Source: Anaerolineae bacterium
GTDB lineage: Bacteria > Chloroflexota > Anaerolineae > 4572-78 > J111
Length of the DNA: 49,503 nt
NCBI GenBank assembly: GCA_023382535.1
Contig: JAHDWA010000066.1
Coordinates: 1 to 49,503, forward strand
Reading direction: 5' to 3'
Part shown: positions 1-49,503 of the stretch, piece after piece
Layout: every line of letters starts with the position of its first letter
Position numbering within the stretch: position 1 is the stretch's first letter
Position numbers and translations under genes: made by a program
The notes under the pieces: generated by a model
What the model saw: only the letters and a program-made list of their open reading frames with translations
Told to the model about the DNA's origin: nothing
Databases searched by the model: none

Positions 1-22
1 TCGCCCATCCGACATTTTTCAA

Positions 23-1093
23 GTGAGAGCCAGCCGGAATTTCTATTTCCCGGTGCAATTGGTACTGCTAGGGTTAATGAGCCTCGGCTGCGCTCTCCTT
101 CAAGGAAACAGATCCGCTCCTGTCGCCGCGCCCCCAGGCATTATCTTTGTCACCCCTACCCCACCGTCTGCAATAAATCTTAGCGAGGGACAGCGTTCCT
201 CGCCTCTACCTACAGTTGAGGCAACCCCGCGCTCCTATTTCGCCGGGGCGAACGAGTTGGGTAAGGTGATGGTGCTGCAATACCATCGAATTGCCTACCC
301 GGAGCAGCGCTATCAGCGCACCCCCGACAATTTCCGAGCCGATTTGCAGCGCCTGTACGACAGCGGCTACTATCCGGTCAACTTCATTGACCTCATTCGC
401 GGCCTGCCCGATATGCCGCCCGGCAAAAAACCGGTGGTGCTAACCTTTGATGACTCTGACCTGAGCCAATTCCGGGTACTGGACGACCGGACGATTGACG
501 CCGATAGCGCCATCGGCATTCTGCTGAATTTCCACAGCCAGCGCCCGACGGAGTGGCCGACCCGCGCCACTTTTTTTGTGTTAGGTAACGACACAGGTAA
601 CTATAGCTCTGTTTTTGGGCAACCTGAATGGGCGGCGGCGAAAATTCAACTTCTGGTTGGTTTGGGCATGGAGGTTGGCAGTCACACCGTCAACCACGCT
701 GATCTGTCGGCGGCGACGGCTGAACGGATTTACTGGGAGTTGGCTGTAAGCCAGCGCGTACTTGAGGAAATGGCTCCCGGTTATAAAGTGCAAAGCTTGG
801 CCGTACCCTTTGGGGGTTTTCCTTTCACCCTGGAGTTTCTAAAAGCGGGCCAGTGGGGCGACTTTAGCTATAGCTACACGGGCAGCGCCGCAGCTTGGGG
901 CGGCCCTAGCCTATCCCCCTTCGACGACACTTTTGATGCCCACCGCGTTTCGCGCCTCGAAGTCACAGGCGATTGGCTGGAATATTGGCTTACCTATTTT
1001 GAGCAAAAACCGCACGAGTATTATATCTCCGATGGCGACCCAGGGCGATTGACTTTTCCAGTTGTAGAGACAGCCGCTACAAACACAGAGTAA
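23..1093 (+). CDS. Polysaccharide deacetylase (NodB-fold) lipoprotein
   Basis: Extracytoplasmic carbohydrate esterase of the NodB/CE4 family, expected to remove acetyl groups from a cell-wall or surface polysaccharide. Residues 8-23 look like a lipoprotein signal with lipobox LGC (Cys23), followed by a Pro/Thr linker. The two family motifs are visible: TFDD near residue 140 and SHTVNH near residue 220, the latter supplying the metal-binding histidines. Between them lies an insertion of about 45 residues longer than in compact deacetylases. The start used is GTG at 23, but the frame is open to the window edge, so the gene may begin further left. It converges with the M23 peptidase gene, 18 bp apart. 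Substrate cannot be told from sequence. Confidence 0.85.
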   Translation: MRASRNFYFPVQLVLLGLMSLGCALLQGNRSAPVAAPPGIIFVTPTPPSAINLSEGQRSSPLPTVEATPRSYFAGANELGKVMVLQYHRIAYPEQRYQRTPDNFRADLQRLYDSGYYPVNFIDLIRGLPDMPPGKKPVVLTFDDSDLSQFRVLDDRTIDADSAIGILLNFHSQRPTEWPTRATFFVLGNDTGNYSSVFGQPEWAAAKIQLLVGLGMEVGSHTVNHADLSAATAERIYWELAVSQRVLEEMAPGYKVQSLAVPFGGFPFTLEFLKAGQWGDFSYSYTGSAAAWGGPSLSPFDDTFDAHRVSRLEVTGDWLEYWLTYFEQKPHEYYISDGDPGRLTFPVVETAATNTE

Positions 1094-1111
1094 CAGGCCA
1101 GACAGGCCGGG

Positions 1112-2308
1112 TTATTGTAAAAACCCGTGCGGATTGCGCTGAACAGTTCCATCTCTGATCTCAAAATGCACGTGTGGGCCAGTCGAGTTGCCGCTATTGC
1201 CCATTTCGGCAATCTGTTGGCCTTTGGCCACACTATCCCCTACTTCCACATAGTAAGCCTGTAGGTGAGCATATAGGGTTTGAAACCCGTTGCCGTGATC
1301 AACCACTACCTTGTAGCCATAACCGGTGCCGTCCCATCCGGCGACGATGACGTAACCTGAGTCGGCGGCCAGCACTGGGGCGCCCAGTTCATCGGCAATA
1401 TCAAGCGCGGGATGGCCGCCCCAATACCCCTGGTAAATTGTGCCGCTGGCCGGCCAGCTAAACGTGCCTGAGCCGCTTGTCGCTCCTTCAGGAATCGGGC
1501 CGGTGTAGGCCACGACCGCTCGAGGCACAAACGGTTTGACCCCACCCGGCGCCACCAACCATTGCCCCGGCGCAATCACCGGATTATCCGGGTCTAGCTG
1601 GTTGAGAGGATAATTGATGATGGCTGCCGCTTCCACCTGGTAAGCCGCAGCAATGCTTTCGATGGTATCCCCGCCACCCACTTGATGATAGACTCCCTTG
1701 ACCGGCAAGATGGTCAATTCCTGGCCCACACTCAGCAAATCCGGGTTATCTTCCAGGCTGGGGTTCGACCAGGTAATTGTCTCCGGGGTCAGGCCGAACT
1801 TGGCAGCGATGGTAAAAACAGTATCCCCGGTTTGGACGACATAGGTTGAGATTTCCTCGCGGGCTCGTTCGGGAATAATAGTGTGGGGCACTGCTGCCTG
1901 AAGGATAATATCAGTTTGAAAATTATTGAGTTGGTCCGATAGGGTGAGCGGTGCAGCATTTTGTTCTATGGCAGGCACTTCAGCCGGTATAGCTGCGTCC
2001 CGTTTGAGTGGCCGAATGGCCGTCGCGCTCCACGACCAGCCCGCCTTGCTTAATCCAATAGCTAAGACGATCAATAAAATAACCACTAAATGAGCTAAGG
2101 CGCGGCTCGATAACGACTCATTCCCCGCGAATTGCTTGAGTTGACGAGGCCCAGTTTGGACAAGTCGCTTCAGGCTCGCTCCAACTCGGCTCAACCACTC
2201 GGTAGGGTTCCAGCTCCGAGGATGGTCCGCCGTAGAAGCCACCCCAGGGTCGGATAGGTTTGGGGAGAAAGTCTCTTGCCTATATTCTTTATCAAGAGGT
2301 TGCTGCAT
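1112..2308 (-). CDS. Membrane-anchored LysM / M23 metallopeptidase
   Basis: Peptidoglycan-directed endopeptidase of the LytM/M23 family. Residues 71-88 form one membrane anchor. Two LysM domains follow, about residues 154-202 and 206-254, which bind glycan strands. The peptidase domain runs from about 290 to the end with the zinc ligands His299 and Asp303 (HxxxD) and the HVH motif at 379-381, so the enzyme looks catalytically complete. The domain order, anchor then LysM pair then C-terminal M23, is that of cell-wall remodelling or division-associated hydrolases. It may be co-transcribed with the downstream side of the glycosyltransferase gene (2381-4897), 72 bp upstream on the same strand. 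Confidence 0.9.
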   Translation of the reverse strand: MQQPLDKEYRQETFSPNLSDPGVASTADHPRSWNPTEWLSRVGASLKRLVQTGPRQLKQFAGNESLSSRALAHLVVILLIVLAIGLSKAGWSWSATAIRPLKRDAAIPAEVPAIEQNAAPLTLSDQLNNFQTDIILQAAVPHTIIPERAREEISTYVVQTGDTVFTIAAKFGLTPETITWSNPSLEDNPDLLSVGQELTILPVKGVYHQVGGGDTIESIAAAYQVEAAAIINYPLNQLDPDNPVIAPGQWLVAPGGVKPFVPRAVVAYTGPIPEGATSGSGTFSWPASGTIYQGYWGGHPALDIADELGAPVLAADSGYVIVAGWDGTGYGYKVVVDHGNGFQTLYAHLQAYYVEVGDSVAKGQQIAEMGNSGNSTGPHVHFEIRDGTVQRNPHGFLQ

Positions 2309-2380
2309 GCCTTGTCCTTATTCAAAAATGCGGGCAGCCGTTGCGCCAGGCCTGGCTGCGTTGCCTCAACCCTAACTGCT

Positions 2381-4897
2381 CTACGGCAGTAAAATCTCCA
2401 CACTGTCGCTGCCGCCCGGTAAAGTAGATTTGGTTACGGGGAGACGCTGGCCCGAAGCCAAGTCATACAGACCAAGGCGCATGGTAGTCGGACCGGTCAA
2501 AGCTGGGAGAAGATGCCGGTCGGCAATAATCTCGCCCGACGACCACCAACTGGTGGGATAGGCATTATTGGTGGGCGGGGCGTCAGCTTGGGTGATGAGG
2601 TTGCCATTGACGTCGAGCAAATGCAAAAAGAGAGTGTAATCGGTGGCGACCGGGATCAGCGATTGCCAGTAAAGAATCAAGCTCGATCTTGCCTCCATTT
2701 TAGAGGAAGGGGGATGGAGGTCGTAGCCAATCAAGGCAATGGCGTTGCCAAAATTGACATGGGTGATGTTGCTGGGCTGATGTCTAGGCCAGGGGTTGGG
2801 TACAACTTTTATTTGACCAACCATGGGTGTGACCTCATTACCGGCGGCATCCAACGCCGGAAAGCCGGCCCGGCTCGCCGAGTCGAAATCAAAGAGATTG
2901 ATCGTGGCTCGGGCCACGATAGGCTCGGCGACGTTACCCTCCAGTTTTAGGGGATACAGGTCTCGAAAGGTATCGCCGGAACGAAGGGTGCGGGTGGGGC
3001 GCAAGCCAAGTCCCGGATAGGTTTCACGCCGGGCGAGTACATCACCAGCGGGGGACAGCAGAACAACGGCCACGCTGTAATTTTTATCCAGCGGAGCCAG
3101 AGTTCGCCACAGAGCCTCCACAATAATAGTATCGCCCTGGCTAACTTGGCGGATCGGTTTTAGCATAGCGGCGGATTGATTGTGGCTGTAGACTTGAGCC
3201 TCGCTAAGTTCCAGGCTTTTCAGGAAAGTAAAGCTTGTGGATGACGTCTCATTACTGAACAAGCTGCCTATAGTAGCCTTTTCGCTGACGCTATCCCTCT
3301 GAATTTGCCAGTTGACCCGTCTCGATGCTATAGGTTCACCTGCCGGCTTGTTGAGCAAGGGGGAGGGGGTAAAAGCCGGGTAAATCAGCCAACCCAGGCT
3401 GTAAACATTGAGGGTCAACAAAAGTATGATGACCAGGCTGCTAAACCAACCGGCCAGGCGACGTGGCAGCCAGGCGTGCCAGCCCAGCGCCAACAGTAAA
3501 GAGATCGGCGCAATGGCCGGAAAAATCAGACGGCTGTGAGAGACAGAGCCAACTTCCATGACCCAACGCAAGTACAGGGTCAGGTTCAGGACAGCCCACA
3601 GAAGGAGAAGGATAATTGGCTCAAGCTTTATCTTTTCGAGATTTGGGAGCAATGAGCTAACTTTTTCTGTCAGAACAAGTTTGCCTAATAAAGCCACGGT
3701 TAGACCGATCAGTCCCAGGCGTGTTGCCCAAGCAAACAGGCGGTACACCCATTCTGGAGGACGAATCTGGCCCCAACCGAAGGTAGCCCAATAGGCTCGC
3801 TCGACCTCGGCGCGCAAATTCCAAACCTCGTTCAGAGAAAGAGTACCTCGCCCAGCCAGGTTGAGGTGCGTCTCGAGAGCCAGCCACTCCCCGTAAAGTA
3901 GATAATTGCGCAAAAACCACCAGCCGGTGAGAATAGCTGTGATTACGCTCATAAAGGCCAACCAGCGGATCACGATCGGCAAAGCAGTTTGCTGCCTCTT
4001 CGTCAGAAAAAACAAGCGCCAGCAAATAATGACCGTCGCCAGAAACATAGCGACACCGCCGCTGAGTTTGGTTAGCAAGGCCAACCCGGCAAGCAAGCCC
4101 AGCAGCAGCGGGCGAAACTTGGCAACACAACGAACTATTGTCTCCCGCCGGTTGCCTGGCTGCACAAGCGGCCAAGCGCTGGTGAATTTCAAGGCCGCCA
4201 GTACAGTCAGAGTTGTTAAGGCGACAGAGAGGCTGTCATTGCTGACAGTAGCCGCGACTCGGATAAATTGCGGGTTGAAGGCGACGAGCGCGGTTGCCGT
4301 CAGGGTTAAGGGTAAATCATAAGGAAAAAGATAACGCGCCAGAAAAAAGGTGGTAATGATGGCAAGCAGGCCAAAAGCCAGGCTCCACCATCGGCCTATA
4401 TGAATGGCCAGCGCCGCACGACGGTAGGGAAAAGCGTCCGCAAGGCTGTGCAAGACCCGGTTTTGGTTATCGTTGATAAGCGAGCGAACCTCAGTAAACA
4501 GCCAGTGGGGGTTGGGCTGCAACAACTCCGGCAGATTATCACTATCAATCCAAGAGGTCGTGGCGGCCACCAGCCCATAGTAGAGCGGTGGCTGGGTGCC
4601 TTCCTGACCCCACAATTGACCCGGAATGGCTAAGGGTAATCCCCGACCATCGGCCAGGTGTTTGACATAGGGGTAATGCAGCGTTTCATCAGAGTTTTCA
4701 AAAATGGGAGTAAGCGTGCTGTAGCCCAAGCCTAGCATTACAAACAGAACTCCAAAGGCCCACAGCAGTATTTGAGGAGCTGAGACTGCCCCGCGGAGCT
4801 TCAAAGTAGAATACTCCGGGTTAGATGTTGCAGGGGTACATTTTGCTTTTGAGCTGTATGGCAAGAAGCCATTTTCAAAACTACCATTATTGTCCAC
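2381..4897 (-). CDS. GT-C type membrane glycosyltransferase with C-terminal beta-sandwich
   Basis: Large polytopic protein of the GT39/ArnT/PMT-like superfamily, which transfers sugars from polyprenyl-phosphate donors to exported acceptors. The first helix (about 38-60) is followed by an acidic loop motif NSDETLHYPY, matching the catalytic Asp/Glu loop of GT-C enzymes. About ten further hydrophobic segments run to residue 520. The last 290 residues are soluble and beta-rich and resemble carbohydrate-binding extensions common in Chloroflexota homologues. It lies between the LysM/M23 peptidase and the cyclic-nucleotide protein on the same strand. Donor and acceptor cannot be assigned. Confidence 0.8.
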   Translation of the reverse strand: MDNNGSFENGFLPYSSKAKCTPATSNPEYSTLKLRGAVSAPQILLWAFGVLFVMLGLGYSTLTPIFENSDETLHYPYVKHLADGRGLPLAIPGQLWGQEGTQPPLYYGLVAATTSWIDSDNLPELLQPNPHWLFTEVRSLINDNQNRVLHSLADAFPYRRAALAIHIGRWWSLAFGLLAIITTFFLARYLFPYDLPLTLTATALVAFNPQFIRVAATVSNDSLSVALTTLTVLAALKFTSAWPLVQPGNRRETIVRCVAKFRPLLLGLLAGLALLTKLSGGVAMFLATVIICWRLFFLTKRQQTALPIVIRWLAFMSVITAILTGWWFLRNYLLYGEWLALETHLNLAGRGTLSLNEVWNLRAEVERAYWATFGWGQIRPPEWVYRLFAWATRLGLIGLTVALLGKLVLTEKVSSLLPNLEKIKLEPIILLLLWAVLNLTLYLRWVMEVGSVSHSRLIFPAIAPISLLLALGWHAWLPRRLAGWFSSLVIILLLTLNVYSLGWLIYPAFTPSPLLNKPAGEPIASRRVNWQIQRDSVSEKATIGSLFSNETSSTSFTFLKSLELSEAQVYSHNQSAAMLKPIRQVSQGDTIIVEALWRTLAPLDKNYSVAVVLLSPAGDVLARRETYPGLGLRPTRTLRSGDTFRDLYPLKLEGNVAEPIVARATINLFDFDSASRAGFPALDAAGNEVTPMVGQIKVVPNPWPRHQPSNITHVNFGNAIALIGYDLHPPSSKMEARSSLILYWQSLIPVATDYTLFLHLLDVNGNLITQADAPPTNNAYPTSWWSSGEIIADRHLLPALTGPTTMRLGLYDLASGQRLPVTKSTLPGGSDSVEILLP

Positions 4898-4921
4898 CGG
4901 CTATGAATTTAGGCACGCTGG

Positions 4922-6847
4922 TCAATAAGTGCGCCGGAAGATGACCTCGTACGATTGGTGGTAGAGCGAGTTGGCCGTGGCATCTTCGCCGCAGGCTTCA
5001 TTGACACCGTAATCGGGGGTAATGCCGCTGGCGACCTGGCTGGTCGCCCCCTGGATTTCAACAGCGTACGTGCCCTTAAACATAGCAAAATCTATGTGAC
5101 CTGGCTCCAACTCGCCTTTAAGATTTTGCTTGGTTTCAGTTTTGGCAATCACAAAGCCGTCTGCCGTATCCGCCCACTTAATTTTGACCGGCACGCCGTT
5201 AATGCCCTGACCGTTGGCGTCTTCTACTTTAACAAAAATATGATGCTTACCGCGATTTTCACACGGGGTCAGTTGGCGCACGCTGATCAGGGCAAAGTCC
5301 ACATTGGGCGTGGGCGTGGCCGCAGGAGTGGGGGTATCCGTGGGCGACAGCGGCGCTCGGGTGAAAGCCCGCGTCGGGGTACTGGTTGGGGTGGGCGTAA
5401 AGATAGGCGTCGGCGTTTCGGTTGGGGGTGGCGTGTTGGTCGGTGTCGACGTCCAAGTAGGTAAAGGCGTTTCCGTGACGGTCGCTGTCGGGGAGGGAGT
5501 CTTTGTCGGGGTCGGCGTCTCGGTCGGAGTGGGGGTAGCCGTTTCCACAAAAGGCAGAGCAGCCAGAGCGCCTCTTGCCCCGTTCTGGCGCACCTGGTTG
5601 ATGATGCTGCGTCTGTCGCCAGGCAAGGCCCCGTTATCTTCAAATGAAGTGGTCAGGGCTTGAATGATCCCGGCCGGGGCCATGATCCCGCATAGCCAGA
5701 TAGAAATGAGCAGTACGACCAATAACCTCAACTTGGCCCCCAGGCTCAGTTGGGCAAACCAAACCGAAAAACCTCTACGCTCTCGCTCGATCCGACGATT
5801 TGAAATGGAGCGAGATAGGGCTAGCTGAGAGACCACCGGCAAGGTCGCCAGCCTGTTTGGTCTGGCGGCAGGCGACGAGGCCCGAAGCGGCGCTACCTGT
5901 CGGCTCGCTGCCGGTAGTGGGCTGGACGACTGCCTGGCGCTATCAGGCTTGACCTCAGTTTGATTTGGTTTCGATTTTGGTCTGGATCGGGCAGGGGCTA
6001 CCAATTTCGATAGAGCAGGGGACGCCCGGCGTGAGTTCTGTTTTCCGGCCTTTGAACGCACATCCTTGCCCGACAAGGACGCGGATTGGGGCTGATGTGG
6101 CCGCATAGGCTGGGTTGGCTGAGAGAAGTCTGCTGGCCGTACCGGTGGCATACCAATGGTGCGCTGCGCGTGAGCCGGCGGGGCGACAGGTCGGAGCACC
6201 AGCTGGATCGGCGCCATCGCCATCGTATGTTGCGAATGAATCGGCGGCTGCCAATCGCTGCCTGGCTGCCTTACCTGCGAGTCATACCCGGAGGAGACGC
6301 GGCGTACCGGGACTGGCGGCATCACCATGAGCCGCGAGGGATTGACCGGACCAGGTGGCGGCGGATTAACGACCAAGCCGGTTGGTGTAGGCAAGCCTCG
6401 CTGGGGAGCGGCGCCGCGTAGGCGCTGCAAAATCTGTTCCAGCCGCTCGCTAAGGATACGGTTAAATGTTACGACCAGACGAGGGTAGCGCCACAAAAAA
6501 TGATCAAGGTCAGCTTTGGTCAGCGTCCAAACCTCGGTATCAACCGTGGCGTAGGCAGTGGTGGGATGACTCTGGCCGGAGAGGAGGGCGCCTTCACCGA
6601 AGAAGTCGCTCGGCCCCAGCGTTTCCAGCAAGATCGGCTCTTGCCGGGTCGTGACCCAGTGTTCCACCTGACCACGCTCAATAAAATACAACTCAGCGCC
6701 AGGGCGGCCTTCGTAATAGATAGGGCTGCCGCCCTGATAGCGGCGTGGCTGTAGCCGGGCCGAGAATTCTTCTACTTGTAGACGCGACAGGCCAGCCAAC
6801 AGGGCAAACTTGCTGAGGTGCGCTTCTATTGAATAACGCTCAGACAC
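4922..6847 (-). CDS. Cyclic-nucleotide-binding domain protein with membrane anchor and Thr/Pro linker
   Basis: Residues 12-115 are a Crp-type cyclic-nucleotide-binding domain (motifs GAELYFIERG and FFGEGALLSG), but no helix-turn-helix follows, so it is not a Crp regulator. A long Pro/Ser/Arg-rich region leads to one transmembrane helix at about 370-395. Beyond it are some 80 residues of Thr-Pro repeats and a roughly 115-residue beta-rich domain resembling an Ig-like fold with two cysteines. The topology suggests a cytoplasmic ligand sensor joined through the membrane to an extracellular domain. The Thr-Pro stretch (about 5290-5560) gives long open frames on the other strand that are only shadows. 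Function unknown; a signal-transducing envelope protein is an inference. Confidence 0.75.
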   Translation of the reverse strand: MSERYSIEAHLSKFALLAGLSRLQVEEFSARLQPRRYQGGSPIYYEGRPGAELYFIERGQVEHWVTTRQEPILLETLGPSDFFGEGALLSGQSHPTTAYATVDTEVWTLTKADLDHFLWRYPRLVVTFNRILSERLEQILQRLRGAAPQRGLPTPTGLVVNPPPPGPVNPSRLMVMPPVPVRRVSSGYDSQVRQPGSDWQPPIHSQHTMAMAPIQLVLRPVAPPAHAQRTIGMPPVRPADFSQPTQPMRPHQPQSASLSGKDVRSKAGKQNSRRASPALSKLVAPARSRPKSKPNQTEVKPDSARQSSSPLPAASRQVAPLRASSPAARPNRLATLPVVSQLALSRSISNRRIERERRGFSVWFAQLSLGAKLRLLVVLLISIWLCGIMAPAGIIQALTTSFEDNGALPGDRRSIINQVRQNGARGALAALPFVETATPTPTETPTPTKTPSPTATVTETPLPTWTSTPTNTPPPTETPTPIFTPTPTSTPTRAFTRAPLSPTDTPTPAATPTPNVDFALISVRQLTPCENRGKHHIFVKVEDANGQGINGVPVKIKWADTADGFVIAKTETKQNLKGELEPGHIDFAMFKGTYAVEIQGATSQVASGITPDYGVNEACGEDATANSLYHQSYEVIFRRTY

Positions 6848-6949
6848 ACAAATCCTTCCCTGGCCATTTTAGACAACGTGCCCTTTGGGTATTTTGGATT
6901 TTGGACGCTAAAAACCAAGCTGGCTGTCCAAATTCGTAACGCCAAAATC

Positions 6950-6999
6950 AGAACAGGCAGGCACACCGATTTCGGTGGGTTCCCTCCTGCTGCCTGCTG
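6950..6999 (-). other. Nested hairpin in the leader of the cNBD gene
   Basis: An inner perfect hairpin (arms CACCGA/TCGGTG at 6964-6977) sits inside an outer stem formed by ACAGGCAGGCA and TGCCTGCTGT with one bulged base. It lies about 110 bp upstream of the gene starting at 6847. It matches no riboswitch class that I recognise; a structured leader or mobile palindrome is possible. Confidence 0.35.
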
Positions 7000-7016
7000 T
7001 CATCTTGTGGCAACAT

Positions 7017-7055
7017 AATTGCCTGCCGGGAAGAAGTCATCCCGGCAGGCAAATT
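7017..7055. terminator. Strong GC-rich hairpin between uspA and the cNBD gene
   Basis: Perfect 12-bp stem (TTGCCTGCCGGG at 7019-7030 with its complement at 7041-7052) and a 10-nt loop. It lies 160 bp downstream of uspA and is the best candidate for that gene's transcription end, although no long U-tract follows on the minus strand. The rest of 6848-7212 holds A/T-rich sequence with a short TTTTGGATTTTGGA repeat near 6889 and no gene. Confidence 0.5.
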
Positions 7056-7212
7056 GGCGTAACTCTTTTCTTAGCTGATTTTTAGTTCGAGAATTCGACC
7101 TGATTTAATCGTGTACCTTCAAAATAGCATAGCTTTGTGAACAAAATATGAACGCTACTCTTGATAGAGGCAGCGACGGCAAAGGCATAGTTCAACTTTT
7201 TTCGGGCTTAGG

Positions 7213-7779
7213 TTAAAGCGCCCCCTCGTATCCAGGCGAGAGGGTCCCCCAAAATTCGGCATAATCTCCATTTTGAAGCAGATATGCTTCATCAGTCACT
7301 CGTTTACCTCTGCCCTTGGTCTCATCCCCCTCATTTTCTCGAACGAGCAACACCGGGCAGTGACTCCGGCGCACCACCTGATCGGCGACGCTGCCAAAGA
7401 GCCAGCGGACCAAACCACTCCGCCCATGGGTCGCCATCACAATGAGATCAACCTCTTGAGAGACGATGACAGCAGCGACGCTCTGATCTGGGGAAGTATC
7501 TTGGAGCCGGATGCCTATATCAAGACCTTGCTTACAGAGTAGCCGCTGCCAAGCTTGCAAGTAACTGTTAACCTCCTGATAAGAAGGTTTGTATGCTTCA
7601 AGGGCTTCGCCTGGTAAAATCCCCTGACGGGGGCAATGAGGGAGCACAAAAAATTTCAGCACCTGCAACAGAATGATCTGGCTTTTATACTTCTGAGCCA
7701 GGGAGATGGCTAGAGGTAATGCTTTTTCCGCCAGGGGTGAACCATTCAGTGGCACGAGAATACGTTTGAACTCAAGCAT
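7213..7779 (-). CDS. UspA-family universal stress protein
   Basis: Single-domain universal stress protein of about 188 residues, cytoplasmic. The ATP-binding signature G-x2-G-x9-G-(S/T) is present as GRSGLVRWLFGS, so it belongs to the nucleotide-binding branch (family knowledge). The start chosen is the ATG at 7779 because AAGGTGG lies 3-4 nt upstream and the protein then opens with the usual LEFKRILVPLNGS strand; a GTG 36 nt upstream would add 12 residues of no recognisable kind. A C-terminal tail of about 30 residues extends past the fold. It is preceded by the dsbA-like gene 107 bp away on the same strand. Confidence 0.85.
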   Translation of the reverse strand: MLEFKRILVPLNGSPLAEKALPLAISLAQKYKSQIILLQVLKFFVLPHCPRQGILPGEALEAYKPSYQEVNSYLQAWQRLLCKQGLDIGIRLQDTSPDQSVAAVIVSQEVDLIVMATHGRSGLVRWLFGSVADQVVRRSHCPVLLVRENEGDETKGRGKRVTDEAYLLQNGDYAEFWGTLSPGYEGAL

Positions 7780-7886
7780 GGCCCACCTTGACGCTCCGTC
7801 GGCCCGTTGAACCACTGCAAACTTTTGGCAGCCATCTTCTTAACTTGGCGTTCATCGTAAAACCTCCTTCAAACCTGCTCATTTTT

Positions 7887-8735
7887 CTACTGGGCTTTAC
7901 CCACTGCTTTTAATTGCTCCTCAATAACCTGCTGGAAAACTTCAAAAGGCTGTGCCCCGGTTAGAGCGACTCCATTGATCAAAAATGAGGGCGTGCCCCG
8001 AAAACCCAACGCCTGCACGGACAATGATTGTTGGCTAATCTGCGCTGTGTAGCGGCCCGAAGCCAGACATTCCTCGAAAGCCGTCGTATCTGCGCCGACT
8101 TGCCCGGCCAATTCAGCCAGCCGCGGATCGTCCAGCGTGCTGCGGGTTGTCGCCTGATCGGCAAAAATGGCGTCATGATATTCCCAGAATTTATCTTGCT
8201 CGGCGAGACACTCGCTAGCCTCGGCAGAACGACTCGACTCTTGGCCCAGAATAGCATAATGCTTGTAAACGAAGCGGACCTGGCTGGTGTTCACGTACTC
8301 CTTACGCAGCCGTTCTAATGACTCTGCGGCAAAGCGTCCGCAGTAGGGGCACTTAAAGTCGCTGAACTCGATCATTGTTACCGGCGCGTCGGGGCTGCCC
8401 TCAATGTGGCGGGCATCGGCCAGGACAAATTCCATAATGGTTGGCGTTGGCGGCGCATTTGGATCAGCGGCGGTTGTCGCGGAAGTGTCTGCTTGGGTGG
8501 CCTCTTGAGTCATTTGCGCAACAGGCTGACTATTAGAACTGGGGGTTGCAGTAACGACCACCTGAACCGGCGCACTTTGCCGAGCCTGGGCCAGGCCAAA
8601 TAAGTAGCCGCCGACTGCGCCGATAGCCAACGTTGCTACCAGAGCCAATCCAAGATAAAGTGGACTAACCCCTTTAACCTTACTTTGAGCAGACACCTGG
8701 TTTTGAGTAGGTTCATTATCGAGTGTTGCTTCCAT
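7887..8735 (-). CDS. Membrane-anchored DsbA-like thiol oxidoreductase
   Basis: Thioredoxin-fold protein of the DsbA/BdbD type acting outside the membrane. Residues 28-50 are a single anchor; a Thr/Ala-rich linker leads to the catalytic domain with the motif FSDFKCPYCGRF (CPYC) and the family's cis-Pro loop TPSFLING near the C-terminus. The length (282 residues) is normal for anchored DsbA proteins of Gram-positive-like bacteria. It would introduce or shuffle disulfides in exported proteins. It is the 3' member of a run with sortase and L,D-transpeptidase genes, and a close relative forms the N-terminal part of the fusion protein at 43424-45307. Confidence 0.9.
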   Translation of the reverse strand: MEATLDNEPTQNQVSAQSKVKGVSPLYLGLALVATLAIGAVGGYLFGLAQARQSAPVQVVVTATPSSNSQPVAQMTQEATQADTSATTAADPNAPPTPTIMEFVLADARHIEGSPDAPVTMIEFSDFKCPYCGRFAAESLERLRKEYVNTSQVRFVYKHYAILGQESSRSAEASECLAEQDKFWEYHDAIFADQATTRSTLDDPRLAELAGQVGADTTAFEECLASGRYTAQISQQSLSVQALGFRGTPSFLINGVALTGAQPFEVFQQVIEEQLKAVGKAQ

Positions 8736-8804
8736 GTTGCTTCCTTTCTTGCTTTCAGCAGTTGCATCGGCGTGAATAGTTTTCTGACTCTGCCTGGGGA
8801 CGCT

Positions 8805-9650
8805 CTACTCCATCAAATCGCCGAATAAGACAATTCGATGGGTGTCAATCAGGTAGGGATAACAGGAAATCAAAGTGATAGTTGGCCCGGTTGTAGGTAG
8901 CATCACCTCAACCTGCTCCGGGCGAATAATCCGGCGCTCGGCCAGCCGATAATGAAAACGCTGCTCACTGGCGAAGACCGTGACACTCTCGCCGATAGGG
9001 ACATCGGGTAAATAACGGAATATTTCACCATAGATATCGTTATGGGCAGCCAGCACCATGTTACCGCGCTGGCCGGGATTGGCCGTGCCGGGGTGATGTC
9101 CCACCTGGTACTTAAGCGCCTCCCAATCAGTACCCTCCCCTACAGGCGCATCTACATTAATGGAGGGGATAATGATTCGAGTGGCCGGCTGGGCAACCGG
9201 CTCCGGTAGGATCACAGACCCAACCAATTGAGCCGGTTGAAGCCACTTTTTAAGATGCGCGGGTATCTCTGGCGAAAGATTTTGCGCTTCCACTCCCGAC
9301 GAAGCTGATTGACCGCTCAACTGTGATTGGCGCAGGCCGATAGGAGGTGGCAGGGTAAGGCCAGTGCTTTCGTCAAGTGAAGCCGCCAAAGCCGGGGCAG
9401 CCAGCAACGTTACGCCATCAATAGGCAATTTTTGGCGCAGGGCCAGCCAACCCCGCGCCGAGATGCCAAGAACAAGTAGAAACACTAAAATAAGCAGGAT
9501 TTCGAGGACAAGGAGCGCTTTATCCCATCTTCTCCCGTGTTTGGTAGATATTGGTTTGGTATGGAGAAGGGACTGCTTGCCGGCCCGGCGTTGCCGAATT
9601 AGTTCTTCTAATTCATGTAAGCTTAAATCATCAAGGGAACGATGCGGCAT
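8805..9650 (-). CDS. Sortase (class D/E-like transpeptidase)
   Basis: Membrane-bound cysteine transpeptidase. The N-terminus carries the motif LHELEELIRQRR, then a helix at about 50-75 and a stalk. The catalytic domain shows the sortase triad: His in LAAHNDIY, Cys in TLISCYPY and Arg in THRIVLFG. The start at 9650 is chosen because AGGAGAGG lies 4-5 nt upstream and the resulting N-terminus aligns with the paralogue at 45364-46230; an ATG 21 nt upstream overlaps the preceding gene. No LPXTG-type substrate was found in the window. Neighbouring DsbA and L,D-transpeptidase genes point to envelope assembly. Confidence 0.9.
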   Translation of the reverse strand: MPHRSLDDLSLHELEELIRQRRAGKQSLLHTKPISTKHGRRWDKALLVLEILLILVFLLVLGISARGWLALRQKLPIDGVTLLAAPALAASLDESTGLTLPPPIGLRQSQLSGQSASSGVEAQNLSPEIPAHLKKWLQPAQLVGSVILPEPVAQPATRIIIPSINVDAPVGEGTDWEALKYQVGHHPGTANPGQRGNMVLAAHNDIYGEIFRYLPDVPIGESVTVFASEQRFHYRLAERRIIRPEQVEVMLPTTGPTITLISCYPYLIDTHRIVLFGDLME

Positions 9651-9663
9651 TAAACCTCTCCTG

Positions 9664-10911
9664 TTATTCATGCACTACCACCAATGTGCCGGGGTTCTCG
9701 TAGCTAGTCACAACTTGGGTTTGTCCCGTTGGAATAACTGGGTCGGCCCACTCAAACAACTGCTTAGCATTGTCAGTTTGCAAATTAACGCAGCCGTGAC
9801 TCATGGGCTGACCAAAATTATTGTGCCAGTAGGTGCCGTGCAGCGCATAACCCTTGTAGAAATACATCGTATACGGCACCTCGGGCAGGTAATAGCCCGG
9901 ACCGGTCATCAGCGTAGACTCCAATTTCCAGTAAATATTAAACTTGCCCAATATAGTTGGGGTTTGGGGCAGTCCTGTCGAAACGACGAATGACAGGACC
10001 GGCTTATCGCCTTCCCAGGCCGTCACCTGCTGGGTGGTTACATTAACCTCAATCCACTTTTCACCAGGATAAGCCGGCTGGTGAGCCAGGTTGGACCGGT
10101 CAATTGTGATGAGCGGTAGTTGCGGCCCAATTAATAGGCCTGGATCAATCGAGGCCAAATCGGTCTGAGATATGGGTTCGGGCGCAGCCACTTCCAGCGG
10201 CAGCTCAGTTTTTACTGGTTGCGCCATCGGGTTGATGGTGGCTATTTCGACCTCATTCGGTGGTGCGGCAGGTATCGTTAGTGTATCTGAGGCAGAGGTA
10301 AAACTTTTGATAACGGGGCGTAACGACTGAACTGGCTCTATCAATGGGGCGGGGGCGGCAATATCGGCTTCAATGGACATGACTGGAGCAGGTAACCAGG
10401 CAGCAAGGCTATCAGGCGCGAAGATCAACGTACCCAGGCCGATAGCCATCACTATTAACACAGAGATAATGCGAAAAATTGCCAGTAAAGGTTTGATGCG
10501 GTAGCGAGTCTGGCGAATTGGCGCACTTTTTGGAATTTTGCCGTGTTGAGGTTTGGCAGGTAGCGATTGAGCAACGGCGATAGGAGCGGACCCAGCCGAT
10601 ATAGGTTGGGTTTGGTCATTTACCAGGTCATGCTCCTCTGACGGTAATCCCAGGCGTCCCCTCGCCCAGCGCAACCCCGCCTTGACTGATTCGTTCTGCG
10701 GCTCCAGAGCCACGGCCCGCTCAAGCAAACGTAGGCTATCTTGAGGGGCTGGCGCTACGTAAGCCAGCCAGAGCATTGCCGGAACATGCCGAGCATCTTG
10801 TTTGAGAACTGCCGTTAAATGTTCTCTCGCTAATCTGGCTTGGCCGGCGCGAGCTGCTTCAATTCCCAAACGTAATCTTTCATTAATACTGGCTGAACTC
10901 GTGTTTAACAT
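9664..10911 (-). CDS. L,D-transpeptidase (YkuD) with N-terminal TPR-like region
   Basis: Peptidoglycan cross-linking or protein-anchoring enzyme. The first 90 residues resemble tetratricopeptide-type helices (ARAGQARLAREHLTAVL), cytoplasmic by topology. One transmembrane helix lies at about 145-165, then a Pro/Ala-rich stalk, then the YkuD domain with HGTYW and the catalytic SHGCVN motif, complete. The start at 10911 is chosen because the protein then begins directly with the TPR-like region; the frame runs 168 nt further upstream into the M56 gene. It is 92 bp downstream of that BlaR1-like gene, so the operon may couple cell-wall stress sensing with beta-lactam-tolerant 3-3 cross-linking (inference). 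Confidence 0.85.
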   Translation of the reverse strand: MLNTSSASINERLRLGIEAARAGQARLAREHLTAVLKQDARHVPAMLWLAYVAPAPQDSLRLLERAVALEPQNESVKAGLRWARGRLGLPSEEHDLVNDQTQPISAGSAPIAVAQSLPAKPQHGKIPKSAPIRQTRYRIKPLLAIFRIISVLIVMAIGLGTLIFAPDSLAAWLPAPVMSIEADIAAPAPLIEPVQSLRPVIKSFTSASDTLTIPAAPPNEVEIATINPMAQPVKTELPLEVAAPEPISQTDLASIDPGLLIGPQLPLITIDRSNLAHQPAYPGEKWIEVNVTTQQVTAWEGDKPVLSFVVSTGLPQTPTILGKFNIYWKLESTLMTGPGYYLPEVPYTMYFYKGYALHGTYWHNNFGQPMSHGCVNLQTDNAKQLFEWADPVIPTGQTQVVTSYENPGTLVVVHE

Positions 10912-11002
10912 TTCTTCACAGCCACTATTCTTACAGAAGCTAAGACTTCTGGTACAAAGATTCGGGCTTAATACAGAGCACAAATCTTTGTTCAAACAAA
11001 AA

Positions 11003-11971
11003 TTAGAAGTTTGGGCCGAGTTGCGTCGGCGCAGGAGTTTGAGGTGTAGCCTGGATAGAAGTGCCAAGTTCAGGCGCACAATGGCCGATGGCCTGGTGCC
11101 TGGCCAGCGCTTGAGCCGGTAAAAATACCAGGCTACTCAAGATTATCAATGCCCCAAGGTTCAGCAACCCAATGGAGGCTAACTTCCGCCAGTCGTGAGG
11201 TTGGGTGGGGTAAACCAGTCGTCGCAGGCGCGCCTCGGTTACATTGAAAGGACTATAAGCAACAAGGGAAGAGACGACACCGGTAGAACCTTGCTTAAGC
11301 AATTTCTGGAGCGTACATAACAGGGGCAGGTCGCTTCCCAGGTGTGAGATTGCCGACTGGTCAGCAGCCAACTCTTGCTGTAACTCAGCCGCCTCAGCCA
11401 AATGACCCACTGGGGGCAGACAGAAAAAAGCCGCTTTTAGGGTGCGGATAATCAACAAGCGTAAAGGGTCGCGTTGGCGGCAATGATGGACCTCATGAGC
11501 CAAAACCGCCGACAATTCATCGTCGGTGAGTAGATTGACCAACCCGGCTGTTAGCCAGAGCCGAGGTCGCCAGAAACCCATAGAGAAAGCGTGAACGGGA
11601 GCCAAGTTAAGGAAGACAACATCTTCGACAGATAACCGGTGTTGCGGCAGCAAAGCCTGTAGGCGTACGGGGGACGTTTCGCGCAGCGGGTAAAACAGGC
11701 GAATCAGACGTTGTGTCGCTCGGAGCTGTTGAATCAAGCTCCGACCTCCTTGAATGACCATCAGTCCAAAGATACCCGGAATGGTCAAATACCAAACAAG
11801 AGGCCAATACTCGACCAAGTTTCGAGCTTTCGCCTGGCAAACGTGCCACAATTCCTGTATCCACGTTTGTCCATAAGACCAGCTTACTGCCGGACCCAAG
11901 CTCAACAAGCCAGAGGTGACAGCTACCGTTAACCAAAAATAGAGATTAGCGCGATTATACGTCTGGTTCAT
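11003..11971 (-). CDS. M56 family (BlaR1-like) membrane metalloprotease
   Basis: Integral membrane zinc protease of the BlaR1/MecR1 group. Helices lie at about 11-30, 50-70 and 255-285; the catalytic motif is HEVHH within AVLAHEVHHCRQRDP, with a downstream Glu (EAAELQQE) as candidate third ligand. It lacks the extracellular penicillin-sensor domain of true BlaR1, as is usual in M56 proteins outside Firmicutes. Its start overlaps the end of the blaI-like gene by 17 bp, indicating a two-gene regulatory unit in which the protease relieves repression by the BlaI protein. Confidence 0.88.
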   Translation of the reverse strand: MNQTYNRANLYFWLTVAVTSGLLSLGPAVSWSYGQTWIQELWHVCQAKARNLVEYWPLVWYLTIPGIFGLMVIQGGRSLIQQLRATQRLIRLFYPLRETSPVRLQALLPQHRLSVEDVVFLNLAPVHAFSMGFWRPRLWLTAGLVNLLTDDELSAVLAHEVHHCRQRDPLRLLIIRTLKAAFFCLPPVGHLAEAAELQQELAADQSAISHLGSDLPLLCTLQKLLKQGSTGVVSSLVAYSPFNVTEARLRRLVYPTQPHDWRKLASIGLLNLGALIILSSLVFLPAQALARHQAIGHCAPELGTSIQATPQTPAPTQLGPNF

Positions 11972-12386
11972 TTGCTTTTTTTCGCCGGATCAGGCTGGCA
12001 ATATCATCAAGGAGTTGGGGATCGAGCGCCTCGGCTGTTTCGATCATACGAGTCAAGGCAATCTGGCGAAAATCGCCGCTAAACATACCTCGCACCATCT
12101 GATCAAACACACTGGCAAGGAGTTCCTCACGAGAGGCGATAGGTGTGTAAACAAAGGCCCGGCCCGACTTACGCCGATGTAGGACGCCTTTCTCGACCAA
12201 GCGATTCAAGACGGTCATGGTTGTTTTGTAATTCAACGTACCGCCCAAATGGTCAATGACATCTTGCACGTTTGGCTCGTTCAAAGACCAAACGGCTTCC
12301 ATCAACTTGGCTTCTAACTCCCCAAAGATATGAGTTAGCCCCTGTTCGCCTAATTTAAAAGATTGAATGGGAATTTCTTGGGACAT
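11955..12386 (-). CDS. BlaI/MecI-family repressor
   Basis: Winged-helix repressor of about 143 residues. The recognition helix region is NYKTTMTVLNRLVEKGVL, typical of BlaI/CopY regulators, followed by the dimerisation helices. The start at 12386 has AGGTGG 5-6 nt upstream; an ATG 15 nt earlier is also in frame. It is overlapped by the M56 protease gene, the usual BlaR1 partner, and precedes the L,D-transpeptidase and sortase genes, which are the likely targets. CopY-like copper control is an alternative, but the cysteine hook of CopY is absent. Confidence 0.88.
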   Translation of the reverse strand: MSQEIPIQSFKLGEQGLTHIFGELEAKLMEAVWSLNEPNVQDVIDHLGGTLNYKTTMTVLNRLVEKGVLHRRKSGRAFVYTPIASREELLASVFDQMVRGMFSGDFRQIALTRMIETAEALDPQLLDDIASLIRRKKANEPDV

Positions 12387-12401
12387 ATGACCACCTACCA
12401 T

Positions 12402-12674
12402 TTGTTGTATTTCTCCTACGTATTGTAAAAAGGCTATTTGGTTGTCAAATCTGGTTAGGGAACAAATTATAAATTTATGTATTATGAATTTGCCCCTTTA
12501 TCTTACATATCATAAGATATTGGTCAGAGATTGTCAAGTTTTAATTCAGTTTAACTTTCCCGAGTAAAAAGTTAAAAAATATATGAAATTTCTATGAAAA
12601 TGGTTAGAGTTTAGAGAAACTGTTGACCAGGCCGGAACGATATGTTATAATCCTGGCTCTCCAGAACTTTAGTC
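12402..12674. promoter_or_regulatory. AT-rich divergent regulatory region upstream of blaI
   Basis: A 270-bp gap between divergent genes, strongly AT-rich. It contains an imperfect dyad at about 12465-12495 (AAATTATAA facing TTATGAATTT) and a second short one near 12505-12520 (CTTA...TAAG). Either could be the autoregulatory operator of the BlaI-like protein. Promoter elements are too ambiguous to place. Confidence 0.35.
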
Positions 12675-12686
12675 ATGGGAGCTCCG

Positions 12687-13787
12687 ATGACGCAGCGACA
12701 CCACGACATGCCCGCGCCTTCGAGCCAAAATTTTTTGTTTTTATTTAAGCCAACTGAGCCTCTGCGCCGATTGTCTTCCTTAGCTGCCGCTACTATTCTT
12801 ATGCTCGCCACCCTGGCCTGCGGTTTCTTTGATACAGGCTCCTCAGTCTCTATCAGTCATATCAATCGCCTACCGACCCTGACCCGCACCCCGCTTCCGA
12901 CCTTAACCTCAACTTCAGTCGTGCCAGCGATAGCAGCAACTCCGTCCGCTGAACCTGCTGCGCCTTCTGTGCCCAATAACCCAACCGTTGCTGTAGTCGC
13001 TGCCGAAGCAGCCCCGATCAACATCCCCGTCGAAAGCGTCTCCCCTGCACCTGCCGCTGCGTCTACGGATCATCCTGTCGAGGCTCCCTCCGTCGCGCCA
13101 TTGCCCACCGATACGCCAACGCCTATGCCCATCCCCACCGACACTCCCCTCCCGACAGCTACAACAACACCCCTACCAACCGACACCCCCACGCCAACAA
13201 TCACGCCGACGCCACAGGTGTGGGTATTTAATGGGGTACGGCTTTCTCCTAATCCCTACAATGACGGCCTACTGATGTATGGCAACCTTGTCAACAATAC
13301 CGGCACGGCGCAAAAACTCACGTCTGTCCTGGGGACTTTTTATGACGCCCAAAACCAGGTCATCGCCGGCCCAGATAGTAGCGAGTCCTACTCACCGGCT
13401 TATGTCGTCGCGCCTGGGGCGGGCGTACCTTTCGAGTTAGCCGTTGAGACTATTGATAACGCTGCCAACTTTAATTTGAATGTCGCCGCCGAACCAAGCG
13501 ACGAAGTTCCACGCCAGGATTTTGAATTTTCAGACATTGAGCAGTGGGCTGATGAGGGTCTTTACTGTATCAGCGGTGAGTTAAAGAATCACAGCGGCCA
13601 ATTGCACGATTATCTGGTCATAGCCCTGATCTTATATGACGGCCAGGAAAACGTCATCAGCTTTAGCTATTACGAAGAGTTAGACCCCGACTGGATTGAA
13701 GGTGACGACCAGTTAGATTTTGAACTCTGCTCTGATGTATTGGAGCAGGGAGTTGCCCGCCACGAACTGCAAGCCTGGGGGCGCTGA
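12687..13787 (+). CDS. Lipoprotein with Thr/Pro linker and beta-rich FxLYD-like domain
   Basis: Exported lipoprotein: after a polar N-terminus comes a hydrophobic stretch ending in the lipobox LAC (ATLACGFF). A Thr/Pro/Ala-rich spacer of about 140 residues (repeated PTDTPTP units) follows. The C-terminal 190 residues contain two similar beta-sandwich segments beginning VWVFNGVRLSPNP and DFEFSDIEQW, each describing a strand pattern like FxLYD domains. The start at 12687 has GGGAG upstream; an ATG at 12675 is also possible. It is not clearly in an operon. Function unknown. Confidence 0.7.
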   Translation: MTQRHHDMPAPSSQNFLFLFKPTEPLRRLSSLAAATILMLATLACGFFDTGSSVSISHINRLPTLTRTPLPTLTSTSVVPAIAATPSAEPAAPSVPNNPTVAVVAAEAAPINIPVESVSPAPAAASTDHPVEAPSVAPLPTDTPTPMPIPTDTPLPTATTTPLPTDTPTPTITPTPQVWVFNGVRLSPNPYNDGLLMYGNLVNNTGTAQKLTSVLGTFYDAQNQVIAGPDSSESYSPAYVVAPGAGVPFELAVETIDNAANFNLNVAAEPSDEVPRQDFEFSDIEQWADEGLYCISGELKNHSGQLHDYLVIALILYDGQENVISFSYYEELDPDWIEGDDQLDFELCSDVLEQGVARHELQAWGR

Positions 13788-13885
13788 GAAGGGAGGTGAG
13801 AAGAGCAGGTAGGATTTAGCGTTGATGTGTTATTAAAACAATTGAAAGACTTAATTTTTAACAAACAGACTAAAGGAGAATCTTG

Positions 13886-15385
13886 ATGCTGAAGAAAAGA
13901 TTGATTATCTCTATGACGATAGTCGGCCTACTGGCTATCGTTCTCAGCGTGTCGCTGGTTTCGGCGGCAACTCAGGTGGACACGTCTGAACTTCGGGCGG
14001 CGGTAACGGTGGCAGGCATCAGAGCGCACCAGCAGGAGCTCCAAAACATTGCTACCGCCAACAGTGGCACCCGCGTGGCCGGCTCATCCGGTTATGACGA
14101 CTCGGCGGAATATGTTTTTAATCTGCTCGATGCTGCGGGTTATGACGTTTCCTATCAACCCTTCGATTTTCCATTCTTCCAGGAGTTGACCCCGGCGGAA
14201 CTCGAGCAAACAGCGCCTAATCAGGTTACTTATACTTATCTGGTTGAATTTTTCACCATGGATTACTCAGGTAGCGATGAAGTGACAGCGGGGGTGCAGG
14301 CGGTTGATTTGAACTTGCCTTCGACAGGCGGCTCGACGAGCGGCTGCGAATCGTCAGATTTCAGTGGTTTCACAGCGGGCAACATTGCTCTGATTCAACG
14401 GGGCACTTGTACCTTTGCCGAGAAAGCCATAAATGCCGAGGCTGCTGGAGCGGTTGGCGTAATTATCTTTAACGAAGGCAATTCCCCAGACCGGGAGCCG
14501 CTCTTCGGCGGCACTCTAGGGGGTCCAGTCGTTAGTATCCCCGTAGTCAGCGCCAGCTTCGCCTTTGGTATCGCCTTGAACGACCTCATTGACGATGGTC
14601 TGATGCTGCGCTTGAAGACAGACACCGTTTCGGAAACTCGCTCCACTGTCAATGTGTTGGCGGACACCTCCGGTGGTCGCGCTGACCGCATTGTTATCGT
14701 CGGTGCGCACCTTGACTCAGTATCGGAAGGGCCAGGCATCAACGATAACGGCAGTGGCACAGCTACCGTTTTGGAAATTGCCCTGCAAATGGCCGCACTC
14801 GGCATTGAGCCGCGCAACAAAGTGCGCTTTGCCTTCTGGGGTGCGGAGGAGTCGGGCCTGCTTGGCTCTGAGTACTATGTCAGCACATTGGACACGTCAC
14901 AGATCAAGAAAATTTCTGTTAATCTCAACTTCGACATGGTTGGCTCGCCCAACTATGCTCGGTTCGTCTACGATGGCGATGGTTCAGCTACCCCGCTGGC
15001 CGGGCCAAACGGCTCTAAAAATATCGAGCAAATCTTCCTTGAGTATTTCTCTGAGCAGGGATTGTCCACCGAGCCAACGGCCTTTGATGGTCGCTCGGAT
15101 TACGGTCCGTTTATTGAGGTCGGCATCCCCGCCGGTGGTCTCTTCACTGGGGCTGAGGAGATCAATCCAGACGTGAATGAAGCTTACGATCCATGCTATC
15201 ACCAAGCCTGCGACGACATAGATAATTTTAATGCAGATGCGCTCAACGAGATGTCGGACGCTGCTGCCCACGCCGTGTTAACCTTTGCCGAAACCACCTC
15301 GGCGGTCAACGGCACCGATAAGGGCAAAGGCAATGAAAAGTGGACAAATGGGATGGCGTATCGGGGTTCACATTTGGTGAAATAA
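13886..15385 (+). CDS. Secreted M28 aminopeptidase with PA domain
   Basis: Extracellular zinc aminopeptidase of family M28. A signal peptide spans residues 1-28. A protease-associated insert lies at about 130-215 (IALIQRGTCTFAEKA). The catalytic domain carries the ordered metal ligands of the family: VGAHLDSV (His/Asp), GINDNGSG (Asp), FWGAEESG (general base and ligand Glu), NFDMVGSP (Asp) and CYHQACDD (His). The ATG at 13886 is chosen because AAAGGAGAA lies just upstream; a TTG one codon earlier is unlikely. The length of 499 residues matches Streptomyces-type aminopeptidases. It would release N-terminal amino acids from peptides outside the cell. Confidence 0.92.
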   Translation: MLKKRLIISMTIVGLLAIVLSVSLVSAATQVDTSELRAAVTVAGIRAHQQELQNIATANSGTRVAGSSGYDDSAEYVFNLLDAAGYDVSYQPFDFPFFQELTPAELEQTAPNQVTYTYLVEFFTMDYSGSDEVTAGVQAVDLNLPSTGGSTSGCESSDFSGFTAGNIALIQRGTCTFAEKAINAEAAGAVGVIIFNEGNSPDREPLFGGTLGGPVVSIPVVSASFAFGIALNDLIDDGLMLRLKTDTVSETRSTVNVLADTSGGRADRIVIVGAHLDSVSEGPGINDNGSGTATVLEIALQMAALGIEPRNKVRFAFWGAEESGLLGSEYYVSTLDTSQIKKISVNLNFDMVGSPNYARFVYDGDGSATPLAGPNGSKNIEQIFLEYFSEQGLSTEPTAFDGRSDYGPFIEVGIPAGGLFTGAEEINPDVNEAYDPCYHQACDDIDNFNADALNEMSDAAAHAVLTFAETTSAVNGTDKGKGNEKWTNGMAYRGSHLVK

Positions 15386-15432
15386 GCTACCGTGAGAGCA
15401 AAAAGCTCTATCCAAACCTGAGTTTTTCAAAT

Positions 15433-15468
15433 AAAAAACGCTGAAGCGCCCAAAATTCAGCGTTTTTT
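15433..15468. terminator. Bidirectional intrinsic terminator
   Basis: Perfect 13-bp inverted repeat (AAAAAACGCTGAA at 15433-15445, complement at 15456-15468) with a 10-nt loop, flanked by A-tract and T-tract. It sits 48 bp after the M28 peptidase stop codon and would stop transcription from either side. Confidence 0.9.
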
Positions 15469-15586
15469 ATTCCCCAAAATTATCTGGATTTTTAAACCCT
15501 CAAGATACCACAAGCCTTCTCGTAGTTAACCCCGATGAGAAACGCTTTTCTGTCCTATTTCTGTCTAGTTTTCTAGGCATTGTGGT

Positions 15587-16102
15587 GTGGAACTATTTCT
15601 TCCCATGTGTAACCTTTCATCTGGCCGGATCCAGTTAATTTCGGTGTTTGGCTGGAATTTGTTTGACAATTCCCAAACCCTGACCATAGACGGCCAGCCA
15701 CCCGACTTTACCTTGTCGCTATTTGAGGGGGGTCAATTGACTCTATCGGCGTTACGAGGGCAAGTGGTCGTGGTCAACTTTTGGGCCTCGTGGTGTGTGC
15801 CTTGCCGAGACGAAGCTCCCATGCTGGAACGAGCTTGGCAGCGCTACCGTGACCAGGGGGTGCTTTTCCTCGGCATTGATTATCTCGATACCGACAAAGA
15901 AGCGCAAACTTTTTTGAAAGAATTCGGCATTACCTATCCAAATGGTCCCGATACCGGCACGCAGATTGCCCGCCAGTATCGGATTACCGGCGTGCCGGAA
16001 ACCTTCTTTATTGCCAAAGATGGCCGGTTGGGTAATATGGTTATCGGCCCCTTAACCAAAGAACAGTTGACCAGCACCATCGAAAGGTTGCTGCAAGAGT
16101 AA
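15587..16102 (+). CDS. TlpA-like thiol-disulfide redoxin, N-terminus degraded or missing
   Basis: Thioredoxin-fold reductase of the TlpA/ResA type with active site WCVPC (in FWASWCVPCRDEAP) and cis-Pro loop TGVPETFF. These proteins normally start with a membrane anchor or signal; here none is present in frame. An ATG at 15534 just upstream opens a hydrophobic stretch (MRNAFLSYFCLVF) in another frame, ending in a stop before the redoxin frame begins, so the signal region seems to have decayed through one or more frameshifts. The GTG at 15587 is therefore only nominal. The gene converges on the second TlpA gene, 15 bp away, and closely resembles the truncated redoxin at 49225. Confidence 0.75.
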   Translation: MELFLPMCNLSSGRIQLISVFGWNLFDNSQTLTIDGQPPDFTLSLFEGGQLTLSALRGQVVVVNFWASWCVPCRDEAPMLERAWQRYRDQGVLFLGIDYLDTDKEAQTFLKEFGITYPNGPDTGTQIARQYRITGVPETFFIAKDGRLGNMVIGPLTKEQLTSTIERLLQE

Positions 16103-16117
16103 CTACCATAAGATTTT

Positions 16118-16714
16118 TTACAATTTAGAAAGCATAGCCTCGATATAGGCTTTGTTAATAGCTCCGAGGCGCACCTCTCTGACAATGCCATCCCGATCAA
16201 TAAAAATGGAGGTGGGCAAACCCGTAACTTGATACGCCCGGCTGACTTCGCTGGTTTCATCTAGAACAATCGGGAAGGTGACGCCAAATTCGGCCACAAA
16301 AGCAGGCACTTGACTTGGGGTGTCGTTGGTTGTCATGTTGATCCCAATAATCACCAACTTGTGTTCAACCGCCACCGATTGGAGGTCAGGAAACTCAGCG
16401 CGACATGGGCCACACCAGGTGGCCCAGAAATTGAGGAGAAGCGGCTTGCCCTTGAAGTCGCTGAGGCGGATAGTCTCGCCAGCCAGGTTCTTCAGCTCGA
16501 AGTCTGGAGCCGATTGCCCGACCAAAGGAACTGAGCTAGCCGGGTTAGTCTCACCCTTGAGAGCGCCCCAGAGTTCGTCAAGCGGTGTCCCCGATGAGAG
16601 CAGCCAGATACCACTGGCCATCAAAAAGACACCCACGATAATTGACCAGAGTCGCCGGGGGATCAACTCAAACGGCTCCTCAGTAGTTTGCTCAAGAGGT
16701 TTTTTGTGGGTCAT
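16118..16714 (-). CDS. TlpA/ResA-like thiol-disulfide oxidoreductase
   Basis: Membrane-anchored extracytoplasmic thioredoxin. A helix lies at residues 24-42; the redoxin domain starts near residue 68 with APDFELKNL, has the active site WCGPC and the cis-Pro loop TGLPTSIF. Length (198 residues) is standard for ResA. It lies 24 bp downstream of the ccdA gene on the same strand, the classical arrangement in which CcdA carries electrons across the membrane to keep the redoxin reduced. Likely roles are cytochrome c maturation or metal-centre assembly; copper handling is suggested by the wider neighbourhood. Confidence 0.92.
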   Translation of the reverse strand: MTHKKPLEQTTEEPFELIPRRLWSIIVGVFLMASGIWLLSSGTPLDELWGALKGETNPASSVPLVGQSAPDFELKNLAGETIRLSDFKGKPLLLNFWATWCGPCRAEFPDLQSVAVEHKLVIIGINMTTNDTPSQVPAFVAEFGVTFPIVLDETSEVSRAYQVTGLPTSIFIDRDGIVREVRLGAINKAYIEAMLSKL

Positions 16715-16738
16715 GATTGGGACTTCAAAAGCGACAGG

Positions 16739-17473
16739 CTAAAGGTTTTCAAGCAGCCAGGCTGGCACAATTCGATTGGCATAGGAGTTCAAAATAGTCA
16801 TCGTGCCGGTGATCAGCAGGATGCCAATAATTAGAATAAAAGCGCCGCTGACCCGTTCGATCAACTGCATATGCCGATTGAGTTGGCGCAGGCGGGCGGT
16901 GGCCGTCGTCAAGAGCCAGGCGGTAACGAGGAAAGGCACGGCCAGGCCCATCGAATAAACAAACAAATACAACATCGCCAGACCAACATGTTGTCCTTGG
17001 ATAGCCAAGGTTAAGATTGCGCCCAAGAGTGGGCCGATACAAGGCGTCCAGCCGGCCGCAAAGGTCATTCCAACAAAGGCACTGCGAGCATAACTGGGCG
17101 CTTGATCATGCCCGTATTCCAGTCGTTTCTGCATATTGAAAAGAGGGATCGTAATAATACCCATCGTGTGCAGGCCAAAAATAATCATTAAAATACCGCC
17201 AGCCCAAACCAAGTAATCAGAAAACTTGCCTAAAAGTCCGCCTAGAAAGCCAACTGGCGCGCCGAAGAGCACTACGAAGATAAAGGTAAAACCGCCGACA
17301 AACATCAGAGCATGGGAGAAAACTAATTTTCTAGGCGGCGGCGCGTCCCCGCTAATGGTTGAACCACTCAGGTAGCCTAAATAAACAGGAATGAGCGGTA
17401 AAACGCAGGGAGAGATGAATGAAAATAATCCAGCGATGAAAGCGGCGATAAGGGTGATATTTTCAATTCCCAT
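16739..17473 (-). CDS. ccdA: CcdA-type transmembrane electron carrier
   Basis: Six-helix membrane protein of the CcdA/DsbD-beta family that passes reducing equivalents from cytoplasmic thioredoxin to exported thiol proteins. Both reactive cysteines are in place: FISPCVLP in helix 1 and GWTPCIGP in helix 4. Helix order is canonical, in contrast to the two CcdA-like proteins at 42615 and 48724. The length of 244 residues is normal. It is transcribed with the TlpA-like gene that follows. A SHOCT protein gene starts 200 bp away in the opposite direction. Confidence 0.93.
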   Translation of the reverse strand: MGIENITLIAAFIAGLFSFISPCVLPLIPVYLGYLSGSTISGDAPPPRKLVFSHALMFVGGFTFIFVVLFGAPVGFLGGLLGKFSDYLVWAGGILMIIFGLHTMGIITIPLFNMQKRLEYGHDQAPSYARSAFVGMTFAAGWTPCIGPLLGAILTLAIQGQHVGLAMLYLFVYSMGLAVPFLVTAWLLTTATARLRQLNRHMQLIERVSGAFILIIGILLITGTMTILNSYANRIVPAWLLENL

Positions 17474-17672
17474 TGAGTAAACTCCTGGCGGTTAACGAGT
17501 TATTACAAAATCTTACACAGTATAAGGCATTATAGGAGTTAAGGCACCGTTGTCAAAAGGATTACACTTTACCTCTTTACGTAGTGTTTAGAAGGTCTTT
17601 TTCCTAACTTTACGAATGCCTGCTATACTTCTCTCCATTCTTTACCCCTTTCGTTGAAGGAGGTATAGCACA

Positions 17673-17912
17673 ATGATGAGTTTTAGTTCAGGCATGGAAT
17701 TTTTTAGCTGGGTCTGGCTACTTCTTTTCTGGGGAGGCGTGATTGCTTTGGCTATTTGGCTGATCCGGTTGCTATTCCCCGCGACGACGGCGCGGCACGA
17801 TAAGAAAAACGATGAGGCGATTTCCATTGCAGAAACTCTCCAAAAGCGGTATGATCGAGGAGAGTTAACGACTGAGCAGTATCACGAAATGCTGCAAACA
17901 TTTCGCAAATAG
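17673..17912 (+). CDS. Small membrane protein with SHOCT domain
   Basis: A 79-residue protein with one helix (about 12-35) and a C-terminal SHOCT motif (TLQKRYDRGELTTEQYHEML), a short module found at the ends of many bacterial membrane proteins and thought to mediate oligomerisation. A good ribosome site, GAAGGAGG, lies 11 nt upstream of the ATG. It stands between the divergent ccdA gene and the convergent AAA+ ATPase gene. The 17474-17672 gap carries its promoter region; TATACT near 17625 may be the -10 box. Confidence 0.85.
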   Translation: MMSFSSGMEFFSWVWLLLFWGGVIALAIWLIRLLFPATTARHDKKNDEAISIAETLQKRYDRGELTTEQYHEMLQTFRK

Positions 17913-17951
17913 CGGCCAGCACTTCTACCACCACTTAGTCCACTTTGACTT

Positions 17952-19799
17952 TTATTCCAGCTGCTCTTCCAAAGATTTAGTAATAGCCAGGGCAGCGGTG
18001 ACATGCTCCAGTTGAACCAGTGACTGCCCCTGAGCAATAGCCAAGTCGCCTGCCGCACGCACTAAGCCACCCAACTCGCGCAGATGTAGACTTAGATGGT
18101 CGGGTTTGCCAGCTCGTTTGACGGCCTGAGCAATGACGGTATCAACCGCAGCCTGCGAAAAGGGTGGAATTTTGCCGTCTTTGTGGACTCCTTGGGCTAT
18201 AAATTGAGCTAAACTGGCTCGATTCTCTGGGGAGTCGGGCATACTGCTGGCTGTGACAATTTCGTAGCCGTAACCGCGAATGCGCGAGCGCAACGCCGGG
18301 TGCATCTTTTGCACATCTTCCATATTGCCCGCAAGCACTAGTACAAAATCACAGGGTACGGGCGCTGTGCGCACCATGCTGCCGCTGCTACCTAATGAAC
18401 GCCCAGTGATAGGCAACTGCTTTTCCTGGATAGCAGTTAGCAACTGCTGTTGGCTCTCCATGCTCAAGGTACTGACCTCGTCAATGAAGAGCACCCCGCC
18501 GTGGGCCAGGTGAATTGCCCCCGGTTCAACGAGTTGATGTGGCGGCGCTTCTCTGCCACCACTCTGAAAGGGGTCATGGCGGACATCTCCTAGTAAAGCC
18601 CCGGCGTGAAAGCCGGTAGCGTCTATGAACGGAGCGCCGCGTTCAGGGGGGTGATGAACGAGTAGTTTAGGGGTTATCCATTGCCCAACCGGCATTAGTC
18701 GGGGCCGGAGCCATAACAATCCTAACAAAATAATGGTAAAGACAGTCGGATAAACGAGGCCTCCTTGGCTGTAACTGAAAGCGGCGCCGGCAATCCCCAA
18801 GCCAACAAAGAGCAACCACCACATAAATTTAACTGTAATTTGGGCTTGGCGCCGGGCATGATGAATTTGTTCAATGCGGTCTGGGCCTGTCCCGGCGGGG
18901 ATACGTTGAATCAAAGGGCTAATGGGTTGCTGGGAATTGGGCAAGACCAGCACATCCTCTAAATCTTCAGCCGGCAACATCTGGGCCATAGCCGAGGCTA
19001 ACATACTCTTGCCAGTCCCAGCTTCCCCAATCATAAGGACAAATCGCCTCTGTTTAGCCGCTAAGCGAATAATTTTTACGGCCTTTTCCTGACCGACGAC
19101 CTGAGAGAGTAAATCAGATGGAAGCGAGATATCGGCGGTAGTAGTCCATCCTTGAGATAAGTCCGTTAAGTTAATTGTTTGTTGGGCCATCTGGGCTGAA
19201 GCGCCATTAGCGCGGGCAGCGTGATATTGTAGATAGATATTTTCAGCAGTGGCCCAGGTAGTTTGCAATTTTTGAGCCGCTTCAGGATAGCTTTTTTTTA
19301 ATTCTACCGCTAGTAGATGACTGCCAATAGTTCGATAGGGGTCAGATGGAGGTTGACTGGCCGCAGCCGCGAGTAGACTCAAAGCCAGTGGTAATCGGTC
19401 CGGTTGTTGACGCCATAGAACGACAGCGCTGTGTAAAATTGCTTCTTTTAATTTTACTGCCGTCGCTGCATCAGACAGAATAGTTTCATAGTCATTCAGC
19501 AATTGAGGCCGCCGATTTAAGAGCAATGCGAAGCCATTCGCCGCACCTTCGCGTACATTGCGTTCGGCATCCTGAGCCAGTTGGCAGAGCAGTGACCACG
19601 CTTGTTCCGGGAGCAAAGCTTCGGCAGCTTTTTGAGCAGCAACCCAGCGGGCCTGCCAGGCTTGGTGTTGCGCCAAATCCGGCAGGTCAGCCGGGTTTTG
19701 GGCTAATTGAGTGCGTAGAAGAGGCAATAAGGCTAAATCTACACTCGGATTGTTAGCGCACTGGACTAATTGCAGGGTGAAATGGTGCCACAGGTTCAC
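17952..19799 (-). CDS. LonB-type membrane AAA+ ATPase lacking the protease domain
   Basis: Residues 1-200 are helical and HEAT-like. An AAA+ domain typical of archaeal-type LonB follows: Walker A GEAGTGKS at 258-265, two transmembrane helices at about 324-343 and 350-364 inserted between Walker A and B exactly as in LonB, Walker B VLFIDE at 436-441, the [14 protein letters not shown] helix, and the arginine-finger region [11 protein letters not shown] near 503-513. LonB continues with a Ser-Lys peptidase domain; here the protein stops right after the lid helices. It is thus a membrane ATPase without proteolysis. Its GTG start overlaps the previous gene by 4 bp. It belongs to a cobalamin-riboswitch operon, so a role in cobalt/cobalamin handling is possible (inference). 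Confidence 0.85.
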
Positions 19800-20911
19800 A
19801 GCGTCGAACGTTGAGGCTTTAAGGTTGAACGACCCAGCTCATTTTTGTTGCGGCCAAACGGGGAGCGTAACCCAATGAGGATACCCACAAAGACAATCAA
19901 CACCAGGTAGATCGTCGTTTTGATTTTGACTGAGAGCGGGGGATCAACAGGTTGAACTTCGACTACTTTGGTCAGGTCTATCATCCCGACGGCGCTGCTG
20001 GCTTGGAGTTGTACTTCGTGTTCGGCCCCATCGAAGAATTGGAAGTCGAACTGGGTCTGGCCGGTGGGTGCGTATAGATTAGCGGCAAAGACAGGTTTTT
20101 CATCCTCAATGTGCCAGAATTTGACTGCAAAGGAAGTGTTGGGGACCGGCGCACCGCTACTGTCAGTGGCCGCGAAGTTAAGGTTGCTGAGCGTGCCGAC
20201 CTTCCCCGCGCCAGGATTCATCGAATAGGTTAAGGTTAGATCCTTGTTGGTGACGCTTTCGGTGAAGGGTTCGGCGCTCATGGCGTCGTGCTCACCATGC
20301 TGAGCCTGAGCAATTGAGGGCAGACTACCTATGAGACCAACGCCCAAGACCATTAAAACTAAACCCACGGTAGCCATCCGCTGTGCTCTGGCCCCATTAC
20401 CGATAACCACGCCGGCGACGAGACCGATCGCCAGCAACACCGCCACAAAAATGATCAGGTTGATAAACTCGTTGAAGTTTTCGCTCAGGTCGAGGCTAAG
20501 GGTGTTTTGGAAAGAGGGCGTGGCTGCATCCCGGCCAGCTTCAAGCTGGAAACTGTACTGACCTCGGATGGGGTAAATGTAATCAAACTCAAATCGGCCA
20601 TCGGGTAATACGCCCTCGTAGCGCAGCAGAGTTGTATTTTCAACAATCGGAAAATCGGTGGAGAGGATAGGATTGCTAGCCGGAGCATCAAGACGCAGTT
20701 TGAGAAAGGCGTTGGGCACAGTCTGCCCGTTGGCATCCACCACAGTTAGAATGGTGCGAACAAAGGTTTTGTCGGGTCCAATTGGGCCAAGTTGGCTAGC
20801 GGCAGGGGCCGTTTCTAAAGTAACTGATAGGTCGCTCTGACCTTGAACTGGAGTCACAAGAAACAAAACCATCAATAACAAAACAAGTCTGATTATTCTT
20901 TTAACTCTCAT
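19796..20911 (-). CDS. Exported YtkA/FixH-like membrane protein in the cobalamin-riboswitch operon
   Basis: Signal peptide at 1-24, a beta-rich extracellular segment to about 145, two helices (about 148-170 and 178-200), then a His/Asp/Glu patch ([13 protein letters not shown]), a second beta-rich segment with the YtkA-like start [12 protein letters not shown], and a last helix at about 333-352. The pattern of paired Ig-like segments resembles YtkA/FixH extracytoplasmic domains. It occupies the position where cbtA is usual after cbtB, 10 bp downstream, but is not recognisably CbtA. The histidine-rich loop suggests metal contact. Overlaps the AAA+ ATPase gene by 4 bp. Confidence 0.7.
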
Positions 20912-20921
20912 AATTGTCTCC

Positions 20922-21116
20922 TTAATGGCAAGGAACTACATATAAGCTATGACGCAACTCATGGAACGAGTCGTGCAGTGGGGGGTAGCTGGTAAAAAGG
21001 ACAGCCCAAACCACAACCGCCGCAACAACAAGGACCACACTTATCTGGACAAAGGCATTTAAAGTAATACCAAAAGTTTGAGTGCTATATTCGTTTAAGG
21101 TTTTATACATTTTCAA
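20922..21116 (-). CDS. cbtB: CbtB-like small cobalt-transport protein
   Basis: A 64-residue protein with one helix (about 22-45) and a C-terminal histidine-rich tail (LHDSFHELRHSLYVVPCH), the hallmark of the CbtB family, which is found under cobalamin riboswitches and thought to take part in cobalt uptake. CAGGAG precedes the ATG. The next gene on the strand is 10 bp away. Identification rests on the tail motif together with the riboswitch 150 bp upstream. The usual partner CbtA is not seen. Confidence 0.85.
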   Translation of the reverse strand: MKMYKTLNEYSTQTFGITLNAFVQISVVLVVAAVVVWAVLFTSYPPLHDSFHELRHSLYVVPCH

Positions 21117-21136
21117 CTCCTGTCTATCCGAATAAT

Positions 21137-21235
21137 TTAAAAAGAAAAACCCGACCTCTCAGAATCATAAGGGCGGGTAGCCAAAAGAAAATATAGGGCG
21201 AATAGATAAACGGACGATTGACGACGACGAGCCAT
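21137..21235 (-). CDS. Possible 32-residue leader peptide between riboswitch and cbtB
   Basis: ATG with a GGGAG ribosome site 6 nt upstream opens a short frame coding for a basic, then hydrophobic peptide (begins MARRRQSSVYLF) and ends in TAA inside the U-tract of the downstream terminator. Such placement recalls leader ORFs of attenuators, but the composition could equally be chance. Low confidence that it is translated. Confidence 0.3.
   Translation of the reverse strand: MARRRQSSVYLFALYFLLATRPYDSERSGFSF
21138..21180 (-). terminator. Intrinsic terminator of the cbtB riboswitch
   Basis: On the minus strand ACCCGCCC pairs with GGTCGGGT (one mismatch) around a 14-nt loop and is followed by TTTTTCTTTTT. 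It lies between the cobalamin aptamer and cbtB and is the likely expression platform. Confidence 0.8.
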
Positions 21236-21261
21236 GCTCTTACTCCCTTCCACGAGGTTGT

Positions 21262-21465
21262 AATGAGCCAATAGAGGCGGGCGACCTGGCTTCCACGATT
21301 TACGATTTTGGATTTACGATTTTGGATTTATAAGGTCATAAAATCCAAAATCTAAAATCTAAAATCTAAAATGGGTTACAGTTACGGGACAGCGCCGGAC
21401 TTACACCGGCTTCGCCGTTACCACCCGTGCCATCCGGGACAACGGGTGCCTCTACTGAGTCTCTT
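21262..21465 (-). ncRNA. Cobalamin riboswitch upstream of cbtB
   Basis: The minus strand carries the conserved core with GCCGGTGTAAGTCCGGCGC followed by TGTCCCGTAACTGTAA (about 21411-21377) and a B12-box-like segment GCCAGGTCGCCCGCC (about 21291-21276). A 10-bp closing stem pairs CAGUAGAGGC (5' side, about 21457-21448) with GCCUCUAUUG (21278-21269). The variable arm between core and B12 box is made of heptanucleotide repeats (see separate entry). An intrinsic terminator follows, so high cobalamin should switch off cbtB and the two genes behind it. Confidence 0.92.
21297..21372. repeat. Heptanucleotide-repeat hairpin inside the cbtB riboswitch
   Basis: Repeats of the type GATTTTGGATTTACG on one arm face AAATCCAAAATCTAAAAT on the other with a short loop, forming a long imperfect hairpin. 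It fills the variable peripheral arm of the cobalamin aptamer. A near-identical repeat hairpin lies at the same place in the second riboswitch (36934-37012). Confidence 0.8.
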
Positions 21466-21479
21466 TAATTATCTACCGC

Positions 21480-21507
21480 ATTATATAATGTTAATATGGA
21501 AACGCAA
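21480..21507 (-). promoter_or_regulatory. Promoter of the cbtB riboswitch transcript
   Basis: On the minus strand TTGCGT (21507-21502), a 16-bp spacer and TATAAT (21485-21480) end about 20 bp before the first base-paired element of the riboswitch. Confidence 0.6.
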
Positions 21508-21618
21508 ATTAACTTTTAGAGAAAATTAGAGCCTATGCAAAAATAAGGTAAGTGCCAAGGATGTGGATCGCTTAAACCTTAACTATCCTTGTCTTAATTT
21601 GTCAGATACCCGTTGGGG

Positions 21619-21633
21619 CTTACAATTTGTAAG
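21619..21633. promoter_or_regulatory. Perfect 15-bp palindrome before the rhodanese gene
   Basis: CTTACAA-T-TTGTAAG, immediately followed by GATAAT (21633-21638), a likely -10 box, about 26 bp before the ATG. The arrangement suits an operator bound by a repressor; no matching regulator gene is adjacent. Confidence 0.55.
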
Positions 21634-21663
21634 ATAATAGTCACTAAACAGAGAGGTTTAAAA

Positions 21664-22109
21664 ATGTTCTCTACACGTTTAATCTTTTTAATGTATTAAC
21701 TATTCTGGTCGTGACTGGATGTGGTGCGGCTGACACGCCTGCCGTCTCCAATTCCGCCCCGACAGATATTTTTGTCCTGCCCAAAAACGCCGATGGCTAT
21801 GTTGACATCACTGTTGAGCAACTAAAGTCAGCATTGACCAACAAGAACTTTAGCCTGATTAATACCCACATTCCGTATGAGGGGGAACTACCTCAAACCG
21901 ATGCCTTCATTCCCTACAACGAGGTCGAAGCTAACCTCAGCCAACTTCCCGCCGACAAAAACGCCCGGATTGTGCTCTACTGTCGCAGCGGCCGCATGAG
22001 TACTGAAGCAGCCCAAACCCTGGTGAACTTGGGTTATACCAACGTAGTGGAGGTTGACGGGGGTATGCAAGCCTGGGAAGCTGCTGGAAATGAATTAATT
22101 ACGAAATAG
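21664..22109 (+). CDS. Rhodanese-domain lipoprotein, signal peptide split by a one-base deletion
   Basis: Exported single-domain rhodanese. The frame from 21711 gives TGCG, the polar linker and a complete rhodanese domain with active-site loop CRSGRMS, and GGMQAWEAAG near the end. The true start is most likely the ATG at 21664 with AGAGAGG upstream; that frame meets a stop after 11 codons. Restoring one T in the T5 run at 21685-21689 joins both into a perfect lipoprotein signal (…FFNVLTILVVTGC). So the gene is either broken by a one-base deletion or carries a sequencing error. It would transfer sulfane sulfur outside the membrane. It converges with the thioredoxin-cytochrome gene. Confidence 0.8.
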
Positions 22110-22146
22110 AGAGGCAAAACTGGCGGAACGTCGTATGTGAGCAAGC

Positions 22147-22973
22147 TCATTCCGGCGTCGCCATCGGAAAGGGTTGCTGCTGCGTCACCTGCCACTGAAA
22201 CAGACGGCTCTGCTCCGACCAGAGACTCTTGAAGTAGGCAATCACGGCTCGGATTTCGGCGTCGTTTAACTTATCGCCAAAGGGGGGCATGGTCAGTGGA
22301 CTGTCAGGCGGCTTGAGTGGGTCACGGAAACCATCGCGGATAATCTCGTAGAGCAGCCCGTCGGCGTGATGCCAGGTGTGGCCGGTGTCGTCGTGAGGGG
22401 GCGCCGGCATATTACCGTTAGCGTCAGGCTGTTTCCAGTTCGGTTGACCTTCGGCGTTTTGGCCGTGGCAGACCGCACACTGCCCAAGATAAACTTGGCG
22501 GCCCAAAGCAATCTCAGCCGCATCGAGCGTAGGGAGGGGGGAAGAGTTGCTGAAGCGGTTGCCGAGACCTGTTGATCCATGGCCGCAGCCAAAGCTTGCT
22601 GCAAAGCCTCCGCCAACTGCTCCGCCGATTGCGGTCCAATGAAGCGGCTCACTTCCTGGCCCTGCGGGTCAATGAGCAAGATGGTCGGGTGGCCCTGAAT
22701 CCGATAGGCCCGCATAATGGCCGGACCGTCCCCTTCATTGGCGTTAATCCGTTGAAAGGCAAGCTGGTCGCCAAATTGTGTCTCTAGCCCATCCACGATA
22801 GGCTTCATCGTTGCTCAAGGCGCTCAGGTATCAGTGTAAATGAAGACCAGGGTGGGTTGTCCGGGCTGCCCCAAGATAAGAGAATTTCCTCCACAACTCG
22901 CTACCCCTAGTACGACTGAACTAAGCAATATCAGAGTAAAGAGCCAAAACGTCCTTTTGAAGGTTTCGCGCAA
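22147..22973 (-). CDS. Thioredoxin-cytochrome c fusion lipoprotein with U-A-P-U active site (candidate selenoprotein)
   Basis: Read from TTG at 22973 (AAGGGA upstream), the protein starts with a lipoprotein signal ending VASC, then a thioredoxin-like domain: VFIYTDT-UGA-AP-UGA-ATMKPIVDG. The UGAs (22826-22824 and 22817-22815, residues 50 and 53) take the place of the CxxC cysteines. The cis-Pro loop GHPTILLID follows. An 8-bp hairpin (22804-22786) with loop GUG begins 10 nt after the second UGA, SECIS-like. Near 22536-22541 a C6 run must gain one base to join the cytochrome c part, which has CAVCH and the Met ligand in TMPPFGDKL. Together about 275 residues. It follows the DUF411 gene in the SCO/oxidase operon. 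If UGA is not read as Sec, only fragments would be made. Confidence 0.8.
22786..22804 (-). promoter_or_regulatory. SECIS-like hairpin of the thioredoxin-cytochrome gene
   Basis: AGCCUAUC pairs with GAUGGGCU (8 bp, one G-U) around the loop GUG. The loop starts 19 nt after the second UGA and 28 nt after the first, within the range known for bacterial SECIS elements, and begins with G as they require. Confidence 0.6.
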
Positions 22974-23019
22974 CGTTTTTCCCTTTCGAAAATAGACCGT
23001 CGACCACCAAGTCAGTAGA

Positions 23020-23103
23020 TAGAAGATAGTGGATAGCGGATAGAAAGAAGGATAGTCGCAAACAGTTATTTTCTATCTTCCATCTACCATCTGCTATCTT
23101 CTG
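23020..23103. repeat. Hexanucleotide-repeat hairpin (GATAGn type)
   Basis: Left arm with units such as AGAAGATAGTGGATAGCGG (23021 onward) faces a right arm CTATCTTCCATCTACCATC (23073 onward), giving an imperfect stem of about 30 bp. It lies between the DUF411 gene and the thioredoxin-cytochrome gene. Same style of construction as the heptamer hairpins in the riboswitches but with a different unit. Confidence 0.75.
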
Positions 23104-23104
23104 T

Positions 23105-23587
23105 TTAGGGGTAACTGGCAAAAACCTCTGTTTTGCCCGATTTATCAAAGGCAACCACTTCGTAAGGCTGGGGGGCAGTCCCGGCCACTTCCATGCCCGG
23201 TGAGCCGACCGGCATCCCCGGTACAGCCATTCCTATAATGTCGGGCCGTTCGGCCAAGAGCCGCCGAATCTCGGCCACGGGTACGTGCCCTTCCACGATA
23301 TAGCCATCTACGATGGCCGTATGGCAAGCCTGGAGTTGGGGAGGTATCTGATAACGGGCTTTTACTGCTGTCAGGTCTTGGGTATCTCCCACCTTTACGG
23401 TAAAGCCGTTTTCTTTGATATAGTCACTCCAGCCGCCACAGCAGCCTCAGGTGGGGGACTTGTAAATGGTGATCTCCGGTGATGAGTCTTCTGGTTGAGC
23501 CAGTGTTGTGGCAGGAGCAGTCCCACCACACGCTGCCAACAGCAACACCCCCAGCAGCCCCATCCCTAAAAAAAGTAGTCGCCACAT
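23105..23587 (-). CDS. DUF411 metal-binding lipoprotein with U-G-C-C motif (candidate selenoprotein)
   Basis: Read from ATG at 23587, the protein has a lipoprotein signal ending LAAC, a short linker and the DUF411 domain. The domain's signature, normally YKSPTCGCCG, here reads YKSPT-UGA-GCCG: the first cysteine codon is TGA (23449-23447, residue 47). Behind it the family pattern is intact: ACHTAIVDGYIVEGHVP and AVPGMPVGSPGME. Total 160 residues, normal for the family. DUF411 proteins occur in copper and heavy-metal resistance loci. A 6-bp hairpin directly abuts the UGA, but I found none at the classical SECIS distance. Lies 33 bp after the SCO1 gene; likely the same operon. Confidence 0.82.
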
Positions 23588-23620
23588 AAGCTATTATCTC
23601 CCTATAAATAGTAGACTTGA

Positions 23621-24279
23621 CTAACTTGACTTCTGTTTGAGCAGGTAGAGCAGATCACTCTGCAAATCTTCAGCCGTTAATTCGGAAGGGTACGTCAGCC
23701 ATAACTCACGCTGAGGCGTCACCAGATAGACCCGTCCAGTGTGCATGACCAAATAAGCGGGGGACGCCTGGGCCTGGTCAGGAGCAGCTTGGTCGTGGTT
23801 CTGATGGGCTGACGGCTCAGGCGCCTGTTCTTTGTCAGCGTAAGCCCAGAAAGATTTTAGCACGGCTTCCGTTTTGACAAAATCATCGGTCAGACCAATA
23901 AAGTCGGGGTTAAAATTACTCAGGTAGCGGGCTAAAACCTCGGGCGTGTCTCGCTCCGGGTCAACGGAGATAAAGATAAAGCGGACACCCGCTTGCTCAG
24001 CCGGGTCTAAACCGGCCAAAGCCTGTCTCACTTTGGCTACGGTTAAGGGGCAGACATCCGGGCAATGAGTGTAGCCAAAGAAGATCAAAGCAATTTTGCC
24101 CTCCAAATCACTCAGGCGAAAGAGCGAGCCATTGGTAGCTCGTAGTTCAAAGTCGGGCGCCGGCACAGGCGGATCAAGCAGGTTGCCCTTGTATTCGTAG
24201 GCCGCCTGACAACTGACGCCGAATAGGGCTAACCCGGCCAGAACAATGACGAGCCAAAACCAATAACTGACTTCTCCAA
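23621..24279 (-). CDS. SCO1/SenC-type copper chaperone lipoprotein, possible frameshift in signal
   Basis: Copper-binding thioredoxin-fold protein that assembles CuA-type centres. The domain has the copper ligands CPDVC (in FFGYTHCPDVCPLT) and His in YLVMHTGRVYLV; a His-rich insert (HQNHDQ) precedes it. The frame extends upstream of the GTG at 24166 through a clear lipoprotein signal ending GVSC. The best start, TTG at 24279 with AAGGAG upstream, is one base out of frame; adding one base to the A4/T4 run at 24256-24259 gives a continuous signal (MEKSVIGFWLVIVLAG). An ATT start at 24280 would avoid the frameshift. Follows the multicopper oxidase gene by about 20 bp. Confidence 0.85.
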
Positions 24280-24298
24280 TAAAGATCTCCTTGTTGAC

Positions 24299-25765
24299 TT
24301 AAGTAATCTGAACCACATTCATCATCCCCGCTTCCATATGGTAGAGATGATGACAGTGATGCATCCAATCGCCCGGATTATCGGCCACAAACTCAATGCT
24401 GGCCTGGCCCATGTGAGCGGCTACCATGATCGTGTCTTTGCGCAGGCCAGGACTACCGACTACCTCAAAAAAATGGCCGTGCAAATGCATCGGGTGCGGC
24501 ATCGGGCTGTGGTTGAGGTAGTTGATCCGTACCCGTTGGCCTCGCTTGACTACCAATTCATCCGTATCAGGGAAGGTTTTGCCGTTGATCGTCCAATCGG
24601 GCGACATCATCCCGCCCGATAAAACCAGGTCAAAGATCTGGTCAGGTTGGGCTGAGGCGGGTGGGGTCAACTCTGCTTCAGGTAGGCCGGTCAAGCGGCC
24701 ATAATCATTCCAACGCAAGTTCTCGGGCAGATTGTCGCCGCTGTCCTGGGTGCTGGCTGAGTCGCTGTAGACAAAGGTCGCCAGGTTAACCGCCTCGGAG
24801 AGATCGCTGATAACCGCATAAAGTGCCCATCGGCCAGGATTGGCGGCGGTGAACGCCACGTCGTAGCGTTCACCCATGCCAATCCACAACGCGTCAACCT
24901 CCAGCGGCTCAATGGGACGGCCATCGGTGTGGGTGAGGGTTAGGGTGTGGCCGGCCAGGCGCAGGCCGAAAGTGGTAGCCGCCGCCGCGTTAATCAAGCG
25001 CAGCCGTATCCGCTCACCTCGTTTGACGACAAAGGGTTCCGCCGCCTCAATGACCTGTCCGTTGACAGTGAAAGCGTGGTAAATCGGCTCGGTCAGTGGA
25101 CCTTCGTCCGATGATTGGCCGTGCCCCTTCATCCCCTGCCCCATCATGCCGCCCATCATCGTACTAGGGCGTCGCTCTTTAGCCGCCGGGCCGCCGCCAT
25201 CCACCATCACCCAATCGTCCAGCACCAGGGTATATTCTCGGTCGTAAGCGCCCCGCTCTCGTTTCGGCTCGATAATCAACGGGCCGACCAACCCCTGATC
25301 CAGTTGGTAGCCCACGTGCGGGTGATACCAGTAAGTACCGCTGGGCCGAGCCACAAATTCATAGGTAAAGGTTTCGCCAGGCTGGATGGCCGGCAGGGGC
25401 ATATCCGGCACGCCGTCCATCGCGTTTGGCACAGGGACGCCGTGCCAGTGGATGGTGGTCGGTTCGGGCAGGTTGTTGGTTAGGATGACACGTAAAGTAT
25501 CACCCTCCGTCACCCGGATTTCCGGGCCGACCGGCTGACCGTTGTACGTCCACGCCTTAAATTCACCCGTACCGAGGTCAACCGGCGTCACAGCAGCGGT
25601 CAGCTTAACCTCACGCACGCGACCACCGCTTAACGTAGGGGTGACAGTGACGCTGGCTTCCTCAGCAGTGACAAGACTCTGGCAAGCTACCAAGAGAGGG
25701 CTGCTCAGAGTCGCTAAAGCCAGGCCACCGCTCCTTTTCAAAAAATCCCTGCGGCTAAATTTCAT
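24299..25765 (-). CDS. Multicopper oxidase (CotA/CueO-like) with Tat-lipoprotein signal
   Basis: Three-cupredoxin copper oxidase of 488 residues. The N-terminus carries the twin-arginine motif RRDFLKR and a lipobox LLVAC. Copper sites are complete: HWHG, WYHPH, HPMHLHGH and HCHHLYHMEAGM, which includes the type 1 axial Met. A Met/His-rich stretch (MMGGMMGQGMKGHG) near residue 205 resembles the methionine-rich insert of cuprous oxidases such as CueO. It would oxidise Cu(I) or organic substrates on the outer face. It heads a minus-strand operon with SCO1, DUF411 and the thioredoxin-cytochrome gene. Confidence 0.93.
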   Translation of the reverse strand: MKFSRRDFLKRSGGLALATLSSPLLVACQSLVTAEEASVTVTPTLSGGRVREVKLTAAVTPVDLGTGEFKAWTYNGQPVGPEIRVTEGDTLRVILTNNLPEPTTIHWHGVPVPNAMDGVPDMPLPAIQPGETFTYEFVARPSGTYWYHPHVGYQLDQGLVGPLIIEPKRERGAYDREYTLVLDDWVMVDGGGPAAKERRPSTMMGGMMGQGMKGHGQSSDEGPLTEPIYHAFTVNGQVIEAAEPFVVKRGERIRLRLINAAAATTFGLRLAGHTLTLTHTDGRPIEPLEVDALWIGMGERYDVAFTAANPGRWALYAVISDLSEAVNLATFVYSDSASTQDSGDNLPENLRWNDYGRLTGLPEAELTPPASAQPDQIFDLVLSGGMMSPDWTINGKTFPDTDELVVKRGQRVRINYLNHSPMPHPMHLHGHFFEVVGSPGLRKDTIMVAAHMGQASIEFVADNPGDWMHHCHHLYHMEAGMMNVVQIT

Positions 25766-25802
25766 ATTCGATCAGATATCTGTTCTGTAGAATTCCTACG
25801 AA

Positions 25803-25831
25803 ATTGTAGTAAATGACCTGGGAAATGTCAA
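25803..25831 (-). promoter_or_regulatory. Promoter of the multicopper oxidase operon
   Basis: On the minus strand a perfect TTGACA (25831-25826), a 17-bp spacer and TACAAT (25808-25803), about 38 bp before the start codon. It looks constitutive rather than MerR-controlled, since the spacer has normal length. Confidence 0.75.
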
Positions 25832-25873
25832 ACCTATTGAGATTGAGTGTGCCAGCTTGATTGATTTTGGGGC

Positions 25874-25904
25874 TTGACCTTCAAGTTACTTGAAGGTGTA
25901 TAAT
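25874..25904 (+). promoter_or_regulatory. MerR-type promoter with 19-bp spacer (regulator's own)
   Basis: TTGACC (25874-25879), 19-bp spacer and TATAAT (25899-25904). The spacer contains the dyad CCTTCAAG-TTA-CTTGAAGG centred between the boxes, the classic site of metal-sensing MerR proteins. Confidence 0.9.
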
Positions 25905-25940
25905 TATTTTTATGATAATTTGAGCGTACGGAAGATAAAA

Positions 25941-26378
25941 ATGGAAAACCAATTACATATTAGTGAGTTGGCCCGGCAAGTGGGTATGGCGCCCTCAATG
26001 ATACGCTACTACGAGGAAATTGGTTTGCTACCCCCAGCGGCCCGTAACGAGAGTGGCTACCGGATTTACAATGAAACCGATGTCGAACGCCTGCGCTTTA
26101 TCCAACGAGCGAAGGCGTTAGATTTTAGTTTGGAAGAGATCGGAGAGATTTTGGGCTTGCGCGAGCACGGTGACGCACCTTGTGCTTATGTGCTTAACCA
26201 AATTGAGGCCAAGATTGAAGAGATTGATCGCAAGATAGCGGCCTTGGTCCGGCTCAAAGCGGAGTTGGCGCAATTGCAGGGAGAAGCGGCTCGGTTGCCC
26301 TTGACTGAAATCGAAGCCAAAAGCTGTGTCTGCCATCTGATTGAGAATCAGCGGCTCATTACGCTAAGTGCAGATTGA
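25941..26378 (+). CDS. MerR-family metal-responsive regulator
   Basis: About 145 residues: an N-terminal MerR helix-turn-helix with SMIRYYEEIGLLPPA, a long coiled-coil dimer helix, and cysteines expected for metal sensing in GDAPCAYV and the C-terminal SCVCHLIE. The ATG at 25941 has GGAAGA upstream and the protein then begins in the usual way; the frame also runs back into the promoter, which is not coding. The cysteine pattern is of the MerR/PbrR/ZntR class rather than CueR's, but the exact metal cannot be told. The two nearly identical dyads here and at 26405 make it the likely regulator of itself and of the CcdA-HMA block. Confidence 0.9.
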   Translation: MENQLHISELARQVGMAPSMIRYYEEIGLLPPAARNESGYRIYNETDVERLRFIQRAKALDFSLEEIGEILGLREHGDAPCAYVLNQIEAKIEEIDRKIAALVRLKAELAQLQGEAARLPLTEIEAKSCVCHLIENQRLITLSAD

Positions 26379-26404
26379 GCTTGTTACCTGATTGATTTTG
26401 AGTC

Positions 26405-26435
26405 TTGACCTTCAAGCCGCTTGAAGGTGTATATT
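26405..26435 (+). promoter_or_regulatory. MerR-type promoter with 19-bp spacer (CcdA-HMA block)
   Basis: TTGACC (26405-26410), 19-bp spacer and TATATT (26430-26435), with the dyad CCTTCAAG-CCG-CTTGAAGG. Nearly the same operator as at 25874, hence the same regulator. Confidence 0.9.
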
Positions 26436-26464
26436 TTTAACCTGCAACTTAAACAAGCCAGGCG

Positions 26465-27243
26465 ATGGACGAGAGGATAGCCAGTATGGATGACCGCAGC
26501 ATGAGCGGAATGGATGCATTAATGTCGTCAGACAACGACCCAATGACATTGATCGGTTTATTAGTAGTGCCCATCATCTTTGGCTTGGTGGGGGCCATCA
26601 CCCCTTCCGCACTTGGGATCAATGCCGTCTTCCTGGGCTATGTGACTGGCAAGCCCCGGCCACGTCGTTTGTGGGAGTGGTTCCGTTTGCCCTGGCTCGG
26701 GCTGTCCTACTCACCACCCTCGGTCTGGCCTTTGGCTTGTTGGGGCAAGTGGTCGGTGATTTCGTGCGCGGCTACCAGCAGTTCATCGCCTGGGGTTTAA
26801 TTGCTTTGGGCATCCTCTTCGTCCTGAGCCGATTCCGACGGTTGCCCTTGCCCTACCTGAGCCTGGTCAACGACCGGGCGCCGATCAGCAACAGCAGTGC
26901 CCTGGCTTTGGGGGCGCTCTTTGGGCTGGACATTTCGGCCTGTACCAGTCCTCTGGTGTTCGCTCTCCTGGCTCAGACGGTGCTGGTGGGCGACTGGCTC
27001 TTTGGCATGGCCGCCCTTTTCCTCTTTGGCGTCAGCATGAGCCTGCCCCTATTGCTGGTGATGATGACTGAAGGGGCCAATCGCTGGCTGGTCGAGGCCA
27101 GTCGGCGCTATAAGACGGCTTTCTATCTGGTGGCCGGAGGTTTACTCATCCTGTTCGGCGCGGCCGAACTGTCGCCACAAGTGATGAGCCTTGTGGGCGG
27201 TTGGCTTGAGTATATTGCCCAACCCTTGTTGTCTTTAACGTAG
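26465..27243 (+). CDS. CcdA-like membrane protein, reading frame broken once
   Basis: Two overlapping frames together give one CcdA/DsbD-type protein: helix 1 region ITPSALGINAVFLGYVTGKP in the first frame, then from about 26690 the second frame continues with FALARAVLLTTLGLAFGLLG and four more helices. Adding one base near 26680-26690 (GTTCCGTTT) restores a single frame of about 259 residues. Where CcdA has the helix-1 cysteine (TPCALG) this protein has serine; a cysteine remains in SACTSPLV. So either it is a non-classical family member or the sequence has errors. The start could also be ATG 26486 with GAGAGG upstream. The HMA gene follows after 9 bp; metal control is indicated by the MerR-type promoter. 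Confidence 0.7.
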
Positions 27244-27252
27244 GAGGAAACG

Positions 27253-27702
27253 ATGCGACGAATAATATTGTGGCTATGGTTGTTGATTTTGAATTTGCTG
27301 TTCGTGATAGGAGGCGTTGCTCACGCCCAGGATAACCTGGAAACCATCACCCTCCCTGTCGAAGGGATGGTCTGCCCCTTCTGCGCCGCTGCCGTGGAAA
27401 ACATCTTGGGAAGCCTGGATGGCGTCGTGGAGGCCAAAGCTGATTATATCAAAGGATTAGCCACGGTCAGCTACGATCCGACTCGGGTCACTCCGACTCA
27501 AATGGTAGAGGCCATTAATACCAAATCTTTCTACCGAGCCAGTTTGCCTCGTCTGGAAGAGACAACCGTTGAAGGAACTAATAGGGTCAATCCGCTGCCT
27601 TTCTTGGTTGGCGGTGTGCTGATTGTGCTACTAGGTGTGGGAACCTGGTGGGTTACGGCGCGGCGGCAAGCCGGTCGAGCTACCAAATCCGAAACATCGT
27701 AA
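27253..27702 (+). CDS. Exported heavy-metal-associated (HMA) domain protein
   Basis: 149 residues: signal peptide to about 25, an HMA domain with motif GMVCPFCAAAV at about 38-48, and a C-terminal helix at about 115-135, so the domain is held on the outer face. AGGAGG lies 6 nt before the ATG. It probably binds Cu(I) or a similar soft metal and exchanges it with neighbours. Same operon as the CcdA-like gene, 9 bp downstream. Unlike the MerP of the mer operon it keeps both cysteines. Confidence 0.88.
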   Translation: MRRIILWLWLLILNLLFVIGGVAHAQDNLETITLPVEGMVCPFCAAAVENILGSLDGVVEAKADYIKGLATVSYDPTRVTPTQMVEAINTKSFYRASLPRLEETTVEGTNRVNPLPFLVGGVLIVLLGVGTWWVTARRQAGRATKSETS

Positions 27703-27744
27703 CGAAGCAATTAGGCAATAAGACACGCTTGAGGAGAGAAGACG

Positions 27745-27801
27745 ATGAGAAAATGGATTTTGACCGCTTGCCTGCTGTCAGCCAGTTGGATTTTGAAGTG
27801 A
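27745..27801 (+). CDS. Very short ORF, possibly a signal-peptide remnant
   Basis: GAGGAGAG precedes an ATG that opens an 18-codon frame coding a hydrophobic, signal-like peptide (starts MRKWILTACLL) and ends in TGA. It may be the leftover start of a lost exported protein between the HMA and Crp/Fnr genes. Translation beyond the TGA gives nothing recognisable. Confidence 0.35.
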   Translation: MRKWILTACLLSASWILK

Positions 27802-27823
27802 GAAAATCACGGAGGGCTTAAGC

Positions 27824-28501
27824 ATGTCGAAAGAGGTCCTGCTCAAGCGGATACCATTCTTCGCCAAGCTCTCAGAGAATGACCTGGCCATCCTGGCCGA
27901 CCACTTACATCGGCGGACCTACCCCAAAAATACGATCCTCTTCGATAAAGGCAGTCCGGCTCAAACCCTGTACCTCATCGAGTCAGGGCGGGTGCGGGTG
28001 TTTATCCCAAGCGAAACAGGAGAAGAGCTTTCCATGAACGTCTACGGAGCCGGGGATGTGGTCGGTGAGCTGTGCATTCTGGACGGCCTGCCTCGCTGCG
28101 CCAGCGCCATGACCATGGCGGACACGGTGGCTCTCACCCTCGACCGCGAGGATCTGCGACGCAGTGTGGCAGCTTCCCCCGGCATCGCCTTCGCCATCAT
28201 GGAAGTGCTGAGCACCCGGCTGCGCGCTGCCACCGAGTATACCGAGAGCCTGGCTTTCCTGGACGTCTACGGCCGGGTGGCCAGCCGGCTCCTGGAACTG
28301 GCGGCTCGTCCTGGAGGGGAGGCAGGCGGGAAGGAGATTGATATGGGGCTGACGCAAGAGGAGCTGGCGACGCTGGTGGGAGCCACTCACCGCAGCGTCA
28401 GCAAGGCCCTGGGCGTTTTCCAGGATCAGGGGTTGATCAAGCTGGGGAGAGGCAAGATTACCATTCTGGACCGAGCGGGTCTGGCAAGACGCGTGTATTG
28501 A
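27824..28501 (+). CDS. Crp/Fnr-family transcriptional regulator
   Basis: 225 residues: cyclic-nucleotide-binding-type sensor domain at about 8-120 (GSPAQTLYLIESGRVRVF, VVGELCILDGLPRC), dimer helix, and a C-terminal winged helix with recognition region ATHRSVSKALGVFQDQGLI. No N-terminal Fe-S cysteine cluster, so not a classical Fnr. AGGG lies before the ATG. Given the position between HMA and copper ATPase genes, it may control one of them; signal unknown. Confidence 0.9.
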   Translation: MSKEVLLKRIPFFAKLSENDLAILADHLHRRTYPKNTILFDKGSPAQTLYLIESGRVRVFIPSETGEELSMNVYGAGDVVGELCILDGLPRCASAMTMADTVALTLDREDLRRSVAASPGIAFAIMEVLSTRLRAATEYTESLAFLDVYGRVASRLLELAARPGGEAGGKEIDMGLTQEELATLVGATHRSVSKALGVFQDQGLIKLGRGKITILDRAGLARRVY

Positions 28502-28532
28502 ACGGAATCCTAAGCTACCCTTGCCGGTCAAT

Positions 28533-28566
28533 CCCGAAGTGAGAAAAGGTTCACCTTACTTCTGGG
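28533..28566. terminator. Imperfect hairpin after the Crp/Fnr gene
   Basis: CCCGAAGTGAG faces CTTACTTCTGGG with an 11-nt loop. No U-tract follows, so it may be a weak terminator or a regulatory element ahead of the ATPase gene. The remaining sequence up to 28649 holds the ATPase ribosome site (AAGGAG) and no other gene. Confidence 0.4.
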
Positions 28567-28649
28567 AACTGTTTCGTAGAACTTGCGGTCGAGATCAGGT
28601 ATCCTATGAGTGTTAAAAAACTTATCAAATTAACAGGTCAAGGAGATCG

Positions 28650-31145
28650 ATGATGACTATTCAAACTAAAACCCTGAAAGTAATAGGCGAACAAACCATG
28701 CACTGCGGCGGTTGTGAGCATAGCGTGAAATTTGTCCTGGGGCAGTTGCCCGGTGTCCAAAGCGTCGAGGCCAGCCATAAAACCCAGCAAATCAATCTGA
28801 CCTTTGACCCGCAGTTGCTAAACCTGGAGCAGGTCCATCAAGCGCTGGATCGGCTTGGCTATGAAGTCTCAACTCAGGACAGTACGCCGATTCACCAGAA
28901 TACCGCCAAGTCCGGTGATAGCCTGGTTCCAAGGAATGGGACGGCCAAATTGCAGATGAAGGTCGGGGGGATGCACTGCTCCTTATGCACCGAGTCGATC
29001 TGCAAAGCGGTCGGACGCCTTGATGGGGTCCAATCCGTGCAGGTCAGCATCGCCCATGAGGAAGCCCTCGTCGAATATGACCCGGCCCGAGTGAGCGCAG
29101 GGGAAATCGAGGGCGCTCTGGAGGATCTCGGCTATTCCGTCCACGCGCCAGACCAGGCCGAGATTTTTGCCCAGGAAGAGCACGAACTGCAAATGGCTCG
29201 ACGCAAAGCCATCGTGGCGGGTGGGCTCGTCCTGACTGCATCAGTCTTGATGGTCATCGCGCTGATAGCCGGTCCAACTCTGCTCGGAACGGTCCTGATG
29301 GGCGCACTGGCACTGTATGCCGCGTTGGGTCCGGCCCGGTTCATTATCGCGCGCAATGGCTGGCAGTCCATCCGCCGCGGCATTCTCAATCAAGACGTAC
29401 TGGTGTCAGCCTCGGCCCTGGGTGGCCTGCTCGGTGGCTTGGTCGGTTTGGGGGTTCCAGCGGCGCCGGCAGGTGGCTTTTTTGGCGCGACCGTGTTTGT
29501 GCTGGCGTTCCACCTCATCGGTGGCTACGTTTCCGTGATGGTCCATGTCCGCGCCTCCCAATCGGTGCGCCGGCTGCTGGCCTTAGAGCCGCAGACGGCT
29601 CGGCGGATCGAGGCGAACGGGAATGAGGTCGAGGTACCGCTGGATCGCCTGAAGGTCGGCGACCTGGTTCGGGTTCGACCGGGCGAACGAATCCCGGTGG
29701 ATGGCGTGACCGTGGAAGGCGCCTCCGCCATTGACGAAAGCTTGGTGACGGGTGAGCCGCTGCCCAAGGATAAGCTCCTCGGCGACCCGGTCATTGGTGG
29801 CTCGCTGAACCAGACCGGCAGTCTCGTGGTGCGGGTGACGGCGGTAGGCAAGGATACCTTCCTGCGCAGTGTCGCGCGCTACGTGGCCGAAGCGCGGGCC
29901 ATGAAGCCGGGCATTTTGCGGCTGGTGGACCAGGTCTTGCTCATTTACGTCCCCGCCGTCTTTGCCGCCAGTGCGGCCGGGCTGCTCCTCTGGAGCGCCG
30001 GTTCCTGGCTCTGGGCGGGGGAGCCGGAGGTGCTGCGGGCTAGCTTCGCCGCCTTGAGTGTCCTGATTATGGGCTATCCCTGCGCGCTCGGCATGGCAAC
30101 GCCCTTGGCGATTGTCCGGGCCAGCGGTGAAGCGGCTAAACGCGGGATACTGATGCGCTCCGGTGAAGCTTTCCAGGTCTTCAAAAACGTCAATACCATC
30201 GTCTTTGACAAGACGGGAACCCTGACGGAAGGCAAGCCCAGCCTGGTTAACTGCCTGGCGCCAGGGGGTGATACCCAAGAGGTGTTGCGCCTGGCCGCCA
30301 GCGCGGAGATACTCTCTGAGCATCCCCTGGCCCAGGCCGTGGTCACTGCGGCTCAGGCGCAAGCGCTCACGTTGGCGACGCCGACGCATTTTGAGGCTCG
30401 ACCGGGGCGGGGGGTGATAGCCATGGTTGAGGGATATCAGGTCCTGATAGGCACCCCTCGCTTCTTGGCCGAGGAACACCTGGATACCGCTGCCCTCCAA
30501 CCCTTACTAGAGCAGGTACAAGTGCAGGGACAAACGGCGGTTTTGGTGGCCGTGGATGGACAGGCGACTGGCGTGCTGGCCCTCGCTGACCAAATCAAGT
30601 CCGACGCGCCGGCAACCATCGCGCGGTTACATGACCAGGGGCTGAGCGTGGTCTTGATAACGGGCGATAACTGGCGGACCGCCCGAGCCGTCGCTGAAGC
30701 GGTTGGGATCGGGCGGTTGGAGGCCGAGGTGCTGCCCGGGGCCAAGGCGGAGGAGATCCGTCGCCTTCAGGCGCAAGGGGCACGGGTGGCGATGGTTGGC
30801 GATGGCATCAATGACGCCCCCGCCCTGATGCAGGCTGATGTGGGGATTGCCATCGGGGCTGGGACCGACATAGCGATAGATGCGGCGGATGTGGTCTTGG
30901 TCAGCAACCATCTCAGCACCCTAATTGAGGCTCGCGAACTCGCCCGACGGAGCTACCAATTGACGGCTACCAATGTGGGCTTGGCGCTCAGCTTCAACGG
31001 CATCGGTGTCCTGGCGGCGATCACTGGGGTAGTCTACCCGGTCTGGGCCATGCTGGCGATGGCCGTCAGCGTGAGTGTGGTGCTGACCAACTCGTTTGCT
31101 GGCCGGCTCCTACCCAGGCGCATGCTGGCCGCCAAGCACAGGTGA
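28650..31145 (+). CDS. Heavy-metal P1B-type ATPase (copper-type) with YPC motif
   Basis: 831 residues. Two N-terminal HMA domains carry CGGC (about 22-25) and CSLC (about 110-113). Eight helices follow. The phosphorylation motif DKTGT lies at about 519, the GDGIND hinge at about 716, and the actuator-domain TGEP near 372. The transmembrane metal motif, CPC in copper ATPases, is YPC here ([11 protein letters not shown], about residue 475): one codon difference, TAT instead of TGT. It exports a soft metal, probably Cu(I), possibly with altered specificity. AAGGAG precedes the ATG pair. It converges with the btuD remnant. Confidence 0.93.
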
Positions 31146-31226
31146 TACGCACCCCTGAACATACCCCAGGGAGCGGACAAATATCGTAGCGAGGCGCATC
31201 CGCTTCCCAGGAGTGATCCGTCCCGA

Positions 31227-31479
31227 TCATGGATGGTTTTCACGCTGATGAATGAGCGCCCCCACGTTCTTTGGGAAAACAGTAAGGTAAGGTTTGCCCG
31301 TTGCCGGGTGAATTCGCACTTCTGACCAGACGCCGTAAACAGCGCGAATAAGATCAGGCTGTAGCACTTCTATGGGTGTTCCGGAAGCTGCAACTGCCCC
31401 TGCACACAGCACACAGAGGCGGTCACAGTAAAAAGCGGCCAGGTTAAGGTCGTGGGGTGCAGCCAGGGTGGTCAAAACT
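31227..31479 (-). pseudogene. btuD: btuD 3' part, separated by IS607 insertion
   Basis: C-terminal quarter of an ABC ATPase: beginning at the element's left edge it reads VLTTLAAPHDLNLAAFYCDR, which contains the switch histidine (H-loop, HDLN), and ends with the tail PYLTVFPKNVGALIHQ. Joined to the part at 33890-34445 it gives a complete BtuD-type protein (…KSLGVT-VLTTLAA…). The split falls between the D-loop and the H-loop, so neither part alone can hydrolyse ATP normally. Confidence 0.88.
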
Positions 31480-31538
31480 GTTAATTCAAATAGCATCATA
31501 TAGTTGCATGTAGCCTCATGTTGTAATATACTTCGCCT

Positions 31539-32222
31539 ATGACTGAGAAATTACTCTCTATTCGCGAAGCCAGAAAATATCTGAACGTCAGCCGAGCTAC
31601 GATTGACCGATGGCAGGCCAAAGGCGCTCTCCATCCCACTTACACTCCTGGCGGACATCGCCGTTTTCGCGAGGCGGATTTGCGGGCCGCGATGGGCTTA
31701 GAGGAACAATTAATAACGGACCGCAATCGGGCGGTGATTTACGCCCGGGTGTCCACGCGCAAACAAGCGGACAGCGGCCACCTTACCCGGCAAGAGGAAC
31801 GGCTGGTGACCTATGCCGTCAAACAAGGCTATCAGGTTGTAACCAGTCTGACTGAGATCGCTTCCGGGGTCAACGAACGCCGCCCGCAGTTACGCCAGGG
31901 ACTGCAACTGATCGCCGACAAACAGGCTGATATCTTGGTGGTTGAGTTCAAGGACAGGTTAGCCCGGTTTGGTTACGAGTACCTGGACCTGTTTGTCACG
32001 ACTTTGGGAGGTCGCATCGAGGTGATGGAGGCGGCAGAAACCAGGTCGCCCAATGTGGATCTGGTGGATGACCTGATTACCATCATGACCTCCTTCAGTG
32101 CCCGCATTTATGGCCAACGCGGTAAACGGGTTAGTCATCAGGTGAGCAAGATATTACGAGAGGAGTTACAAGATGATTCTGGTAATGACATTACAGGGGA
32201 CGATTCACAACCTGAGCGATGA
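31539..32222 (+). CDS. tnpA: IS607-family serine recombinase TnpA
   Basis: 227 residues. The N-terminus is a MerR-type helix-turn-helix (SIREARKYLNVSRATIDRWQ), the catalytic resolvase domain follows with the nucleophile Ser72 in YARVSTRKQ and the conserved EFKDRLARFG. Small size and N-terminal DNA-binding domain are diagnostic of IS607 transposases. It catalyses excision to a circle and integration with little target preference. Its last 50 bp overlap tnpB. Confidence 0.95.
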   Translation: MTEKLLSIREARKYLNVSRATIDRWQAKGALHPTYTPGGHRRFREADLRAAMGLEEQLITDRNRAVIYARVSTRKQADSGHLTRQEERLVTYAVKQGYQVVTSLTEIASGVNERRPQLRQGLQLIADKQADILVVEFKDRLARFGYEYLDLFVTTLGGRIEVMEAAETRSPNVDLVDDLITIMTSFSARIYGQRGKRVSHQVSKILREELQDDSGNDITGDDSQPER

Positions 32223-33630
32223 GGCTGACACGGCCCTGGTCAGGACGGCCCGCATCTTTCAGGGGGCCCGGCGGACAGCTTACAGGCGGCTGAACGAGGG
32301 GCTACAACGGGATGACATCGAGCCCGGCCTGCGCAACCGTTTTCGGCTGGATGCCCGTTTTGCCCGGGACGCCATTCTGGAAGCCGAGGCCAACCGCAGT
32401 TCTATGCAGGAACTCATGCCGGAATATTTGGCTAACACTCAGCGCAAGATAGCCAAAGTGGAGGCTCGGCTGAAGGATTATCGCACCGGCAAGCGCCAAC
32501 CAAAACGGGTCACCTTGGAGGCGGCTCTGATCGGGCTGGAGCACCGCTTGACGAAACTGCAGGCCAAACAGGATATATGGCAGGCTCACCTGGATGCGGG
32601 AACAACGCCCATGCCCATTTTTGGCGGCGCAGCGGCCTTTCACACCCGGCGAAAAGGTCAAATATCGCGCGCTACCTGGCGGGCTCGCCGCCGGGCGCAG
32701 TTCTGGAGCCGGGGCGAGAAACACAAGGATGGCAACCAGCACGCGCGGATTATCCCCAAGGAAGACAGTTTCACCATCTCTATTGCCACGTTACCAATGG
32801 TGGAGGGTCGGCTGACCTATGTCAGCGCCGATCTGTGGCTGCCGCAAGAAAAGCGAGATTTGCTGAGAGCAGGGCTGGCTAATGCTTATTCGGTGAGACT
32901 GATCCGTAGTCGAGTGGGCTGGAAAGCACATATCACGATACGAGAACAGGTGAGGGGCGAGCTATTGAACGTTGTACCCGATACTGCGATCACCGGGGGA
33001 TTGGATGGCAATACCGACCGGTTGACCGTCGTCGCCATCAGTCCTCAAGGGAATCTACTGGCCCGACAGACGGTCTGGATGCCCAATCTGGGTGATATGC
33101 GAGCGAATAAGGCTGGCCTGGTGATTGGCCAGGCTTTGACTGAAGCTCTGAAATGGCTCTCCCAACAGGGGGCCACTTGCCTGGTCGTGGAGAAACTCAA
33201 ATTTGCCCAGGACCATGACACCCATCACCGCTCCAACCGCTCGATCTCCAAGTTCCGTAGTACGATGGTCAAACTGGCGATTCGACTGGCTTTGCGGCAA
33301 GGCATTAGCGTCGTTCAAATCAATCCGGCTTACACGTCTGTCATCGGTAAACATAAATATGTTGCCTCTTACGGAATGAGCGGTCACGAAGCGGCTGCTT
33401 ACGTGATTGCCCGGCGAGGTCAGGGTCGGGCGGAACGACTACCCAAAGAAATCGTGACTCAGTTCCCGCAGTTACGGGAATGGTTGATCGCCGCAGCGAA
33501 AGCCAAACCGGCGAAAGATCGGGAACGGGCCAAGTTCTTGAGATGGGCTGAGAAATTAGCCGACTGGAAAAACCAGCACCCCTGGTCGCTCTGGTCGATC
33601 TGGGATAAGGCGACGAGCCTTATCGCTTAA
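32173..33630 (+). CDS. tnpB: TnpB-family RNA-guided nuclease of the IS607 element
   Basis: 485 residues. The RuvC-like active site shows Asp278 in GGLDGN and Glu339 in LVVEKLKF; the third acidic position is in the region SGHEAAAYVIARRG, where the usual DxNAA is replaced by HEAAA, so the third catalytic residue is uncertain. No CxxC zinc ribbon lies between, unlike classical TnpB; this fits the TnpB-related subgroup with NPAYTS and SxHxAAA motifs. By analogy to characterised TnpB proteins it would cut the empty donor site under guidance of the element's RNA. Overlaps tnpA by 50 bp. Confidence 0.9.
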   Translation: MILVMTLQGTIHNLSDEADTALVRTARIFQGARRTAYRRLNEGLQRDDIEPGLRNRFRLDARFARDAILEAEANRSSMQELMPEYLANTQRKIAKVEARLKDYRTGKRQPKRVTLEAALIGLEHRLTKLQAKQDIWQAHLDAGTTPMPIFGGAAAFHTRRKGQISRATWRARRRAQFWSRGEKHKDGNQHARIIPKEDSFTISIATLPMVEGRLTYVSADLWLPQEKRDLLRAGLANAYSVRLIRSRVGWKAHITIREQVRGELLNVVPDTAITGGLDGNTDRLTVVAISPQGNLLARQTVWMPNLGDMRANKAGLVIGQALTEALKWLSQQGATCLVVEKLKFAQDHDTHHRSNRSISKFRSTMVKLAIRLALRQGISVVQINPAYTSVIGKHKYVASYGMSGHEAAAYVIARRGQGRAERLPKEIVTQFPQLREWLIAAAKAKPAKDRERAKFLRWAEKLADWKNQHPWSLWSIWDKATSLIA

Positions 33631-33885
33631 AAATGATTTATTAAGCTTGGCCGTGCGCGGGTGTTTCCCACGGAAGGATTAGCTCGCGTTCCGGCAGGTA
33701 GGGGCCCTAACAGGGCGCTCAGGGCTGACTTCGGCAGTAGGCCGATGTCGGATTTATCCCCTTGAGGTCGACTCAGCGGTGGGATTCCGCTTTCCTAGCG
33801 AGGGACTGTTCCCTCAAAGTGCGCCCCAGTTTCCAGGTCTTGGGACGTGACGCCTGCTACTATTTGAGGCGGTTTTGGAAACCTG
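33631..33885 (+). ncRNA. Putative omega RNA (reRNA) region of the IS607 element
   Basis: About 255 nt of GC-rich, hairpin-rich, non-coding sequence directly behind tnpB, ending at the right edge of the element. This is where TnpB guide RNAs are encoded, with the guide taken from the flank, here beginning near 33886 in btuD (GTTACGCCAAGGCTC). Visible short stems include GGGTGTTTCCC and GGGGCCCTAACAGGGCGC-type pairings. The 45-nt end segment recurs, about 87% identical, at 49450-49494. Assignment is by position and analogy. Confidence 0.6.
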
Positions 33886-33889
33886 GTTA

Positions 33890-34445
33890 CGCCAAGGCTC
33901 TTTACCAGTTCCAGAATCTCCAGTTGGTAGTAGATGTCAAGATGATTGGTCGGCTCATCTAAAACGAGGAATTTGGCCTGCTGCGCCAGGGCGCGGGCTA
34001 TCAGCACCCGCTGTTTTTCACCACCGGAGAGGGTCAGAAACGAACGTCGGGCCAAATCGCACAGCCCTACCCGCGCCAGGGCCTCATCTACCAACCGAAA
34101 ATCTTCCTCGCTATCCCGATCAAACATGGTTTTGTGGGGATAGCGACCCATGAGCACCATTTCTTGCACCGAAAAATCAAAGTCGCCGCTCTGTTCCTGC
34201 ATCACCACGGCCATGCGCCGGGCCGCCTCACGGGCCGATAGCCACCAGACATCGGTCTCGTCCAGGTGAATGAGCCCGGCCTCGGGCTTGAGGATGCGGT
34301 AAATGGTCCGCAGCAAACTCGACTTGCCGCTGCCGTTGGGACCAAGCAGACCCACAAACTCGCCCGGCTTCACTTGAAGCGTAACCTCATCCACAATTTT
34401 TCTGGCCTCAACCGACCAGGTGACCGCGTCAACCTGAAGTTTCAT
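33890..34445 (-). pseudogene. btuD: btuD 5' part (ABC ATPase), cut by IS607 insertion
   Basis: N-terminal three quarters of an iron/cobalamin-type ABC ATPase: Walker A GPNGSGKS, Q-loop VVMQEQ, signature LSGGEKQR, Walker B KFLVLDEP and D-loop THLD are all present, then the frame enters the element after KSLGVT and ends in unrelated sequence. The H-loop half lies at 31227-31479. Start overlaps btuC by 4 bp. With the ATPase split, the importer should be inactive unless the element excises or another ATPase substitutes. Confidence 0.9.
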
Positions 34446-35533
34446 CGCTGGCCCCCTTTGCTTTTAAGTTGGCCCCGCAGCAACCACAGGAAAAACGGCC
34501 CGCCCAGCAACGAGGTGATGACCCCCACCGGCAGTTCAACCGGGGCAAAAGCGGTGCGGGCGACCACGTCTACCCAAATCAAGAAGATGCTGCCAACAAA
34601 GACCGACACCGGCAGCACCCGCCGGTGGTCAGTACCGACCATCAGCCGGACGAGGTGGGGCATCATCAGGCCGACAAAGCCAATCGCCCCGCTAACGGCC
34701 ACCATCGTGCCTGTCAGCAGCGAAACTATCAGAAAAAGCTGGCGGCGGAAGCGAGTGGTATCCACGCCCAGCGTAGCCGCCGTTTCCTCGCCCACGATGA
34801 GGGCATTAAGCGCGCGGGTTTGCGACGCCAGGTAGAGCATGCCCAGGGCCAGCACAGCGGCCGGCAGGCCCAGGTCAACCCACTCGGCTCCGGCCAAACT
34901 GCCCAGCAGCCAGGCCAGCACCGAGCGGGCCAGCTCGCGCTTAGCGGAGGTCAGGGTGATGAAACTGGTCAGGCCAGAAAAGAAGTAAGAGACAGCCAGC
35001 CCGGATAACACCAGTCGCGTCGGACCGAGCTGACCGTTGCTCTGAGCCAGTATAAACACAATGACGAAGGTCAACAGTGAGCCGATAAACGCGCCAAAAG
35101 AGATAGCGTACACCCCGGCAAAGACAAATGCGCCCAAAGCCAGCACCATTACCGCTCCCACCGACGCCCCGGACGAGATACCCAGAAGGTACGGGTCGGC
35201 CAGGAGATTACGCACCATCGCCTGCATGGTCACGCCGACTACGGCCAATCCTGCCCCGACAAACATAGCCAACAGGACCCGGGGCAAGCGGATCAGCCAG
35301 ACAATGTTGTATTGGGCCTGCGTCCAGTCGCCTGCTATCCCACTAATAACTTCCGATAGAGCGATCCGCCACACCTGCCCGGCAGGGATGGGTACCGGGC
35401 CGATGACAACCGCCAGGGTGATAGAGATAAACAGCAGACCGACCAGCGTCGCCAGCAATAACCAGAAGCATCGTTGCTCGGCGCGATGTTGTGTTTGGTT
35501 AGCAAGCTGAATGTGACTAAGGCTGGACACCAA
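34442..35533 (-). CDS. btuC: Cobalamin ABC importer permease (BtuC/FecCD family)
   Basis: 363-residue polytopic permease with about ten helices and FecCD family motifs such as GAGLAVVGVTMQAMVRNLLADPY and LGISSGASVGAV, and the ATPase-contacting region GVITSLLGGPFFLWLL near the end. It would move cobalamin or a related corrinoid across the membrane. Cobalamin rather than siderophore is inferred from the riboswitch upstream of btuF. Start is GTG at 35533; a TTG a few codons later is possible. 102 bp separate it from btuF. Confidence 0.9.
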   Translation of the reverse strand: MVSSLSHIQLANQTQHRAEQRCFWLLLATLVGLLFISITLAVVIGPVPIPAGQVWRIALSEVISGIAGDWTQAQYNIVWLIRLPRVLLAMFVGAGLAVVGVTMQAMVRNLLADPYLLGISSGASVGAVMVLALGAFVFAGVYAISFGAFIGSLLTFVIVFILAQSNGQLGPTRLVLSGLAVSYFFSGLTSFITLTSAKRELARSVLAWLLGSLAGAEWVDLGLPAAVLALGMLYLASQTRALNALIVGEETAATLGVDTTRFRRQLFLIVSLLTGTMVAVSGAIGFVGLMMPHLVRLMVGTDHRRVLPVSVFVGSIFLIWVDVVARTAFAPVELPVGVITSLLGGPFFLWLLRGQLKSKGGQR

Positions 35534-35635
35534 TCTACCCCCATTATTCTACCGACCAGGATCGAGGTGATCCGCGAAGGAACATCGAAACGTATTCGGC
35601 GTCTCCGAGTTCTTCGTGGCTCTATTGCTAATAAC

Positions 35636-36745
35636 CTACTCAAACTTTTCCGGATAAAACGCCTCGGCCAGGGTGCGGGTGCGAGCCACGTTGCGCGGAC
35701 CTGGGGTGGCTTCGGCATAGGTCAGGACGACAAACTTGTTGTTTTTGATGGCTTCGACAGCGGCCAATTGGGGCTTGCTTTTCAGGAAGTTAATCTTGCC
35801 TGGGGCATCTGGCTCACCGTAGTCTACAATGACGATGTATTCGGGGTTGCGGTTGAGCACATCTTCCCAGTTAACGGTCGTCCAACTGGTGTCAACATCG
35901 TTAAAGATGTTAACCCCGCCTGCGGCCTCAATCATAGCGTTGGGCATAGCAAATTTGCCGGCCGTAAACGGCGACTCTTCCCCGCTGTCGTACACAAACA
36001 CGCGGATAGGCTTATCCACTTGGCCGATGGCGGCTTTGATTTCGGCCAATTGGGCGCGATACTGCTCGACCTTCGCTCGAGCTTGGGCCTCAACGCCAAA
36101 AATCTGGCCGATATTGAGCATATCGGAGAAGGTGTCTTCCAGGCTAATCTGCTCGCGCGGCTTAATCCGAATGCAAGACTCGGTCAAGACGTAGGATTTG
36201 ATACCATACCTGGCCAGGCTCTCCGGGGTCATGCCTTTCTCCTCAGAGAAGCCGTAGTTCCACCCGGCAAAGAAGAAGTCCGGCTCAGCGCCAACCAGCG
36301 CCTCAAGGTCAATATACTTATCCGAAAGCAGAGGAATACCTTTCAGCATCTCCCGGTATTCGGGGGCAACTTCGCGGGTATCGGAGACGCCACTATAGCC
36401 GATCAACTTATCTTTCAAGCCCACATCCAGAAAAATCTCGGTGATGTTAACATCGTTGGTCACGGCTCGTTGGGGTGGGGCCTCAAAGGTGACCGGCTCG
36501 CCACACATGGTAACAGTGACGGGGAAACCTTCTGCGGTGGCCTTATCGGCAGTTTGGGTAGCTGTGGCGTCAGTGGCCTCCACTCCCTCTTTTTGAGGCG
36601 TTTCTTTGCTCACATTCTCAGCTTGACCAACCGCTTGTTCAGTCGCCGCCGGTTTGCCGCTTTCGGAGGCGACCGCGCCGCCACAAGCGGCCAGAATAGT
36701 AGCTAATAGGATCATCAGCAGGTTGATTTTTAGTTGCTTCATCAC
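35636..36745 (-). CDS. btuF: Cobalamin-binding lipoprotein of ABC importer (BtuF-like)
   Basis: 369 residues: lipoprotein signal with LAAC (Cys near 21), a polar linker, and the periplasmic-binding fold of the BtuF/FhuD class from about residue 75 (VTFEAPPQRAVTNDVNITEI, DLEALVGAEPDFFFAGW). It captures the ligand and delivers it to the permease. Cobalamin is the likely ligand because a cobalamin riboswitch lies in its leader; the binding domain alone would not distinguish siderophores. First gene of btuF-btuC-btuD. Confidence 0.9.
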   Translation of the reverse strand: MMKQLKINLLMILLATILAACGGAVASESGKPAATEQAVGQAENVSKETPQKEGVEATDATATQTADKATAEGFPVTVTMCGEPVTFEAPPQRAVTNDVNITEIFLDVGLKDKLIGYSGVSDTREVAPEYREMLKGIPLLSDKYIDLEALVGAEPDFFFAGWNYGFSEEKGMTPESLARYGIKSYVLTESCIRIKPREQISLEDTFSDMLNIGQIFGVEAQARAKVEQYRAQLAEIKAAIGQVDKPIRVFVYDSGEESPFTAGKFAMPNAMIEAAGGVNIFNDVDTSWTTVNWEDVLNRNPEYIVIVDYGEPDAPGKINFLKSKPQLAAVEAIKNNKFVVLTYAEATPGPRNVARTRTLAEAFYPEKFE

Positions 36746-36790
36746 AATCCTCTCTTGATTTTTCAGCAGTGAGCCTATTCAACCTAAACA

Positions 36791-36820
36791 AAAGGCGACC
36801 TTTCAACCAAAGGTCGCCTG
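36791..36820 (-). terminator. Second tandem terminator of the btuF leader
   Basis: GGCGACCTTT and AAAGGTCGCC form a 10-bp stem with a 5-nt loop; on the minus strand TTTTGTTT follows. Lies 45 bp before the btuF start. Confidence 0.8.
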
Positions 36821-36825
36821 AGTGT

Positions 36826-36853
36826 CAATAAAAAACCCGCCAAAGGGCGGGCC
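36826..36853 (-). terminator. First tandem terminator of the btuF leader
   Basis: On the minus strand CCCGCC-CTTT-GGCGGG is followed directly by TTTTTT. It lies about 50 nt behind the cobalamin aptamer and is probably the riboswitch's expression platform. Confidence 0.85.
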
Positions 36854-36899
36854 GCGCACAACATCCACTGCCTTGGCCCCCTTTCTCCACGAAGGTGGA

Positions 36900-37110
36900 A
36901 CACAAGCCCCAGTGAAAGCGGGTATTCGGGCTTCACCGATTTTGGATTTTGGATTGACGATTTTGGATGGTAGACCGAAATCCAAAATCTAAAATCTAAA
37001 ATCTAAAATCCAATGTTACCGTTGCGGGACAGCGCCGGACTTGCACCGGTCTTCCCCCATTGTGCGCCGCGCATCCGGGCGGCTGGCGCACCTTCACTGG
37101 CTTCTCTATG
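36900..37110 (-). ncRNA. Cobalamin riboswitch upstream of btuF
   Basis: Minus strand: core GGGGGAAGACCGGTGCAAG followed by TCCGGCGCTGTCCCGCAACGG (split by no insertions, about 37061-37020) and B12-box-like AGCCCGAATACCCGC (about 36931-36917). A closing stem pairs AAGCCAGUGAA (about 37104-37094) with UUCACUGGGGCUU (36916-36904), GG bulged. The variable arm is a heptamer-repeat hairpin. Followed by two terminators. Cobalamin should repress btuFCD. Confidence 0.93.
36934..37012. repeat. Heptanucleotide-repeat hairpin inside the btuF riboswitch
   Basis: CGATTTTGGATTTTGGATT faces AAATCCAAAATCTAAAATC around a loop at about 36969-36976. Same unit and same location within the aptamer as at 21297-21372. 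Confidence 0.8.
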
Positions 37111-37124
37111 ATTGTTTGGGCCGG

Positions 37125-37152
37125 AGTATAACAGAGAACAAGAGGTTGTCAA
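37125..37152 (-). promoter_or_regulatory. Promoter of the btuF riboswitch transcript
   Basis: Minus strand: TTGACA (37152-37147), 16-bp spacer, TATACT (37130-37125), about 20 bp before the aptamer's closing stem. Confidence 0.8.
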
Positions 37153-37242
37153 ATTTATCGTATCCCGGCATTTTACGGCTTTGGCCCCTGATAACCCCTC
37201 AAACCGACGTGAGGAGAATTTCGACCGGACGCGATTTCCCCC

Positions 37243-37273
37243 TTGACATTCCAGCGACTGGAAGGTGTATAAT
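37243..37273 (+). promoter_or_regulatory. mer operon promoter with 19-bp spacer
   Basis: TTGACA (37243-37248), 19-bp spacer and TATAAT (37268-37273). The dyad TTCCAG-CGA-CTGGAA fills the spacer. It differs from the two sites near 26 kb, so the second MerR protein (37468) is its expected partner. Confidence 0.92.
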
Positions 37274-37334
37274 GACCTCATTATTACTGAAGTCACCACA
37301 AACATCAAAGCTCAATCTAATTCTTGAGGTAACA

Positions 37335-37433
37335 ATGGCTAATTTGTGCTTAAATGGTTTGAGAAAGTCCACAAGTATGCCTGATCCAAAGAAGACCTAC
37401 CGTAGAACAGCAACCGAGGAGATGTCGTGGTAG
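37335..37433 (+). CDS. Small ORF leading the mer transcript
   Basis: GAGGT lies 5 nt before an ATG that opens a 32-codon frame (begins MANLCLNGLRK). It is between the mer promoter and merR and would be translated first. No family recognised; it may be a remnant or chance. The only striking point is its good ribosome site. Confidence 0.4.
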   Translation: MANLCLNGLRKSTSMPDPKKTYRRTATEEMSW

Positions 37434-37467
37434 CGCTATTGAGGGCCTGTACAAGGAGCAGATCGTT

Positions 37468-37956
37468 ATGAGGACAGGTGGCAAACAATTGGAACAAACG
37501 GATGCACAAACAGTCGGTGGGCTACGCATTGGTGAATTGGCTCAGGCCAGCGGCGCTTCAACTAAAACGATCCGTTTTTACGAGCAGGTAGGCTTGTTAC
37601 CCCCAGCACAGCGGGCCAAAAACCGCTATCGGCTCTATGATGTAGAGGATGTGCGGCGGCTGCGCTTCATCCGCAACGCCCGTAGCTTGGGCTTTTCCCT
37701 GGATGACCTCAAAGAAGTGCTGGCCCTGCGAGATCAAGGTGAAGCGCCTTGTCGTTATGTGGCCCACCTGCTTGAGGAAAAGGCAGCGGAGGTTGAGGAA
37801 CGGATTCGCCAGTTGCAAGAACTACAGCAGGATTTGCAGCAGTTACTGCGCCAAGCCAGCGATTTACCCGACGATGACATTGAAATGAAGGAGTGTGTCT
37901 GTCACCTCATTCAAATTAAAGAGCTCAAACACCGGGAGATTTATGATGACCGTTGA
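37468..37956 (+). CDS. merR: MerR mercury-responsive regulator
   Basis: 162 residues: MerR helix-turn-helix (STKTIRFYEQVGLLPPA), long dimer helix and three cysteines in GEAPCRYV and ECVCHLIQ, the positions used for Hg(II) binding across the dimer in MerR-class regulators. AAGGAG lies 9 nt before the ATG. It is encoded inside the operon it should control, as in Gram-positive-type mer operons, behind a promoter with a 19-bp spacer and its own dyad. A shift of 25 residues at the N-terminus relative to compact MerR is seen. Confidence 0.9.
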   Translation: MRTGGKQLEQTDAQTVGGLRIGELAQASGASTKTIRFYEQVGLLPPAQRAKNRYRLYDVEDVRRLRFIRNARSLGFSLDDLKEVLALRDQGEAPCRYVAHLLEEKAAEVEERIRQLQELQQDLQQLLRQASDLPDDDIEMKECVCHLIQIKELKHREIYDDR

Positions 37957-37986
37957 AACAAAAACTCTAAAAGGAAATTTTCACTT

Positions 37987-39417
37987 ATGGCTGAAAAATT
38001 CGATCTCGTGATCCTCGGCGCCGGCTCGACCGCCTTCGCAGCTGCACTCAGGACCGCCGAGTTGGGCAGGACGGCGGTCATGACTGAGTCCCGCACCCTC
38101 GGCGGCACGTGTGTCAACCGTGGCTGCTTGCCCAGCAAGAACCTCATCGAGGCGGCCCGCATTATTTGGGAGGCGCAGTATCCCCGCTATCCGGGCTTGC
38201 GACCGGCCAAGATTGAATTTGATTTTAAGGAACTCATTCGCCAGAAGGATGAGGTCATTCACGATTACCGCGATCGTAAGTACAACTCGATTGTGGAGGA
38301 CGTGGACAAGATCAAGGTCTATCAGGACCACGTGTCGTTCTTGGATAACCGCACCGTCATGGTTGATGGTCGCGTCCTATCCGGGGAGCAGTTTCTCATC
38401 GCCACTGGCAGCCGGCCGACCCTCCCCACGATTGAGGGTCTTGATCAAGTACCCTACCTTACCTCTGATTTACTGACCTCGGGCGAACCGCAAGAACTGT
38501 TCGAATTACCCAAATCCTTAGTTATCATCGGCGGTGGCTACATTGCGCTCGAGCTAGGCCAGATGTTCCATCGTTTTGGTAGTCAAGTGACCATCCTTGA
38601 ACGGAGCCGCCGGATTCTCAAGGAGTACGAGCCGGAAGTTTCAAGGACCTTGACCGATGCTCTGCTTGAGGAGGGGATCACTCTGGTGACAGGAGTTCAG
38701 GCCCAACGTGTCTTCCAGGAGAGTGACGAAATCGTTGTCGTTGGTCAGAAGGGTGGGGTTGAGCAGCGTTTCCGAGCGGAACGGCTGCTCGTCGCCACCG
38801 GCCGGATACCGAACACCGACAACATCGGAATTGAGAAAATTGGAGTGGCGTTGGACGAGCGGGGCTTCGTCAAGGTCAACGACGAACTACAGACAAATAT
38901 CCCCTACGTGTGGGCGGCCGGTGATGTGATTGGAAGCCATACAGGAAGCCAGCTTGCCACCCCGGTCGGCGCTCACGACGGCGGCATTGCCGCTTTGAAC
39001 GCGCTGAACGATGAACGGCGGAAGGTGAACCACACCGTGATCCCCCGGACGATCTTCACCGATCCGCAAGTGGCCGTGGTGGGCCTGACCGATGCTGAAG
39101 CCAACGCGCAGGGCCATCGCTGCTGGTGCAACACCATCCCGGTCAAACTGGTGCCGCGAGCCGGGGCAATTCGGGATACCCGCGGCATCGCCAAGATGGT
39201 GATTGACGTGAATACAAACAAGGTGCTCGGCGTGTCACTGGTCATGCGGGATGCCGGTGAGGTCATCCACGAGGCGGCTATGGGCTTGCGCCTGGGCGCT
39301 ACTCTGGATGATTTCATTGACCTGCTCCACGTCTACCCAACCATGGCCGAGGCGTTAAAGATTGTGGCTATCTCGCGCTACAAAGACCCGGAAAAGCTCT
39401 CCTGCTGCGCGGAGTGA
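37987..39417 (+). CDS. merA: Mercuric reductase MerA
   Basis: 476-residue flavin disulfide reductase that reduces Hg(II) to Hg(0) with NADPH in the cytoplasm. FAD motif [12 protein letters not shown] at the start, redox-active CVNRGC at 42-47, NAD(P)H motif [12 protein letters not shown], and the C-terminal vicinal pair Cys473-Cys474 (SCCAE) that hands Hg to the active site and separates MerA from dihydrolipoamide dehydrogenases. It lacks the N-terminal HMA domain of many MerA proteins. Starts 30 bp behind merR; AAAAGG upstream. Confidence 0.95.
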
Positions 39418-39489
39418 CTCCACAGAGATAGCAAAGTGTAGTTGTGACGTGGACTGAATGTAAATATTATGCTAAAGGAGATAGTAATT

Positions 39490-40164
39490 GTGAAAACACC
39501 AAACTTATATGAAATTTCCGCAGGGTTAAGTAAGGCGGGCATCGATATAAATTTTGGGCCAGACGTATCACGCCTGGTCATTCAAATCTGGCGACTCTTA
39601 GCTGAGGGTCGGCCTATCTCCCTTGAACAAGTCGAGCAAATAGCCGCTCATCTCCAAATACCTCATAACACCTTGACCGCTTTTCAGAGTAAGTATAAAG
39701 CAGGTTTCGAGTTCAATGCTGAAGGCAACATTGTCGGCTGGATCGGGTTATCACTGAACCCTCATCATTCATACCGATTTCAGGTAAATGATCATCTGCT
39801 GTTTGCCTGGTGTGGCTGGGACACTTTATTCCTGCCGCCCATTCTCAAGCAAACTGCTGTGGTCGAGTCCTCTTGTCCTGCCACTGCAAAGAAGATTCGG
39901 CTAACGATAACGCCTGAGGGAGTAGAACTATATGAGCCAACCAGCGCCGTTATCTCCATCATCATCCCCAAAACAAACATTTTGGAGTCGGGTTCTGCTG
40001 AAGGAGTCTGGCTGGCCTTTTGTAATCATGTCCATATCTTTAGTTCCCCTGAAGCGGCCTCAGAATGGTTCTTGGGGAAAGACGAAGAACCAATCATCCT
40101 CTCAATAGAAGAGGGATACCAACTTGGGCGTATTCGATTTGAGAAAAATCTTAAGTATGCTTAG
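39490..40164 (+). CDS. merB: Organomercurial lyase MerB
   Basis: About 224 residues. The catalytic residues of MerB are visible: the first Cys and the Asp in FAWCGWDTLF near residue 107, and the second Cys in FCNHVHIF near 178. It splits carbon-mercury bonds and passes Hg(II) to MerA, giving resistance to methylmercury as well. The GTG at 39490 is chosen because AAAGGAG lies 9 nt upstream; an ATG 21 nt earlier lacks a ribosome site. The winged-helix-like N-terminal region (SLEQVEQIAAHLQIP) is normal for the family. Confidence 0.93.
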   Translation: MKTPNLYEISAGLSKAGIDINFGPDVSRLVIQIWRLLAEGRPISLEQVEQIAAHLQIPHNTLTAFQSKYKAGFEFNAEGNIVGWIGLSLNPHHSYRFQVNDHLLFAWCGWDTLFLPPILKQTAVVESSCPATAKKIRLTITPEGVELYEPTSAVISIIIPKTNILESGSAEGVWLAFCNHVHIFSSPEAASEWFLGKDEEPIILSIEEGYQLGRIRFEKNLKYA

Positions 40165-40166
40165 AA

Positions 40167-40640
40167 GTGGTGGTGGGAACGGTGTCACCTGGCGACTTGA
40201 ACGGCTATTGCCCTGGCTCGGCCGGCTCAGCCTTTGGCGGCTTGGCGGTGATGTGTTGCATAGGCTGGACGGGCCTGGCCAGTCTCTTGCCTACTCTTGG
40301 CCTTGGTTTTCTCGTCTACACCGCGAATACAGAGCGACTCATTTACGTGGCTCTCACCTTCTCCGGCCTGGGCTTTGGGCTCTCCTGGCGACGCCATCGC
40401 CGCCCCTGGTCATTTATCGTGGCCGCTATCGGCGCGGGGCTGCTGCTCTACCCCTTCCATCACGCGCTCGAGGTGACGCTGTGGGTCGTCCTGGTGTATG
40501 CCGGGTTGGCCCTGTTATTCAGTGCTTCTGTGCTCGATGCGTGGCTGACTCACCGGGCCGCCCGTTACTGTACGCTCTCCCCCAACCGCCGCCACGCGCA
40601 AGCGGAACCCCAATTTACTAAAGGAGTAAAGTCCCTATGA
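40167..40640 (+). CDS. MerC/MerT-like mercury transport membrane protein
   Basis: 157 residues with about four helices. The first helix region carries a vicinal cysteine pair (AVMCCIGWTGLA), as in MerC and MerT, where it binds Hg(II) for transfer to the cytoplasm. The rest (LGLGFLVYTANTERLIYV, PWSFIVAAIGAGLLLYPF) resembles MerC-type proteins rather than MerT. The GTG start at 40167 is 3 nt after merB; ATG 40251 is an alternative that would start right before the cysteines. Ends ATGA-overlapped with merP. Assignment is by position and cysteine pair. Confidence 0.65.
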   Translation: MVVGTVSPGDLNGYCPGSAGSAFGGLAVMCCIGWTGLASLLPTLGLGFLVYTANTERLIYVALTFSGLGFGLSWRRHRRPWSFIVAAIGAGLLLYPFHHALEVTLWVVLVYAGLALLFSASVLDAWLTHRAARYCTLSPNRRHAQAEPQFTKGVKSL

Positions 40641-41095
40641 GTAAGTCCCCATCTGACAAATCACACTCCAGGCTCAGAGGGCTTTGGCCCGCGTCACTCA
40701 GTTGGCTGTTGATAGGCATTGCCCTGACCATCGGCTTGAGTGCCTGTGCGCCACAGCCGAAACAGAGCATTCCGGCCACGGCGTCAACCAGCGCACCACC
40801 ACCAGCGACAACTGCCCAGGAGATAGTCCCCACCCCCGCAATCGGCTCAATTGCGACGAACCCGGCTGGATTGGAGACGAGGCTTGGCTTCACTGTCCAT
40901 GGCTGGACCTGAAACGGCTGAATTGCCGTCACGCTGGCGAGCGTCCGGCAGTTGCCGGGGATCGGTGAAATCACAGGGAACTTGGCCACGGGTACGCTCA
41001 TTGTTACTTACGACCCGGCCCAAGTGACCCCAGCGCAAATCATTCAAAAGATCGAAGCTGTTGGCTACAGCGTCGAAAGGACGTTTGAACCATGA
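40637..41095 (+). CDS. merP: MerP-like HMA lipoprotein with U-N-G-U motif (candidate selenoprotein)
   Basis: 152 residues if both internal UGAs are read as selenocysteine. A lipoprotein signal ends LSAC; a linker follows; the HMA domain begins near residue 82. Its metal motif, normally GMTCxxC, reads HGWT-UGA-NG-UGA-IAVTLASV: UGAs at 40910-40912 and 40919-40921, residues 92 and 95. The rest of the fold matches HMA (ITGNLATGTLIVTYDPAQV, IIQKIEAVGYSVE). A two-part hairpin with loop GGCG at 40925-40949 resembles a bacterial SECIS. Coupled by 4-bp overlaps to both neighbours, merC-like and merT. It would bind Hg(II) outside the cell by selenolate and pass it to MerT. Confidence 0.85.
40925..40949 (+). 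promoter_or_regulatory. SECIS-like hairpin of merP
   Basis: GCCG/CGGC lower stem, 2x1 internal loop, ACGCU/AGCGU upper stem and loop GGCG at 40936-40939. The loop starts 15 nt after the second and 24 nt after the first UGA and opens with GG. Confidence 0.6.
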
Positions 41096-41433
41096 TCAGC
41101 AAATTCGGGTCACTCATTTCCACAGTCGCCGCCACCCTCAGCGCCAGTTGCTGCATTTTGCCGACGATCTTGTTGGCTTTGGGGTTTACCAGCCTCGGCC
41201 CCTTTGCCGTGCTGATGCGTTACCGGCCACTTACTCTCACCTTCAGTTTTGTGATGTTGGCCTTCGCCTTCTACCTGGTGTACCGGCCTCAGGCCCAGGC
41301 CGACTGTGCCAGCGGGGTCTGCTCGCCACAAGCGTTACGCCGGCAACGCTGGCTGGTCTGGCTCTCGGCGGGGTTGATGATAGTGTTCACCTTCCTGGCC
41401 GCATTGCCCCTACCCATGACGATAACCATGTAA
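41092..41433 (+). CDS. merT: Mercuric transport protein MerT
   Basis: 113 residues, three helices. Helix 1 carries the vicinal pair SASCCILP, and the cytoplasmic loop has a second pair in ADCASGVCS, the two Hg-relay sites of MerT. The ATG overlaps the merP stop (ATGA), which indicates translational coupling. It takes Hg(II) from MerP and delivers it to MerA. Last gene of the operon; the minus-strand gene 41510 ends 76 bp away with no clear terminator between. Confidence 0.93.
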   Translation: MISKFGSLISTVAATLSASCCILPTILLALGFTSLGPFAVLMRYRPLTLTFSFVMLAFAFYLVYRPQAQADCASGVCSPQALRRQRWLVWLSAGLMIVFTFLAALPLPMTITM

Positions 41434-41509
41434 GTGCCTGTCCGATGCGAAGAAAACCCCAAAGCACCTAAACCGAAATCCCTCCTAACCCCTCCTATCT
41501 TTTGATCGC

Positions 41510-42634
41510 TCACTGCACGGCACAACTGCCGCCACGATTAGAGGACTGATCCAACAGATTGTTTGACGCCAACCATTGATGGATGGCCTGAAAGCCAGTT
41601 CCCGAGGAAACTTTGGAGCCAACAAATTCGCGAGCATCCACCTGGGCAAAGTCCAGGTTTTGGGTATGCTTGAAAAACGTTGCCATCTCCAACGATTGCT
41701 GCGGGAACCAAAACGCATTGAGATATTTGGCCGCCGTGAACATCTCGTCTTCAGTAGCGCCTTGAGCGGCCATCAGTTCCAGCAGGCCCAACATCGCCAT
41801 GCCGTGATTGCAGTCGGGGAAATCAGTTGGATTATCGCAGCAGGGCCGATAGACGGCGTGAGCGACTGCCTCCAGGCGGGCTTGCTGCTCCGGGGTCAGG
41901 GTGATGATCGGTGTGCTGGCGTAGAGGTCCGTGGCCGGCTTGGTCCCAAGCGTCCAGCCGCCGGTCGAGGCGAAGCCGCCAATATCTCCGCCTTCGCTGT
42001 TTTGCTTCATTGGCCCCGTTTCCAATATGGGGTTTTGGTTGGCCAGTCCGAAGGCCCAAAAAAAATTAAGCAGGAAGTAGGCGTTTTCCCAGTTTATAAC
42101 GACCGGCGTATTGCTCCCTTTGGTCAGAATTTTGAGCTGTTCTTCAGTCAGGGGCTGCTCTGCTTCGGCATAGACCTGGACAAAGCGGTCATAATCAATC
42201 GCGCCGGCGGCCAGTAATTGAGGGCCAATGTCGCCAAAGGAAGCTGGCAGGGTGTAACTATTGGGCAGAATAGTCGGGTTGACCGGAGAAGTTGGTTCTA
42301 AGGTGACGCCGGCCACATTCATCGAGGTAGTATCAAGACTGCCCGAAGTTGGCGGAGTGTAATTACCAGGAAAATCCATCGGGATGACCGAAGATACCTG
42401 TTCGGAGGGGACACTGGCCCCAGTTATCGAGGTGATGCCAGGACTGCCCGAAGAATGGCCCCGAATCAGATAACCGCTACCCATCCCCAAAATCAATGAG
42501 ACGCAGAGGAGTAGCAGCGCTAAATATTTGTTTGCGCCAGTGATAGTGTTTTGCCGGGAAGATTCAGCCAGCGCGGAGTATGCGTGGGTTGTGGCAGCCC
42601 GGGGTTGAGTTGTCTCAGCCACCCTGGCCTCCAC
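41510..42634 (-). CDS. Membrane-anchored protein of unknown function with Cys/His motif
   Basis: 374 residues: helix at about 37-55, Ser/Thr/Pro-rich linker, then a soluble domain. It contains the cluster YRPCCDNPTDFPDCNHGMAM near residue 270, a CC-x7-C-x-H pattern that could bind a metal or haem-like group, and ends in GGSCAVQ. No family recognised with certainty. The GTG start overlaps the end of the permuted ccdA gene by 20 bp, so the two are co-expressed, and it may be a partner of the CcdA/DsbA pathway. Confidence 0.65.
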   Translation of the reverse strand: MEARVAETTQPRAATTHAYSALAESSRQNTITGANKYLALLLLCVSLILGMGSGYLIRGHSSGSPGITSITGASVPSEQVSSVIPMDFPGNYTPPTSGSLDTTSMNVAGVTLEPTSPVNPTILPNSYTLPASFGDIGPQLLAAGAIDYDRFVQVYAEAEQPLTEEQLKILTKGSNTPVVINWENAYFLLNFFWAFGLANQNPILETGPMKQNSEGGDIGGFASTGGWTLGTKPATDLYASTPIITLTPEQQARLEAVAHAVYRPCCDNPTDFPDCNHGMAMLGLLELMAAQGATEDEMFTAAKYLNAFWFPQQSLEMATFFKHTQNLDFAQVDAREFVGSKVSSGTGFQAIHQWLASNNLLDQSSNRGGSCAVQ

Positions 42635-43427
42635 TCACCATCGGCCCGGCAATCGGCTGCAACTGCCCACCGAGATAGCCGATATAGGCCGGCACCAGCG
42701 GCAGGACGCAAGGCGAGAGAAACGACAACAGGCCGGCCAGGATGGCGATGAGATAGGTCGGGGTCGCCGCCTGGCCCAGTTGGAGGTCCAGGTACAGCCC
42801 GTTACGCTGGGCCCAAATAGCAAGGTAGAACATCTGGTTCGTCAGTAGCAGCGCTCCCATCGCTATGAGTAGCAAACCGCTGAAGATTTGAATCTGGCGG
42901 GTGTATCGCCGCAGCCAGCGGGTGACGGCGAAGGCGCGATCCAGCAGCAGGCTGATGGCCAGGAAGGGCAAACCCAAACCGAGAGCGTAGCCACTGGCCA
43001 GCACCATCGCCTGCCCGGAGGTCTGTTGGCTGAACCCTAGCGTCAGGATGGCCCCCAAAATTGTGCCGATGCACGGCGTCCAGCCGGCGGCAAAGGCCAA
43101 GCCTAGCAATGCCGCTGAGAGGCGGCCGCCCCGGCCCGGATGCCACCAAACTGGGCGAGTGTCGTAGTTCAGCCAGGGCAGTTGCCAGAGGCCTAAGGTA
43201 TGCAGGCCGAAGACAATGACAATCACCCCCCCGATTCGGCTCAGCAAGATCTTGTTCGCCGTAAAGAGTTGTCCCAGTATAGTGGCTGCGCCACCCCAAC
43301 CGACGATAAACACCAGCGAAAAGCCCAGCACGAACAGGATGGCGTGAGCAAAGGTCGTCAGTCGCTCGGCTGAGCCGACTACGCTCGCTGTAGTCGTGGT
43401 GGAGGTAAGGCCGGTAATCTTTGTCAT
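42615..43427 (-). CDS. CcdA-family membrane protein with permuted helix order
   Basis: 270 residues, six helices. The helix with GWTPCIGT is third here and the helix with SFLSPCVLPLVPAYIGYLGG, which opens every canonical CcdA (compare 16739-17473), is at the C-terminus. Both cysteines are kept, so electron transfer could work. The N-terminal piece before the first helix (TTTASVVGSAERLTTF) resembles the loop that follows helix 1 in normal proteins. Overlaps the DsbA-propeller gene by 4 bp, its probable partner. Confidence 0.8.
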   Translation of the reverse strand: MTKITGLTSTTTTASVVGSAERLTTFAHAILFVLGFSLVFIVGWGGAATILGQLFTANKILLSRIGGVIVIVFGLHTLGLWQLPWLNYDTRPVWWHPGRGGRLSAALLGLAFAAGWTPCIGTILGAILTLGFSQQTSGQAMVLASGYALGLGLPFLAISLLLDRAFAVTRWLRRYTRQIQIFSGLLLIAMGALLLTNQMFYLAIWAQRNGLYLDLQLGQAATPTYLIAILAGLLSFLSPCVLPLVPAYIGYLGGQLQPIAGPMVSGGQGG

Positions 43428-45307
43428 TGTACAGATTTTCCTTTGCCCGCCTGGAGAAGCTGCTGCCAGGTCTGGCCGCCATCCTGGGAGAAATGAAGGT
43501 CGCCCAGGAAGGTCGCAAAAGCCATCTCTTCAAGCTTTGTCGGACTCACGGCGATATAGGCAATCGCATCCTGCTCGGAGACGGTCGGCGTGGTCAGGGG
43601 GAGGATTTTCTTATTCGCCAACTCGTAGGCAGACAACTGCTGATAGCCAAAAAAGAGCAGCGCGCCGCCCGGATCGAAGGCCGCGGCGATCGCTGGGCCG
43701 CTCTCGCCAACCGGCTCAAACGTATTCCCGTAGTCGGACGAGAGGAGCAGGCCACCTTCTGTCGCTATAGCTACGCGGTTGGCTTCCGTCGGATGTACGG
43801 CGATTCGCGCCGGACTGTTTTTAAGCCCGCGCAGGCCGCTCTCTTGCCAGGTCTGCCCGTCGTCCAGGCTGTAGTGAATCCCCAGGGTCAGCTTGGAATT
43901 GGGCACGCTGTTGAACACGTAGATGGCATGGTTCTGATAACCCACCCCGATCAGGTTAAAAGTACTTTCTCCCTCGAACCCCAACTTGGTCAGGGTTTTG
44001 CCTCCGTCGGTGCTCTTGACCAGGCCGAGGGGGCTGACCATATTAGCTGTCGGGTCGGGATAGCCGCTGCTGTAGAACCCGTCATCCGTCACCTCGTAGC
44101 CCAGGTAGTCGTGCTTGGGCAGGTCTGGTACAGACCATGTGCCATCGGCGAAGATACGGAAACCTTCATTGGTGGCCACAACGAGTTGGCGACCATCGGC
44201 GGAGAAGCCCAGGCCGCGTATCTGGGCGATCTGCACGTCCCACTGCTCCTCGGTCGGTGGAGGCGTTGCTGCCGCGCTCGCGCCGGCGGCCGTCGGCGTT
44301 GCCGCGTCTGCTCCCGTGCTGGCGCTGTTATTAGCCGCAGGCGTTGCCCCATCTCCCGACGACTGGATCTTGGCCAATTCCGCCTCAATTACCTGTTGAA
44401 AGACCTCAAACGGCTGCGCTCCGGCGACAGAGGTGCCATTGACGAAAAAGCCCGGCGTTCCGCGGATGCCCAACTGCTGCGCTTCGGCGGTGTTGGCCTG
44501 CACCACAGCCAGATATTTTTGCGAGTCAAAACACTGGTTGAAGGTGGCTGTATCCAGACCCAATTCGCCAGCCCAGGCCTTCAAATTGTCCGGGTTAAAG
44601 GCCCCTTGATTTTCGCCATTTTGCCGGGAGAAAACCAAGTTGTGATATTCCCAGAATTTGTTCTGGCCGAAGGCAGCCGCGCACTCTGAGGCCAGGGCGG
44701 CCCACACTGACTCCTGCCCCAGAATAGTATAGTGCTTGTAGACCAAGCGTACTTGACCATTTTGGACATACGCCTCTTTCAGCCGACCTTCGACCTCTCT
44801 AAAATGGCGGCCGCAGTAAGGGCATTGAAAGTCGCTGTACTCAACGATGACCACCGGCGCATCTGGCGACCCCTGGCTGTGGCCACCAGCCTGGACGATA
44901 TCCACCACGTTAGCGGGCGCTTGGGTCGTTGGGGCGGCCACGACCGGCGTTGCCGCTGCAGATGCCCCGCTTTCAGCCGGGGTAAGAGCGCCCGTCGTTG
45001 AGGAAATGGCCGGTTCCAGGGCCGGCCGGGCCAGGTAGCCTAGCACGGCTCCCAACGCCACCGCCAGCAAGGCCAGGCCCATCCCGGCGATAAAGTAGCG
45101 CCAGGAACGGGCCTGGACCGCGGCCGGCGTGTCGGTGTCTGGGAGGGTTTCCTCTTCATCTGAGAGGGCCTCCGATTCATCTGGGGGGAGGGCTTCCGAC
45201 TCATCCGGCAAGGTCTCCGCCTCATCTGGCGCTGTCTTCAGCTTGTCCGGTTCATCCGGCAGGGGTTCTGGTTCGTCTTGAGGAAAGATCTTTTCTTCAA
45301 CAGTCAT
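43424..45307 (-). CDS. DsbA-like oxidoreductase fused to beta-propeller
   Basis: 627 residues. An acidic N-terminus with repeated ETLPDESEALP units, one helix at about 70-92, a DsbA-type thioredoxin domain with YSDFQCPYCGRHF (about 157-169) and cis-Pro loop TPGFFVNG, then an Ala/Thr linker and a roughly 270-residue domain with repeated Asp-box-like motifs (STDGGKTLTK, SLDDGQTWQES, SQDGGQTWQQ), a YCF48/sortilin-like propeller. The thioredoxin part is a close relative of the protein at 7887-8735. The fusion could present a redox enzyme on a binding platform. Downstream genes: permuted ccdA and the unknown protein. Confidence 0.88.
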   Translation of the reverse strand: MTVEEKIFPQDEPEPLPDEPDKLKTAPDEAETLPDESEALPPDESEALSDEEETLPDTDTPAAVQARSWRYFIAGMGLALLAVALGAVLGYLARPALEPAISSTTGALTPAESGASAAATPVVAAPTTQAPANVVDIVQAGGHSQGSPDAPVVIVEYSDFQCPYCGRHFREVEGRLKEAYVQNGQVRLVYKHYTILGQESVWAALASECAAAFGQNKFWEYHNLVFSRQNGENQGAFNPDNLKAWAGELGLDTATFNQCFDSQKYLAVVQANTAEAQQLGIRGTPGFFVNGTSVAGAQPFEVFQQVIEAELAKIQSSGDGATPAANNSASTGADAATPTAAGASAAATPPPTEEQWDVQIAQIRGLGFSADGRQLVVATNEGFRIFADGTWSVPDLPKHDYLGYEVTDDGFYSSGYPDPTANMVSPLGLVKSTDGGKTLTKLGFEGESTFNLIGVGYQNHAIYVFNSVPNSKLTLGIHYSLDDGQTWQESGLRGLKNSPARIAVHPTEANRVAIATEGGLLLSSDYGNTFEPVGESGPAIAAAFDPGGALLFFGYQQLSAYELANKKILPLTTPTVSEQDAIAYIAVSPTKLEEMAFATFLGDLHFSQDGGQTWQQLLQAGKGKSVQ

Positions 45308-45363
45308 CGCAAAATCCTTTCATATTTTATGGAGGAGTACAGCACAACTTTTGTTGCTTTCTA

Positions 45364-46230
45364 TCAACTTATCAACTCGCCAAATAAAATAATGCGGTGC
45401 GTATCAATCAGGTAAGGATAGCAAGAAATGAGGGTCAGGGTGGGGCCGGTCGTCGGCAGCATCACTTCAGTTTGTTCAGGCCGGATAAAGCGCCGCTCGG
45501 TGATCCGATAGCGGAAGAGCTGCTCCCCGGCGTAGACCGTCACCATTTCGCCGAGGGGGACATCAGGCAGGTAACGAAATATTTCCCCGTAGACGTCGTT
45601 GTGGGCGGCCAGCACCATATTGCCGCGTTGGCCGGGATTGGCCGTGCCGGGGTGATGCCCCACCTTGTATTTCAGCGACTCCCAATCGGTGCCTTCGCCA
45701 ACGGGCGCATCCACGTTGATGGAGGGAATGATAATGCGGGTGGCCGGCTGAACCACCGGTTCTGGCAGAGAGAGGGTAGGCGGACTTTTAGTGGGTTGGA
45801 GCCAGCCTTGGAGATGCGCTGGTATTTCAGAGAGCCGATTGAGGGCTTCTGTGTCACTGCCTGGCGATTGATTTGCCGCTGGTGAATTGCGCCAACCAAT
45901 GGGGGGCAGGGGTGTCGGCCCTGAAGTTTCGGCCGGTGGGGCCGTCCATGCCGCTTCCTCAATCAGAGTCACCCCCTCAAGTGGCAATTTTTGGCGTAGG
46001 GCCAGCCAGCCCCGGGCCGAAATGCCAAAGGTAAATAGTAGCCCTACGAGAAGCAGGATTTCCGTCACCAGCAGGGCTTTCTCCCACCAGCCGCGCCGGT
46101 TCCGATCGGCTTGGGTGTGTATTGGCTTGATTATTGCCCCCTGGCCGGAAGGGTATGACCGGCCCCGACGTTGGCGGATAAGTTCTTCCAGTTCCGTTAC
46201 ACTTAAACTGCCAAGGGATTTACCAAACAT
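45364..46230 (-). CDS. Sortase, paralogue of the one at 8805
   Basis: 288 residues with N-terminal motif TELEELIRQRRG, a helix at about 52-75 and the complete sortase triad: His in LAAHNDVY, Cys in TLISCYPY and Arg in THRIILFG. The two sortases are very similar over the whole length, including the segment ATRIIIPSINVDAPVGE. It lies between the DsbA-propeller and PBP2-like genes. Its substrate is unknown. Confidence 0.92.
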   Translation of the reverse strand: MFGKSLGSLSVTELEELIRQRRGRSYPSGQGAIIKPIHTQADRNRRGWWEKALLVTEILLLVGLLFTFGISARGWLALRQKLPLEGVTLIEEAAWTAPPAETSGPTPLPPIGWRNSPAANQSPGSDTEALNRLSEIPAHLQGWLQPTKSPPTLSLPEPVVQPATRIIIPSINVDAPVGEGTDWESLKYKVGHHPGTANPGQRGNMVLAAHNDVYGEIFRYLPDVPLGEMVTVYAGEQLFRYRITERRFIRPEQTEVMLPTTGPTLTLISCYPYLIDTHRIILFGELIS

Positions 46231-46303
46231 TTAACTCATACCTCATTGCTAAATGAAGATAGCTAAATACACTTGACCACCCCTCATAACTCAAATCCTA
46301 CCT

Positions 46304-48625
46304 TCAAGGGGTTGGCGTGGGATTCTTGGTCCCAGTCGGCGACACCATTCGTGTCGCCGTTAGCGCTGGCGTAGCCGTTACCCCGAAATCGGACTCCCAC
46401 GGAAAGAGCGTGAACGGCTGCCCAAAGAAATAACTTTCAACCACACGGCGGAACATGGGCGCGGCATAGGCCGAACCCTCGCCGGCATTCTCCACCAGGA
46501 CCGCTATAGCGAGGTCTGGCTTATCCGGTTGATTGGCCAGGGTGTAGCCGGCAAACCACGAATGAGGCAATCCACTCGGATGGCCCGGATCCTCGGCGGT
46601 GCCGGTTTTGCCGGCGACCGGGATGGATAAGCCCCGGAAGCGGTGGTAAGCCGTCCCGCCGGGCTGGCCGGTCACAGCCCGCAGCGCGTCTTGCAGCGCG
46701 CTCAGTGCCTCCGGTGCGAGGGGCAGTTGCCCCAGCGCTTCAGGCTCGAACTCGAATATCGGCTCGGCGTCCGGCGCGCCAATAGCCTGGATGATTTGGG
46801 GCCGATAGAAGGCGCCCCCATTGCTAACGGCAGCCATCATCATCGCCGCCTGCAACGGCGTGACCAACACAAAACCCTGGCCGATGGCCATATTGACGCT
46901 GTCCCCGGCGGTCCAAACCTGGCCGACGGTGGCCTGCTTCCAGGCCGGGTCCGGGATCAGACCGATAGCTTCGGCGACGATCTCGATGCCGGTGGCCTGG
47001 CCCAGCCCGAAGGCGCGCGCCGTTTTCGGAACGAGGTTTGGCTCAAAATCGTAGAGATCAAGCCCCACATGGTAGAAGTACGGGTCACACGACACCACGA
47101 GGGCGCGAGCGAGCGAGATGTTGCCCTGTGGGGGCAGGCCGGCGGCCACGGTCCAGTCTTTTTTCACATTGCCTGGGCCGAGTTCGCCCCACTCGCTCCC
47201 ACAATAGTAGATGGTGTTCGGGGTGTACCGGCCGGAATTCAACGCCGCCGCCATCGTTACGATCTTGAACACCGACCCTGGCGGATATTGGCCCTGAGTG
47301 GCGCGATTGAAGAACGGTTGATCCGGGTTCACCAGGACCTGGTTGAGCAGGTCAAAGTTGAGGTTGGTGGGCTGGAACAAATTGGGGTCATAGGCCGGGC
47401 CGGAGGCCATCGCCAGGACTGCGCCCGTCTGCGGGTTGAGGGCGACAATAGCGCCCTTGAAGTCGCCCAGGGTCGCCTGCGCGGCCATTTGCAGGTCACG
47501 GTCCAGGGTGGTGTAAATGGCTTGGGCCGGTTGGGCCGGCTGCTCGGCCAGCGTCGCCCCGATTTGCCCGCCGGGTGAGACGACGTAGAACTTACCGCCG
47601 TGCTTGCCGGCCAGGTATGGCTCGCCCCACTGCTCTAAACCGGCACGGCCCACCTTCTCGTCGCCGCGGTAGCCCCTGGCTTTATAAGCGGCCAATTCCT
47701 CAGCGAAAATGGGAGCGGTATAGCCCACCACCTGCGGCGCGATCCCGCCGAAGGGGTAAAAGCGGATGTCGGCGGTCGTCGCCCGCCAGCCGCTTAAAGC
47801 GGCCAAGCGGTCAGCCTGCTGGACCCAGACCTCTTTAGATACTTCTCCTAGCGGGATGTACCAATTGAGGGGTTGATCGGCATACTTCCGTTTGATGCTT
47901 TCCGGCTGAAGGCCCAGTAGATCGGCTAGCACCCGCAGCAAGCCAGCTTCATTGGTCACTTCACCCGGAACCACGCCAAGGGTCACGGCGTTGTCCGGGC
48001 CGGCCAGCGCCAGGCCGTGCCGGTCGTAGATATTGCCGCGCGCCGGAAGCTGGCGCTCCATCACCAACGCGTTGCCCCCGGCCAGTTCGGGTAAGAACAT
48101 CTCGTCCGCCCAGGCGACTTGCCAGCGACTCTCTTCAAACTGTAACCGCATGCCGGTTTCCCGGACGATGTCACCCACGAGGATAGTATGTAAAGTTACT
48201 CGATAGGCCACTTCTGCGGTTGGGCCATCTTGGAGCAAAGAGAGCGTCTGCATTTCCACGGAACGCACGGTAGCCGTTTCGGCCAGGTTTTGGTAGTGTT
48301 TGATAAAATCCTCCAGGCTAAATGCCGCCCGGCTGCCCGGTGCGAGCACCCCGTACATTCCGGCGTAGTCACTCTGCTCCCAGGCGTCGAAAAATGTAAC
48401 TACCGTTCCTTCAGGAGAAGGTGGCGTAACCGGCGTCGCTTCAGGTATAGGTGGCGCGGTTGCTCTCCCTTCAAGAGCCGGTGGTGCGACCGTACCAGGC
48501 GTAACAGCCGAGTCGGAGAGTAGGGACAGCGGCGTTGCGGGCGAAGCGTTGCACGCTGCCAGCACGACGAAACTGAGTATGAGCCACTGCTTTCGCATCC
48601 TCATGAACGCCATGACCTTCATCAT
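46304..48625 (-). CDS. Penicillin-binding protein 2-like D,D-transpeptidase lipoprotein
   Basis: 773 residues: lipoprotein signal with VLAAC, an NTF2-like MecA_N domain at about 75-175 (TFFDAWEQSDYAGMYGVL), a dimerisation domain, and a transpeptidase domain with SxxK (PPGSVFKIV), SxD/N (VVSCDPYF) and KTG (AGKTGTAED). This architecture is that of MecA/PBP3-type class B enzymes which often tolerate beta-lactams. Its partner in the first module is an L,D-transpeptidase under a BlaI system. Start could be the first or a later Met; the signal is clear from the later one. Confidence 0.9.
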   Translation of the reverse strand: MMKVMAFMRMRKQWLILSFVVLAACNASPATPLSLLSDSAVTPGTVAPPALEGRATAPPIPEATPVTPPSPEGTVVTFFDAWEQSDYAGMYGVLAPGSRAAFSLEDFIKHYQNLAETATVRSVEMQTLSLLQDGPTAEVAYRVTLHTILVGDIVRETGMRLQFEESRWQVAWADEMFLPELAGGNALVMERQLPARGNIYDRHGLALAGPDNAVTLGVVPGEVTNEAGLLRVLADLLGLQPESIKRKYADQPLNWYIPLGEVSKEVWVQQADRLAALSGWRATTADIRFYPFGGIAPQVVGYTAPIFAEELAAYKARGYRGDEKVGRAGLEQWGEPYLAGKHGGKFYVVSPGGQIGATLAEQPAQPAQAIYTTLDRDLQMAAQATLGDFKGAIVALNPQTGAVLAMASGPAYDPNLFQPTNLNFDLLNQVLVNPDQPFFNRATQGQYPPGSVFKIVTMAAALNSGRYTPNTIYYCGSEWGELGPGNVKKDWTVAAGLPPQGNISLARALVVSCDPYFYHVGLDLYDFEPNLVPKTARAFGLGQATGIEIVAEAIGLIPDPAWKQATVGQVWTAGDSVNMAIGQGFVLVTPLQAAMMMAAVSNGGAFYRPQIIQAIGAPDAEPIFEFEPEALGQLPLAPEALSALQDALRAVTGQPGGTAYHRFRGLSIPVAGKTGTAEDPGHPSGLPHSWFAGYTLANQPDKPDLAIAVLVENAGEGSAYAAPMFRRVVESYFFGQPFTLFPWESDFGVTATPALTATRMVSPTGTKNPTPTP

Positions 48626-48723
48626 TGTGACCGAGCCACGCTGATTTTGAAAATGCCGCCGTCACTGCCCATCCCACGTCACCCCCCCGGTCACGGCTGC
48701 GATACACTTCCCCGGCGCTTGTG
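48626..48723 (-). pseudogene. Possible remnant of a beta-propeller gene between PBP2 and truncated ccdA
   Basis: Short gap; one frame on the minus strand reads SGDTSAGEVYRSRDRGGD, similar to an Asp-box of sortilin/YCF48-like propellers such as that of the fusion at 43424. Suggests a deletion that removed the end of the ccdA-like gene and most of a propeller gene. Very short, low confidence. Confidence 0.3.
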
Positions 48724-49212
48724 TCACCGGAGGTAAGGCGCAATCCCGCTCGCCCGGTCAACCAGCAGCCCCAAGGCCAGGAAGGGTACGGCCAGGCCGA
48801 GCGCATAGCCCGTGAGCAGGAACAGGCCTTGTACCGCTGTTTCCTCGGCGAAACCAAGGGCGAGGATCGCTCTCAAGGTCGGGCCGGCGCACGGCGTCCA
48901 GCCCACGGCGAAGCACACACCTATAAGCAGGGACGAAATGAACCCGGCCCGCCGGTGAACATCCCCCTGCCGCCGGGGAAGGCCCATCGTGACCAGGCCG
49001 AACAGGATCACCCCCAACCCGCCGATCCTGGCCAGCCACGGGCGGTACAAAAAGAACATCTCTCCCACCGGCCTGGCTGCGCCGCTCCAGCCGATGATAA
49101 AGACCGTGGCAAAGCCGAGCATAAACAGGGCGGCATGGGTAAACGTCGTGAAGCGCTGCGGCGGAGTCATCGCCATGCTCGAAGTCGTTGCGCCGATGAT
49201 GCCATTTGCCAT
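48724..49212 (-). CDS. Truncated permuted CcdA-like membrane protein
   Basis: 162 residues, four helices. It begins like the permuted protein at 42615 (RFTTFTHAALFMLGFATVFIIGWSG) and has the second cysteine in GWTPCAGPTL, but ends after helix 4 (GIAPYLR) and lacks the remaining helices, including the SPCVLP helix that the 42615 protein has at its C-terminus. It therefore has only one of the two reactive cysteines and is probably not functional. Follows the redoxin fragment by 12 bp. Confidence 0.75.
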   Translation of the reverse strand: MANGIIGATTSSMAMTPPQRFTTFTHAALFMLGFATVFIIGWSGAARPVGEMFFLYRPWLARIGGLGVILFGLVTMGLPRRQGDVHRRAGFISSLLIGVCFAVGWTPCAGPTLRAILALGFAEETAVQGLFLLTGYALGLAVPFLALGLLVDRASGIAPYLR

Positions 49213-49224
49213 ATCTGTCTCGTC

Positions 49225-49449
49225 TCACGGCTGTAGGAGCGTTTCGATGGCCTGCTTGAAGGTTTCTTCCTGGACAATACCAATCGCCTTCTGGGCGATC
49301 ATGCCGTCGCGGGTGATAAAATACGTTTCGGGAATGCCGGTCAGACCATAATCAATAGCAATCTGGCCGGTAGGGTCCGGGCCGTTCGGGTAAGTGAGGC
49401 CAAACTCTTGCAAAAATTTGGCTGCTTCCTCGTCCGTATCCCAGATGTC
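49225..49449 (-). pseudogene. TlpA-like redoxin, 5' part removed by an IS607-like element
   Basis: C-terminal part of a TlpA-type redoxin. From the junction it reads DIWDTDEEAAKFLQEFGLTY and includes the cis-Pro loop TGIPETYF; the active-site half (WCxxC) is missing in this window. Strongly similar to the C-terminal half of the protein at 15587-16102. The break coincides with the first base of the element end at 49450. Whether the 5' part lies beyond the element cannot be seen. Confidence 0.8.
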
Positions 49450-49503
49450 CAGGTTTGAAAAACCGCCTCAAATGGTAGCAGACGGCACGTCCCGGATCGC
49501 ACG
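49450..49503 (-). mobile_element. Right end of a second IS607-like element (continues outside the window)
   Basis: The 45 bp from 49450 match the complement of 33841-33885 (end of the first element) with about six differences, roughly 87% identity. Orientation is such that the element lies to the right and its guide-side flank is the redoxin gene. Only the end is visible. Confidence 0.75.

What the first reader, a model, noticed from the sequence alone, without database searches (positions are those of the whole stretch)
22147..41095. A selenoprotein set built into a mercury/copper resistance region
Three exported metal or thiol proteins carry in-frame UGA at exactly the conserved cysteine positions: five UGAs in all (residues 92/95 in MerP, 50/53 in the thioredoxin domain, 47 in DUF411). 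Outside these positions the frames stay open and family-typical, and neighbouring genes use UGA as a true stop. Hg(II) binds selenolate more strongly than thiolate, so a Sec-armed extracellular trap is chemically sensible. All three are lipoproteins on the outer face. A selenium-based metal defence distributed over two operons appears undescribed to me, though single Sec-containing thioredoxin-like and mercury-transport-like proteins have been reported from metagenomes.
Basis: partly seen in the sequence, partly recalled or inferred. Interest (0 to 1): 0.95.

Follow-up and report, generated by a model that had tools for sequence, protein, structure and literature searches.

The report
Selenium-armed copper and mercury defence genes
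Three predicted exported proteins in this bacterial copper and mercury resistance region carry UGA codons exactly where their relatives have conserved cysteines, and dozens of related genomes repeat the pattern, so the bacterium likely builds selenium into its metal defence.

Summary
Five in-frame UGAs sit at CopG/DUF411 residue 47 (CxCC becomes UxCC), thioredoxin 50/53 (UxxU) and a MerP-like domain 92/95 (UxxU). The pattern recurs in relatives: CopG-UGA in 22 of the 30 best loci from a 396-genome sample, thioredoxin UGA+UGA in 28 of the 30 best loci, MerP-like UGA in 6 genomes (2 UxxU, 4 UxxC). UGA ends 18 of 43 window ORFs, so it is not reassigned. Covarying hairpins follow the UGAs in thioredoxin and MerP; for CopG no supported SECIS was found. 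Among 32 UGA-bearing relatives 18 have tRNA-Sec, SelA, SelB and SelD, and 31 at least one; but SelA is common in the class anyway (318 of 396), and the window's own genome is not held. The genes lie in a copper operon (MCO-SCO1-CopG-Trx-cytochrome c) and a mer operon (MerR-A-B-C-P-T). One relative, G254, has all three UGA forms plus a MerA-like flavoprotein with UGA at its first redox cysteine. Sec-CopG and an exported UxxU thioredoxin were not found in the literature searched; multi-selenoprotein organometal operons (SAO) and UxxU metal-binding proteins are already known. Metal chemistry is inferred, not shown.

The parts
23105..23587 (-). CopG (DUF411) lipoprotein with UGA at residue 47: UxCC in place of CxCC
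   Evidence: PF04214 92.7 bits; 6wis, E 7.9e-34
23447..23449 (-). UGA codon, predicted Sec47 of CopG
   Evidence: TGA in 24 of 110 alignments at this column, TGC/TGT in the other 86 (some genomes are in twice)
22566..22973 (-). Thioredoxin-domain lipoprotein with UAPU in place of CxxC
22815..22826 (-). The two thioredoxin UGA codons (22824-22826 and 22815-22817)
   Evidence: TGA,TGA in 28 of the 30 best loci of relatives
22786..22804 (-). SECIS-like hairpin after the thioredoxin UGAs (8 bp, loop GUG at +21 from the second UGA)
22147..22506 (-). Cytochrome c domain following the thioredoxin, frame offset in the window; one ORF with thioredoxin in relative G064
23621..24166 (-). SCO1/SenC copper chaperone
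   Evidence: 125.7 bits
24299..25765 (-). Multicopper oxidase
   Evidence: TIGR01480 290.8 bits, below its cut-off of 478.95
25890..26378 (+). MerR-family regulator beside the copper operon
27253..27702 (+). HMA-domain membrane protein with ordinary CxxC
28650..31145 (+). P1B-type heavy-metal ATPase with two HMA domains
   Evidence: TIGR01525 540 bits, over cut-off
37468..37956 (+). MerR-like regulator of the mer operon
   Evidence: read from the sequence, no HMM run on it; tblastn matches in relatives
37987..39417 (+). MerA mercuric reductase, ordinary CVNRGC
   Evidence: TIGR02053 506.8 bits, over cut-off
39469..40164 (+). MerB organomercurial lyase
   Evidence: PF03243 91.2 bits; NCBIfam MerB models hit below cut-off
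40167..40640 (+). MerC-like transporter
   Evidence: 27.9 bits, below cut-off
40637..41095 (+). MerP-like HMA lipoprotein with UNGU in place of CxxC; own stop is UGA at 41093
40910..40921 (+). The two MerP UGA codons (40910-40912 and 40919-40921)
40923..40940 (+). SECIS-like hairpin 1 after the MerP UGAs
40944..40959 (+). Second conserved hairpin after the MerP UGAs (loop AGUU)
41092..41433 (+). MerT mercuric transporter, overlapping the MerP stop
   Evidence: PF02411 54.6 bits vs 32.9

Best explanation
The window encodes three predicted exported metal or redox proteins (CopG with UxCC, a thioredoxin with UxxU, a MerP-like domain with UxxU) whose in-frame UGA codons fall on conserved cysteine columns and are likely read as selenocysteine, which would give a copper and mercury defence selenium ligands on the outer face of the cell. 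Shown: the UGA/Cys columns in many genomes, operon context, covarying hairpins behind the thioredoxin and MerP UGAs, and Sec machinery in most relatives tested. Inferred: SelB inserts Sec in this organism. CopG-Sec likely contributes a selenolate bridge to the Cu(I) cluster that Cys-CopG forms, next to SCO1 and a multicopper oxidase. The UxxU thioredoxin likely exchanges electrons between these Cu sites and the attached or neighbouring cytochrome c. MerP-Sec likely captures Hg(II) outside the membrane and hands it to MerT, for reduction by MerA.
For: UGA at exact cysteine columns: CopG column 24 TGA, 47 TGC, 39 TGT and nothing else in 110 alignments; Trx TGA/TGA in 28 of the 30 best loci; MerP-like 2 genomes TGA/TGA and 4 TGA then TGC/TGT. 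Pfam over cut-off for all three. CopG aligns to 6wis with CxCC, CHT and the PGM..PGM methionines kept. Trx hairpin: 85.8% of cells paired, 8 cells changed on both sides, covariation score reached by 0 of 500 shuffles; its Ile, Val and Gly codons are ATC 27/27, GTG 30/30, GGG 29/29 although those codons make up 48%, 35% and 20% of window use. MerP hairpins: 89% paired, 7 cells changed on both sides, covariation score 0 of 500. Sec machinery in 32 UGA-bearing relatives: tRNA-Sec 24, SelA 28 (27 over cut-off), SelD 25, SelB 25. Context: MerT beside MerP-UGA in 4 of 6 neighbourhoods; a P1B ATPase in 12 and a cytochrome c in 10 of 17 Trx-UGA stretches; a P1B ATPase adjacent in 4 of 19 CopG-UGA stretches.
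Against: No genome of this organism is held, so its own selA/B/C/D are untested. SelA is common in the class: 318 of 396 genomes, so 28 of 32 among UGA carriers against 290 of the other 364 is no clear enrichment. One UGA-bearing genome (G300) shows none of the four Sec genes. No SECIS with support was found for CopG: RNAalifold predicts no pair, hairpin energy is no better than in Cys homologues, and a candidate stem has no covariation. The window's Trx hairpin alone is modest (z -1.40; 3.5% of synonymous shuffles as good), MerP's weaker (10-15%), and the window MerP's own minimum-energy fold is not the comparative one. In one search the Trx stem slid by +1 has as many cells changed on both sides (8), and the count of further pair types does not exceed the shuffles (457 of 500); the shuffle counts ignore kinship. 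In one search most CopG-UGA stretches show no other gene of the window nearby. The Trx-cytochrome c reading has a frame offset. No metal binding, expression or resistance was measured.
Confidence: 0.8

Rival explanations
1. These are selenoproteins, but Sec serves redox catalysis (repair of oxidised proteins, thiol/selenol exchange with the respiratory chain) rather than capture of Cu or Hg; their place in metal operons reflects oxidative stress caused by metals.
For: CopG and the thioredoxin have a thioredoxin-like fold (PMC7558416 passage), and most known selenoproteins are redox enzymes (PMC2398784 and PMC1088965, passages). The Trx is one ORF with cytochrome c in G064. A review passage states that CopG is proposed to oxidise Cu(I) (PMC7558416).
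Against: The MerP-like protein is an HMA metal-binding domain in a mer operon next to MerT. MerT stands beside MerP-UGA in 4 of 6 relatives, and a P1B ATPase is in 12 of 17 Trx-UGA stretches, though adjacent in only 4 of 19 CopG-UGA stretches.
Confidence: 0.35
2. The UGAs are true stops: short truncated products, pseudogenes, or sequencing errors.
For: UGA is a normal stop in this window (18 of 43 ORFs counted), and the contig has two likely frameshifts (Trx-cytochrome c; DsbD-like 26465-27243).
Against: The same UGA recurs in 23 other CopG genes, 28 Trx loci and 6 MerP-like genomes; the CopG-UGA matches are 49-67% identical to the window protein across the UGA; hairpins covary in Trx and MerP.
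Confidence: 0.03
3. UGA is generally reassigned (Trp, Cys or Gly) in this lineage.
For: None seen; several in-frame UGAs lie in one region.
Against: UGA terminates 18 of 43 window ORFs counted, including the MerP-like gene itself; relatives hold tRNA-Sec with anticodon TCA (12 of 12 loci scanned), SelA, SelB and a SelD that itself has one in-frame TGA in 24 of the 25 genomes with a SelD match.
Confidence: 0.02
4. MerP and thioredoxin contain Sec, but CopG's UGA is decoded by some other means or is a regulated stop that gives a truncated lipoprotein when selenium is short.
For: No SECIS with support for CopG.
Against: 24 CopG genes, the window's included, keep the UGA at one column with the rest of the metal motif. 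Gly codon GGC at +4 in 21 of 24 UGA forms vs 4 of 14 Chloroflexota Cys forms (p 0.0004) hints at a constraint, though the Gly residue itself is also more frequent there.
Confidence: 0.08

Closest known systems
CopG (DUF411, PDB 6wis/6wje) copper-resistance protein
   Same: Aligned over residues 39-160 at E 7.9e-34 with CxCC, CHT and PGMPxGSPGM kept; neighbours are SCO1 and a multicopper oxidase; copG/cutG genes cluster with multicopper oxidase genes (PMC7558416 passage).
   Different: First Cys of CxCC is UGA; a predicted lipoprotein; none of the searches or lists found a Sec form.
UxxU metal-binding (seleno)protein NF041115 and GOS 'mercuric transport protein MerP' selenoproteins
   Same: HMA domain with UxxU at the metal motif for NF041115; MerP listed as a selenoprotein family.
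   Different: Window protein scores 36.7 bits against a cut-off of 95 for NF041115; it is a 152-residue predicted lipoprotein between MerC-like and MerT genes.
SAO (Sec-assisted organometallic) operon
   Same: Several selenoproteins in one metal-related gene set (PMC13188914 passage).
   Different: The review lists SaoB, SaoC, SaoL, SaoP, SaoT and SaoX; here MerB matches SaoL only at 19.2 bits against 140. The proteins here are CopG, thioredoxin and MerP. The SAO paper itself was not held.
Sec-containing thioredoxins (UxxC) and UxxU Prx-like proteins
   Same: Thioredoxin fold with Sec in the redox motif (passages).
   Different: Both redox cysteines are UGA, the protein is a predicted exported lipoprotein, and it is one ORF with cytochrome c in G064.

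Membership tests
Selenoproteins | In-frame UGA at a column where homologues have Cys, with both forms in other genomes | tested here: met
Selenoproteins | SECIS-like hairpin after UGA: thioredoxin and MerP | tested here: met
   (comparative support; the window's own folds are weaker)
Selenoproteins | SECIS-like hairpin after UGA: CopG | tested here: inconclusive
Selenoproteins | Sec machinery in relatives that carry the UGA genes | tested here: met
   32 genomes: tRNA-Sec 24, SelA 28, SelD 25, SelB 25; all four in 18; none in G300. Not enriched over the class: SelA in 318 of 396
Selenoproteins | Sec machinery in the window's own genome | not testable with these tools
   no genome held; no tRNA gene in the window
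CopG/DUF411 | PF04214 match over gathering score | tested here: met
   92.7 bits vs 27
CopG/DUF411 | CxCC plus methionines that bind the Cu4 cluster | tested here: inconclusive
   UxCC instead of CxCC; the aligned methionines are kept
CopG/DUF411 | Tetranuclear copper cluster | not testable with these tools
   needs protein
Thioredoxin | PF00085 match over gathering score | tested here: met
   43.8 bits vs 23.5
Thioredoxin | CxxC redox motif | tested here: not met
   UAPU at both positions
MerP (TIGR02052) | Match to the MerP model | tested here: not met
   no hit to TIGR02052 listed up to E 0.01; generic HMA PF00403 45.5 bits is met
MerP (TIGR02052) | Encoded next to MerT in a mer operon | tested here: met
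   window 40637-41433; also L153, L154, L187, L188, 4 of 6 relatives
NF041115 UxxU metal-binding protein | Score over curated cut-off | tested here: not met
   36.7 vs 95
SAO system | SaoL-type MerB-like lyase | tested here: not met
   19.2 vs 140 bits

The most novel reading that the evidence does not exclude
A lineage related to Chloroflexota runs a selenium-based soft-metal defence on its outer surface: selenolate-bridged copper clusters in CopG, a diselenide thioredoxin wired to cytochrome c, a diselenol mercury scavenger feeding MerT, and in some members a MerA-like flavoenzyme with Sec in its catalytic pair, the first system in which Sec is recruited across two metal-resistance operons as ligand and redox relay together.
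Probability: 0.45. Interest if true: 0.92.

Novelty: new variant of a known kind. Interest (0 to 1): 0.8.

Why it matters
Selenium and mercury are usually told as antagonists. If right, these bacteria put Sec where copper and mercury are handled. It would add CopG (a copper-cluster protein) and an exported UxxU thioredoxin to the selenoprotein list, would predict a biological selenolate-bridged copper cluster, and would mean that standard gene calls cut these resistance proteins at their active sites.

Tried and rejected
Rejected: pseudogenes or sequencing error (the pattern recurs in many genomes); general UGA reassignment; membership in NF041115 or SAO. Tried without result: viral contigs (24 stretches, none a relative); plasmids (29 records; the 10 listed are all metal ATPases); SECIS for CopG. 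An early hint that UGA-CopG prefers TGT at +3 (20/24 vs 35/86 Cys forms) vanished against Chloroflexota Cys forms (11/14). The Sec-CopG tree (24 Sec, 81 Cys rows) needs 6 changes of label on the free quick tree but does not reject one clade (p-AU 0.642); 122 columns are few. A class-wide contrast of machinery: SelA is in 318 of 396 genomes, and in 28 of the 32 UGA carriers tested, so I see no clear enrichment; many of the other 364 also carry Trx-UGA genes, so it is not a clean contrast. The same contrast for tRNA-Sec did not complete.

The sources limit the claim of novelty: the CopG structure paper, Haft and Tolstoy 2025 and Haft and Gwadz 2023 were not held; I saw only what the 2026 review's passages say of the latter two.
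Full report
WHAT IS THERE. The five in-frame TGAs are real. On the minus strand a copper operon reads multicopper oxidase (25765-24299), SCO1 (24166-23621), CopG/DUF411 (23587-23105, TGA at residue 47), thioredoxin lipoprotein (from TTG 22973, TGA at residues 50 and 53) and a cytochrome c domain (22506-22147). On the plus strand a mer operon reads MerR-like, MerA, MerB, MerC-like, MerP-like (TGA at residues 92 and 95) and MerT, with the MerC-like/MerP-like and MerP-like/MerT frames overlapping. A P1B ATPase, a MerR regulator and an HMA membrane protein lie between. The MerP-like gene ends in a true UGA that overlaps the MerT start, and UGA ends 18 of the 43 ORFs that I counted, so UGA is not reassigned here.

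MORE THAN CHANCE. Of 563 DUF411 relatives in genome contigs the best 80 were kept; 78 have Cys and 2 have TGA at the column. One of the scan's patterns held the Cys, so UGA forms are undercounted there. In 396 genomes of one class 54 have a DUF411 match. Of the 30 best loci 22 have TGA and 8 have TGC/TGT. Over all 110 alignments, in which some genomes appear twice, the column is TGC 47, TGT 39, TGA 24. For the thioredoxin 384 of 396 genomes have some match; of the 30 best loci, chosen by similarity to a UxxU query, 28 have TGA at both columns, one TGA/TGC, one not covered (a second, weaker match in L185 is TGC/TGC). For the MerP-like protein 326 of 396 genomes match, most through HMA domains of long ORFs such as ATPases. 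Of the 30 best loci 23 are Cys/Cys, one not covered, and six carry UGA: G307 and G254 (TGA, TGA), G200, G300, G121 (TGA, TGC) and G078 (TGA, TGT). G254 has all three genes in UGA form (L097, L124, L180).

HOW THE UGAs MAY BE READ. After the thioredoxin UGAs lies a hairpin with its loop at +21 from the second UGA. Over 30 sequences 85.8% of cells pair, 8 cells change on both sides, and no shuffle reaches the covariation score. Against it: the stem slid by one column also shows 8 such cells, the number of further pair types does not exceed the shuffles, and shuffles ignore kinship. The codons in it are frozen: ATC 27/27 Ile, GTG 30/30 Val, GGG 29/29 Gly. After the MerP UGAs two hairpins are kept over 7 sequences with 7 cells changed on both sides; few sequences, and the window's own best fold differs. 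For CopG nothing with support was found: no RNAalifold pair, energies like the Cys homologues, and a candidate stem without covariation. Only a Gly codon bias at +4 (21/24 vs 4/14) points to constraint; the Gly residue itself is also more frequent there, so this may be protein-level.

MACHINERY. No genome is held for the window. tRNA-Sec was over cut-off in 13 of 13 Chloroflexota handles (5 of 14 control genomes also passed), with anticodon TCA in 12 of 12 loci scanned. I then tested 32 genomes with UGA genes: the 22 with CopG-UGA, five more with MerP-UGA and five of the many with Trx-UGA. tRNA-Sec 24 (at E 1e-9, only 94 candidates per genome scored; 3 of 14 controls rang), SelA 28 (27 over cut-off), SelD 25, of which 24 genomes have a match with an in-frame TGA of its own, SelB 25. 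Reading the four tables together, 18 have all four, 31 at least one, and G300 none. Most are fragmented assemblies, so misses are not clear absences, but G300 stands against the reading. SelA is found in 318 of the 396 genomes of the class, so 28 of 32 is in line with the class: the capacity is there, but the co-occurrence is not specific evidence.

CONTEXT IN RELATIVES. MerP-UGA stands beside MerT in L153, L154, L187 and L188; L189 has MerA and MerR nearby; L190 has neither MerT nor MerA among the matches. Of 17 Trx-UGA stretches 12 hold a P1B ATPase (next door in L192-L196) and 10 a cytochrome c. In L206 and L214 Trx-UGA is followed by a Cys CopG. Of 19 CopG-UGA stretches a P1B ATPase is next door in 4 (L202, L216, L219, L220); in many no other window gene matched. 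Several stretches are cut by short contigs. In G064 thioredoxin and cytochrome c form one ORF; in the window the frames are offset. A fourth UGA gene appears in relatives only: a MerA/dihydrolipoyl-dehydrogenase-like flavoprotein with TGA at the first Cys of CVNxGC in L153, L154, L187 and L211. It scores below the MerA cut-off in the three tested (382.1, 369.7 and 404.4 vs 454.45). The window's MerA has Cys there.

WHAT IT LIKELY DOES. CopG of known structure (6wis) aligns with its metal motif; a review says that it binds a tetranuclear copper cluster through CxCC and two methionines and is proposed to oxidise Cu(I) (PMC7558416, passage). Sec at the first position would make one bridging ligand a selenolate. 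A thioredoxin with two Sec next to cytochrome c would pass electrons or reset oxidised Cu proteins. A MerP-like protein with two Sec would hold Hg(II) before MerT. These three roles are inference. That Hg(II) prefers selenolate is recalled knowledge.

WHAT IS KNOWN. Sec MerP and 'putative mercuric transport protein' families were listed from ocean metagenomes (PMC2398784, passages). [quoted passage not shown] It contains no DUF411, PF04214, CopG or Chloroflex. No paper in the library holds DUF411 with selenoprotein, or COG3019 with selenoprotein; four hold CopG, copper and selenocysteine, by title none on this subject. Five hold UxxU with selenoprotein; in the four biological ones I saw the passages and they concern Prx-like, mercuric-reductase-like, FmdB and SELENOW proteins, not a UxxU thioredoxin. 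deep-Sep has no mention of these terms (PMC12013277). NCBIfam of June 2026 has no model that matches the Sec-CopG. Three key papers were not held. So the kind (selenoproteins in metal handling) is known, and the set is a new variant: Sec-CopG, exported UxxU thioredoxin, exported UxxU MerP-like lipoprotein.

VERDICT. Selenoproteins: very likely. Metal defence: supported by context, best for MerP and thioredoxin. Selenium as metal ligand: plausible and untested.

Noticed in passing
L153:810-2159, L154:10236-11579, L187:4877-6202, L211:2732-4075: MerA/Lpd-like flavoprotein reductase with UGA at the first Cys of the catalytic CVNxGC pair, in three genomes near MerP-UGA and MerT: a possible further selenoprotein family.
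   Followed up: partly
window 31539-33630: Serine resolvase-like gene (HTH + Resolvase) overlapping a TnpB-like gene (no Pfam hit; likeness recalled), an arrangement like IS607 (name recalled), between the copper region and the mer operon.
   Followed up: partly
window 21259-21468 and 36900-37110: Two cobalamin riboswitches on the minus strand; the second precedes a periplasmic binding protein, FecCD permease and ABC ATPase set (33795-36745).
   Followed up: partly
window 26465-27243: DsbD/CcdA-like membrane gene that seems split over two frames, a second likely frameshift in this contig besides the Trx-cytochrome c offset.
   Followed up: partly
window 28650-31145: P1B ATPase has GYPCALG where CPC is usual in copper ATPases (motif recalled).
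   Followed up: no
L185:1134-1863: Tandem thioredoxin lipoproteins in G302, one with TGA/TGC and one with TGC/TGC at the redox motif.
   Followed up: no
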